This document shows, one piece after another, positions 1 to 64,000 of a DNA stretch of 64,000 nt. How positions within the stretch are numbered: the first letter of the stretch is position 1; the number at the start of each line of letters is the position of its first letter. The notes beneath the pieces are model-generated. The model was given only the letters and a program-made list of their open reading frames with translations, was not told the DNA's origin and did not search any database. This DNA is from Selaginella tamariscina. Lineage: Eukaryota; Streptophyta; Lycopodiopsida; Selaginellales; Selaginellaceae. Where the stretch lies: contig PUQB01000238.1 in assembly GCA_003024785.1 (NCBI GenBank), forward strand, positions 38,916 through 102,915, read 5' to 3'. The position numbers and the translations under genes were made by a program.

Positions 1-620
1 TTTAATTGTTCCTACATTTACTGGGATTTTCTAGCTTTTTTATTATTATCATTTCTTAATGATATTTAAGATTAAACATTGTTTAATCTACATATCATAT
101 ATCGTTGGGATATACCCAATCATATTGCCCTCTCAATTACATGTGAAACTTGATAATTTAACTTAAAATTTCTCAAGGAGTTAGTGTGTATATTAATATT
201 TTTTTAAATTTAATTTATAAAATCTATTTATAAATATAAATTATTTAATGTATGTTTTATATATAAATCTCATGGATATTAAGGTGCAAAAAGTTAGTAA
301 CTCTGTAATGTACTTATATTATATATTAATTTATTATGAAGTTATTATATTGTAAGGTTCCATGGTATATACTGCATATATATGCCATGTCCATGTGGAA
401 GATTCAAGCACACTAATCTGGGCGTTAGGATTTATGTGGCACCAAGTAAGTTAATCCTGGCGCAAACACTTAGTATAAATACCTTGTATGAGTCAAGACC
501 TAATCGAATCATATTTGGTATTCACATATCTTTCATTGGTGGAGAGGTTGGTTAGTCCTTTGAAGATTTAGTTTTTTTATGTTTTTTTGTCTCCCTCTCC
601 ACTTGTTGTTCTTGTTCGTG
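1..620. other. Unit leader, no gene found
   Basis: AT-rich DNA without a supported coding region. A TATA-like motif (TAGTATAAATACC) lies at 471-483, followed by a more mixed-composition stretch leading into the gag-like remnant at 621. This could be the remains of a retrotransposon leader or LTR, but no second LTR copy was found. Equivalent stretches lie at 19554-20175 and 39111-39732. Confidence 0.4.
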
Positions 621-1260
621 ATGACGAATGAAGAAAGGTGGTTGCAATTATTTGATGCACTGGCAAATCAAATTGCTCTCCTATGGGAAATTCACCAAGG
701 TATGCAGTAGAATGCCAGTATGCCGTGGAGTGTCAATCCACATATGTTGGGTTAAAATCCACGTGTTCGTCCAGAGTTCTTCAAGGGGGAGGTTAGAGCA
801 CCATTGATGGGAACACTTTCAAGGGATTACTGATTACTAATTACTATGGATGGTCTAAATCCTAGCGGTTGCGAGAATTCCCAATGTGTTTGCAAGGACT
901 TGCCTTGGAATGGTATAATGGTGTCCCTGTTTTCAATCGACAAGATTGAAACCTCTTGTCCTAGCTATTCAAACAAGCTTTTGGTAAGCCCAAGGATTCC
1001 ATTGTAGCTTTTCGTGAGCTCCATGATTTGAAGTAAGTGTCAGAGAGATCGTTTAACGATTTGGATCAAGTTTCGGAATTTTTGTGCATACCCAAGCATG
1101 ATAGAACGTGTACAGTTGGGCTTGTTGTGAACGCTTCATTAGGTTGTAGTCATAAAACATCTTGATGGGGAGGCCAAAGCGTTAGTGAATCCTTGTGTGG
1201 AAGATGAAGTGTAAGTTCTTTTGGTTTGTGAATTCACTTTAACTTTGTAATAGACTTGGC
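621..1260 (+). pseudogene. Decayed retrotransposon gag-like region, unit A
   Basis: An ATG at 621 opens a reading frame beginning MTNEERWLQLFDALANQIAL, which hits stops within about 30 codons. Further protein-like pieces appear in shifted frames, for example a tract LALEWYNGVPVF near 900-940 followed by an alternating hydrophobic stretch. Tryptophan-tyrosine tracts of this kind are common in capsid parts of plant Ty3/gypsy gag, so I infer a broken gag. Several stops and frameshifts are present, and no nucleic-acid-binding Cys knuckle was seen. It precedes an old LTR-element insertion at about 1690, so it may be the 5' part of the element whose integrase remains at 7.9-8.7 kb. Assignment to gag is tentative. 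Confidence 0.45.
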
Positions 1261-1689
1261 AAAAAGCACGACAAGATCTCATTGAGGCCTAGGAACATTA
1301 TCGAAAGTTGTAAAATACTCTTCTAGAAGCTTTATAAAAGAAACTTGCACCTCAATATGTGGGTCCTCATGAAATTCTATAATAGATTAGTGAGGTGTCC
1401 TATGAATAAGATTTATCAAAAGAGTTTGATTAACTCATAATGTGTTTCATATAAGTTTACTTGAGTTGTTTCGACATGATGACCCACGCCCTTTTTGATA
1501 TGAAAGTTTGAGATTTGCTCCAATGGCAGTTGATAATAAAACCAGAATACGAGGTGTTAATGATTTTAAAATCATTTAAAATGCTCAATGGCAAATAAGG
1601 AAATATCTTGTCAAGTAAGTATTGTAATTATACTTACATATCATGGTTTAACATGATTTGTGTTTTGATATCCACATTGCAAAGCTACT

Positions 1690-4600
1690 TGGGAACCTGT
1701 TGCGAATTGCTAATAGCCCACATCTAGGGACATAGTGTCACATGAAGATGTGACACTAGGCTAAATGGCACATAATACAATGTCCGAGGCACGCTCTTTG
1801 GGGTTGTCTCATGGGCTCAATACCAAGGAGTTGGATACTCTAACAAGTAAGCATGCTTGTGCTCACATTAGAGTGTTAAGCCTTGAGCAATTGCTTAAGG
1901 GAGGTTAGGTCTCCTAATTGGATGTGTTATCTACACACTTGGTTAAAGAGAGGGGTCTTCTCCTTGGGGTCAAAGAGTTGAACAACCTAAGCTCGTTAGG
2001 AAGAGCCTATTCATGAGGCACTTGCAAGGTTGTGTACTTAGGGTTATCCAAACTTAGCCTTGGAGAGTTTCCTTAGTAAAACACACATGTTTACCTATGG
2101 TGCATACTCGTGTCCTCACTAAGTATTAACCCGAAGTCTAGGGTATGACTTGCCCACTCAAACCCTTAGGGGTTAATTATGGATCAAGGTACTCCTTGTT
2201 GCTCAAAAGGGTTGTACTCCCGAACAAGGGTAATTTCTTAAGGAATAAGTGACAATGCCTTAGCTCTGTCACAGCAGGATGTGTGGGACACATTTCTTTA
2301 GTAGTGAATGTATAGCTTTTCAATGAGCGCTTCAATGTTGTAATGCATAGTGCATGACCAAAGGTCTATAATCGCATTTAGCACACACTATATCATTGAA
2401 ATCACCCTAAGAAAATTATACATCCTACATTGCATATACACATGTACTTTCATTCTAGGGAGACTTATGGTAGGACCCTAAGTCTCATACCATTTAAACA
2501 TCTGAGTTAGACTTTCAAAAGTTGTCTTGGAAGACTTAGCATTGCTCACACATATGGCCACGTGACAGTTATATGTTACCACGTGCTAGTCTTTTGAGTT
2601 AAAACTTTGACAATTGGTATTAAAGCCTATTCTATGTAGTTAATAAGACTATCTAAAGTGTAGTGTGTTTCAAAGTTTAATTAGTTCTAAGTTATTAAAG
2701 TACTTTATCACTTTTGACTAACACTTCTGTGTTCTACACGGAGAGTTGGTCCTGAAATTTATAACTCTTTAGAAAACACCTGCTTGGTAAGCTGGTGTGG
2801 GTTATAGACTCTAATGTTAAAGGTAGCACTCAAAAGGCAACTTTCAGGTTGCATGCTAAGTTACTTTACCCTCTATGTTTGTCTAGGTACTTTACCTTTT
2901 ATATTTATCTAGGTTACTTTACCTTATAGTTGTCTAGGTTACTTACCTTATGTTTGCCCATGTTATTTTACTTATGTTTATGCTGATTAATTTACCCAAC
3001 CTTCCACAAGACGTAGCAAGTTAGTTTGTTTTGGATTACAAATTAAGTCTTATGAAATGAATCATGTGATATGCTAAGTCTGCACATTATTGAATTTTAA
3101 ATTTTTTTTTTAAGGTTCATAAAATTGGGATAACATATGATTTATGAAGGAACAGTGTCCATTGAGTTTTGGCTTAGGTCAAAATTCAATATTGATTTGG
3201 CAATAGTGTTTAAACAGGGGTTCAAATATGCGTTTTTACTTTTAAAAAAAGAACATATTCAAACATAAGAGTGAAACTACATTCAAACAGAAAGTGCAAA
3301 ATGAGTTCTCACTATAACGCATGTTTTGAGAGTGTAACTCAAGAAAAAAAGTTAGTTATTAATATATGATCAATATGTTGAGTGGGCAGTTTGAAGGTGC
3401 AATGTAGTTGAAATATTGTTTGATGTTCGTAATCTCTAGATTTAAACAAAGTATAACATAAAATCTTAGTTAGTTGTAAACATAAACTCTGTGCTCAAGT
3501 TAGCTAACTTGGTTAATTTGATTACAATTGTATCCCATATGAGATCATAAAAGAAACTTGGGATAATAGATTATGAATTCACATTCTTATTGATATAGTT
3601 TTTGAGTAGATGGCATCATTTACTATAAACAGAAATATTGCAAATATACATTTATTGGGTAATGGAGAACTTGTATAATGAAGGCGTTTGGTGCACACTT
3701 ATGCATTTTCAATGTTAATTCTTTAATCTTGAAATCTGTAATGTTGCTTGTACTATGGGAATAAACTCTTGAACAAGGGTGATTCCTTGATTAACAAGAG
3801 CATCAGTTAAGGTTCTTCAATTTATTTATCAACTAAGTAAGGAAACTTGCTAAGTTAGATAAGTTATGTTTGGGGTGTTGATAAGCTAGAAATAGTTGGA
3901 TATTCATTTTGGAGGTTTAAGTGCATGTACCTTCTTAAAAGGTTAATGTCTTGTGAGATTTAAAAGTCGGTGTTGATTTTTGATATCAACTTCATCTTAA
4001 AGTGGATTGTGATTATTTAAAAGTTGGTTTCTTTACTTTACATCATGGTTGCAAATGTGGGCACTCAGAGAATATACAAAGTGTGTATCTTCAATCCTCT
4101 AAAATATTAGGAAGTGGGTTTGATGGTGTTTCTTGACTTTGGTTTAATATAAGTGAAAGTACGATATTGAATGGCTAAATTAACTCAAGAAGATAGTGTC
4201 CCTTCTCGATGATCATAATCCAAGATCCCTAATGTATAATCTGATATCCGATTCGAAAATATAAGGTTTTTTATTATCTCATCTGTTGAGATATTTATAT
4301 TCTAAACTTTGAAAATATTTATGACAGTCTTTATAAGATTGGTTATAAATAACTTAAAGTATGATATAATATATATTAAATATTGAGATTGGTGCACTCA
4401 ATATTGAGACTTAATTATGATCACATGAGGTGGCTATAATTATGAAATAGAAATATTCAAAATGAGGGATTGAATTGTAACACTTTAGTAAGGTAGTACT
4501 TTGGTGTTGTAGCTTGAAATGCGATCTTCAAATTACTTAAAAATTAAGAAAAAGTTTCTCAATATATTCATTGGGGAGCTATGTAATACTTTGTGGGATT

Positions 4601-5600
4601 GCTATGTGTCTAAAATGAGTAATGTATCTTAGTTTGTTGTATAGAACTAGATATTTTACTTACGTTTGGAGAGTTTAATTGACTTATGAGATATAGTTGA
4701 AGTGTGAAGTTAATACGACACTTTGGTGTCATGGTAACATTAATGTGGAGGTTGATATTTTTACTAAATCAAGTTAGATAAACCAAATGCTAATTCATGA
4801 TTTCTTTAGTCCCTAAATGGCATCTCGAAATATTAAAAGTAACATTATGTTCCATCTCAAGCTGAAGTTCAATTCATATTAACTAAGTCTAAATCTTCAT
4901 AGTACAATTCTTGCATTTCGATAAATTGATATGATTATAAAGTCATATACGCTAATGTAACAACTTGTCAGTAAATTTGGGATTGTGATCGTTATCAGTT
5001 TGAGAGTATCAATATAGAAATTACAATTACTTTTGAAATATGGATTAATTTAAAGGTGTTTGTCAAAACACTAATTACTCGAATTAGTGAAGAAGTTATA
5101 CCTTGATATAACTTTGGAGAAAATGTTTACATAATCAATTTGAGAGTTGAAAAATAGTTATAATGTTATAAAGATATGCAGTATTACGAGTTCAGGGAGA
5201 CTCTTGTCGTGGGAATTAAGTTTTTAAATTTAGTATGTGAACTTAATGAGATAAGAATTAAAAATTATTAAATGAACCTAGTTGTTGTGCTTTTCAAGAA
5301 ATGAGTATAATAGGAACGAATTAGTTAAGACACATTGATATCTAGACGGTTGAGGCATTAGATATAGATTGAGTTTTCTGGTTTCCACATCGGTTTGTTA
5401 GAAAGGTATGTTAATTTATATATGTCCATGAACGGGTCGATGTTTTGAAAGAGTATAAAGCCGGTTATGAAAGGAAAATGGTAGTGCTATGTCATTTGGT
5501 CATAGATTTAACTTAAATTTGATTTTCATTATGAATGAAATTATGTTAATGACACACCAAGTGGATGGGCAAATTTCATGTTGATGAGACCTTGTTGTAT
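1690..5600 (+). mobile_element. Old truncated non-autonomous LTR element, unit A
   Basis: 1690-2612 matches, with many substitutions, the 3' two-thirds of the young LTR at 8718-10547. It keeps the hairpin AGTGTCACATGAAGATGTGACACT near 1736-1759 and ends ..AAAACTTTGACA. A degenerate initiator-methionine primer-binding site follows (TGGTATTAAAGC, 2615-2626, 10 of 12 positions). The remainder parallels the young element's internal region up to about 5600, where similarity stops abruptly. No protein is encoded and the 3' LTR is missing. Its divergence from the 8718-15946 element shows a much earlier insertion of the same family. Confidence 0.8.
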
Positions 5601-5960
5601 TTTACAAGAATATTTTGTTATAAAAAATATTCTTTTTCATAGGAATATTTGTGTTATAGAAATATTCTGTCTCATAGGAATATTCTTTTTCTCCTAAATA
5701 TTCCTCCCTAAAATAGAATCAATTATTTTAGATCTTTAGGTATATCTGTTGATTGTTTCTCATCGTCCGAGATATACTCAGGGAGATCTCATTCTTGAAG
5801 ATGAATGTTCATCTCTTCTCCTATCTGCATACTATCATGTGATGGATACACATAATTTCTTTCTTCTGCAGTAAGGTATTCCTGTTTTGATTTTTTTTAA
5901 TTTATTTTTATATAAGTAACTGCTCTCACGGCAGAATGATTTTTTACTTCTCTCTCCTCC
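5601..5960. repeat. AT-rich region with AGGAATATTC-type inverted motifs
   Basis: Between 5604 and 5712 the motifs AAGAATATT, AATATTCTT and ATAGGAATATT recur in both orientations, giving several possible hairpins. From 5713 to 5960 no coding signal was seen. Equivalent stretches are about 25155-25515 and 44731-45085. A decayed MITE or part of the adjoining element's leader are both possible. Confidence 0.45.
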
Positions 5961-6007
5961 ACATCAATTAATCTAGCTCCAAGATGACGTTTAGGAGCAT
6001 TATTTGA

Positions 6008-7290
6008 AATAGAAGGTTGATTCTTCAACCTTTACATAATACTCTCATGAACACGTCTGCACTTGAGGCTACTTGGGAATATGAGAGGCATTGTCAGCAG
6101 CCTGTACAAAAAACAGATGGCCCTGTTGAGAGTTCAGGTTCAGTGGAGGGATCTAGCTCAAATAGTGTATATGTGTCCTCAATATCAAATAAGCTTCCTT
6201 GTCATTTGCTTTTACAGATGGATAATTGTGCAGGCGAGAACAAAAATAGGTAAATCATTTTACTTAAGGGTTTCTCAAGCTCATACTTACTTTTATTTTC
6301 TAGATATGTGCTAGCATACTTGTCAATGCTTGTTGCCAAAGGTGTGTTTGAGACAATCACACTCAGTTTTCTTATGGTTAGTCACACTCATGAAGATATT
6401 GATGCGTTCTTTAACAAGGTCTTCAACTCTACAAAAAGGACAAGTGCACTTACCTTACCGCATATGATGAATCTTTTTGAAAACTGCATCTCCAAAAAAA
6501 GTTGTGCTTTGCTTGTGACTGAGGTGCTAGACTTCAAAAAATTTCTCAAGGAGTATATAAAAGAGGGGAGTGATTCTTTAGTTGGTCACCTTGTGCCACT
6601 ACAATTCTTTTTCTCCATACGAGATGGTATACCTATTATGCAGTACAAGTTATGTCCATCAGAGCAGGAGTGGTTACCAAAAGAGGGTTAATGCTCTTCA
6701 AAAGTGGAGAGAATGGAAAGCCACTTCTCCCAGAAGGACAACCAGACCCTATTCCATTGAGTGTCCAGCTCAAGGAACAAGAGGTTATTATTGATGGCAT
6801 CAAAAAATATGTGGCATGAGTTTAAAAATCGATGCCAAAGAATTCTGATAAGGCAACTGGTTACTCAGAACTATATAAACATGTGGTCGACTATTGGGAG
6901 ACTGTTGTTCGAGAGTTGAAAGGGCCTATTGTCACAAGTACAGAATTGCAACACCCTTTTTGGCCTAAAACAAAGTGGCGAGAGGAGATTGAAATGACAT
7001 CATTGAGCACAGACGACATAAAAGCCAGTAATGATGTGGAAGTGCAAACCCCACACTTTGTTGAATAAAGAAACCAAAAACCTAAAGCATACTTTGATTG
7101 TTACCAGGATCTTCAAAACTAATGATAGTTCTCATTACTCCAAATGTGTCATATAATCATCCTATTTGGATGGCTCAAATTATTGACACACCTGAAGTAA
7201 TAAAAAAAAATAGTATTGTTAAGGTTGCATAGTTCAAACTACAACAAGGGTGACACGAGAAGGAGAGCGAAAGATATAATGGATGCCTAG
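6008..7290 (+). pseudogene. DUF7869-type gene, decayed, unit A
   Basis: Exon 1 is open from 6008 to 6249 and ends in the motif QMDNCAGENKNR. It is followed by a 54-nt intron (6250-6303, GTAAAT..TTTTCTAG) and exon 2 from 6304, containing a conserved HTHEDIDAFF motif. The pair DNxxxENKN and HTHEDID is what I recall for the DUF7869 family, found in many eukaryotic repeat-associated genes; its activity is unknown, and conserved acidic and His residues would suit a nuclease or transposase fold (inference). The frame breaks at 6691 through loss of one G, compared with unit B. Further protein-like tracts follow to about 7290, including an IWM(A)QIIDTP stretch that could be the start of a BAH-like domain. 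No clear start codon was found. The flanks are retrotransposon remnants. Confidence 0.6.
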
Positions 7291-7439
7291 AGAAAACATG
7301 GTCTCCCAATCAAAAAGACCCAGATGTTTTATAAATGTTAAATCCATTCGATATGGGTGGATGTCAAGAAGCGTTAATAAAGTTACAATTAACAAAACTG
7401 CAAGGGAATGTATGTTTTCTGCAGCTTAAAGCAATTACA

Positions 7440-7890
7440 AAATTATAAAATATCATATATTTAATATTCATAATTATTATAAACTCTTTAATAATAGTAC
7501 CAAATTGTTTACTTAACTATATAAATTTAAAAAACGATATGGAAGATTGACTATATTATTATAGGATTTTGTATATTATATATATATTACTACTACAAAT
7601 TTTTAATTAGTAATGTTTATTTAAATATTAATATTTAATAACAACATCAATATTTATATAATGTACCTCTTATGCTCTTCCTTAATTGTTATATTAGGCA
7701 ATATTATATAATTTAATACTTTTTACTTTTATAATGTTATTAATTTTTGTTTAATGAATGCTATAATTTATTAAAGGGTCGAATACAAAATAGAATAATA
7801 TGTTTTCAAACATATATTCTAAAGAATATTCCTTTAATATTAAAAAATGTTAATTAAATAGCTAAAATTGTTAATTATTAGGAAATGGGA
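7440..7890. other. AT-rich spacer, nothing identified
   Basis: Very AT-rich DNA with long A/T runs and no coding or RNA gene signal. Equivalent stretches are about 26990-27435 and 46555-46995, with small indels between units (for example in the ATATATAT tracts near 7576, 27129 and 46697). Confidence 0.6.
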
Positions 7891-7892
7891 CT

Positions 7893-8717
7893 ATAGCCAT
7901 GCCCATTTTAGTTACAACTTGCATTTTAGTGAAATGTCGATTCTTCTAGCCTAACATGAAGGAGGACATTGTGAAGTATGTTCGCATTTGTGCTAAGTGC
8001 CAGTTGGTTAATGCTGAGAGAGTGGCTCACTAACGCCTTTGGAAGTGCCTTAAGGAATACGGAAGAGTATCTCTATGGATTTTATTACACATCTTCTAAG
8101 AACACTATGTTGCAATGAACATGTGTGGGTCATTGTGAATCGCTGAGCAAATATGTTAAGTTCATTCTTTTGAGGAAGAATGTAATATCGAAGGAGCTCA
8201 CATTGGTGTATCTAATGCAGGTGTATCATGAGTGTGGAATGCCAGAGAACACCGTTAGTGACCGAGACAGCAAGTTCACTTCTGCATTTTGAGTGAAGTT
8301 TTATAGAGTACTCAGCACTAAGGTGAACTTTAGTAGTGGAGATCACCCGCAATTAGATGGCCAGACTAAGCGTGTGAACCAAGTTCTAAAGGATATGTGT
8401 GGCTAAGAAGCAAGGACAATGGGACAAGTTTTTGCCTTTGGTTGAGTTTGCCTATAACAACAGTAAGCATAGCTCTTTGAAATGCAGTCCATTCTATGCT
8501 TACAAAGGCAGACATCCTCAGTCTCTAGTAGATGTTAAAATACGTTGGGAAGTGGTGAGAGAGGATGTTGAAGCTCATAGTTTGGTTATGAAGTTGGATG
8601 ATATACTTCTAATGTGTTGGAAGAATTTGCTTAAGGCAAGGGACCAAGCTAAAGGCTAGCCGCCTTGATATGCTAGTCTATATAAGATCCTTGATAATAT
8701 CAATGCTGTAGCTTACA
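7893..8717 (+). pseudogene. Ty3/gypsy integrase remnant, 5' part, unit A
   Basis: Translated pieces match the integrase order of plant Ty3/gypsy elements: an ICAKCQ zinc-binding half near 7986, a MDFITHL core start near 8075, a VSDRDSKF tract, a DGQTKRVNQ tract, and a WDKFLPLVEFAYNNSKHSS tract near 8420. Breaks are visible. A stop replaces the usual Trp in two places (TAG near 7948, TGA near 8290), and the usual catalytic Glu before RVNQ is a Lys. Unit A also has 1-nt losses near 8143 and 8395. No active enzyme is possible. The coding trace is interrupted at 8717 by the young LTR element and resumes at 15947. Confidence 0.85.
8713..8717. repeat. 5-bp target site duplication, left (TTACA)
   Basis: TTACA directly precedes the 5' LTR and recurs at 15947-15951 after the 3' LTR; it is single in unit C. 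Confidence 0.95.
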
Positions 8718-10547
8718 TGTCATAGTTTTTACTATGACTCGACCCTTTACTTTGGACGTTGACTGTTGTTACCTACTGTACTATGTTGATGGACCCTAGA
8801 TGTAGTAGGAAACAGGCCCGCTTAGTGCACTTGGGTATCTGGTGATTCCGGCCGGGTGTCATTAGGTATTTGCAGAAACTCTAAGCGAAGCTAGAACTTA
8901 CCTTCTAGAAACCCACCCCCAATTTTGACGTCTTGAATAGGTTGTTTGGTCTTTGCAAATGAGTTCGGCGTGTTAAGTAGGGTTAGGAACACCCCTAGGG
9001 TTGACCTAACCCTAGGGTTGCCCTAACCCACGCCCTAAAACCCCCACCCCCTTGGGTAGGGTTTAGGGGTAGGAGTAAGGGTGAGTTATAGGCTCATATT
9101 GCTAATTTATCTAAGGGGCTAGAATTCAGTGCCAGCCCACTAATACAAACAGGAAAAGGGGGGGGGGGGGGGGCTCCGTCACATAAATAAGGTAGAGTAT
9201 ACGTAGGAGAGCTCCTGGGTTCATGAATGAGTTCGTTGCTCTTCTGCCGGTGCAAGCTTCAGCTTGTGTCGTTAAGGTACAACCCTCTGTTGTGCCGCCC
9301 TAACTTCCAGATGCCAGGGGTACGTCCCACCTTCGGGGTAGCTTACCCTTAACGTTGGCGAATCCATGCCTGGGAGGTCTTGTGGAATGCACGTTCCAAG
9401 AGGCAGAGGTTGAGGCTTGTCTCCAGCCTCCTCCTCCACGTCAAGCTAGGTGTAGCACTCACGGCCAAGCAAGGCACATCCGTGTCCTTGTCCAACTGTG
9501 GGCGTGGGATCTTGTTTGACAGGTTCACGTTACCTGGTTCCTGAGGGTTCATTGAGGGTTCTAGAGTTGGCATTTAGGAACCATGTTTGTGGTACTTGGT
9601 GCAACTCTTGAATCTAAGGGCTATGGCATGATAGCCCACATCATGGAAGGCAGTGTCACATGGAGATGTGACACTGGGCTAAACGTCACATGGTACAACG
9701 CCCGAGGCACGCCCTTTGGGGTTATGTCATGGGCTTGTCCTAAGGGGTTGGATACTCTAGCAAACAGGCATGCTTGTGCTTGCACTAGGGTGCTAAGCCT
9801 TGGGCATCCGCTCAAGAGAGGTTAGGTCTCGTAACTAGGTGTGCTTTGGCACACTTGGCTAGGGGAGTGTTCTCCTTGGAATCCAGGGTTGAACAACCTA
9901 AGCTCATTAGCAAAGCCCTTTCGTAAGGCACTCGCAAGGTCATGTGCTTAGGGTTATCCCAAACCTAGCCTTAGGGAGTTTGCTTAGCAGAACACTCGTG
10001 TCCGCCTACGGCGCACACTCGTGTCCTCACTAAGTACTAGCCCTAGGTCTAGGGTATAACTTGGCCACTCAAACCCTTAGGGGTTAGTCGTGGTTCAGGG
10101 TACCCCTTGTCGCCCTAAAGGGGTTGTACTCCCGGATGAGGGTGATTCCTCAAGGGGTAAGTGACGATGCCTTAGCTCTGTCTAGGGGTATGTGTGGAAC
10201 ACACGTCTCCTTGATGGGGGTTAGGGCATGAGCCTGTCTAGGTCTTCTAGGGCAAGACCCTAAGTCAACTAGGGTTATCCCTCAAGGGTTTTGGGGCAGA
10301 CACTCTAGGGAGACTTAGGCTAAACCCTAAGTCAACTAGGGTTATCCCTCAAGGGTTTTGGGGTAGACACTCTAGGGAGACTTAGGCTAAACCCTAAGTC
10401 TCCTGTCCACTTGGGCATTAGAGTCTAACCTAGGGGTCGTTGGGTTGTTCTGGGAAACTTAGCGTTGCTCACAGGGTGATGACGCCGAATGGCCACCTGG
10501 CAGCCACGTGTTGCCACGTGTTGGCCCTTTGGGTTAAAACTCTGACA
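8718..10547 (+). repeat. 5' LTR of the young element, unit A
   Basis: Notable parts are a perfect terminal hairpin GTCATAG-TTTTTA-CTATGAC (8719-8738); a cluster of AACCCTA/CCCTAA telo-box-like motifs (8978-9072); a run of 16 G (9158-9173) just before a TATA-like CATAAATAAGG (9181-9191), where transcription probably starts downstream; a hairpin CAGTGTCACAT-GGAG-ATGTGACACTG (9651-9676); and a 67-bp direct duplication (10262-10395). Small open frames inside are not supported as genes. Confidence 0.93.
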
Positions 10548-10549
10548 AT

Positions 10550-10561
10550 TGGTATCGGAGC
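10550..10561 (+). other. Primer-binding site, initiator-Met tRNA type, unit A
   Basis: TGGTATCGGAGC starts two bases after the 5' LTR and matches 11 of 12 positions of the TGGTATCAGAGC motif complementary to the 3' end of plant initiator-methionine tRNA. Confidence 0.9.
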
Positions 10562-13500
10562 CTATTCTCTACGGTCAGTAGGACTACCTAAAGTGTAGTG
10601 TATTTTAGGGTTTAGTTAGTTCTAAATTCTTGAAGTACTCTATCACTTTGGCTAATGTCTGAATTCTGCGTGGAGAGTTGGTCCTGAGATCTATAACTCT
10701 TCAGAGTACACCTACTTCATAAGTGGGTGTGGGTTATGGACTTAGAAGGTAGCACTTGGAAGTCAGCTTCCAAGTTGTATGCCAGGTTATTTTACCTTAT
10801 GGTTGTCCAGGTTACTTTACCATTTACTTCCACAAGATAAGGCATGTTAGTTTGTTTGGCTTACAAACTAAGTCTTGTGAGATGGGCCTTGTGATATCCT
10901 ATTCTACACATTATTGAAAATTTTTTTTTTCTTTAAGGTGTTTGAATTTGGGATAACACATGATTTGAGAACATGACATGTCCATTGAGTTTTGGCTTAG
11001 GTCAAGATTCAATATCGATCCAACTGTAGTGTTCAAACGGGGAAAGACTTATGTTAGAAGTGCATCTTTGACTTCGGGAGAAGGGGCATATTCAAACATA
11101 AGAATGAACACTACATTTTGACATAAAGTGTAAAATAAGCTCTTATTATAGTGCATGTTTCCGAGAGTGTAACTCTAGAAGCAGACTATGGTGATGAACT
11201 TATAATACAACGGAATGTCGAATATTAACATATGATGAATATGTTAAGCAGTTGGTTCGAAGATCCAATGTAATCAAAGTATTGTCCGATGGACGTAATA
11301 CTTTGATGACGCTAGCTGCAAGTAACATTAGGTGAAATAGTTTACTAAGTTCAAGTCGTTTGATTTGAACAAAGTACAACTTGAAACCTTAGTTGGTTGT
11401 AGGCGCGCACTTTGTATTCAAGTTAGTTAACTCAACTAACTTGATTATAAAGTTATCTTCATGGGAATCTTAAGAATGGGATAGATGGCATGATCTATCA
11501 GAAAGAGTAATGTTGGAAACATACGTTTACATTTTCAGTTTACTGAGTAATAAGGACTTGCATAGTGAAGGCGTTCGCACACTTGTGCATTTTCATTGTT
11601 AACTCTTTAATCTTGAAATCTGTAATGTTGTTTGCAATGTGGGGATAAGCTCTTGAACAAGGGTGATTCCTTGGTTAGGAAGAGCATGATTTGGGATTCT
11701 CCACTCTGCTTATTGACTAAGTAAGGAAACTTGCTAAGTTTAATAATTTGTGTGGTGTTAAATGAGTCGGAAGTTAGTCGGAGTTACATTTTGGAGGTTT
11801 AAGTGCATGTACCTCCTCAGAGAGTCGGTGTTCGATGAGAATTGAAAGTTGATATTGATTTTCAATATCAATTTTATTTTAGAGTCGAATACGATTATTC
11901 AAAAGACGGTTTCTTGACTCTGCATCATGGTCGAAAATGTGGGCACTTAAAGAACAAATAAAGTATGTATCTTCAATCTTTCGGAATATTGAAAAATAGA
12001 ACTATTCTTGACTCAAGGTTTGATTGTATTCCTTGGGTTAGTTGTTAGTTCTATCTCAAGGTTTGATGGTGTTCCTTGAGTTGGTTCAATATTCTTGTAA
12101 GTATGATATTGTGTAGCGGATTAGCTCAAGAAGATGGTGTCCCTTCTTGATGATTGTAGTTCAAGGTTCGTCCAATATCCGGTTCGAGAATATGAGGTTT
12201 CCTATCACCTCATCTGTGAGATATTTATATTTTAAACTTTGCAGAATTTGTGACAATCTTTTCAAGATTGGTTATAAATGACTTGTCAAAGTATGGTATG
12301 ATATCTCTTCAATATTGAGTTTGGAGCGCTCAATATCAAACTTGGTTATGATCACATGAGGTGGCCGTAATCATATAATAAAAGACTCAAGTGGATTTGA
12401 GTCTGACACTTTGGTAAGGCACTACCTTAGTGTTATAACTTGAAACGTGTTTTCAAGTTAGTTGAGAAATGAGACATTTCTCAATACATTGCTTGAGGGG
12501 CAATGTGATACTTTCTGGATTGCTAGGTGTCTAGAGTGAATAATGTATCTTAGTTCAATGTACTGAACTAGATATTTTATTCATGTTTGGGGAGATCTAT
12601 TGAATATAAGGTATGACTAAAACATGAAGTTGATATAACACTTCAGTGTTATGATAACATTTATGTGGAGGTTATATCTTACTAAATCAATTAGATGAAC
12701 CAGACACTAGTTCATGATTCCTCTTAGTCTCTGAACAAAGTTCCTCAAATACTGTCATAACATTATATTTCCGTCTCAAAATTGAAGTTCGGTTCATGTA
12801 AACTAAGACCATATCTATAATGTAGTTGTAGCATTTCGATAAATTGATATGATTGTAAGTTTATATCCACTAGTATAACAACTAGTTGATAAGCTTAGGA
12901 TTTGAACGTTAAAACGATCATTATCCATTCGAGAGTATCAATATCGAAATTTGACTATTTATAGAATAAGGATTAGTTTTAAAAGATGTTTATCAAAAAC
13001 ACTAGTTGCTTCAATTAGTGAAATGCTATACTTCGGTATAGTGTTGAAAACATTTACGAAATAAGTTTAAGAGTTGGAAATAAATATAATGTTATGGAGG
13101 CGTGCAGTATTACGAGTTCAGGGAGACTCTTATCGTGAAACTAAGTTTAAAATTGGTATTTTGAACTTAGTACGATAAGGAGTTAGGAATTATTGAATGG
13201 CACCTAGTATGTTGTGCTCTTTGGGGAATGAGTACAATGAGTATAATTAAGACAAAATTGTTGATTGAGGCATTAGAGATGGGTTGAATTTCCTGGTTTC
13301 CACATTGGTTTATAAGAAAGGTATGTTAGCTTATCTGGTCCCTGAACTGGTCGGTGTTATGAAAGAGTACAAAGTTGATTGTGAAAGATGAATGGTAGTG
13401 CTATCACACTTGGTTGCAATTTGACTGAATTTGATTCCTATCGGGAATAAATTTATGTTAATAACACACCAAGTGGATGGCAGGTTGGCAAGACCTTGTT

Positions 13501-14215
13501 GTATACATGTGTACAGCCATGCGCCTCTGTGATCGCCTCTGGCCAGATTGATATGTTTACAAAGAACAGGGTTTTACGAATTGTACTCTTGTATCGGAAA
13601 AGAGCTTGATTCCGATAAAAGTCTCATACTTAGTCTGGCGTAACTATATACTAATGAGAGATAGGTATAGTAGCAGACCCTTATGAAAAGGGGTAATGAG
13701 AAACACCGAGGGATGCAGAGATGTAAGCTATAATATCGTAACATGTGGGACCATTGGAAAATCAAAGAAATGCGAAGGTGTTTGGTCAAGCATTTGAGAA
13801 GTGCTTGTTGTGCGCTAGATGACAGAGGTCTCAACAGCGTTTAATATTAAGGAATAAAGCAAGTCTTTATTTCTTGTTAACCAAGGGGCCGGCAACAACA
13901 CTAACTAGAGGCCTCCAATATAAATTCTAGTTAAGTAAAGAAATTAACCAGTGTTGTGTGCGTCGGGTGACAGACTTTGCAGACGTGCAAAAGGTCTCCA
14001 AGTGACTTCATGTCGCAGGTGGTGCCTCCGGCAGCTGGGTTTACGACTCAGTGAACGACGGTTCTGAAGTACTTGGTTTCGCGTAATGCAAGGGGGGTAA
14101 TAAAATTATGTGAACTTTTGGCTGACTCCGCATAGAGTGATATGTTAGTTTTGGTTATTTTTTCTAACATTATCTAGTCTTGGAGTTGGACGTCAACGAG
14201 GACGTTGACATTTTC

Positions 14216-14229
14216 AAAGGCGGGGAGTG
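14216..14229 (+). other. Polypurine tract of the young element, unit A
   Basis: AAAGGCGGGGAGTG directly precedes the TGTCA start of the 3' LTR, as expected for the plus-strand primer. Confidence 0.8.
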
Positions 14230-15946
14230 TGTCATAGTTTTTACTATGACTCGACCCTTTACTTTGGACGTTGACTGTTGTTACCTACTGTACTATGTTG
14301 ATGGACCCTAGATGTAGTAGGAAACAGGCCCGCTTAGTGCACTTGGGTATCCCGGCCGGGTGTCATTAGGTATTTGCAGGAAACTCTAAGCGAAGCTAGA
14401 ACTTACCTTCTAGAAACCCACCCCCAATTTTGACGTCGAATAGGTTGTTTGGTCTTTGCAATGAGTTCGGCGTGTTAAGTAGGGTTAGGAACACCCCTAG
14501 GGTTGACCTAACCCTAGGGTTGCCCTAACCCACGCCCTAAAACCCCCACCCCCTTGGGTAGGGTTTAGGGGTAGGAGTAAGGGTGAGTTATAGGCTCATA
14601 TTGCTAATTTATCTAAGGGGCTAGAATTCAGTGCCAGCCCACTAATACAAACAGGAAAAGAGGGGGGGGGGGCTCCGTCACATAAATAAGGTAGAGTATA
14701 CGTAGGAGAGCTCCTGGGTTCATGAATGAGTTCGTTGCTCTTCTGTCGGTGCAAGCTTCAGCTTGTGTCGTTAAGGTACAACCCTCTGTTGTGCCGCCCT
14801 AACTTCCAGATGCAGGGGTACGTCCCACCTTCGGGGTAGCTTACCCTTAACGTTGGCGAATCCATGCCTGGGAGGTCTTGTCGGAATGCACGTTCCAAGA
14901 GGCAGAGGTTGAGGCTTCACGTTACCTGGTTCCTGAGGGTTCATTGAGGGTTCTAGAGTTGGCATTTAGGAACCATGTTTGTGGTACTTGGTGCAACTCT
15001 TGAATCTAAGGGCTATGGCATGATAGCCCACATCATGGAAGGCAGTGTCACATGGAGATGTGACACTGGGCTAAACGTCACATGGTACAACGCCCGAGGC
15101 ACGCCCTTTGGGGTTATGTCATGGGCTTGTCGCTAAGGGTTGGATACTCTAGCAAACAGGCATGCTTGTGCTTGCACTAGGGTGTTAAGCCTTGGGCATC
15201 CGCTCAAGAGAGGTTAGGTCTCGTAACTAGGTGTGCTTTGGCACACTTGGCTAAGGGAGTGTTCTCCTTGGAGTCCAGGGGTTGAACAACTTAAGCTCAT
15301 TAGCAAAAGCCCTTTCGTAAGGCATTCGCAAGGTCATGTGCTTAGGGTTATCCCAAACCTAGCCTTAGGGAGTTTGCTTAGCAGAAACACTCGTGTCCGC
15401 CTACGGCGCACACTCGTGTCCTCACTAAGTACTAGCCCTAGGTCTAGGGTATAACTTGGCCACTCAAACCCTTAGGGGTTAGTCGTGGTTCAGGGTACCC
15501 CTTGTCACCCTAAAGGGGTTGTACTCCCGGATGAGGGTGATTCCTCAAGGGGTAAGTGACGATGCCTTAGTTCTTTCTAGGGGTATGTGTGGAACACATG
15601 TCTCCTTGATGGGGGTTAGGGCATGAGCCTGTCTAGGTCTTCTAGGGCAAGACCATAAGTCAACTAGGGTTATCCCTCAAGGGTTTTGAGGGCAGACACT
15701 CTAGGGAGACTTAGGCTAAACCCTAAGTCAACTAGGGTTATCCCTCAAGGGTTTTGGGAGTAGACACTCTAGGGAGACTTAGGCTAAACCCTAAGTCTCC
15801 TATCCACTTGGGCATTAGAGTCTAACCTTAGGGGTCGTTGGGGTTGTTCTGGGAAACTTAGCGTTGCTCACAGGGTGATGACGCCGAATGGCCACCTAGC
15901 AGCCATGTGTTGCCACTTGTTGGCCCTTTGGGTTAAAACTCTAACA
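14230..15946 (+). repeat. 3' LTR of the young element, unit A
   Basis: Same order of motifs as the 5' LTR. A deletion of about 107 bp relative to the 5' copy (equivalent to 9419-9525) lies after GAGGCTT, and the G run is shorter. It ends CTCTAACA rather than CTCTGACA. The same deletion is in unit B, so it predates the A/B duplication. Confidence 0.93.
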
Positions 15947-15951
15947 TTACA
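15947..15951. repeat. 5-bp target site duplication, right (TTACA)
   Basis: TTACA follows the 3' LTR and pairs with 8713-8717. Confidence 0.95.
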
Positions 15952-16085
15952 AGTTGAGGTTGCCTGAGGGAGTGCAATTACATCCTTTGTTTCATGTGAG
16001 TCAACTAAAGAGGGCTCTTGTATGTGGAGAAGTACTAGTACACTCACTTGAAGAGTTAAATGAGTTTGACCAAAAAGATGTTTGA
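15947..16085 (+). pseudogene. Ty3/gypsy integrase C-terminal remnant, unit A
   Basis: Continuation of the integrase trace beyond the nested element, starting with the duplicated target TTACA. The reading KLRLPEGVQLHPLFHVSQLK (15952-16011) is the typical tail that follows integrase in plant Ty3/gypsy polyproteins. It stays open to a TGA at 16083-16085. In unit C the two parts are contiguous across 47826-47835. Confidence 0.85.
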
Positions 16086-16170
16086 AATAACTTGACGTAA
16101 GAAAGAATTGTTAATGTAAATCTTTGCAAAGTCAATTGGTCTTTGAGGGACTTCTTATAGGGGGGAAAAA

Positions 16171-16640
16171 TGTTACAATCGAATGTTGGTCCTGGTCTTG
16201 GTCAAAGGTTGACTATGATTGATCTCATAGTTAAGCTAATTACATGGCTAATTAAGCATATCTTAATTTTAATTGGGGAGATCCTAATTTTGGAGAGCAA
16301 CAAGAGTGTAATAACTTTTGAGTATGGAGTTCAACTTGCTAGAGTTTGGGAGTGAGCTAGAGTGGTTTAAGGTTGGACAGTGAGTTAGGTAGCATTTGAG
16401 AGTGGAGTTAACCTGCTACAACTTGGGGGTGGGCGAGTTAGGCAACATTCAGGTATGGTGCTGCAGGAGTGTAACACCATATAAGGTACTCTTAAAGTGA
16501 TGGTATTCCACTGTCACGGAGAGAGGTGGTGGACAGCAGGCGAATCAACAGTGAAGAGGAAGCATTGTAGAACCCTTGGTCTCGGTTGTAAAACCTTCTG
16601 TTGATAATGAAAATGCCCCAGTTTAAAAAAAAAAAGAATT
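16171..16640 (+). repeat. Putative 3' LTR of the decayed gypsy element, unit A
   Basis: A polypurine run AGGGGGGAAAAA (16159-16170) follows the integrase tail, and the sequence then starts TGTTACAATCG. Inside are a TATA-like CATATAAGG (about 16479-16487) and, near the end, a GATAATGAAAA motif. The end is uncertain: TGTTACA could pair with TGTAACA at 16470-16476, giving 306 bp, or the LTR may run to about 16640. No second copy was found, so LTR status rests on position and the TG start. Equivalents are 35732 and 48059 onward. Confidence 0.55.
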
Positions 16641-17480
16641 AGAAGAAAAAGCAAAAGTGATGGTATTCCTCCTAGTTTTAAAAAAAAGAAAAAACCTAAC
16701 TTGATTTCTACTTTGCCGATCTTTAACGTAGCATATTAGAGTGTTGGCGATTGCAGATTACATGGGCCGATCTTGTCTATTCCATGTGAATTTATCCACT
16801 CTTGATTCTATAATAAATCCATAACACATCTCGTCTGATTCACTACATACATAAATACAAGTTACTATTAACATTAGCATTTGGACCTGTTAGCCAACAA
16901 TAAAGTATGACATATGACCATATGCCTATGATCCTTCCAAGTCAAAGACCCAAAAGCACTTTGTATATCGACCTATGATCACCAACGATTTTAACCTTCT
17001 TATAAACTGTTCACCGCATCGGAGGATGGTTGAGATCCAATGTGGCAGTAACATATACGACGGATACTGGTTGTACCATGGGAGTCATATCATATACCAG
17101 ACCTGAGCATTACCGCCACAGTCAAATGGTGTTCCCTCGATGTGGCCAGCCCTTGAAGAAGGCCATTGAAGTTCCACATTTATAATACATAAACATTCCA
17201 TAAGTTTTACTTACAGTCATTTCAAACTTTTTTAAAGTATAATAATTACAAAATTACACTTTTGAGATGCATTCAGGACATTATTCATATTGGATTATGT
17301 TTTTGTATAATTCGAGTTGATTTTGATTTTTTACGTACGAATTCTATATATTTTACAAATGTTGGTGTTTTACTAAACCAGATACATGTTTTATGCGTAT
17401 ACAATAACTATTACAGCCACCACTAGATCCTCTTCGCAGTTAATACAATTACCCAATTATAAATAATTATAAGAATTGCA
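16641..17480. other. Gene-downstream spacer with an unidentified minus-strand open stretch
   Basis: No recognised gene. On the minus strand a tract reading HIEGTPFDCGGNAQVWY occurs near 17095-17145 in A; the corresponding frame in B is open over 36485-36757 (90 codons). Unit C has extra segments here (about 48836-48935 and around 49040-49100) that break any common frame, so it is either a remnant gene fragment or chance. The right part is AT-rich and leads to the polyadenylation region of the minus-strand gene. Confidence 0.3.
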
Positions 17481-17498
17481 TGTCAGTGTGCATGCAAT

Positions 17499-17555
17499 TT
17501 TATTCAGCTTTCATATTACATACTTCCCAAGGAAGAACAACCTAACTGTTTTATT
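17499..17555 (-). terminator. Polyadenylation signals of the secreted-protein gene, unit A
   Basis: Two AATAAA motifs on the minus strand, at 17555-17550 (19 nt after the stop) and 17504-17499. Equivalents are in B (about 37111-37106) and C (49553-49548). Confidence 0.6.
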
Positions 17556-17573
17556 GCATTGTACTAATGCTTG

Positions 17574-18598
17574 TTAAGTACACATGTAAATGACATTCTT
17601 GAGGATGACAACCACGAGCTTGAGGAGCACATAAATAAGAGAGTTCACCGGAAGGCTAAGGAGAATCCCATTCAGTGTAGCAAGAACGCTCAGAAGCAGA
17701 TTGAGATCAGAAACCTTGAGCTTAATTATCGCCGCTGTATGTAATACACAATGTAAATACAAACGCACACACGCACACACACTCACTTACCAAGCACATG
17801 GATGAGGCCAACATCCAGAATTAACTTAATCTTGAGGCTAAGCAGGATCTTAATGCTGGTTAAGACGGATATGCAGGTTATTTGACCAGTTAAGATGTCG
17901 AGGATGATCTGAAGTACGACAACTATGCCGCTCAGGAGCGTCGCTAACAGCGGATAAACCCCGCAGAGAGTTGTTAAGTCTTTGATGATAAGCTGGAGTT
18001 TAACTGCTAAATCCACAGCAATAGTTGCATTGATTCCCAAACTTCCCAAAATATCGGACGTTGGATCTGCTTTTAGCTTCCTCATTGCACCTTCCAAAAA
18101 GCATGATTAACTTGTGTTAATGAAAGAGAGAAAATATACTTATTTTTTCTTCTAAAATGTATATATATATATCGTTTTAACAAAAATGTGATTTGAAAAG
18201 ATAAGTTATATTCCCTGACATATTAATTGGTTTATGAGTTATTAACCAAGTAGTTAATATTTCATTATCTATGTGTATAAATTTGCTCAAATGATGAGTT
18301 TATTAAGCAGCAGAACATAATAATGGTAAAGTATATGTACAAAGACAGCTCAAACTAAATAACATCAAAAAATAAACATATTACATTAATATGAACTTGT
18401 AGGTTAATTTTATTGAATTATGTAAAAAATTAATTTAAATGTAATAGTTATTATAATTATTATTATTTTACCATTAAAGTGCTCTTCTATGTCACTAAGT
18501 TCAGGATCGTAAGCATCATCCACTGCTTGAGTAACAAAACTCAAGCATGCAACCAAAGTGAGTAACAGAAATGCATTGCGTGTAGAAATTATTGCCAT
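17574..18598 (-). CDS. Secreted hydrophobic protein of unknown family, unit A
   Basis: Three exons on the minus strand: 18598-18472, 18090-17791 and 17734-17574, coding 195 residues. Both introns are phase 1 with GT..AG borders (381 nt; 56 nt with a strong GTAAGT donor), and the frame stays open through both junctions. The ATG at 18598 is chosen because a TATA box lies upstream and a signal peptide follows: a basic start, a Leu-rich core at residues 10-22, and a likely cleavage after TQA (residue 25). The mature start is acidic (VDDAYDPELSDIEEHF). Residues 56-195 are extremely rich in Leu, Ile and Val, with Lys/Asp spaced through them, one NAT glycosylation site (residue 63) and Cys at 85, 115 and 194. 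LLATLLSGIVVVL (90-102) resembles VLATLNGILLSL (159-170), suggesting an internal repeat. I do not recognise the family; an amphipathic lipid-binding or membrane-active secreted protein is an inference. Confidence 0.8.
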
Positions 18599-18661
18599 TT
18601 CCAAAACAAACTAAGCAATTAATTCAAATGTCTTTCTGTATATACATAATGTTATGCTTCG

Positions 18662-18668
18662 TTTTATA
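18662..18668 (-). promoter_or_regulatory. TATA box of the secreted-protein gene, unit A
   Basis: Minus-strand TATAAAA 64 bp upstream of the ATG at 18598; a transcription start about 30 bp downstream, near 18635, would leave a short leader. The same box lies at 38222-38228 in B and 50675-50681 in C. Confidence 0.75.
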
Positions 18669-18724
18669 CTCAACGAAATGTATACGTGGAAGATTGATGA
18701 TGTCACACTATTCCTGGTTGGTCA

Positions 18725-18730
18725 CACGTG
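18725..18730. promoter_or_regulatory. G-box CACGTG upstream of the TATA box, unit A
   Basis: Palindromic CACGTG within TCACACGTGTATACC, about 60 bp upstream of the TATA box, with a further ACGTG core at about 18684-18688. G-box and ABRE-type cores bind bZIP and bHLH factors in plants, so stress, light or abscisic-acid responsiveness is possible. Conserved at 38285-38290 and 50738-50743. Confidence 0.55.
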
Positions 18731-18739
18731 TATACCTTG

Positions 18740-19553
18740 TCAGACTACTTTAGAAAATATGGCCGTCTTATATATTAATTGAAATAATATATAAACACGT
18801 AAAAGATGTTTGGTGAAAAACTTTTATATTTTTCTTTCAAATAAATTTAGTTGGTGTTAACGTAACCGTTAGACAATGCATTGACGAATGGTGTTGCATG
18901 GACATACATGGCGTATATTATATATTACATTTAATAACTATATGTTTAATAAAATATTAGAATCGTTTTTCTTTATATAAAATAAAAATCGTTACCATAT
19001 TTGAGTTATTAAATTGATTTGTCAATACATGTATAGTCTTTTGTACGTTTATACGTCATCGTGTGTAAACGTACTTCACGTAGATACATATTGTTTAAGA
19101 AGTTTATGCATGATGTGTGTGTAGGCGCGTTTGTGCATATTTAACTGACACTCGACAAATTAAACGTTGCACCAAACAGTCCCGAAGGACGCAAGGAAGC
19201 TCGTATTGAGCATCTTCCGTGTAGAATATTACATGATAAGATAACAATTTCAATTCTATATATTTAATATTTACTTATTTTAATTTTACGTCCATAAAAT
19301 TATGCTTTTATTTTTTTTGGTGGTGTGCCCACATAACTACCATACTAGCAATATATTTCTATATGTTGATATATTTCTATACGTCGTTTGTATCTCACAA
19401 TACCTAGAGCTACATGTACGTACACAAACGCAGACACACACACATGTATGTGTGTGTGTGTGTGTGATGTTTTCAGAACCAAACTATGCTCCATGCAGTT
19501 CTATCTTTACCTGTTTACGTTGGTGTTAATCAGAGGCATATCTTTAAAATATG
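18740..19553. other. Gene-upstream spacer, unit A
   Basis: AT-rich DNA between the gene promoter and the next unit. No gene was seen. It contains the palindromic dinucleotide block at 19433-19467. The region is conserved in B and C and, inverted, in 63.25-64.0 kb. Confidence 0.6.
19433..19467. repeat. (CA)n ATGTATG (TG)n palindromic microsatellite, unit A
   Basis: A CA run joined to a TG run through ATGTATG can fold into a hairpin. Lengths differ between units: about 38993-39024 in B, 51417-51452 in C and 63343-63381 in the inverted arm. Useful as a length marker. Confidence 0.85.
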
Positions 19554-20175
19554 TTTAATTGTTCCTACATTTACTGGGATTTTCTAGCTTTTTTATTATT
19601 ATCATTTCTTAATGATATTTAAGATTAAACATTGTTTAATCTACATATCATATATCGTTGGGATATACCCAATCATATTGCCCTCTCAATTACATGTGAA
19701 ACTTGATAATTTAACTTAAAAATTTCTCAAGGAGTTAGTGTGTATATTAATATTTTTTTAAATTTAATTTATAAAAATCTATTTATTAAATATAAAATTA
19801 TTTAATGTATGTTTTATATATAAATCTCATGGATATTAAGGTGCAAAAAGTTAGTAACTCTGTAATGTACTTATATTATATATTAATTTATTATGAAGTT
19901 ATTATTATTGTAAGGTTCCATGGTATATACTGCATATATATGCCATGTCCATGTGGAAGATTCAAGCACACTAATCTGGCGTTAGGATTTATGTGGCACC
20001 AAGTAAGTTAATCCTGGCGCAAACACTTAGTATAAATACCTTGTATGAGTCAAGACCTAATCGAATCATATTTGGTATTCACATATCTTTCATTGGTGGA
20101 GAGGTTGTTACCTTTGAAGATTTAGTTTTTTTATGTTTTTTTTGTCTCCCTCTCCACTTGTTGTTCTTGTTCGTG

Positions 20176-20810
20176 ATGACGAATGAAGAAAGGTGTTGCA
20201 ATTATTTGATGCACTGGCAAATCAAACTCTCCTATGGAAATTCACCAAGGTATGCAGTAGATGCCAGTATGCCGTGAGTGTCAATCCACATATGTTGGGT
20301 TAAAATCCACGTGTTCGTCCAGAGTTCTTCAAGGGGGAGGTTAGAGCACCATTGATGGGAACACTTTCAAGGGATTACTGATTACTAATTACTATGGATG
20401 GTCTAAATCCTAGCGGTTGCGAGAATTCCTAATGTGTTGCAAGACTTGCCTTGGAATGGTATAATGGTGTCCCTGTTTTCAATCGACAAGATTGAAACCT
20501 CTTGTCCTAGCTATTCAAACAAGCTTTTGGTAAGCCAAGGATTCCATTGTAGCTTTTCGTGAGCTCCATGATTTGAAGTAAGTGTCAGAAGAGATCGTTT
20601 AACGATTTGGATCAAGTTTCGAAATTTTTGTGCATACCCAAGCATGATAGAACGTGTACAGTTGGGCTTGTTGTGAACGCTTCATTAGGTTGTAGTCATA
20701 AAACATCTTGATGGGGAGGCCAAAGCGTTAGTGAATCCTTGTGTGGAAGATGAAGTGTAAGTTCTTTTGGTTTGTGAATTCACTTTAACTTTGTAATAGA
20801 CTTGGCAAAA
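20176..20810 (+). pseudogene. Decayed gag-like region, unit B
   Basis: Copy of the gag-like region of unit A with the same early stops and additional 1-nt losses (for example GGTGGTTGC against GGTGTTGC near 20193). It does not encode a continuous protein. Confidence 0.4.
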
Positions 20811-21232
20811 AGCACGACAAGATCTCATTGAGCCTAGGAACATTATCGAAAGTTGTAAAATACTCTTCTAGAAGCTTTATAAAAGAAACTTGCACCTCAA
20901 TATGTGGGTCCTCATGAAATTCTATAATAGATTAGTGAGGTGTCCTATGAATAAGATTTATCAAAAAGAGTTTGATTAACTCATGTGTTTCATATAAGTT
21001 TACTTGAGTTGTTTCGACATGATGACCCACGCCCTTTTTGATATGAAAGTTTGAGATTTGCTCCAATGGCAGTTGATAATAAAACCAGAATACGAGGTGT
21101 TAATGATTTTAAAATCATTTAAAATGCTCAATGGCAAATAAGGAAATATCTGTCAAGTAAGTATTGTAATTATACTTACATATCATGGTTTAACATGATT
21201 TGTGTTTTGATATCCACATTGCAAAGCTACTT

Positions 21233-24200
21233 GGGAACCTGTTGCGAATTGCTAATAGCCCACATCTAGGGACATAGTGTCACATGAAAGTGACACTAGG
21301 CTAAATGGCACATAATACAATGTCCGAGGCACGCTCTTTGGGGTTGTCTCATGGGCTCAATACCAAGGAGTTGGATACTCTAACAAGTAAGCATGCTTGT
21401 GCTCACATTAGAGTGTTAAGCCTTGAGCAATTGCTTAAGGGAGGTTAGGTCTCCTAATTGGATGTGTTATCTACACACTTGGTTAAAGAGAGGGGTCTTC
21501 TCCTTGGGGTCAAAGAGTTGAACAACCTAAGCTCGTTAGGAAGAGCCTATTCATGAGGCACTTGCAAGGTTGTGTACTTAGGGTTATCCAAACTTAGCCT
21601 TGGAGAGTTTCCTTAGTAAAACACACATGTTTACCTATGGTGCATACTCGTGTCCTCACTAAGTATTAACCCGAAGTCTAGGGTATGACTTGCCCACTCA
21701 AACCCTTAGGGGTTAATTATGGATCAAGGTACTCCTTGTTGCTCAAAAGGGTTGTACTCCCGAACAAGGGTAATTTCTTAAGGAATAAGTGACAATGCCT
21801 TAGCTCTGTCACAGCAGGATGTGTGGGACACATTTCTTTAGTAGTGAATGTATAGCTTTTCAATGAGCGCTTCAATGTTGTAATGCATAGTGCATGACCA
21901 AAGGTCTATAATCGCATTTAGCACACACTATATCATTGAAATCACCCTAAGAAAATTATACATCCTACATTGCATATACACATGTACTTTCATTCTAGGG
22001 AGACTTATGGTAGGACCCTAAGTCTCATACCATTTAAACATCTGAGTTAGACTTTCAAAAGTTGTCTTGGAAGACTTAGCATTGCTCACACATATGGCCA
22101 CGTGACAGTTATATGTTACCACGTGCTAGTCTTTTGAGTTAAAACTTTGACAATTGGTATTAAAGCCTATTCTATGTAGTTAATAAGACTATCTAAAGTG
22201 TAGTGTGTTTCAAAGTTTAATTAGTTCTAAGTTATTAAAGTACTTTATCACTTTTGACTAACACTTCTGTGTTCTACACGGAGAGTTGGTCCTGAAATTT
22301 ATAACTCTTTAGAAAACACCTGCTTGGTAAGCTGGTGTGGGTTATAGACTCTAATGTTAAAGGTAGCACTCAAAAGGCAACTTTCAGGTTGCATGCTAAG
22401 TTACTTTACCCTCTATGTTTGTCTAGGTACTTTACCTTTTATATTTATCTAGGTTACTTTACCTTATAGTTGTCTAGGTTACTTACCTTATGTTTGCCCA
22501 TGTTATTTTACTTATGTTTATGCTGATTAATTTACCCAACACTTCCACAAGACGTAGCAAGTTAGTTTGTTTTGGATTACAAATTAAGTCTTATGAAATG
22601 AATCATGTGATATGCTAAGTCTGCACATTATTGAATTTTTTAAATTTTTTTTTAAGGTTCATAAAATTGGGATAACATATGATTTATGAAGGAACAGTGT
22701 CCATTGAGTTTTGGCTTAGGTCAAAATTCAATATTGATTTGGCAATAGTGTTTAAACAGGGGTTCAAATATGCGTTTTTACTTTTAAAAAAAGAACATAT
22801 TCAAACATAAGAGTGAATACTACATTCAAACAGAAAGTGCAAAATGAGTTCTCACTATAACGCATGTTTTTGAGAGTGTAACTCAAGAAAAAAAGTTAGT
22901 TATTAATATATGATCAATATGTTGAGTGGGCAGTTTGAAGGTGCAATGTAGTTGAAATATTGTTTGATGTTCGTAATCTCTAGATTTAAACAAAGTATAA
23001 CATAAAATCTTAGTTAGTTGTAAACATAAACTCTGTGCTCAAGTTAGCTAACTTGGTTAATTTGATTACAATTGTATCCCATATGAGATCATAAAAGAAA
23101 CTTGGGATAATAGATTATGAATTCACATTCTTATTGATATAGTTTTTGAGTAGATGGCATCATTTACTATAAACAGAAATATTGCAAATATACATTTATA
23201 TGTTTAGTTTATTGGGTAATGGAGAACTTGTATAATGAAGGCGTTTGGTGCACACTTATGCATTTTCAATGTTAATTCTTTAATCTTGAAATCTGTAATG
23301 TTGCTTGTACTATGGGAATAAACTCTTGAACAAGGGTGATTCCTTGATTAACAAGAGCATCAGTTAAGGTTCTTCAATTTATTTATCAACTAAGTAAGGA
23401 AACTTGCTAAGTTAGATAAGTTATGTTTGGGGTGTTGATAAGCTAGAAATAGTTGGATATTCATTTTGGAGGTTTAAGTGCATGTACCTTCTTAAAAGGT
23501 TAATGTCTTGTGAGATTTAAAAGTCGGTGTTGATTTTTGATATCAACTTCATCTTAAAGTGGATTGTGATTATTTAAAAGTTGGTTTCTTTACTTTACAT
23601 CATGGTTGCAAATGTGGGCACTCAGAGAATATACAAAGTGTGTATCTTCAATCCTCTAAAATATTAGGAAGTGGGTTTGATGGTGTTTCTTGACTTTGGT
23701 TTAATATAAGTGAAAGTACGATATTGAATGGCTAAATTAACTCAAGAAGATAGTGTCCCTTCTCGATGATCATAATCCAAGATCCCTAATGTATAATCTG
23801 ATATCCGATTCGAAAATATAAGGTTTTTATTATCTCATCTGTTGAGATATTTATATTCTAAACTTTGAAAATATTTATGACAGTCTTTATAAGATTGGTT
23901 ATAAATAACTTAAAGTATGATATAATATATATTAAATATTGAGATTGGTGCACTCAATATTGAGACTTAATTATGATCACATGAGGTGGCTATAATTATG
24001 AAATAAAATATTCAAAATGAGGGATTGAATTGTAACACTTTAGTAAGGTAGTACTTTGGTGTTGTAGCTTGAAATGCGATCTTCAAATTACTTAAAAATT
24101 AAGAAAAAGTTTCTCAATATATTCATTGGGGAGCTATGTAATACTTTGTGGGATTGCTATGTGTCTAAAATGAGTAATGTATCTTAGTTTGTTGTATAGA

Positions 24201-25154
24201 ACTAGATATTTTACTTACGTTTGGAGAGTTTAATTGACTTATGAGATATAGTTGAAGTGTGAAGTTAATACGACACTTTGGTGTCATGGTAACATTAATG
24301 TGGAGGTTGATATTTTTACTAAATCAAGTTAGATAAACCAAATGCTAATTCATGATTTCTTTAGTCCCTAAATGGCATCTCGAAATATTAAAAGTAACAT
24401 TATGTTCCATCTCAAGCTGAAGTTCAATTCATATTAACTAAGTCTAAATCTTCATAGTACAATTCTTGCATTTCGATAAATTGATATGATTATAAAGTCA
24501 TATACGCTAATGTAACAACTTGTCAGTAAATTTGGGATTGTGATCGTTATCAGTTTGAGAGTATCAATATAGAAATTACAATTACTTTTGAAATATGGAT
24601 TAATTTAAAGGTGTTTGTCAAAACACTAATTACTCGAATTAGTGAAGAAGTTATACCTTGATATAACTTTGGAGAAAATGTTTACATAATCAATTTGAGA
24701 GTTGAAAAATAGTTATAATGTTATAAAGATATGCAGTATTACGAGTTCAGGGAGACTCTTGTCGTGGGAATTAAGTTTTTAAATTTAGTATGTGAACTTA
24801 ATGAGATAAGAATTAAAAATTATTAAATGAACCTAGTTGTTGTGCTTTTCAAGAAATGAGTATAATAGGAACGAATTAGTTAAGACACATTGATATCTAG
24901 ACGGTTGAGGCATTAGATATAGATTGAGTTTTCTGGTTTCCACATCGGTTTGTTAGAAAGGTATGTTAATTTATATATGTCCATGAACGGGTCGATGTTT
25001 TGAAAGAGTATAAAGCCGGTTATGAAAGGAAAATGGTAGTGCTATGTCATTTGGTCATAGATTTAACTTAAATTTGATTTTCATTATGAATGAAATTATG
25101 TTAATGACACACCAAGTGGATGGGCAAATTTCATGTTGATGAGACCTTGTTGTA
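21233..25154 (+). mobile_element. Old truncated non-autonomous LTR element, unit B
   Basis: Copy of the 1690-5600 remnant; the old LTR part ends at 22152 and the degenerate primer-binding site follows. The LTR hairpin has lost two bases of its loop and stem here (AGTGTCACATGAAAGTGACACT near 21277). Confidence 0.8.
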
Positions 25155-25562
25155 TTTTACAAGAATATTTTGTTATAAAAAATATTCTTTTTCATAGGAA
25201 TATTTTGTGTTATAGAAATATTCTGTCTCATAGGAATATTCTTTTTCTCCTAAATATTCCTCCCTAAAATAGAATCAATTATTTTAGATCTTTAGGTATA
25301 TCTGTTGATTGTTTCTCATCGTCCGAGATATACTCAGGGAGATCTCATTCTTGAAGATGAATGTTCATCTCTTCTCCTATCTGCATACTATCATGTGATG
25401 GATACACATAATTTCTTTCTTCTGCAGTAAGGTATTCCTGTTTTGATTTTTTTAATTTATTTTTATATAAGTAACTGCTCTCACGGCAGAATGATTTTTT
25501 ACTTCTCTCTCCTCCACATCAATTAATCTAGCTCCAAGATGACGTTTAGGAGCATTATTTGA

Positions 25563-26844
25563 AATAGAAGGTTGATTCTTCAACCTTTACATAATACTCT
25601 CATGAACACGTCTGCACTTGAGGCTACTTGGGAATATGAGAGGCATTGTCAGCAGCCTGTACAAAAAACAGATGGCCCTGTTGAGAGTTCAGGTTCAGTG
25701 GAGGGATCTAGCTCAAATAGTGTATATGTGTCCTCAATATCAAATAAGCTTCCTTGTCATTTGCTTTTACAGATGGATAATTGTGCAGGCGAGAACAAAA
25801 ATAGGTAAATCATTTTACTTAAGGGTTTCTCAAGCTCATACTTACTTTTATTTTCTAGATATGTGCTAGCATACTTGTCAATGCTTGTTGCCAAAGGTGT
25901 GTTTGAGACAATCACACTCAGTTTTCTTATGGTTAGTCACACTCATGAAGATATTGATGCGTTCTTTAACAAGGTCTTCAACTCTACAAAAAGGACAAGT
26001 GCACTTACCTTACCGCATATGATGAATCTTTTTGAAAACTGCATCTCCAAAAAAAGTTGTGCTTTGCTTGTGACTGAGGTGCTAGACTTCAAAAAATTTC
26101 TCAAGGAGTATTAAAAGAGGGGAGTGATTCTTTAGTTGGTCACCTTGTGCCACTACAATTCTTTTTCTCCATACGAGATGGTATACCTATTATGCAGTAC
26201 AAGTTATGTCCATCAGAGCAGGAGTGGTTACCAAAAGAGGGGTTAATGCTCTTCAAAAGTGGAGAGAATGGAAAGCCACTTCTCCCAAAGGACAACCAGA
26301 CCCTATTCCATTGAGTGTCCAGCTCAAGGAACAAGAGGTTATTATTGATGGCATCAAAAAATATGTGGCATGAGTTTAAAAATCGATGCCAAAGAATTCT
26401 GATAAGGCAACTGGTTACTCAGAACTATATAAACATGTGGTCGACTATTGGGAGACTGTTGTTCGAGAGTTGAAAGGGCCTATTGTCACAAGTACAGAAT
26501 TGCAACACCCTTTTTGGCCTAAAACAAAGTGGCGAGAGGAGATTGAAATGACATCATTGAGCACAGACGACATAAAAGCCAGTAATGATGTGGAAGTGCA
26601 AACCCCACACTTTGTTGAATAAAGAAACCAAAAACCTAAAGCATACTTTGATTGTTACCAGGATCTTCAAAACTAATGATAGTTCTCATTACTCCAAATG
26701 TGTCATATAATCATCCTATTTGGATGGCTCAAATTATTGACACACCTGAAGAATAAAAAAAAAATAGTATTGTTAAGGTTGCATAGTTCAAACTACAACA
26801 AGGGTGACACGAGAAGGAGAGCGAAAGATATAATGGATGCCTAG
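25563..26844 (+). pseudogene. DUF7869-type gene, decayed, unit B
   Basis: Copy of the unit A gene with the same 54-nt intron at 25805-25858. This copy is intact at the site where A loses a G, but carries its own lesions: a 2-nt loss in GAGTAT(AT)AAAAG near 26111, which creates a stop, and a 1-nt loss in CTCCCAAAGGAC near 26285. It shares with A a Ser before the HTHEDID motif and an extra base near 26371 (GCATGAGTTT) that unit C lacks. Confidence 0.6.
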
Positions 26845-27449
26845 AGAAAACATGGTCTCCCAATCAAAAAGACCCAGCATTTTATAAATGTTAAATCCAT
26901 TCGATATGGGTGGATGTCAAGAAGCGTTAATAAAGTTACAATTAACAAAACTGCAAGGGAATGTATGTTTTCTGCAGCTTAAAGCAATTACAAAATTATA
27001 AAATATCATATATTTAATATTCATAATTATTATAAACTCTTTAATAATAGTACCAAATTGTTTACTTAACTATATAAATTTAAAAAACGATATGGAAGAT
27101 TGACTATATTATTATAGGATTTTGTATATTATATATATTATTACTACTACAAATTTTTAATTAGTAATGTTATATTTAAATATTAATATTTTAATAACAA
27201 CATCAATATTTATATAATGTACCTCTTATGCTCTTCCTTAATTGTTATATTAGGCAAATATTATATAATTTAATACTTTTTACTTTTATAATGTTATTAA
27301 TTTTTGTTTAATGAATGCTATAATTTATTAAAGGGTCGAATACAAAATAGAATAATATGTTTTCAAACATATATTCTAAAGAATATTCCTTTAATATTAA
27401 AAAATGTTAATTAAATAGCTAAAATTGTTAATTATTAGGAAATGGGACT

Positions 27450-28275
27450 ATAGCCATGCCCATTTTAGTTACAACTTGCATTTTAGTGAAATGTCGATTC
27501 TTCTAGCCTAACATGAAGGAGGACATTGTGAAGTATGTTCGCATTTGTGCTAAGTGCCAGTTGGTTAATGCTGAGAGAGTGGCTCACTAACGCCTTTGGA
27601 AGTGCCTTAAGGAATACGGAAGAGTATCTCTATGGATTTTATTACACATCTTCTAAGAACACTATGTTGCAATGAACATGTGTGGGTCATTGTGAATCGC
27701 TTGAGCAAATATGTTAAGTTCATTCTTTTGAGGAAGAATGTAATATCGAAGGAGCTCACATTGGTGTATCTAATGCAGGTGTATCATGAGTGTGGAATGC
27801 CAGAGAACACCGTTAGTGACCGAGACAGCAAGTTCACTTCTGCATTTTGAGTGAATTTTATAGAGTACTCAGCACTAAGGTGAACTTTAGTAGTGGAGAT
27901 CACCCGCAATTAGATGGCCAGACTAAGCGTGTGAACCAAGTTCTAAAGGATATTGTGTGGCTAAGAAGCAAGGACAATGGGACAAGTTTTTGCCTTTGGT
28001 TGAGTTTGCCTATAACAACAGTAAGCATAGCTCTTTGAAATGCAGTCCATTCTATGCTTACAAAGGCAGACATCCTCAGTCTCTAGTAGATGTTAAAATA
28101 CGTTGGGAAGTGGTGAGAGAGGATGTTGAAGCTCATAGTTTGGTTATGAAGTTGGATGATATACTTCTAATGTGTTGGAAGAATTTGCTTAAGGCAAGGG
28201 ACCAAGCTAAAGGCTAGCCGCCTTGATATGCTAGTCTATATAAGATCCTTGATAATATCAATGCTGTAGCTTACA
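27450..28275 (+). pseudogene. Ty3/gypsy integrase remnant, 5' part, unit B
   Basis: Copy of the unit A remnant with the same Trp-to-stop changes and the same Lys in place of the catalytic Glu, so these lesions predate the duplication. A 1-2 nt loss near 27852 is private to B. It is interrupted at 28275 by the young LTR element. Confidence 0.85.
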
Positions 28276-30106
28276 TGTCATAGTTTTTACTATGACTCGA
28301 CCCTTTACTTTGGACGTTGACTGTTGTTACCTACTGTACTATGTTGATGGACCCTAGATGTAGTAGGAAACAGGCCCGCTTAGTGCACTTGGGTATCTGG
28401 TGATGGTCCGGCCGGGTGTCATTAGGTATTTGCAGAAAACTCTAAGCGAAGCTAGAACTTACCTTCTAGAAACCCACCCCCAATTTTGACGTCTTGAATA
28501 GGTTGTTTGGTCTTTGCAAATGAGTTCGGCGTGTTAAGTAGGGTTAGGAACACCCCTAGGGTTGACCTAACCCTAGGGTTGCCCTAACCCACGCCCTAAA
28601 ACCCCCACCCCCTTGGGTAGGGTTTAGGGGTAGGAGTAAGGGTGAGTTATAGGCTCATATTGCTAATTTATCTAAGGGGCTAGAATTCAGTGCCAGCCCA
28701 CTAATACAAACAGGAAAAGAGGGGGGGGGGGGCTCCGTCACATAAATAAGGTAGAGTATACGTAGGAGAGCTCCTGGGTTCATGAATGAGTTCGTTGCTC
28801 TTCTGCCGGTGCAAGCTTCAGCTTGTGTCGTTAAGGTACAACCCTTATTGTGCCGCCCTAACTTCAGATGCAGGGGTACGTCCCACCTTCGGGTAGCTTA
28901 CCCTTAACGTTGGCGAATCCATGCCTGGGAGGTCTTTGGAATGCACGTTCCAAGAGGCAGAGGTTGAGGCTTGTCTCCAGCCTCCTCCTCCACGTCAAGC
29001 TAGGTGTAGCACTCACGGCCAAGCAAGGCACATCCGTGTCCTTGTCCAACTGTGGGCGTGGGATCTTGTTTGACAGGTTCACGTTACCTGGTTCCTGAGG
29101 GTTCATTGAGGGGTTCTAGAGTTGGCATTTAGGAACCAGTTTGTGGTACTTGGTGCAACTCTTGAATCTAAGGGCTATGGCATGATAGCCCACATCATGG
29201 AAGGCAGTGTCACATGGAGATGTGACACTGGGCTAAACGTCACATGGTACAACGCCCGAGGCACGCCCTTTGGGGTTATGTCATGGGCTTGTCACTAAGG
29301 GGTTGGATACTCTAGCAAACAGGCATGCTTGTGCTTGCACTAGGGTGCTAAGCCTTGGGCATCCGCTCAAGGGAGGTTAGGTCTCGTAACTAGGTGTGCT
29401 TTGGCACACTTGGCTAGGGAGTGTTCTCCTTGGAATCCAGGGTTGAACAACCTAAGCTCATTAGCAAAGCCCTTTCGTAAGGCACTCGCAAGGTCATGTG
29501 CTTAGGGTTATCCCAAACCTAGCCTTAGGGAGTTTGCTTAGCAGAACACTCGTGTCCGCCTACGGCGCACACTCGTGTCCTCACTAAGTACTAGCCCTAG
29601 GTCTAGGGTATAACTTGGCCACTCAAACCCTTAGGGGTTAGTCGTGGTTCAGGGTACCCCTTGTCGCCCTAAAGGGGTTGTACTCCCGGATGAGGGTGAT
29701 TCCTCAAGGGGTAAGTGACGATGCCTTAGCTCTGTCTAGGGGTATGTGTGGAACACACGTCTCCTTGATGGGGGTTAGGGCATGAGCCTGTCTAGGTCTT
29801 CTAGGGCAAGACCCTAAGTCAACTAGGGTTATCCCTCAAGGGTTTTGGGGGCAGACACTCTAGGGAGACTTAGGCTAAACCCTAAGTCAACTAGGGTTAT
29901 CCCTCAAGGGTTTTGGGGGTAGACACTCTAGGGAGACTTAGGCTAAACCCTAAGTCTCCTGTCCACTTGGGCATTAGAGTCTAACCTAGGGGTCGTTGGG
30001 GTTGTTCTGGGAAACTTAGCGTTGCTCACACAGGGTGATGACGCCGAATGGCCACCTGGCAGCCACGTGTTGCCACGTGTTGGCCCTTTGGGTTAAAACT
30101 CTGACA
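28276..30106 (+). repeat. 5' LTR of the young element, unit B
   Basis: 1831 bp, TGTCA..TGACA. It keeps the terminal hairpin, telo-box cluster, G run, TATA-like box and 67-bp duplication of the unit A copy. The primer-binding site TGGTATCGGAGC follows at 30109-30120. Confidence 0.93.
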
Positions 30107-33100
30107 ATTGGTATCGGAGCCTATTCTCTACGGTCAGTAGGACTACCTAAAGTGTAGTGTATTTTAGGGTTTAGTTAGTTCTAAATTCTTGAAGTACTCT
30201 ATCACTTTGGCTAATGTCTGAATTCTGCGTGGAGAGTTGGTCCTGAGATCTATAACTCTTCAGAGTACACCTACTTCATAAGTGGGTGTGGGTTATGGAC
30301 TTAAAGGTAGCACTTGGAAGTCAGCTTCCAAGTTGTATGCCAGGTTATTTTACCTTATGGTTGTCCAGGTTACTTTACCATTTACTTCCACAAGAGGCAT
30401 GTTAGTTTGTTCTGGCTTACAAACTAAGTCTTGTGAGATGGGCCTTGTGATATCCTATTCTACACATTATTGAAAATTTTTTTTTTCTTTAAGGTGTTTG
30501 AATTTGGGATAACACATGATTTGAGAACATGACTATGTCCATTGAGTTTTGGCTTAGGTCAAGATTCAATATCGATCAATGTGTTCAAACGGGGAAAGAC
30601 TTATGTTCAGAAGTGCATCTTTGACTTCGGAGAAGGGGCATATTCAAACATAAGAATGAACACTACATTTTGACATAAAGTGTAAAATAAGCTCTTATTA
30701 TAGTGCATGTTTCCGAGAGTGTAACTCTAGAAGCAGACTATGGTGATGAACTTATAATACAACGGAATGTCGAATATTAACATATGATGAATATGTTAAG
30801 CAGTTGGTTCGAAGATCCAATGTAATCAAAGTATTGTCCGATGGACGTAATACTTTGATGACGCTAGCTGCAAGTAACATTAGGTGAAATAGTTTACTAA
30901 GTTCAAGTCGTTTGATTTGAACAAAGTACAACTTGAAACCTTAGTTGGTTGTAGGCGCGCACTTTGTATTCAAGTTAGTTAACTCAACTAACTTGATTAT
31001 AAAGTTATTCATGTGGAATCTTAAGAATGGGATAGATGGCATGATCTATCAGAAAGAGTAATGTTGGAAACATACGTTTACATTTTCAGTTTACTGAGTA
31101 ATAAGGACTTGCATAGTGAAGGCGTTCGCGCACACTTGTGCATTTTCATTGTTAACTCTTTAATCTTGAAATCTGTAATGTTGTTTGCAATGTGGGGATA
31201 AGCTCTTGAAAGGGTGATTCCTTGGTTAGGAAGAGCATGATTTGGGATTCTCCACTCTGCTTATTGACTAAGTAAGGAAACTTGCTAAGTTTAATAAGTT
31301 ATGTGGGTGGTGTTAAATGAGTCGGAAGTTAGTCGGAGTTACATTTTGGAGGTTTAAGTGCATGTACCTCCTCAGAGAGTCGGTGTTCGATGAGAATTGA
31401 AAGTTGATATTGATTTTCAATATCAATTTATTTTAGAGTCGAATACGATTATTCAAAAGACGGTTTCTTGACTCTGCATCATGGTCGAAAATGTGGGCAC
31501 TTAAAGAACAAATAAAGTATGTATCTTCAATCTTTCGGAATATTGAAAAATAGAACTATTCTTGACTCAAGGTTTGATTGTATTCCTTGGGTTAGTTGTT
31601 AGTTCTATCTCAAGGTTTGATGGTGTTCCTTGAGTTGGTTCAATATTCTTGTAAGTATGATATTGTGTAGCGGATTAGCTCAAGAAGATGGTGTCCCTTC
31701 TTGATGATTGTAGTTCAAGGTTCGTCCAATATCCGGTTCGAGAATTGAGGTTTCCTATCACCTCATCTGTGAGATATTTATATCTAAACTTTGATAGAAT
31801 TTGTGACAATCTTTTCAAGATTGGTTATAAATGACTTGTCAAAGTATGGTATGATATCTCTTCAATATTGAGTTTGGAGCGCTCAATATCAAACTTGGTT
31901 ATGATCACATGAGGTGGCCGTAATCATATAATAAAAGACTCAAGTGGATTTGAGTCTGACACTTTGGTAAGGCACTACCTTAGTGTTATAACTTGAAACG
32001 TGTTTTCAAGTTAGTTGAGAAATGAGACATTTCTCAATACATTGCTTGAGGGGCAATGTGACTTTCTGGATTGCTAGGTGTCTAGAGTGAATAATGTATC
32101 TTAGTTCAATGTACTGAACTAGATATTTTATTCATGTTTGGGGAGATCTATTGAATATAAGGTATGACTAAAACATGAAGTTGATCTAACACTTCAGTGT
32201 TATGATAACATTTATGTGGAGTTTATATCTTACTAAATCAATTAGATGAACCAGACACTAGTTCATGATTCCTCTTAGTCTCTGAACAAAGTTCCTCAAA
32301 TACTGTCATAACATTATATTTCCGTCTCAAAATTGAAGTTCGGTTCATGTAAACTAAGACCATATCTATAATGTAGTTGTAGCATTTCGATAAATTGATA
32401 TGATTGTAAGTTTATATCCACTAGTATAACAACTAGTTGATAAGCTTAGGATTTGAACGTTAAAACGATCATTATCCATTCGAGAGTATCAATATCGAAA
32501 TTGTGACTATTTATAGAATAAGGATTAGTTTTAAAAGATGTTTATCAAAAACACTAGTTGCTTCAATTAGTGAAATGCTATACTTCGGTATAGTGTTGAA
32601 AACATTTACGAAATAAGTTTAAGAGTTGGAAATAAATATAATGTTATGGAGGCGTACAGTATTACGAGTTCAGGGAGACTCTTATCGTGAAAACTAAGTT
32701 TAAAATTCGTATTTTGAACTTAGTACGATAAGGAGTTAGGAATTATTGAATGGCACCTAGTATGTTGTGCTCTTTGGAATGAGTACAATGAGGGTACTAA
32801 TTAAGACAAAATTGTTGATTGAGGCATTAGAGATGGGTTGAATTTCCTGGTTTCCACATTGGTTTATAAGAAAGGTATGTTAGCTTATCTGGTCCCTGAA
32901 CTGGTCGGTGTTATGAAAGAGTACAAAGTTGATTGTGAAAGATGAATGGTAGTGCTATCACACTTGGTTGCAAATTTGACTGAATTTGATTCCTATCGGG
33001 AATAAATTTATGTTAATAACACACCAAGTGGATGGCAGGTTGGCAAGACCTTGTTGTATACATGTGTACAGCCATGCGCCTCTGTGATCGCCTCTGGCCA

Positions 33101-33785
33101 GATTGATATGTTTACAAAGAACAGGGTTTTACGAATTGTACTCTTGTATCGGAAAAGAGCTTGATTCCGATAAAAGTCTCATACTTAGTCTGGCGTAACT
33201 ATATACTAATGAGAGATAGGTATAGTAGCAGACCCTTATGAAAAGGGGTAATGAGAAACACCGAGGGATGCAGAGATGTAAGCTATAATATCGTAACATG
33301 TGGGACCATTGGAAAATCAAAGAAATGCGAAGGTGTTTGGTCAAGCATTTGAGAAGTGCTTGTTGTGCGCTAGATGACAGAGGTCTCAACAGCGTTTAAT
33401 ATTAAGGAATAAAGCAAGTCTTTATTTCTTGTTAACCAAGGGGCCGGCAACAACACTAACTAGAGGCCTCCAATATAAATTCTAGTTAAGTAAAGAAATT
33501 AACCATTGTGTTGTGTGCGTCGGGTGACAGACTTTGCAGACGTGCAAAAGGTCTCCAGGTGACTTCATGTCGCAGGTGGTGCCTCCGGCAGCTGGGTTTA
33601 CGACTCAGTGAACGACGGTTCTGAAGTACTTGGTTTCGCGTAATGCAAGGGGGGTAATAAAATTATGTGAACTTTTGGCTGACTCCGCATAGAGTGATAT
33701 GTTAGTTTTGGTTATTTTTTCTAACATTATCTAGTCTTGGAGTTGGACGTCAACGAGGACGTTGACATTTTCAAAGGCGGGAGTG

Positions 33786-35507
33786 TGTCATAGTTTTTAC
33801 TATGACTCGACCCTTTACTTTGGACGTTGACTGTTGTTACCTACTGTACTATGTTGATGACCCTAGATGTAGTAGGAAACAGGCCCGCTTAGTGCACTTG
33901 GGTATCTGGTGATGGTCCGGCCGGGTGTCATTAGGTATTTGCAGGAAACTCTAAGCGAAGCTAGAACTTACCTTCTAGAAACCCACCCCCAATTTTGACG
34001 TCTTGAATAGGTTGTTTGGTCTTTGCAATGAGTTCGGCGTGTTAAGTAGGGTTAGGAACACCCCTAGGGTTGACCTAACCCTAGGGTTGCCCTAACCCAC
34101 GCCCTAAAACCCCCACCCCTTGGGTAGGGTTTAGGGGTAGGAGTAAGGGTGAGTTATAGGCTCATATTGCTAATTTATCTAAGGGGCTAGAATTCAGTGC
34201 CAGCCCACTAATACAAACAGGAAAAGAGGGGGGGGGGGCTCCGTCACATAAATAAGGTAGAGTATACGTAGGAGAGCTCCTGGGTTCATGAATGAGTTCG
34301 TTGCTCTTCTGCCGGTGCAAGCTTCAGCTTGTGTCGTTAAGGTACAACCCTCTGTGTGCCGCCCTAACTTCCAGATGCAGGGGTACGTCCCACCTTCGGG
34401 GTAGCTTACCCTTAACGTTGGCGAATCCATGCCTGGGAGGTCTTGTCGGAATGCACGTTCCAAGAGGCAGAGGTTGAGGCTTCACGTTACCTGGTTCCTG
34501 AGGGTTCATTGGGGTTCTAGAGTTGGCATTTAGGAACCATGTTTGTGGTACTTGGTGCAACTCTTGAATCTAAGGGCTATGGCATGATAGCCCACATCAT
34601 GGAAGGCAGTGTCACATGGAGATGTGACACTGGGCTAAACGTCACATGGTACAACGCCCGAGGCACGCCCTTTGGGGTTATGTCATGGGCTTGTCGCTAA
34701 GGGGTTGGATACTCTAGCAAACAGGCATGCTTGTGCTTGCACTAGGGTGTTAAGCCTTGGGCATCCGCTCAAGAGAGGTTAGGTCTCGTAACTAGGTGTG
34801 CTTTGGCACACTTGGCTAAGGGAGTGTTCTCCTTGGAGTCCAGGGGTTGAACAACTTAAGCTCATTAGCAAAAGCCCTTTCGTAAGGCATTCGCAAGGTC
34901 ATGTGCTTAGGGTTATCCCAAACCTAGCCTTAGGGAGTTTGCTTAGCAGAACACTCGTGTCCGCCTACGGCGCACACTCGTGTCCTCACTAAGTACTAGC
35001 CCTAGGTCTAGGGTATAACTTGGCCACTCAAACCCTTAGGGTTAGTCGTGGTTCAGGGTACCCCTTGTCACCCTAAAGGGGTTGTACTCCCGGATGAGGG
35101 TGATTCCTCAAGGGGTAAGTGACGATGCCTTAGTTCTTTCTAGGGGTATGTGTGGAACACATGTCTCCTTGATGGGGGTTAGGGCATGAGCCTGTCTAGG
35201 TCTTCTAGGGCAAGACCATAAGTCAACTAGGGTTATCCCTCAAGGGTTTTGGGGCAGACACTCTAGGGAGACTTAGGCTAAACCCTAAGTCAACTAGGGT
35301 TATCCCTCAAGGGTTTTGGGAGTAGCACTCTAGGGAGACTTAGGCTAAACCCTAAGTCTCCTATCCACTTGGGCATTAGAGTCTAACCTTAGGGGTCGTT
35401 GGGGTTGTTCTGGGAAACTTAGCGTTGCTCACAGGGTGATGACGCCGAATGGCCACCTAGCAGCCATGTGTTGCCACTTGTTGGCCCTTTGGGTTAAAAC
35501 TCTAACA
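33786..35507 (+). repeat. 3' LTR of the young element, unit B
   Basis: 1722 bp with the same ~107-bp deletion as the unit A 3' LTR, preceded by the polypurine tract at about 33772-33785. Confidence 0.93.
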
Positions 35508-35646
35508 TTACAAGTTGAGGTTGCCTGAGGGAGTGCAATTACATCCTTTGTTTCATGTGAGTCAACTAAAGAGGGCTCTTGTATGTGGAGAAGTACTAGT
35601 ACACTCACTTGAAGAGTTAAATGAGTTTGACCAAAAAGATGTTTGA
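35508..35646 (+). pseudogene. Ty3/gypsy integrase C-terminal remnant, unit B
   Basis: Same as 15947-16085, resuming after the nested LTR element with the duplicated TTACA. Confidence 0.85.
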
Positions 35647-35731
35647 AATAACTTGACGTAAGAAAGAATTGTTAATGTAAATCTTTGCAAAGTCAATTGG
35701 TCTTTGAGGGACTTCTTATAGGGGGGAAAAA

Positions 35732-36195
35732 TGTTACAATCGAATGTTGGTCCTGGTCTTGGTCAAAGGTTGACTATGATTGATCTCATAGTTAAGCTAA
35801 TTACATGGCTAATTAAGCATATCTTAATTTTAATTGGGGAGATCCTAATTTTGGAGAGCAACAAGAGTGTAATAACTTTTGAGTATGGAGTTCAACTTGC
35901 TAGAGTTTGGGAGTGAGCTAGAGTGGTTTAAGGTTGGACAGTGAGTTAGGTAGCATTTGAGAGTGGAGTTAACCTGCTACAACTTGGGGGTGGGCGAGTT
36001 AGGCAACATTCAGGTATGGTGCTGCAGGAGTGTAACACCATATAAGGTACTCTTAAAGTGATGGTATTCCACTGTCACGGAGAGAGGTGGTGGACAGCAG
36101 GCGAATCAACAGTGAAGAGGAAGCATTGTAGAACCCTTGGTCTCGGTTGTAAAACCTTCTGTTGATAATGAAAATGCCCCAGTTTAAAAAAAAAA
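35732..36195 (+). repeat. Putative 3' LTR of the decayed gypsy element, unit B
   Basis: Copy of 16171-16640, starting TGTTACAATCG after a polypurine run. The end is equally uncertain. Confidence 0.55.
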
Positions 36196-37129
36196 GAATT
36201 AGAAGAAAAAGCAAAAGTGATGGTATTCCTCCTAGTTTTAAAAAAAGAAAAAACCTAACTTGATTTCTACTTTGCCGATCTTTAACGTAGCATATTAGAG
36301 TGTTGGCGATTGCAGATTACATGGGCCGATCTTGTCTATTCCATGTGAATTTATCCACTCTTGATTCTATAATAAATCCATAACACATCTCGTCTGATTC
36401 ACTACATACATAAATACAAGTTACTATTAACATTAGCATTTGGACCTGTTAGCCAACAATAAAGTATGACATATGACCATATGCCTATGATCCTTCCAAG
36501 TCAAAGACCCAAAAGCACTTTGTATATCGACCTATGATCACCAACGATTTTAACCTTCTTATAAACTGTTCACCGCATCGGAGGATGTTGAGATCCAATG
36601 TGGCAGTAACATATACGACGGATACTGGTTGTACCATGGGAGTCATAATATACCAGACCTGAGCATTACCGCCACAGTCAAATGGTGTTCCCTCGATGTG
36701 GCCAGCCCTTGAAGAAGGCCATTGAAGTTCCACATTTATAATACATAAACATTCCATAAGTTTTACTTACAGTCATTTCAAACTTTTTTAAAGTATAATA
36801 ATTACAAAATTACACTTTTGAGATGCATTCAGGACATTATTCATATTGGATTATGTTATTTTGTATAATTCGAGTTGATTTTGATTTTTTACGTACGAAT
36901 TCTATATATTTTACAAATGTTGGTGTTTTACTAAACCAGATACATGTTTATGCGTATACAATAACTATTACAGCACCACTAGATCCTCTTCGCAGTTAAT
37001 ACAATTACCCAATTATAAATAATTATAAGAATTGCATGTCAGTGTGCATGCAATTTTATTCAGCTTTCATATTACATACTTCCCAAGGAAGAACAACCTA
37101 ACTGTTTTATTGCATTGTACTAATGCTTG

Positions 37130-38158
37130 TTAAGTACACATGTAAATGACATTCTTGAGGATGACAACCACGAGCTTGAGGAGCACATAAATAAGAGAGT
37201 TCACCGGAAGGCTAAGGAGAATCCCATTCAGTGTAGCAAGAACGCTCAGAAGCAGATTGAGATCAGAAACCTTGAGCTTAATTATCGCCGCTGTATGTAA
37301 TACACAATGTAAATACAAACGCACACACGCACACACACTCACTTACCAAGCACATGGATGAGGCCAACATCCAGAATTAACTTAATCTTGAGGCTAAGCA
37401 GGATCTTAATGCTGGTTAAGACGGATATGCAGGTTATTTGACCAGTTAAGATGTCGAGGATGATCTGAAGTACGACAACTATGCCGCTCAGGAGCGTCGC
37501 TAACAGCGGATAAACCCCGCAGAGAGTTGTTAAGTCTTTGATGATAAGCTGGAGTTTAACTGCTAAATCCACAGCAATAGTTGCATTGATTCCCAAACTT
37601 CCCAAAATATCGGACGTTGGATCTGCTTTTAGCTTCCTCATTGCACCTTCCAAAAAGCATGATTAACTTGTGTTAATGAAAGAGAGAGAAAATATACTTA
37701 TTTTTTTTCTTCTAAAATGTATATATATATATCGTTTTAACAAAAATGTGATTTGAAAAGATAAGTTATATTCCCTGACATATTAATTGGTTTATGAGTT
37801 ATTAACCAAGTAGTTAATATTTCATTATCTATGTGTATAAATTTGCTCAAATGATGAGTTTATTAAGCAGCAGAACATAATAATGGTAAAGTATATGTAC
37901 AAAGACAGCTCAAACTAAATAACATCAAAAAATAAACATATTACATTAATATGAACTTGTAGGTTAATTTTATTGAATTATGTAAAAAATTAATTTAAAT
38001 GTAATAGTTATTATAATTATTATTATTTTACCATTAAAGTGCTCTTCTATGTCACTAAGTTCAGGATCGTAAGCATCATCCACTGCTTGAGTAACAAAAC
38101 TCAAGCATGCAACCAAAGTGAGTAACAGAAATGCATTGCGTGTAGAAATTATTGCCAT
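37130..38158 (-). CDS. Secreted hydrophobic protein of unknown family, unit B
   Basis: Exons 38158-38032, 37646-37347 and 37290-37130. The coding sequence looks identical to the unit A copy at protein level (195 residues), with the same intron borders and phases; differences are indels in intron 1 (for example near 37685 and 37705). Both A and B copies could be expressed, since their promoters are also the same. Confidence 0.8.
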
Positions 38159-39732
38159 TTCCAAAACAAACTAAGCAATTAATTCAAATGTCTTTCTGTA
38201 TATACATAATGTTATGCTTCGTTTTATACTCAACGAAATGTATACGTGGAAGATTGATGATGTCACACTATTCCTGGTTGGTCACACGTGTATACCTTGT
38301 CAGACTACTTTAGAAAATATGGCCGTCTTATATATTAATTGAAATAATATATAAACACGTAAAAGATGTTTGGTGAAAAACTTTTATATTTTTTCTTTCA
38401 AATAAATTTAGTTGGTGTTAACGTAACCGTTAGACAATGCATTGACGAATGGTGTTGCATGGACATACATGGCGTATATTATATATTACATTTAATAACT
38501 ATATGTTTAATAAAATATTAGAATCGTTTTTCTTTATATAAAATAAAAATCGTTACCATATTTGAGTTATTAAATTGATTTGTCAATACATGTATAGTCT
38601 TTTGTACGTTTATACGTCATCGTGTGTAAACGTACTTCACGTAGATACATATTGTTTAAGAAGTTTATGCATGATGTGTGTGTAGGCGCGTTTGTGCATA
38701 TTTAACTGACACTCGACAAATTAAACGTTGCACCAAACAGTCCCGAAGGACGCAAGGAAGCTCGTATTGAGCATCTTCCGTGTAGAATATTACATGATAA
38801 GATAACAATTTCAATTCTATATATTTAATATTTACTTATTTTAATTTTACGTCCATAAAATTATGCTTTTATTTTTTTTGGTGGTGTCCCACATAACTAC
38901 CATACTAGCAATATATTTCTATATGTTGATATATTTCTATACGTCGTTTGTATCTCACAATACCTAGAGCTACATGTACGTACACAAACGCAGACACACA
39001 CACATGTATGTGTGTGGTGTGTGATGTTTTCAGAACCAAACTATGCTCCATGCAGTTCTATCTTTACCTGTTTACGTTGGTGTTAATCAGAGGCATATCT
39101 TTAAAATATGTTTAATTGTTCCTACATTTACTGGGATTTTCTAGCTTTTTTATTATTATCATTTCTTAATGATATTTAAGATTAAACATTGTTTAATCTA
39201 CATATCATATATCGTTGGGATATACCCAATCATATTGCCCTCTCAATTACATGTGAAACTTGATAATTTAACTTAAAATTTCTCAAGGAGTTAGTGTGTA
39301 TATTAATATTTTTTTAAATTTAATTTATAAAAATCTATTTTAAAATATAAAATTATTTAATGTATGTTTTATATATAAATCTCATGGATATTAAGGTGCA
39401 AAAAGTTAGTAACTCTGTAATGTACTTATATTATATATTAATTTATTATGAAGTTATTATTTGTAAGGTTCCATGGTATATACTGCATATATATGCCATG
39501 TCCATGTGGAAGATTCAAGCACACTAATCTGGGCGTTAGGATTTATGTGGCACCAAGTAAGTTAATCCTGGCGCAAACACTTAGTATAAATACCTTGTAT
39601 GAGTCAAGACCTAATCGAATCATATTTGGTATTCACATATCTTTCATTGGTGGAGAGGTTGGTTAGTCCTTTGAAGATTTAGTTTTTTTATGTTTTTTTT
39701 GTCTCCCTCTCCACTTGTTGTTCTTGTTCGTG

Positions 39733-40370
39733 ATGACGAATGAAGAAAGGTGGTTGTAATTATTTGATGCACTGGCAAATCAAATTGCTCTCCTATGGGA
39801 AATTCACCAAGGTATGCAGTAGAATGCCAGTATGCCGTGGAGTGTCAATCCACATATGTTGGGTTAAAATCCACGTGTTCGTCCAGAGTTCTTCAAGGGG
39901 GAGGTTAGAGCACCATTGATGGGAACACTTTCAAGGGATTACTGATTACTAATTACTATGGATGGTCTAAATCCTAGCGGTTGCGAGAATTCCCAATGTG
40001 TTTGCAAGGACTTGCCTTGGAATGGTATAATGGTGTCCCTGTTTTCAATCGACAAGATTGAAACCTCTTGTCCTAGCTATTCAAACAAGCTTTTGGTAAG
40101 CCCAAGGATTCCATTGTAGCTTTTCGTGAGCTCCATGATTTGAAGTAAGTGTCAGAAGAGATCGTTTAACGATTTGGATCAAGTTTCGGAATTTTTGTGC
40201 ATACCCAAGCATGATAGAACGTGTACAGTTGGGCTTGTTGTGAACGCTTCATTAGGTTGTAGTCATAAAACATCTTGATGGGGAGGCCAAAGCGTTAGTG
40301 AATCCTTGTGTGGAAGATGAAGTGTAAGTTCTTTTGGTTTGTGAATTCACTTTAACTTTGTAATAGACTT
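39733..40370 (+). pseudogene. Decayed gag-like region, unit C
   Basis: Copy of the gag-like region of unit A, with the same stop codons and a C-to-T substitution near 39757. It is not a continuous protein. Confidence 0.4.
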
Positions 40371-40803
40371 GGCAAAAAGCACGACAAGATCTCATTGAGG
40401 CCTAGGAACATTATCGAAAGTTGTAAAATACTCTTCTAGAAGCTTTATAAAAGAAACTTGCACCTCAATATGTGGGTCCTCATGAAATTCTATAATAGAT
40501 TAGTGAGGTGTCCTATGAATAAGATTTATCAAAAGAGTTTGATTAACTCATAATGTGTTTCATATAAGTTTACTTGAGTTGTTTCGACATGATGACCCAC
40601 GCCCTTTTTGATATGAAAGTTTGAGATTTGCTCCAATGGCAGTTGATAATAAAACCAGAATACGAGGTGTTAATGATTTTAAAATCATTTAAAATGCTCA
40701 ATGGCAAATAAGGAAATATCTTGTCAAGTAAGTATTGTAATTATACTTACATATCATGGTTTAACATGATTTGTGTTTTGATATCCACATTGCAAAGCTA
40801 CTT

Positions 40804-43800
40804 GGGAACCTGTTGCGAATTGCTAATAGCCCACATCTAGGGACATAGTGTCACATGAAGATGTGACACTAGGCTAAATGGCACATAATACAATGTCCGA
40901 GGCACGCTCTTTGGGGTTGTCTCATGGGCTCAATACCAAGGAGTTGGATACTCTAACAAGTAAGCATGCTTGTGCTCACATTAGAGTGTTAAGCCTTGAG
41001 CAATTGCTTAAGGGAGGTTAGGTCTCCTAATTGGATGTGTTATCTACACACTTGGTTAAAGAGAGGGGTCTTCTCCTTGGGGTCAAAGAGTTGAACAACC
41101 TAAGCTCGTTAGGAAGAGCCTATTCATGAGGCACTTGCAAGGTTGTGTACTTAGGGTTATCCAAACTTAGCCTTGGAGAGTTTCCTTAGTAAAACACATG
41201 TTTACCTATGGTGCATACTCGTGTCCTCACTAAGTATTAACCCGAAGTCTAGGGTATGACTTGCCCACTCAAACCCTTAGGGGTTAATTATGGATCAAGG
41301 TACTCCTTGTTGCTCAAAAGGGTTGTACTCCCGAACAAGGGTAATTTCTTAAGGAATAAGTGACAATGCCTTAGCTCTGTCACAGCAGGATGTGTGGGAC
41401 ACATTTCTTTAGTAGTGAATGTATAGCTTTTCAATGAGCGCTTCAATGTTGTAATGCATAGTGCATGACCAAAGGTCTATAATCGCATTTAGCACACACT
41501 ATATCATTGAAATCACCCTAAGAAAATTATACATCCTACATTGCATATACACATGTACTTTCATTCTAGGGAGACTTATGGTAGGACCCTAAGTCTCATA
41601 CCATTTAAACATCTGAGTTAGACTTTCAAAAGTTGTCTTGGAAGACTTAGCATTGCTCACACATATGGCCACGTGACAGTTATATGTTACCACGTGCTAG
41701 TCTTTTGAGTTAAAACTTTGACAATTGGTATTAAAGCCTATTCTATGTAGTTAATAAGACTATCTAAAGTGTAGTGTGTTTCAAAGTTTAATTAGTTCTA
41801 AGTTATTAAAGTACTTTATCACTTTTGACTAACACTTCTGTGTTCTACACGGAGAGTTGGTCCTGAAATTTATAACTCTTTAGAAAACACCTGCTTGGTA
41901 AGCTGGTGTGGGTTATAGACTCTAATGTTAAAGGTAGCACTCAAAAGGCAACTTTCAGGTTGCATGCTAAGTTACTTTACCCTCTATGTTTGTCTAGGTA
42001 CTTTACCTTTTATATTTATCTAGGTTACTTTACCTTATAGTTGTCTAGGTTACTTACCTTATGTTTGCCCATGTTATTTTACTTATGTTTATGCTGATTA
42101 ATTTACCCAACACTTCCACAAGACGTAGCAAGTTAGTTTGTTTTGGATTACAAATTAAGTCTTATGAAATGAATCATGTGATATGCTAAGTCTGCACATT
42201 ATTGAATTTTTTAAATTTTTTTTTAAGGTTCATAAAATTGGGATAACATATGATTTATGAAGGAACAGTGTCCATTGAGTTTTGGCTTAGGTCAAAATTC
42301 AATATTGATTTGGCAATAGTGTTTAAACAGGGGTTCAAATATGCGTTTTTACTTTTAAAAAAAGAACATATTCAAACATAAGAGTGAATACTACATTCAA
42401 ACAGAAAGTGCAAAATGAGTTCTCACTATAACGCATGTTTTTGAGAGTGTAACTCAAGAAAAAAAGTTAGTTATTAATATATGATCAATATGTTGAGTGG
42501 GCAGTTTGAAGGTGCAATGTAGTTGAAATATTGTTTGATGTTCGTAATCTCTAGATTTAAACAAAGTATAACATAAAATCTTAGTTAGTTGTAAACATAA
42601 ACTCTGTGCTCAAGTTAGCTAACTTGGTTAATTTGATTACAATTGTATCCCATATGAGATCATAAAAGAAACTTGGGATAATAGATTATGAATTCACATT
42701 CTTATTGATATAGTTTTTGAGTAGATGGCATCATTTACTATAAACAGAAATATTGCAAATATACATTTATATGTTTAGTTTATTGGGTAATGGAGAACTT
42801 GTATAATGAAGGCGTTTGGTGCACACTTATGCATTTTCAATGTTAATTCTTTAATCTTGAAATCTGTAATGTTGCTTGTACTATGGGAATAAACTCTTGA
42901 ACAAGGGTGATTCCTTGATTAACAAGAGCATCAGTTAAGGTTCTTCAATTTATTTATCAACTAAGTAAGGAAACTTGCTAAGTTAGATAAGTTATGTTTG
43001 GGGTGTTGATAAGCTAGAAATAGTTGGATATTCATTTTGGAGGTTTAAGTGCATGTACCTTCTTAAAAGGTTAATGTCTTGTGAGATTTAAAAGTCGGTG
43101 TTGATTTTTGATATCAACTTCATCTTAAAGTGGATTGTGATTATTTAAAAGTTGGTTTCTTTACTTTACATCATGGTTGCAAATGTGGGCACTCAGAGAA
43201 TATACAAAGTGTGTATCTTCAATCCTCTAAAATATTAGGAAGTGGGTTTGATGGTGTTTCTTGACTTTGGTTTAATATAAGTGAAAGTACGATATTGAAT
43301 GGCTAAATTAACTCAAGAAGATAGTGTCCCTTCTCGATGATCATAATCCAAGATCCCTAATGTATAATCTGATATCCGATTCGAAAATATAAGGTTTTTT
43401 TATTATCTCATCTGTTGAGATATTTATATTCTAAACTTTGAAAATATTTATGACAGTCTTTATAAGATTGGTTATAAATAACTTAAAGTATGATATAATA
43501 TATATTAAATATTGAGATTGGTGCACTCAATATTGAGACTTAATTATGATCACATGAGGTGGCTATAATTATGAAATAGAAATATTCAAAATGAGGGATT
43601 GAATTGTAACACTTTAGTAAGGTAGTACTTTGGTGTTGTAGCTTGAAATGCGATCTTCAAATTACTTAAAAATTAAGAAAAAGTTTCTCAATATATTCAT
43701 TGGGGAGCTATGTAATACTTTGTGGGATTGCTATGTGTCTAAAATGAGTAATGTATCTTAGTTTGTTGTATAGAACTAGATATTTTACTTACGTTTGGAG

Positions 43801-44730
43801 AGTTTAATTGACTTATGAGATATAGTTGAAGTGTGAAGTTAATACGACACTTTGGTGTCATGGTAACATTAATGTGGAGGTTGATATTTTTACTAAATCA
43901 AGTTAGATAAACCAAATGCTAATTCATGATTTCTTTAGTCCCTAAATGGCATCTCGAAATATTAAAAGTAACATTATGTTCCATCTCAAGCTGAAGTTCA
44001 ATTCATATTAACTAAGTCTAAATCTTCATAGTACAATTCTTGCATTTCGATAAATTGATATGATTATAAAGTCATATACGCTAATGTAACAACTTGTCAG
44101 TAAATTTGGGATTGTGATCGTTATCAGTTTGAGAGTATCAATATAGAAATTACAATTACTTTTGAAATATGGATTAATTTAAAGGTGTTTGTCAAAACAC
44201 TAATTACTCGAATTAGTGAAGAAGTTATACCTTGATATAACTTTGGAGAAAATGTTTACATAATCAATTTGAGAGTTGAAAAATAGTTATAGTGTTATAA
44301 AGATATGCAGTATTACGAGTTCAGGGAGACTCTTGTCGTGGGAATTAAGTTTTTAAATTTAGTATGTGAACTTAATGAGATAAGAATTAAAAATTATTAA
44401 ATGAACCTAGTTGTTGTGCTTTTCAAGAAATGAGTATAATAGGAACGAATTAGTTAAGACACATTGATATCTAGACGGTTGAGGCATTAGATATAGATTG
44501 AGTTTTCTGGTTTCCACATCGGTTTGTTAGAAAGGTATGTTAATTTATATATGTCCATGAACGGGTCGATGTTTTGAAAGAGTATAAAGCCGGTTATGAA
44601 AGGAAAATGGTAGTGCTATGTCATTTGGTCATAGATTTAACTTAAATTTGATTTTCATTATGAATGAAATTATGTTAATGACACACCAAGTGGATGGGCA
44701 AATTTCATGTTGATGAGACCTTGTTGTATT
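40804..44730 (+). mobile_element. Old truncated non-autonomous LTR element, unit C
   Basis: Copy of the 1690-5600 remnant; the old LTR part ends at 41723. It is nearly identical to the A and B copies, with an A-to-G change near 44292 among very few substitutions. Confidence 0.8.
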
Positions 44731-45134
44731 TTACAAGAATATTTTGTTATAAAAAATATTCTTTTTCATAGGAATATTTGTGTTATAGAAATATTCTGTC
44801 TCATAGGAATATTCTTTTTCTCCTGAATATTCCTCCCTAAAATAGAATCAATTATTTTAGATCTTTAGGTATATCTGTTGATTGTTTCTCATCGTCCGAG
44901 ATATACTCAGGGAGATCTCATTCTTGAAGATGAATGTTCATCTCTTCTCCTATCTGCATACTATCATGTGATGGATACACATAATTTTTTCTTCTGCAGT
45001 AAGGTATTCCTGTTTTGATTTTTTTAATTTATTTTTATATAAGTAACTGCTCTCACGGCAGAATGATTTTTTACTTCTCTCTCCTCCACATCAATTAATC
45101 TAGCTCCAAGATGACGTTTAGGAGCATTATTTGA

Positions 45135-46412
45135 AATAGAAGGTTGATTCTTCAACCTTTACATAATACTCTCATGAACACGTCTGCACTTGAGGCTACT
45201 TGGGAATATGAGAGGCATTGTCAGCAGCCTGTACAAAAAACAGATGGCCCTGTTGAGAGTTCAGGTTCAGTGGAGGGATCTAGCTCAAATAGTGTATATG
45301 TGTCCTCAATATCAAATAAGCTTCCTTGTCATTTGCTTTTACAGATGGATAATTGTGCAGGCGAGAACAAAAATAGGTAAATCATTTTACTTAAGGGTTT
45401 CTCAAGCTCATACTTACTTTTATTTTCTAGATATGTGCTAGCATACTTGTCAATGCTTGTTGCCAAAGGTGTGTTTGAGACAATCACACTCAGTTTTCTT
45501 ATGGTTGGTCACACTCATGAAGATATTGATGCGTTCTTTAAAGGTCTTCAACTCTACAAAAAGGACAAGTGCACTTACCTTACCGCATATGATGAATCTT
45601 TTTGAAAACTGCATCTCCAAAAAAAGTTGTGCTTTGCTTGTGACTGAGGTGCCAGACTTCAAAAAATTTCTCAAGGAGTATATAAAAGAGGGGAGTGATT
45701 CTTTAGTTGGTCACCTTGTGCCACTACAATTCTTTTTCTCCATACGAGATGGTATACCTATTATGCAGTACAAGTTACGTCCATCAGAGCAGGAGTGGTT
45801 ACCAAAGAGGGGTTAATGCTCTTCAAAAGTGGAGAGAATGGAAAGCCACTTCTCCCAGAAGGACAACCAGACCCTATTCCATTGAGTGTCCAGCTCAAGG
45901 AACAAGAGGTTATTATTGATGGCATCAAAAAATATGTGGCATGGTTTAAAAATCGATGCCAAAGAATTCTGATAAGGCAACTGGTTACTCAGAACTATAT
46001 AAGCATGTGGTCGACTATTGGGAGACTGTTGTTCGAGAGTTGGAAGGGCCTATGTGTCACAAGTACAGAATTGCAACACCCTTTTTGGCCTAAAACAAAG
46101 TGGCGAGAGGAGATTGAAATGACATCATTGAGCACAGACGACATAGAAGCCAGTAATGATGTGGAAGTGCAAACCCCACACTTTGTTGAAAAAGAACCAA
46201 AAACCTAAAGCATACTTTGATTGTTACCAGGATCTTCAAAAACTAATGATGTTCTCATTACTCCAAATGTGTCATATAATCATCCTATTTGGATGGGTCA
46301 AATTATTGACACACCTGAAGTAATAAAAAAAATAGTATTGTTAAGGTTGCATAGTTCAAACTACAACAAGGGTGACACGAGAAGGAGAGCGAAAGATATA
46401 ATGGATGCCTAG
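45135..46412 (+). pseudogene. DUF7869-type gene, decayed, unit C
   Basis: Copy with the intron at 45377-45430. It has Gly rather than Ser before HTHEDID. Private lesions are a 2-nt loss at about 45541 (TTCTTTAAAGG) and a 1-nt loss in CCAAAGAGG near 45806. Downstream, a frame continuous from 45795 to 46205 is preserved where A and B are interrupted. A last open stretch, 46221-46412, has the IWMGQIIDTP tract and may be a BAH-like domain remnant. This is the least eroded version of the 3' half and the one most useful for family assignment. Confidence 0.6.
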
Positions 46413-47009
46413 AGAAAACATGGTCTCCCAATCAAAAAGACCCAGCATGTTTTATAAATGTTAAATCCATTCGATATGGGTGGATGTCAAGAAGCGTTAT
46501 AAAGTCACAATTAACAAAACTGCAAGGGAATGTATGTTTTCTGCAGCTTAAAGCAATTACAAAATTATAAAATATCATATATTTAATATTCATAATTATT
46601 ATAAACTCTTTAATAATAGTACCAAATTGTTTACTTAACTATATAAATTTAAAAAACGATATGGAAGATTGACTATATTATTATAGGATTTTGTATATTA
46701 ATATTATTATTACTACAAATTTTTAATTAGTAATGTTATATTTAAATATTAATATTTTAATAACAACATCAATATTTATATAATGTACCTCTTATGCTCT
46801 TCCTTAATTGTTATATTAGGCAATATATTATATAATTTAATACTTTACTTTTATAATGTTATTAATTTTTGTTTAATGAATGCTATAATTTATTAAAGGG
46901 TCGAATACAAAATAGAATATATGTTTTCAAACATATATTCTAAAGAATATTCCTTTAATATTAAAAATGTTAATTAAATAGCTAAAATTGTTAATTATTA
47001 GGAAATGGG

Positions 47010-47973
47010 ACTATAGCCATGCCCATTTTAGTTACAACTTGCATTTTAGTGAAATGTCGATTCTTCTAGCCTAACATGAAGGAGGACATTGTGAAGTATG
47101 TTCGCATTTGTGCTAAGTGCCAGTTGGTTAATGCTGAGAGAGTGGCTCACTAACGCCTTTGGAAGTGCCTTAAGGAATACGGAAGAGTATCTCTATGGAT
47201 TTTATTACACATCTTCTAAGAACACTATGTTGCAATGAACATGTGTGGGTCATTGTGAATCGCTTGAGCAAATATGTTAAGTTCATTCTTTTGAGGAAGA
47301 ATGTAATATCGAAGGAGCTCACATTGGTGTATCTAATGCAGGTGTATCATGAGTGTGGAATGCCAGAGAACACCGTTAGTGACCGAGACAGCAAGTTCAC
47401 TTCCGCATTTTGAGTGAAGTTTTATAGAGTACTCAACACTAAGGTGAACTTTAGTAGTGGAGATCACCCGCAATTAGATGGCCAGACTAAGCGTGTGAAC
47501 CAAGTTCTAAAGGATATTGTGTGGCTAAGAAGCAAGGACAATGGGACAAGTTTTTGCCTTTGGTTGAGTTTGCCTATAACAACAGTAAGCATAGCTCTTT
47601 GAAATGCAGTCCATTCTATGCTTACAAAGGCAGACATCCTCAGTCTCTAGTAGATGTTAAAATACGTTGGGAAGTGGTGAGAGAGGATGTTGAAGCTCAT
47701 AGTTTGGTTATGAAGTTGGATGATATACTTCTAATGTGTTGGAAGAATTTGCTTAAGGCAAGGGACCAAGCTAAAGGCTAGCCGCCTTGATATGCTAGTC
47801 TATATAAGATCCTTGATAATATCAATGCTGTAGCTTACAAGTTGAGGTTGCCTGAGAGAGTGCAACTACATCCTTTGTTTCATGTGAGTCAACTAAAGAG
47901 GACTCTTGTATGTGGAGAAGTACTAGTACACTCACTTGAAGAGTTAAATGAGTTTGACCAAAAAGATGTTTGA
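47010..47973 (+). pseudogene. Ty3/gypsy integrase remnant, uninterrupted, unit C
   Basis: Same remnant without the nested element; the tail follows directly through GTAGCTTACAAGTTGAGG. It carries the shared stop near 47411 and the Lys in place of the catalytic Glu, plus private substitutions (CTGAGAGAGTGCAACT near 47850, GAGGACTC near 47897). Confidence 0.85.
47826..47846. other. Empty insertion site of the young LTR element
   Basis: Unit C reads GTAGCTTACAAGTTGAGG, with one TTACA. Units A and B read GTAGCTTACA, then the element, then TTACAAGTTGAGG. This is the pre-insertion allele and fixes both element ends to the base. Confidence 0.95.
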
Positions 47974-48058
47974 AATAACTTGACATAAGAAAGAATTGTT
48001 AATGTAAATCTTTGCAAAGTCAATTGGTCTTTGAGGGACTTCTTTTAGGGGGGAAAAA

Positions 48059-48545
48059 TGTTACAATCGAATGTTGGTCCTGGTCTTGGTCAAAGGTTGA
48101 CTATGATTGATTTCATAGTTAAGCTAATTACATGGCTAATTAAGCATATCCTAATTTTAATTGGGGAGATCCTAATTTTGGAGAGCAACAAGAGTGTAAT
48201 AACTTTTGAGTATGGAGTTCAACTTGCTAGAGCTTGGGAGTGAGCTAGAGTGGTTTAAGGTTGGACAGTGAGTTAGGTAGCATTTGAGAGTGGAGTTAAC
48301 CTGCTACAACTTGGGGGTGGGCGAGTTAGGCAACATTCAGGTATGGTGCTGCAGGAGTGTAACACCGTATAAGGTACTCTTAAAGTGATGGTATTCCACT
48401 GTCACGGAGAGAGGTGGTGGACAGCAGGCGAATCAACAGTGAAGAGGAAGCACTATAGAACCCTTGGTTAACACTTCTCTTTGAGGACTTGGTTGTAAAA
48501 CCTTACGTTGATAATGAAAATGCCCCAGTTTTAAAAAAAAAGAAT
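48059..48545 (+). repeat. Putative 3' LTR of the decayed gypsy element, unit C
   Basis: Diverged copy with a 19-bp extra segment near 48470 (TAACACTTCTCTTTGAGGAC) that A and B lack. Confidence 0.5.
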
Positions 48546-49667
48546 TAGAAGAAAAACTCTAGTTTTAAAAAAAGAAAAACCAAACTTGATTTCTACTTTG
48601 CCGATCTTTAACGTCGCATATTAGAGTGTTGGCGATTGCAGATTACATGGGCCAATCTTGTCTATTCCATGTGATTCACTGCATACATATATACAAGTTA
48701 TTATTAACATTAACATTTGGACCTGTTAGCATTTATAAGACTCGAACATAAATACTACCATATCTATAAAAAAAACAAAGTATGACATATGACCACATGC
48801 CTATGATCCTTCCAAGTCAAAGACCCAAAAGCATACTCAACCTTAATAGACTTGAAAGCTAATTTTGCACGACTTGGTCTGTGTCTTCCTTTTCAGGCAC
48901 TACAGTAGCACTCGCGCCTTCTGGAGCTTAAACACTGACTTTGTATATCGACCTATGGTCACCAACGATTTTAACCTTCCTATAAACTGTTCACCGCAAT
49001 CGGAGGATGGTTGAGATCAACATATAAGACGGATACTGGTTGTACTAGTTGAAAAATGCAATATCATGGGTCATATCATATACCAGACCTGAGCATTTGA
49101 TGAACATTACCGCCACAGTCAAATGGTGTTCCCTCGATGTGGCCAGCCCTTGAAGAAGGCCATTGAAGTTCCACATTTATAATACATAAACATTCCATAA
49201 GTTTTACTTACAGTCATTTCAAACTTTTTTAAAGTATAATAATTACAAAATTACACTTTTGAGATGCATTCAGGACATTATTCATATTGGATATGTTATT
49301 TTGTATAATTCGAGTTGATTTTGATTTTTTACGTACGAATTCTATATATTTTACAAATGTTGGTGTTTTACTAAACCAGATACATGTTTTATGCGTATAC
49401 AATAACTATTACAGCCACCACTAGATCCTCTTCGCAGTTAATACAATTACCCAATTATAAATAATTATAAGAATTGCATGTCAGTGTGCATGCAATTTTA
49501 TTCAGCTTTCATATTACATACTTCCCAAGGAAGAACAACCTAACTGTTTTATTGCATTGTACTAATGCTTGTTAAGTACATGTAAATGACATTCTTGAGG
49601 ATGACAACCACGAGCTTGAGGAGCACATAAATAAGAGAGTTCACCGGAAGGCTAAGGAGAATCCCAT

Positions 49668-50161
49668 TCAGTGTAGCAAAACGCTCAGAAGCAGATTGAG
49701 ATCAGAAACCTTGAGCTTAATTATCGCCGCTGTATGTAATACACAATGTAAATACAAACGCACACACACACACACTCACTTACCAAGCACATGGATGAGG
49801 CCAACATCCAGAATTAGCTTAATCTTGAGGCTAAGCAGGATCTTAATGCTGGTTAAGACGGATATGCAGGTTATTTGACCAGTTAAGATGTCGAGGATGA
49901 TCTGAAGTACGACAACTATGCCGCTCAGGAGCGTCGCTAACAGCGGATAAACCCCGCAGAGAGTTGTTAAGTTTTTGATGATAAGCTGGAGTTTAACTGC
50001 TAAATCCACAGCAATAGTTGCATTGATTCCCAAACCTCCCAAAATATCGGACGTTGGATCTGCTTTTAGCTTCCTCATTGCACCTTCCAAAAAGCATGAT
50101 TAACTTGTGTTAATGAAAGAGAGAGAAAATATTAAAATTTATAAAGTTAACTTTTTTCTTC

Positions 50162-50221
<60 letters not shown>

Positions 50222-50610
50222 GTGATAAGTAATATATTCCCTGACATATTAATTGGTTTATGAGTTATTAACCAAGTAGTTAATATTTCATTATCTATGT
50301 GTATAAATTTGAAATGATGAGTTTATTAAGCAGCAGAACATAATAATGGTAAAAGACAGCTCAAACTAAATAACATCAAAAAAATAAACATATTACATCA
50401 ATATGAACTTGTAGGTTAATTTTATTGAATTATGTAAAAAATTAATGTAAATGTAATAGTTATTATTAATTATTATTATTTACCATTAAAGTGCTCCTCT
50501 ATGTCACTAAGTTCAGGATCGTAAGCATCATCCACTGCTTGAGTAACAAAACTCAAGCATGCAACCAAAGTGAGTAACAGAAATGCATTGCGTGTAGAAA
50601 TTATTGCCAT
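49668..50610 (-). CDS. Secreted hydrophobic protein, C-terminally truncated, unit C
   Basis: Exons 50610-50484, 50083-49784 and 49729-49668. Exons 1 and 2 are intact, with two replacements in exon 2 (Ser59 to Gly, Asp80 to Asn). In exon 3 one base is lost at the site reading GCAAGAACG in A and GCAAAACG here (about 49680). The frame shifts and stops at 49668, giving 162 residues and losing the last hydrophobic block. A further 2-nt loss lies near the original stop (about 49578). Intron 1 carries an expanded TA repeat. It could still yield a shorter secreted protein, but is probably a decaying copy. Confidence 0.65.
50165..50216. repeat. Expanded (TA)n repeat in intron 1 of the unit C gene
   Basis: About 25 TA repeats, against about six in the equivalent place in unit A (18159-18171) and unit B (37719-37731). 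It lies inside intron 1, away from splice sites. Confidence 0.9.
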
Positions 50611-50819
50611 TCCAAAACAAACTAAGCAATTAATTCAAATGTCTTTCTATATACACATATAATGTTATGCTTCTTTTTATACTCAACGAAATGTATACGT
50701 GGAAGATTGATGATGTCACACTATTCCTGGTTGGTCACACGTGTATACCTTGTCAGACTACTTTAGAAAATATGGCCGTTTACAAAATCATATATTAATT
50801 GAAATAATATATAAACACG

Positions 50820-52590
50820 TAAAAGATGTTTGGTGAATTTTTTTTATAATTTTTTTCAGATAAGTTCATTTGGTACCGTTAGACAATGCATTGACGATGG
50901 TGTTGCATGGACATACATGGCGTATATATATTACATTTAATAACTATATGTTTAATAAAATAACACAATCGTTTTACGTGGAATTCTCTTTATATAAAAT
51001 AAAATCGTTACCATATTTGAGTTATTAAATTGAAGTTAATTCTTTATTATACATGTGTACGTTCATACGTCAGCATGTGTAAACGTACTTCACGTAGATA
51101 CATATTGTTTAAGAAGTTTATGCATGATGTGTGTGTAGGCGCGTTTGTGCATATTTAACTGACACTCGACAAATTAAACGTTGCACCAAACAGTCCCGAA
51201 GGACGCAAGGAAGCTCGTGTTAAGCATCCTCCATGTAGAATATTACATGATAAGATAACTCTATATATTTAATATTTACTTATTTTAATTTTACGTCCAT
51301 AAAATTATGCTTCCTTTTTTTTGGTGGTGTGCCCATAACTACCATACTAGCATATATTTCTATACGTCGTTTGTATCTCACAATACCTAGAGCTACATGT
51401 ACGTACACAAACGCAGACACACACACACACATGTATGTGTGTGTGTGTGTGATGTTTTCAGAACCAAACTATGCTCCATGCATTTCTATCTCTACCTGTC
51501 TACGTAGGTGTTAATCAGAGGCATATAATTAGAATATGTTTAATTGTTCCTACATTTACTGGGACTTTTTAGATTATTATCATTTCTGAATGACATTTAA
51601 GATTATCATATATTGTTGGGATACACCCAATCATATTGCCCTCTCAATTGTTTTAATTTAATTTCTAAAATCTATTTTATAAATATAAAATTGTTTACTG
51701 TATGGTGCAAAAAGTTAGTAACTCTGTAATGCACTTATATTAATTATATATTAATTTATTATGAAGTTATTATATATTTATAAGAAAAACACATAATGAA
51801 TAGTTTTAACTTCAAGGGACAACATGTGGCAACACCTAATTTAAAGACCATTTATGTTCAAATTTTCAACCATACAACAGACTTAAGAGTGTTTACCCTA
51901 AAAACATAAAGAGGAAAACCTTATCTAACATGTATTAACCTACCTTAAAGTTGTATGTTCTTATATATACTTCCATTGTGAGCATCATAAACACATTTCT
52001 TCAAAGCAACATATTCAAAAACTCTTTCTCATTTGAGCTAACTTAAAAATGTGTTTCTAAGTTATACCTCATATAGTGGTCATAATCGTGAGATGGACAT
52101 ACACAAAACATATTTGAATATGACACTTTAATATGTAATGCTTTAGTGTTCTTGTCAGAGTACACATTCCACTAGTTAAAGGTTGAAGCATGTTTCCAGC
52201 CTCCTCTACATCAAGCTACCAAGCTATAATATTCAATAAATACTATATCATATTTCATTTATTACTAATCTTAAAGAGATAATTGTAAATACTTTTAAAG
52301 TCTAGAATATAAATATCTTAATAAATGAAGTGATAGAAAACTTTATATTGTCGAATTGGATACCAGATTATACATTAAGAACTCACTTATCATGATTGTC
52401 AAAAAGGAAAACCATTTTCTTGAGTTGACTTCATGAAAGTTGTGAACATGTACGATGTTAATGGTTGTTGTAAATAAAGTTATTTGAATTTGCAAAATAC
52501 TGAACACAATGATCTCGTATAGGGATAAAAATATAGGGAGCATTATTCAAATTGTTTAGTACAACATATCTTTCTCAAAGATGGTCAAAG
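50820..52590. repeat. Left arm of a large inverted repeat
   Basis: The sequence from the gene-C upstream flank through unit D start to about 52590 recurs as reverse complement at 62520-64000. Shared landmarks are the CA/TG microsatellite, GGGACTTTTTAG, GGTGCAAAAAGTTAGTAACTC, and TACTAAACAATTTGAATAATGCTCC. The left arm holds an extra few hundred bases of inverted old LTR-element interior at about 52170-52440. Confidence 0.85.
51539..51835. repeat. Truncated start of a fourth unit (D)
   Basis: Begins with the same TTTAATTGTTCCTACATTTACTGGGA phase as the other units and follows them through the GGTGCAAAAAGTTAGTAACTCTGTAATG stretch near 51704. Near 51780-51835 it diverges into rearranged DNA. 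It shares variants with the unit C tail and with the inverted arm (GGGACTTTTTAG, CTGAATGACATTTAAG), unlike A and B. Confidence 0.85.
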
Positions 52591-52672
52591 CAAGAAAATA
52601 AACTAGCAAGTTGAAGATTATTTCCAGTATTTCATATTAGTTGGTCAACTTGATTGGGTTGAACATCTAGAT
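51836..52672. other. Scrambled old repeat DNA, no gene
   Basis: AT-rich remnants. About 52195-52440 includes an LTR-like piece (CCAGCCTCCTCTACATCAAGCT) joined to inverted interior sequence of the non-autonomous LTR element. Other parts pair with the right inverted arm. No coding signal was found. Confidence 0.55.
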
Positions 52673-53843
52673 TGTCAGCATTTAACCTGAAGGGTTACAC
52701 GTGGCAACACATAGTTGCCAAGTGGCCATCCGACATTAACAAAGGAGTTGTACTCTCTTGATTCACAATCAACCCCTAAGGGTTTGAGTGGCCAAGTCAT
52801 ACCATAGATTTAAGATTAATATTTAATGAGGACACGAGTGTTTTACTAAGTAAACTCCTCAACACTAGGTTTTGATAACTTTTAAGTACACGACCTTGTG
52901 AGTGCTTCATGAATGGGCTCTTATTAACAAGCTTAAGTTATTCAACTCTTAGACCCCAAGGAGAAGACATGAGTGTGCCAATAGTACATCCAATTAGGAG
53001 TCCTAGCCTCCCTTGAGTGAATGTCCAAGGCTTAACAACTTAATGTGAGCACAAGCATGCCTGCTTACTAGAGTATCCAACCCCTTGGTGTTGAGCCCAT
53101 GAGGCGTGTCTCGGACATTATACCGTGTGCCTTCTAGCATCACATCTTCATATGATAATGTTTCCCTAGATATGAGCTATCATGCCATAGCCCTTTAGAT
53201 TCAAGAGTTACACCAGGTACCACGAACATGGCTCTCAAATGTTAACTCTAGAGTGCTCTGTTTAGCTGAGAGTGCTACTCCTAGCTTGACGTGGAGGAGG
53301 AGTTGGAGACGTGCCTTAACCTTTGACTCTTGAAACGTGCAGTCCGACAAGACCTCCCAACCATGGATTCACCAACATTAAAGATATGTTACCCCAAAGG
53401 TGGGACATACCCCTATTGTTTGGAAGTTGTGGCGGCACAATATAGAATTGTGCCTTAATGACACAAGGTAGAACTTGCACTGGTAAAAGAATAATAAGCT
53501 CAGTTATGAACTTAGGAACTCTCACTACATGTATATGAAACAGAGGCCCCCTTGTTTTTTTATTTTGTAAAATGGAGTTAGCACGAAATCTCATTTCTAA
53601 TGGGAATATACCTAATGACCCATCAACAACCCAAAACAAGGATAAGAATTTTTAAAATGTAAGTACTAGCTTTGCTTAGAATTTCTTATAAATACCTAAC
53701 GACACCTTGTCAGACCATCACTAAATACCAAATGCACTAAACGGGCATGTTTCTTACAACACCTAGGGTTTATCAACATAATTCGATAAGTAATAACAAT
53801 TAATGTTCAAAATAAAGAGCAATCATAATAAAAAACTATGACA
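52673..53843 (-). repeat. 3' LTR of the old inverted element
   Basis: 1171 bp, starting TGTCATAG at 53843 and ending TGCTGACA at 52674-52673, so the TGTCA..TGACA ends of the family are kept. It is shorter than the young LTR (about 1.8 kb) because of several internal deletions, and the telo-box-rich part is eroded. Confidence 0.8.
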
Positions 53844-56800
53844 CACTCTTCAACTTTGAAAATGTCAACGTCCTCATGGATGTCTAATTCCAAAACCAAA
53901 TAATGTTTAGAAAAATAAGCCAAAACTAGCTTATCATGAGTTAACCAAAAAGTTCACATAATTTTCATTATCCCCCTTGTATTATGCAAAATCAAGTACT
54001 TTAGAATTGTCATTCACTGAGTCGTAAACTTAGTTGCTATAGGCACCACTTGCAACATGAAATCACTTAAAGCCTTTTGCACATTTGGAAAGTTTGTCAC
54101 TCAACATAAATAATTAATTTTTTTATTTAATTAAAATTTATATTGGAGGCTTCTATTAATGTTGATTAATTAGTCCCTAGGCTAATAAGAAATAAAGCCT
54201 TGCTTTATTCCTTCACTACACTTGACAACCTTATTGTCAAGCACATAACAAGCAATTTGAGTCCATTTAAACTTCTTTGATCTTTTAATGGTTCTACATC
54301 TTCACATGTGTAGTATTATAGCCTCATACTTTTTGCATCCCTTAGTGTTTCTCATTACTCCTTGCATAAGGGTCTGCTACTATAGCCTGTTAGTGTATAG
54401 CTATGTCAAACTAGGTATGAGACTTATCAAAATCAAGCTCTTTTTCAATACGAAAGTTCTATTTTTGAAACATATTCTTTGTAAATATGTCCCTTGTGGT
54501 TGCACACATGTATACAATAAGGTCTCATCAACCTGAAATTTGCCCATCCACTTGATGTGTCATTGACATAAATTTATTCCTAATGAAAATCAAATTTAGC
54601 ACTACCATTTTCCTTTCATAATTAACTTTGTACTCTTTCAAAACATCGACCCGTTTAGAGAGAATGAATAAACTAATATACATTTCTAACAAACTGATGT
54701 GGAAACTAGAAAACTCAATCCATATCTAGTGCCTCAACCATCTAGATATCATGTGTCTAAACTAATCCATTCCTATTGCACTGAGCACAATAATTAGGTT
54801 TATTTAATAATTTTTAATTCCTATCTCACTAAGTTCATATACTAAATTTTAAAACTTCGTTCCCTTCTTGAACTCATAATACTATACGCCTTTATAACAT
54901 TATAACTATTTCCAATTCTCAAATTAATTATGTAAATATATAATTAATGTTTTAACAAGCACCTTTAAACTAATACATATTTAAAAAGTAAATGTAATTT
55001 TCATATTGATACTCTCAAATTGATAACGATTACTTATTAAGTTTCAAATTTCAAGTTTACTAACAAGTTATTACATTATCGAATACGACTTTATAATTGT
55101 ATCAATTTATCGAAATGCAAGAACTGTAATATGAACATTTAAACTTAGTTCATACGATAGCTTGAGATGAAACATAATGTTATTTTAGTATTTCGAGATG
55201 CCATTCAAGAATTAAATGAATCATGAATCAGCATTTGGTTCATTTAACTTGATTTAATAAGATATCAACCTCCACATTAATATTACCATAACACCAAAGT
55301 GTTGTACTAACTTCACACTTCAGATATATCTTATAATTAAGTTAAACTCTATAAACAAGAGTAAAATATTTAGTTCAATAATCATAATCAAGTCTCAATA
55401 TTCAACATATATTATACTATACTTTGTTAAATCATTTATAATTAATTTTATAAAAAACTATCATAAATACTTTCAAAGTTTAAAGTATAAATATCTCAAT
55501 ATATGAGGTGATAAGAAACCTTATATTTTTGAGTCGGATTCGTTAGGGATCTTGAATCACACTCATTCAAAAGGAACATTATCTTTTTGAGCTAATTTAG
55601 CTACTCAATATTGTACTTTCACTTATATTGAACCAAAGTCAAGAAACACCATTAAATCTTAAGTCAATAAAAGTCCCACTTTCCGATATTTTAAAGGATT
55701 AAAGATACATACTTTGTATATTATCTAAGTGTTCACATTTGCGACTATGGTGTATAGTCAAGAAACCAACTTTTTAATAATCATTCAACTTTAAGATGAA
55801 ATTGATATTGAAATCAACACCGACTTTTAAATCCCACCAAACATTAATCTTTTAAGAAGGTACATGCACTTAAGCCTGTTTATTAACACCCGAAACATAA
55901 CTTATCTAATTTAGCAAGTTTATATGCGTGTATAATGCACTATTATAGAGATAATGGTTATAGTTGTGGGTTTACAGGAGTTTATAAATTAAATGGTTCC
56001 TTACTTAGTTGATAAGCAGAGTGGAGAACCTTAACTGATGCTTTTGTTAACCAAGGAATCACCCTTGTTCAAAAGCTTATTCCCACAGTATAAACAATGT
56101 TACAGAGTTTAAACTTAAAGAGTTAACATTGAAAATGCATAAGTGTGCGCCGAACACCTTTCATTATACAAGTTCTTCATTACTAAATAAATTGAAAATG
56201 TAAGCGTATATTTACAATTTTTCTATTTATAGTATATGATGTCATCTACTCCAAAACTATATCAATAAGAATGCAAATCCACAAGCTATTATCCCAAGTT
56301 TCTTTTATGATCTCATATCAATTTAGCCAAGTTAGATAACTTGAACACAGAGTTCACATGTACAACTAGCTAAGGTTTCATGTTATACTTTGTTTAAATT
56401 TAGGTATTTGAATTCAACAATATAATCAACATAATGTCACTTGTAGCTAACATCATTTAAATAATGTGAATATCAAATAATATTTCGATTACATTGCACC
56501 TTTGAACCACCCACTCAATATATTAATCATATGTTAATATTAAACGACTTTTTGTCATACCATAAGTCCATCACCATAGCTTGCTTTGTGAGTTACACTC
56601 TAAAAAACATGTGTTATAATAAAGAACTCATTTTGCAATTTCTGTCAAAATGTAATGTTCACTCTTATGTTTGAATATGTTCCTTTTTTGAAGTTAAAAA
56701 TGCACATTTTTAACATAAGTCTTTCCCCATTTAAACACTATTGCCAAACTGATATTGAATCTTGACTTAGCCAAAACTCGATGGACACTATTTGTTTATA

Positions 56801-57034
56801 AATCATATGTTATCCTAATTTTATACACCTTAAAGAAAAACAAGAAAAATTTCAATCATGTGCAGACTTAGCATATCACTTGGGCAAACATAAGGTAAAG
56901 TAACATGGACAATTGTAAGGTAAAATATGTAAAGGGTAAAGTAACTTGGACAAACATAGAGGCTAAAGTAACTTGGCATGCACCTTCCGAGTGCTACATT
57001 TAACATTAAAGTTCATAACCCACAGACACTCACA

Positions 57035-57695
57035 GGGTTGTTTACTTAGGGTTATCCAAACCTTGGGGAGTTTACTTAGCAGAACACTCATGGCGCACAC
57101 TTGTGTCCTCATTAAGTATTAACCCTAATTCTAGGGTATGATTTGGCCATTTAAACCCTTAAGGGTTAATTATGGATTAAGGTACTCCAAAGGGGCTGTA
57201 ATCTTGAACGAGGGTGATTTGTAAGGGATAAATGACAGTGTCTTAGCTCTGTCACGGCGGTATGTGTAGGACACATCTCCTTAATGGGGTTGTGCATGAG
57301 CATGTCTATGACTCTTGAGCTTAAAGTTTACTCAAGTTATCCTCTGGGGTTCGGAGGGTAGTTATTCTAGGGGGACTTATAGTAGGTCCCTAAGTGACAT
57401 ATAAATTAGACTTTCAAAGGTTGTTTTTGAAGACTTAGCATTGTTCACACAAATGGCTACTTGACAATTATATATTGCCACGTGTTAGCCCTTTTGGTTA
57501 AAACTCTGACAATTGGTATTGGAACCTATTCTTTACAATCAATAAGATTGTCTAAAGTGTAGTGTGTTTCAAGGTTTAGTTAGTTCTAAGTTCTTGAAAT
57601 ATTTTATCACTTTTGGTTAACACGTCTGTGTTTTGTGCAAAGAATTGGTCATAAAATATGTAACTCTTTAGAAAACACATGCTTAGTAAGTTGGT
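57035..57695 (+). repeat. Flipped 661-bp segment inside the inverted old element
   Basis: This piece (LTR 3' part, degenerate primer-binding site, first part of the interior) lies in the plus orientation while both flanks are in the minus orientation. Its ends match consecutive positions of units A-C (about 2020 and 2795), so it is a simple local inversion. Confidence 0.75.
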
Positions 57696-58103
57696 CATGA
57701 ATAAGCTCTTGGTAACGAGCTTAGGTTGTTTAACTCTTGACCCTAAGGAGAAGACCCCTCTTCTTTTCAATAACACATCTAGTTAGGAGACCTAACCTTC
57801 CTTGAGCAATTGCTCAAGGTTTAACACTCTAATGTGAGCACAAGCGTACCTGCTTGTTATAGTATCCAACCCCTTGGCGTTGAGTCCATAAAACAACCTC
57901 AAAGGGCATTTCTCAAACATTGTATCATGTGCCAGCTAGCCTAGTGTCACATCTTCATGTGACACCTAAATGTGGGTTATTAGAATTTTCCAAATTCACA
58001 AGAGGTTCCCAAGTAGCTTTGCAATGTGGATATCCCAACCACATGAAACACAAATCATGTTAAACCATGATACATAAGTATAATTACATTATTTACTTGA
58101 TAA

Positions 58104-58108
58104 GATAT
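58104..58108. repeat. 5-bp target site duplication GATAT, left
   Basis: GATAT precedes the element and recurs at 61954-61958. The uninterrupted site is seen in units A-C as GGAAATATCTTGTC (reverse complement contains CAAGATATTTCC; in A about 1608-1616). Confidence 0.92.
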
Positions 58109-58297
58109 TGTTAGGAACCCTCACAAAACCACCCGACCTCCCCCGAGCTGTCTCTAGTCTCCACACGCTGCTCTTCAAAAAGGCTTCCAATATTAGTGTG
58201 CCCTTAATTCTCTTAGATCTAGGTATAGCTCTTTAAGGAATATTCTAGCTTATACCTTTTTGGGAATATTCTTTGATTCGTTATACGGGTAGTAACA
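58109..58297 (-). repeat. 3' LTR of the compact gypsy element
   Basis: Minus strand, begins TGTTACTACCCG after the purine run GGGGGGAGGAT (about 58308-58298) and ends GGTTCCTAACA. It differs from the 5' LTR by the 21-bp loss and several substitutions. Confidence 0.9.
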
Positions 58298-58341
58298 ATC
58301 CTCCCCCCATTAGCAAGTCCTTGTCTCAAGGGCAGTATAAC

Positions 58342-59060
58342 TTACTCAACTGGTCCTGTATCATTAGCCTTGTACATCCACAAAGAATCTACCCGGGACT
58401 CGTTCCTTGTGAGTACTCTCTTTAACTTAACATGAAACACTGGGTGCACCCTCACTCCTTTAGAGCCGTAGTCGATATGCCACCTTATGATACGCTCCAG
58501 AATCTCATAAGGACCTGAGTACCTAGGAGATAACTTATCATTGTGTCCCTTCCGTAAGGCCATAACAGTGTTCCGCCTTACATGTGTGGCAAAAATATAC
58601 ATAATCTCCCACCTGGAACTCTTGGAAGCTTTGTGCTCATTAACAAACTTGATAGCTCGGCTTGAGCTACTTGTAAGTTCTTCTTGCAAAACTCTGAATG
58701 TTTCTAAGCTCAACACTCAGATCTTTAGCTTCCTCATCCATGTTGCCTTGAGCTTTCTTACTTGCTAAACCCAGCTCAAAAGCTGTCTTGGAATGCCGTC
58801 CAAACATAGCATAATATGGACTCATTCCAATGCCACTGTGTCCTTGGCAAATGGGTGACAAAGTCCATAGAGATACTACCCCATCGCCTGTCTGGAATAG
58901 GCAATGGTACTAATAGCCCACTTGGTTTTTCCTGGGCACCTTTACTTGCTGACACTTGTCACAAGTCCTGTACTCTATGATATTAGCTTTCATATTCCTC
59001 CAATAGAACCTTCTCTTGATCAACTCATACTTTTCCTCCCAAAATGACCAGCCTCCGGGT
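58342..59060 (-). pseudogene. Integrase remnant with GPY/F-like tail
   Basis: The minus strand near 58975 shows a zinc-binding [13 protein letters not shown] tract. The reading then passes quickly to [20 protein letters not shown] (58840-58780), so most of the integrase core is deleted. The tail (58716-58342) keeps NDKLSPRYSGPYEILERI, a GPY/F-type module, and VHPVFHVKLKRVL. The different tail from that at 15952 shows this is another gypsy family from the integrase remnant in units A-C. Confidence 0.8.
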
Positions 59061-59379
59061 GATCTGATGGAAATATAGTACCTGGTTGATCAAATGGTCC
59101 ACACGAGGAAGATACACACGGCCATTGTAGTACAAAACTCCATCCTAAAATGAGAATGGTGGCTCTAGCTGTCCTCTGAGCTCCTGCACCTCACGTCTTG
59201 TGCTTGAGCATGTTGAACTACCTGGCTAAACTCACTGACCGTCCTTGTTAATGCATTACATAAGCGTGTTTGGAATTCTTTAACCATTGTGGCTTCTCCT
59301 AATGCGTGACAAAGCATTTACCACCACATTAGCCTTTCCCACGCAATGCTCAATAGGAAATTTGCCAAACTCCATGAGC

Positions 59380-60006
59380 TTAACCATCCAGCGAGCTTGC
59401 TGAGAGTTTAACTCTTTCTGTTTGAACAGATACACCAAAGTCTTGTGATCTATAAACACTTTGAAACTTGCACCATAAAGATAGTGCCTCCAAACTCATA
59501 ATGCATTAACAATAATAGTAGTTCTTGCTCATAAGTTGAGTATTGTTGCTCTGCAGGATTCAAGTACGACTCTTATAAGCAATAGGCCTTCCCTCTTGCA
59601 TAAGTACAACTCCAATGGCCACTCCACTTGCATCACACGATACCTCATAAGGCTTAGAGGGATCTGCAATACATAAACTGGTGCACGTACCAAAGCTTGT
59701 TTAAAGCTTGGAAACTGCTCTTCTCTGAAGCACTTCATGCAAAGGGAACGTCCTTCCTCAGCAACCTAGTTAACGGAGAAGCTTTCTTAGCATAATCCTT
59801 GACATACCGCCGTAATAACCAGCCATGCCCAAGAAACTCCGTAACTCTTCTGCATTGCTAGGAACTGGCCATTGCTCCACCACTGCCACCTTCTGTGGAT
59901 CAGTCTTCACTCCACTTGGCGTCACAATGTGACCCAAATACTCCACTTTGCACTGAGCAAATGCACATTTGCTCTTCTTTGCATAGAGCTTGTTCTCCCT
60001 CAACAA
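59380..60006 (-). pseudogene. RT thumb and RNase H remnant of the gypsy element
   Basis: From 60006 downward the minus strand reads KSKCAFAQCKVEYLGHIV and LRSFLGMAGYYG, the connection and thumb part of gypsy RT. Near 59700-59529 pieces of RNase H follow in shifted frames ([10 protein letters not shown]). Near 59460-59390 comes a FIDHKTLVYLFKQKEL tract. Several frameshifts separate them. Confidence 0.8.
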
Positions 60007-60018
60007 CTGAAGAACTCT

Positions 60019-60480
60019 TCACAAATGTTGCACATGCTCCTTCATATTCTTACTGTAAATAAGAATATCGTTGAGGAAGATCTCCACAAAGTTGTGCAAG
60101 TAGTCACCAAACACCTCAGTCGTCAACCAAGTGAATGTGATTGGGGCATTTGTTAAGCCGAATGGCATAACAGTGAACTCGAAATGCCCAACTATCTTGG
60201 TGAACACTCTGGCTCCACCGAGATGATCCATGATAGTATTCACACATGGCATGGGCATCCTGTCCTTCACTGTTTGCTTGTTGAGAGCTCTGTAGTCTAT
60301 GCACATCCTCATGGTGCCATCCTTCTTCTGACAAGCAATACTGGTGCACCAAATGGAGACTTGCTCAGTTGTATAAAGCCATATTCCAATAGCTCCATCA
60401 CTTGTCTCTTAACCTCTTGCTCCTTAGCATGGCTCAGTCAGAATGGCTTATGGTAAATGGCTTTCATACCCTATTCCAAC
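60019..60480 (-). pseudogene. Reverse transcriptase remnant of the gypsy element
   Basis: Minus-strand pieces include an N-terminal KEQEVKRQVMELLE tract (about 60420), then CIDYRALNKQTVK, a GGARVFTKI tract, and VMPFGLTNAP. A direct join from FTKI to GHFEF shows an internal deletion of roughly 25 residues that removes the first catalytic Asp region. The later catalytic motif reads FLNDIL, with Asn at the first of its two Asp positions. A frameshift lies near 60330. Confidence 0.85.
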
Positions 60481-60705
60481 TCCACACCTCTTGCATGTGG
60501 TAAGCCATGAGGTAGCTCAGGAGGGAAGACGTCAGCAAACTCCTGCACAACAGCTTTGCTCAAGGTGACAGTAAAAGAACTTGTTTAAAGACTCAAGCTT
60601 TGTTCCAAACCAAGTGTCTTTCACTTCACTATACTCAAGCTTCATGTGCTTGGTGCTCCACTAGATCTTAGGATTCCACATGCACTAGCTTCGCAAGAAA
60701 GAAAG

Positions 60706-61350
60706 TCTCCACTAGCTAGGTTTTGCCAACCTCTAATTGTAACTCCTCCACACAAGCAATTTAGCTCTGTGTGATAACTAAGCCCTCAATCTCGTATTGA
60801 GGCACAATCTTCGTTCAGCTCCACCAGCTGGGTTTTGCCAACCTACAGCTGTAACTCCTCCACACAAGCACTGTAGCTCTGTGTAATAGCTGAGCCCTCA
60901 ATCTCGTATTGAGGCACAGTCTTCGTGCACTCCACCAGCTGGGTTTTGCCAACCTACAGTTGTAACTCCTCCACACAAGCACTGTAGCTCTGTGATAGCT
61001 GAGCCCTCAATCTCGTATTGAGGCATAATCTTTGTGCAACTCCACCAACTGGGTTTTGCCAACCTACAGCTGTAACTCCTCCACACAAGCACTGTAGCTC
61101 TGTGTGATAGCTGAGCCCTCATTCGTATTGAGGCAGTCTTCATGCAGCTCCACAGCTGGGTTTTGCCAACCTATAGCTGTAACTCCTCCACACAAGCAAT
61201 GTAGCTCTGTGTGATAGCTGAGCCCTCAATCTCGTATTGAGGCTCTTCGTGCAGCTCCACCAGCTGGGTTTTGCCAACCTCAGCTGTAATCCTCCACACA
61301 AGCACTGTAGCTCTGTGTGATAGCTGAGCCTTCAAATTCGTATTGAGGCA
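60706..61350 (-). repeat. Six tandem ~110-bp repeats between protease and RT
   Basis: The motif TTTTGCCAACCT recurs at 60721, 60833, 60944, 61054, 61161 and 61269 (spacings 112, 111, 110, 107, 108). The intervening sequence is strongly conserved (GCCCTCAATCTCGTATTGAGG; ACTCCTCCACACAAGCA). The ancestral period of about 111 is 37 codons, and copies in frame read QYEIEGSAIT and CASIRD on the minus strand. It lies in the linker between protease and reverse transcriptase. Confidence 0.9.
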
Positions 61351-61359
61351 CAATCTTCA

Positions 61360-61498
61360 TAAGCAAGCTGCACTCCTCCACTAACTTTGTTGACACAAAG
61401 TTATCGTTACTCATGTTATCCACAAGGACTCGCACTGGACGCTCACCAAGTCGTCCCTCCACTAGAATAGCACGTGTGTGTGGCTCCTCCCGTGCCAT
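61360..61498 (-). pseudogene. Retropepsin-like remnant of the gypsy element
   Basis: The minus-strand frame reads AILVEGRLGERPVRVLVDN followed by MSNDNFVSTKLV. This aligns with the retroviral-type aspartic protease fold of gypsy pol, but the active-site triad position reads Asp-Asn-Met, so it should be inactive. Upstream of 61500 no gag was recognised; 61500-61730 contains only unresolved sequence. Confidence 0.7.
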
Positions 61499-61730
61499 GT
61501 AGTTTACCTATTGAGCAAGAACAAATAGAAATTTATTTGTTTAAAGAAGTCTCCTTTGTGCTCCTCTCCACGCTCCATCTCCTAAAGTTTCTTAGGCGTC
61601 TACTTGTCCTTGCTGCCATTGAAACTTTTGCCCTTGGGCTTGCTTCTCCTTGGACAATTTGCCTTTTAATGTCCAATGTCTCCACACATGTGGTATTAAC
61701 CCTTCCCACCAGACACTCATCTCAAACCTT

Positions 61731-61742
61731 GCTCTGATACCA
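61731..61742 (-). other. Primer-binding site of the compact gypsy element
   Basis: TGGTATCAGAGC on the minus strand, two bases inside the 5' LTR; a full match to the initiator-methionine tRNA motif. Confidence 0.93.
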
Positions 61743-61744
61743 AT

Positions 61745-61953
61745 TGTTAGGAACCACTACGTACAAATTAGAGACCCTCACAAAACCACCTGACCTCCCC
61801 GAGCTGTCTCTAGTCTTTACACACTGCTCTCCAAAAAGGCTTCCAATATTAGTGTGCCCTTAATTCTCTTAGATCTAGGTATAGCTCTTTAAGAATATTC
61901 TAGCTTATACTTTTTTGAGGAATATTCTTTGATTCATTATACGGGTCGTAACA
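61745..61953 (-). repeat. 5' LTR of the compact gypsy element
   Basis: Minus strand, begins TGTTACGACCCG and ends GGTTCCTAACA. It contains a 21-bp segment (around 61757-61777) missing from the other LTR. Confidence 0.9.
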
Positions 61954-62520
61954 GATATTTCCTTATTTGCCATTGAGCATTTTAAATGATTTTAAAATTA
62001 TGAACACCTCGTATTCTAGTTTTATTATCAATCACTATTGGAGCAAGTTTCAAACTTTCATATCAAAAAGGGTGTGGGTCATCATGTCGAAACAACTCAA
62101 GTAAATTTATATAAAATACATTATAAATTGATCAAACTCTTTTGATAAATCTCATTTGTAAGACACCTCACTAACCCATTATAAAATTTCGTGAGGACTT
62201 ACATATTGAAGTGCAAGTTTCTTTTATAGAGCTTCTAGAAGTATCACATTTTTTATTCTTAAGAATACAAAGTAATCTCAACATTGAGTATTTTACAACT
62301 TTTGATAATGTTCCTAGGCTTCAATGAGATCTTGTCGTGCTCATTGCTAAGTCTATTACAAAGTTAAAGTGAATTCACAAACCAAAAGAACTTACACTTT
62401 ATCTTCCACAACAAGGATTCATTATGTTTATGGTGTACCACTTGGCCTCCCCATCAAGATTTCTTATGAACTATAACTTAATGTAGTGTGATACAAAACA
62501 CTGTAAATAATTTTTAACTT
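61954..62520 (-). repeat. Inverted unit-derived flank to the right of the gypsy insertion
   Basis: Reverse complement of about 1130-1610 of unit A (for example CACTTTAACTTTGTAATAGACTT, and ATCTTGATGGGGAGGCC). It ends near 62485; the 600-1130 equivalent (most of the gag-like part) is missing before the right inverted arm begins. Confidence 0.75.
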
Positions 62521-64000
62521 GTTGGTTTATTATCTCAGTTTGACCATTCGTTTGAGAATGATATATTATACTAAACAATTTAAATAATGCTCCTTAAAAT
62601 TTTCTAATAAATTGAAGATCCCTATTTGAGATCATTATCCCCACATTTTGCAAATTCAACTAACTTTATGTAAAAAACAACTTAGTCACTTATCAATTTT
62701 TCACTTCATTAACAACTGAAATGAACTGCACTATCACGAAGAAGCAATCCACAACAATCATTAACGCCATATATGTTTACAATTATGACAATCGTATCGT
62801 GAAGTCAACTCAAGAAGATATCCCGCTCAAATGGTTGTTAATGTTGCCACGTGTTCTCCTTGACGCTAAAACTATTAACACTTCTTATGTATCTATATTT
62901 GCTATTCATTATGTATTTTCTTATAAATATATAATAACTTCATAATAAATTAATATATAATATAATATAAGTGCATTACAGAGTTACTAACTTTTTGCAC
63001 CATACAGTAAACAATTTTATATTTATAAAATAGATTTTTAGAAATTAAATTAAAACAAATATTAATATACACACTAATCTACAAGAGTCCCTTGAGAAAT
63101 TTTAAGTCAAATTATTAAGTTTCACATGTAATTGAGAGGGCAATATGATTGGGTGTATCCCAACAATATATGATATAAATTAATCTTAAATGTCATTCAG
63201 AAATGATAATAATAAAAAGCTAAAAAGTCCCAGTAAATGTAGGAACAATTAAACATATTCTAATTATATGCCTCTGATTAACACCGACGTAGACAGATAG
63301 AGATAGAAATGCATGGAGCATAGTTTGATTCTGAAAACATCACACAGACACACACACATACATGTGTGTGTGTGTGTGTCTGCGTTTGTGTACGTACATG
63401 TAGCTCTAGGTATTGTAAGATACAAACGACGTATAGAAATATATTGCTAGTATGGTAGTTATGTGGGCACACCACCAAGAAAAAATGGAAGAATAATTTT
63501 ATGGACGCAAAATTAAAATAAGTAAATATTAAATATATAGAGTTATCTTATCATGTAATATTCTACATGGAGGATGCTTAACACGAGCTTCCTTGCGTCC
63601 TTCGGGACTGTTTGGTGCAACGTTTAATTTGTCGAGTGTCAGTTAAATATGCACAAACACGCCTACACACACATCATGCATAAACTTCTTAAACAATATG
63701 TATCTACGTGAAGTACGTTTACACATGCTGACGTATGAACGTACACATGTATCAATAAAGAATTAATCCTTTCACTTCAATTTAATAACTCAAATATGGT
63801 AACGATTTTATTTTATATAAAGAGAATTCCACGTAAAACGATTCTATTATTTTATTAAACATATAGTTATTAAATGTAATATATATACGCCATGTATGTC
63901 CATGCAACACCATCGTCAATGCATTGTCTAACGGTTACGTTAACAACAAATAAATTTATTTGAAAGAAAAATATAAAAGTTTTCACCAAACATCTTTTTA
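62520..64000. repeat. Right arm of the large inverted repeat
   Basis: Reverse complement of the left arm with some indels, continuing past the window edge. Position 64000 corresponds to about 18803 in unit A, roughly 200 bp before the start codon of the secreted-protein gene. An inverted plus-strand gene copy is therefore expected to start near 64200, outside the window. No gene was found within this arm. Confidence 0.85.

Follow-up and report, generated by a model that had tools for sequence, protein, structure and literature searches.

The window, a 64,000-nucleotide stretch of the contig C547 (C547:38916-102915), most likely contains a recent and probably haplotype-specific tandem copy-number variant, in which a 12.3-kb gene-bearing host segment and a 7.2-kb LTR retrotransposon were multiplied by unequal crossing over. 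It illustrates a commonplace process clearly and does not represent a new kind of repeat.

Layout and borders of the array

The first-pass annotation described three consecutive direct units of 19.55 kb sharing a common phase, and proposed aligning the window with itself as a check. BLAST self-alignment confirms the direct repeats, positions 1-28278 matching 19554-47842 at 99.07% identity (46 mismatches, 150 gap openings) and positions 1-8720 matching 39111-47842 at 99.18%. Units A (1-19553) and B (19554-39110) are indeed near-identical, with 42 substitutions in 19,477 aligned bases, nine of them isolated from any other difference, and 101 indels, 82 of which involve a single base type. The equal length of the three units and their phase do not stand, however. 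Unit C measures ~12.5 kb, its last part is a diverged gene segment, and the 7.2-kb retrotransposon is missing from it. Since the array begins at C547:35314 and thus precedes the window by 3,602 bp, positions 19553 and 39110 only reflect where the window happens to be cut; the unit phase and both "junctions" are window-edge artefacts, a caution that unit borders taken from the edge of a window are not real borders. On the right side, homology stops near position 51649, and the array as assembled is bounded on both sides within ~55 kb of C547.

Coordinates are window positions on the plus strand unless stated otherwise. The "pre" segments, which make up the left-hand host DNA of each unit, cover positions 1-8717 in unit A, 19554-28275 in unit B (the first ~0.2 kb being, by homology, the end of the preceding gene segment), and 39111-47834 in unit C. 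The "pre" of unit A contains old retroelement pieces and a degenerate DUF7869 fragment (PF25273; residues encoded at 6254-6691, E-value 4.8e-25) that is repeated in B and C and that we read as mobile-element-like. The gene-bearing "post" segments are named post1 (the first, upstream of the window), post2 (unit A), post3 (unit B), and post4 (unit C), and their counterparts in the contig C1193 are S1, S4, and, for the "pre" segment, preS. Post2 is chimeric and covers positions 15947-19760. Post4 (47835-51649), the diverged last gene segment, forms the right end of the array; it is ~90% identical to the other copies by BLAST and differs from post2 by 3.1% substitutions plus many indels. Beyond it, the right flank holds a stretch of the gene-bearing segment that has diverged and lies inverted (62926-63998, minus strand). 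The copies lie head to tail in direct orientation at a single locus, as in a tandem segmental duplication. A 1.5-kb unit probe returned matches at ~99% or more only from C547 (three) and C1193 (one), among the 40 scored of 5,509 candidates.

The inserted LTR retrotransposon

The element occupies positions 8718-15946 in unit A (7229 bp) and 28276-35507 in unit B (7232 bp). It possesses two LTRs (8718-10547 and 14230-15946 in unit A), TG...CA ends, and a target-site duplication, with TTACA at either end of the element in A and in B (5' copy of unit A at 8713-8717). Unit C, with a single TTACA at 47835-47839, and C1193 keep the empty insertion site. Between the LTRs there is no ORF of at least 110 aa, hence no gag-pol reading frames of its own, and the element is non-autonomous or decayed; its LTR family is present in high copy in the assembly. 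Both 5' LTRs are opposed to both 3' LTRs at 16 of the 21 variable LTR columns, so that the LTR divergence is older than the duplication of the unit, and the divergence between A and B is far below that between the LTRs. The element was thus inserted once and later duplicated together with the unit, which bears out the recent amplification of transposon DNA and a host gene put forward in the first-pass annotation.

The chimeric joint

The gene-bearing segment of unit A switches from post4-type on the left to post1-type on the right at positions 16551-16565, and that of unit B shows the same switch at 36112-36126, the two joints being identical. Among 125 diagnostic sites that separate post1/S1 from post4/S4, those to the left of the joint are, in post2 and post3, 55 post4-type, 2 post1-type, and 2 neither, while all 66 to the right are post1-type. 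A single breakpoint fits 121 of the 125 sites, whereas none of 2,000 shuffles brought the fit above 84 sites (Fisher p 4e-33), and the other four copies, classified in the same way, exhibit no break. The type change of indels of at least 5 bp coincides with the joint. The hybrid segment sits at the unit joint and in register between the flanking paralogues, as unequal crossing over produces it. A joint that looks like an exchange product gives no support to the low-recombination region that had been suggested.

To the left of the joint, 9 of 605 sites distinguish the chimera from post4 and 10 of 590 distinguish it from S4 (post4-S4, 6 of 590); to the right, the counts are 13 of 3,230 against post1 and 8 of 3,250 against S1 (post1-S1, 13 of 3,240). 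The chimera lies at allele-level distance from each parental copy and is identical to none. Few changes are specific to the chimeras: post2 and post3 agree with each other against each of the four remaining copies in only 4 of 3,441 gap-free columns, and of the 9 gap-free differences that set them apart from post1 on the right side, 7 are shared with S1. The switch falls within a 13-bp identical interval whose surroundings are ~7-11% diverged, and outside the ~985-bp tract (17058-18043) devoid of diagnostic post1/post4 differences, where a crossover would be likelier. This tract likely results from gene conversion; the position of the switch may be owed to a conversion tract or to a template switch.

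Relationship between C547 and C1193

C1193 carries a short form of the locus, without the element and with one "pre" between two diverged gene segments. The region C547:11190-42349 is colinear with C1193 in three blocks at 97.3-98.6% identity, and C547:1001-4000 matches C1193:609800-612786 at 98%, the next best match reaching 86%. Of the leading 35 kb of C547, this left-flank comparison covers ~27 kb, with C547:4001-11189 lying outside it. The right flanks return no colinear match, their matching pieces being inverted and mostly 85-93% identical, and the colinear match is thus confined to the left side; a right-flank probe fell inside a high-copy element and carries no information on allelism. 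As much of the C1193 match is inverted, an inversion polymorphism may exist on this side, yet 85-93% is more diverged than the left-side alleles. Substitutions amount to 0.36% for post1-S1, 1.39% for post4-S4, and 0.57% for the "pre" of unit C against preS, as compared with 4.7% for post1-post4. The "pre" of unit B is 0.23% from that of A and 0.85% from that of C1193, and the 12 informative 2:2 sites in "pre" group AB against CS 11 times, AS against BC once, and AC against BS never. The assembly, at 300.73 Mb, has twice the size of the 150-Mb genome (PMC8558194), which together with the left flank makes C1193 the probable other haplotype.

The gene copies

A minus-strand gene with three exons occurs once in each unit, as the first-pass annotation had counted: at 17574-18598 in unit A (exons 18598-18472, 18090-17791, and 17734-17574; 195 aa), at 37130-38158 in unit B, with all three exons open, and at 49572-50610 in unit C, where exon 3 is frameshifted in C547 and open in C1193. 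A fourth copy lies upstream of the window (C547:36955-37973). The first and last C547 copies are frameshifted in the assembly, and only the middle two, A and B, read through. The exon 3 shift common to post1 and S1 is absent from post2 and post3, and the post1 donor was therefore not exactly either sequenced copy.

The 195-aa product is hydrophobic and, read by eye, starts like a signal peptide. Pfam analysis of its 141-aa and 195-aa forms returned no family, and a search of solved structures reported one match (E-value 0.78) that we take as chance. The AlphaFold2 model of exon 2 alone is mostly helical, with a mean pLDDT of 63.6, too weak to use. The dN/dS of exon 2 (8 copies) is 1.03-1.52 against the C513/C896 paralogues and, with few changes, 0.46-0.69 for the C547/C1193 copies against those of C1083/C16; among the 8 copies it gives no clear signal of selection in either direction. 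The gene family has further clusters elsewhere in the assembly. Neither of two 10-kb pieces of C1083 contains an inverted repeat of at least 200 bp, and its two opposed genes sit in different pieces, so that the result concerns each piece and not the gene pair.

Proposed order of events and alternative explanations

An old tandem duplication first generated the diverged post1 and post4 with "pre" between them, the arrangement that C1193 displays. On some chromosomes a single retrotransposon then entered the site where "pre" meets post4, as the target duplication, the empty site, and the LTR pattern indicate; since the sequence adjoining it is post4-type, it originally stood in front of post4. 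An exchange between post4 of an element-bearing chromosome and post1 of an element-free one, these partners being inferred from the observed chimera, would have yielded post1-pre-RT-[4/1 chimera]-pre-post4. The identical joint in both units suggests a second unequal exchange within near-identical units, leading to post1-pre-RT-chimera-pre-RT-chimera-pre-post4. The gene would have been carried along, giving two extra open copies.

That the first duplication arose by replication-based, microhomology-mediated template switching rather than by meiotic unequal crossing over is unlikely: it is favoured by the 13-bp identical interval, set in diverged DNA, at which the joint is seen, but the joint lies in register between paralogous segments, as expected of homologous exchange, and the second duplication requires only near-identical units. 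It is quite unlikely that C547 and C1193 represent two separate paralogous loci, that is, segmental duplicates; the non-colinear, largely inverted right flanks and the other clusters of the gene family fit this, whereas the ~27 kb of left flank colinear at 97-98.6% and an assembly twice the genome size speak for haplotypes. An assembly artefact, in which one unit was walked twice or haplotypes were joined out of register so that the extra unit does not exist, appears improbable. In its favour, the number of element-bearing units (two) is the one given by the assembly, probably a PacBio/Falcon one; the A/B differences are mainly single-base-type indels, as in long-read error, with few isolated substitutions and few chimera-private changes; and pooled plants, if used, could supply more than two haplotypes to join. 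However, a misjoin of two assembled haplotypes would be an exact copy, and the chimera differs at allele level from post4, S4, post1, and S1; the "pre" of B is nearer to A than to C1193; a post4-post1 join would need an overlap at ~90% identity; and clean substitutions separate A and B inside the element.

The first-pass annotation had taken the array for a macro-satellite with a 19.55-kb unit, amplified in a region of low recombination or linked to sex or a centromere. We hold a macrosatellite of many such units in a region of this sort to be extremely improbable: A and B do follow each other head to tail with a nearly equal period, but instead of many homogeneous units the assembly contains two that bear the element and a shorter third, both array ends lie inside C547, and C1193 carries the short form. 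The likely host, Selaginella, is not known to have sex chromosomes. The genus is heterosporous with a bisexual sporophyte, as described in PMC8360875, which leaves sex linkage without support, and centromere linkage is likewise unsupported. The idea of a liverwort Y repeat was dropped, the plastid-type genes pointing to Selaginella. Pieces of psaA in the assembly, with 52-53% GC and C-to-U signs, fit Selaginella tamariscina.

Significance and comparison with known systems

The locus is a clean case for reconstructing history: with the joint preserved and some chromosomes tagged by the retrotransposon, a single assembly suffices to tell in which order the old duplication, the insertion, the unequal exchange, and the second exchange probably took place. 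In addition, an assembly that retains both haplotypes can expose a copy-number variant. It is a long shot that a lineage-specific, fast-evolving secreted-protein gene was amplified under selection on one haplotype via retrotransposon-tagged unequal exchange between chromosomes. Were this so, haplotype divergence itself would feed new gene copies, in a genus reported to be without whole-genome duplication (PMC5750206), a report questioned in PMC11299036. None of the matches listed by a literature search on unequal crossing and on tandem or segmental duplication in Selaginella tamariscina named the species.

The row of medians quoted next presumably concerns soybean accessions. This one table row puts plant copy-number variants at a median of 18-23 kb, and the Rhg1 unit measures 31 kb, in up to 10 copies (PMC4544587); the statement that units this large are uncommon is thus untrue of such variants. 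Soybean Rhg1, maize MATE1, barley CBF, and wheat Rht-D1c, as presented in PMC4544587, resemble the array in being large gene-bearing direct repeats whose number varies between haplotypes or lines and for which a recombination-based origin is proposed. In contrast to Rhg1-type variants, here the retrotransposon tags some units, the chimeric joint is readable, there are only two full units, and no phenotype is known. Macrosatellites such as human D4Z4 share large direct tandem units, copy-number variation, and, in some cases, genes, but D4Z4 comprises 8 to >100 units of 3.3 kb (PMC13138017), as against two full units plus partial ones. A likeness also comes from the genus of the likely host: indels specific to one haplotype, 4.8-85 kb in size and abundant in LTR elements, are described for Selaginella lepidophylla, and unequal crossing over between haplotypes is named there as a source of genes (PMC5750206). 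Our reading agrees with that proposal, in which exchange between diverged haplotypes yields new gene copies; the S. lepidophylla variants were surveyed as insertions and deletions (PMC5750206), whereas here one locus is resolved to its copies, joint, and event order.

Organization of the Repeat

Self-comparison of the window, positions 38916-102915 of contig C547, returns a direct match of 1-28278 with 19554-47842 (99.07% identity), and 1-8720 also matches 39111-47842 directly. Between the first two units, A and B, there are 42 substitutions in 19,477 aligned bases and 101 indels, of which 82 are of a single base type. The first-pass annotation had reported a 19.55-kb macro-satellite array with a passenger gene. 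Its direct repeat stands, whereas its unit borders at 1, 19553, and 39110 are merely the window edge projected onto the copies, since the repeat runs leftward to position 35314 of the contig (C547:35314) once the 38.9 kb preceding the window are included. From left to right, the locus reads post1, pre, RT, post2, pre, RT, post3, pre, and post4, where RT is a retrotransposon, post is a 3.8-kb gene-bearing segment to the right of its insertion site, and pre is the host DNA of a unit other than post. Post2, post3, and post4 lie in units A, B, and C, respectively.

The RT occupies 8718-15946 in unit A (7,229 bp) and 28276-35507 in unit B (7,232 bp), in both cases starting with TG, ending with CA, and bearing TTACA on both sides. 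The insertion site is empty in unit C, with a single TTACA, and is empty too in C1193, a second contig carrying a short form of the locus. No ORF of at least 110 residues is present between the LTRs. The LTR family is high-copy, with main matches of at least 91% in the 40 scored out of 6,275 candidates, two of them in C547. Among the four LTRs, 16 of the 21 variable gap-free columns split both 5' LTRs from both 3' LTRs, three being private to the 5' LTR of B and two to the 3' LTR of A, a pattern indicating a single insertion whose LTRs diverged with age and were duplicated afterwards. The 5' and 3' LTRs within A exhibit 19 differences in 1,707 positions (1.11%), as compared with 3/1,820 between the 5' LTRs of A and B and 2/3,876 between post2 and post3, which bears out the earlier suggestion of a recent amplification. 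At 1.3e-8 per base per year, a rate applied to S. lepidophylla (PMC5750206), the insertion would be roughly 0.4 million years old and the last duplication less than 0.1, figures that assembly error makes rough.

The Counterpart Contig and the Assembly

The assembly searched comprises 300,702,823 bp in 1,391 contigs. A table in PMC8558194 lists a 150-Mb genome and a 300.73-Mb PacBio assembly made with Falcon for S. tamariscina, sizes with which both haplotypes would be in the assembly. C1193 probably represents the other haplotype. Colinearity with C547, from 11190 up to the array, is seen for C1193:620001-667092, whose arrangement is post1-pre-post4, devoid of the RT. The left-flank comparison covered C547:1001-4000 and 11190 onward; the former segment corresponds to C1193:609800-612786 at 98%, the second-best match being 86%. 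Substitutions amount to 0.36% between post1 and its counterpart S1, 1.39% between post4 and S4, and 0.57% between the pre segments of unit C and C1193. Past post4 on the right, C547 and C1193 display no colinear match, and several C1193 pieces match C547 97-103 kb in inverted orientation (~85-93%; window 58.1-64.0 kb with C1193:658.6-664.8 kb), which may reflect an old inversion or paralogy.

Plastid-type psaA and psaB genes are found on C536 (569 kb), C605 (309 kb), and C1082 (711 kb), at loci of 52-53% G+C; in contigs of this length they could be either copies residing in the nucleus or plastid pieces that were joined. In an alignment read by eye, the psaA translation departs at many positions from the best PDB chains, presumably those of a moss, and these departures resemble unedited C-to-U sites. 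In Selaginella plastomes, G+C is described as 51-55% and C-to-U editing as extreme (PMC6590440).

Further features lie on the right side of the locus. A ~6-copy array of a 112-bp unit (window 60707-61358) is close to a reverse transcriptase fragment (60019-60408), and an inverted gene segment (62926-63998) stops where a stretch of 9,277 N (C547:102916-112192) adjoins the window. Beyond it, C547:112.5-119.7 kb contains long ORFs inside a high-copy element: a 3-kb probe returned at least 32 full-length matches elsewhere (94-99%; 40 scored of 667 candidates), and Pfam analysis of five of the ORFs reported no convincing family, with one weak match below its cut-off. Another direct repeat, C547:122713-124096 and 129931-131359, has copies 7.2 kb apart at 86.8%, the first with an ORF matching chalcone/stilbene synthase N- and C-terminal domains.

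The Gene and Its Family

In unit A, the gene lies on the minus strand (exons 18598-18472, 18090-17791, and 17734-17574, splice sites assigned by eye) and encodes a 195-residue product with a signal-peptide-like start, as judged by eye, and a long hydrophobic stretch; a Pfam search with this product returned no family. As assembled, the post2, post3, and S4 copies are open, while frame shifts affect post1 (exons 1, 2, and 3), post4 (exon 3), and S1 (exons 2 and 3), and may represent decay or assembly error. Exon 2 has 36 genome matches on eight contigs (C547, C1193, C201, C1083, C1095, C16, C896, and C513), corresponding to fewer than 36 copies because some are broken into two or more matches. 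The gene-bearing segment also occurs on C1083, C201, C1095, C16, and at C1193:498922-506507, mostly at 83-92% and often in opposed orientation, pointing to repeated inverted duplication in this family. Five exon 2 pairs, on C1083, C201, and C1095, are opposed and ~7.5 kb apart.

The Chimeric Joint

Post2 and post3 are chimeras. They carry an identical string over the 125 gap-free diagnostic sites separating post1 and S1 from post4 and S4: the left 59 comprise 55 post4-type, two post1-type, and two of neither type, and the right 66 are all post1-type. The switch falls at 16551-16565 in A and 36112-36126 in B, and indels of at least 5 bp change type at the same point. A single breakpoint fits 121 of the 125 sites, the maximum in 2,000 shuffles being 84, and post1, S1, post4, and S4 classified by the same sites present no break. 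This is the trace expected of post4 recombining with post1 by unequal crossing over. To the left of the joint, post2 differs from post4 at 9/605 positions and from S4 at 10/590; to the right, it differs from post1 at 13/3,230 and from S1 at 8/3,250, with seven of the nine gap-free differences from post1 matching S1. These distances are allele-level on both sides, so no assembled allele is the exact source. Only 4 of 3,441 columns have both chimeras unlike all four other copies.

The visible switch is not necessarily the crossover point. Offsets 1112-2097 of post (window 17058-18043, ~985 bp), covering the 3' half of the gene (exon 3 and most of exon 2) together with downstream DNA, hold no diagnostic site, which suggests past gene conversion between the post1 and post4 types. 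A crossover inside this tract, with a conversion tract extending left to the switch, and one at the switch itself are equally possible.

Origin of the Array

The array most likely arose at an old duplication, tagged by the RT, through unequal crossing over. The first exchange would most likely have joined a chromosome with the RT to one without it, since unit C has no trace of the RT and a clean empty site. The twelve 2:2 sites in pre agree with such an exchange: eleven group A and B against C and C1193, one groups A and C1193 against B and C, and the third grouping, A with C, is not seen. The near-identical units thus formed would then have undergone a further unequal exchange, giving the order as assembled; that this second event copied the product of the first is the best explanation for the same joint in post2 and post3. 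This kind of event is well known, and the worth of the case is the completeness with which a single locus records its history.
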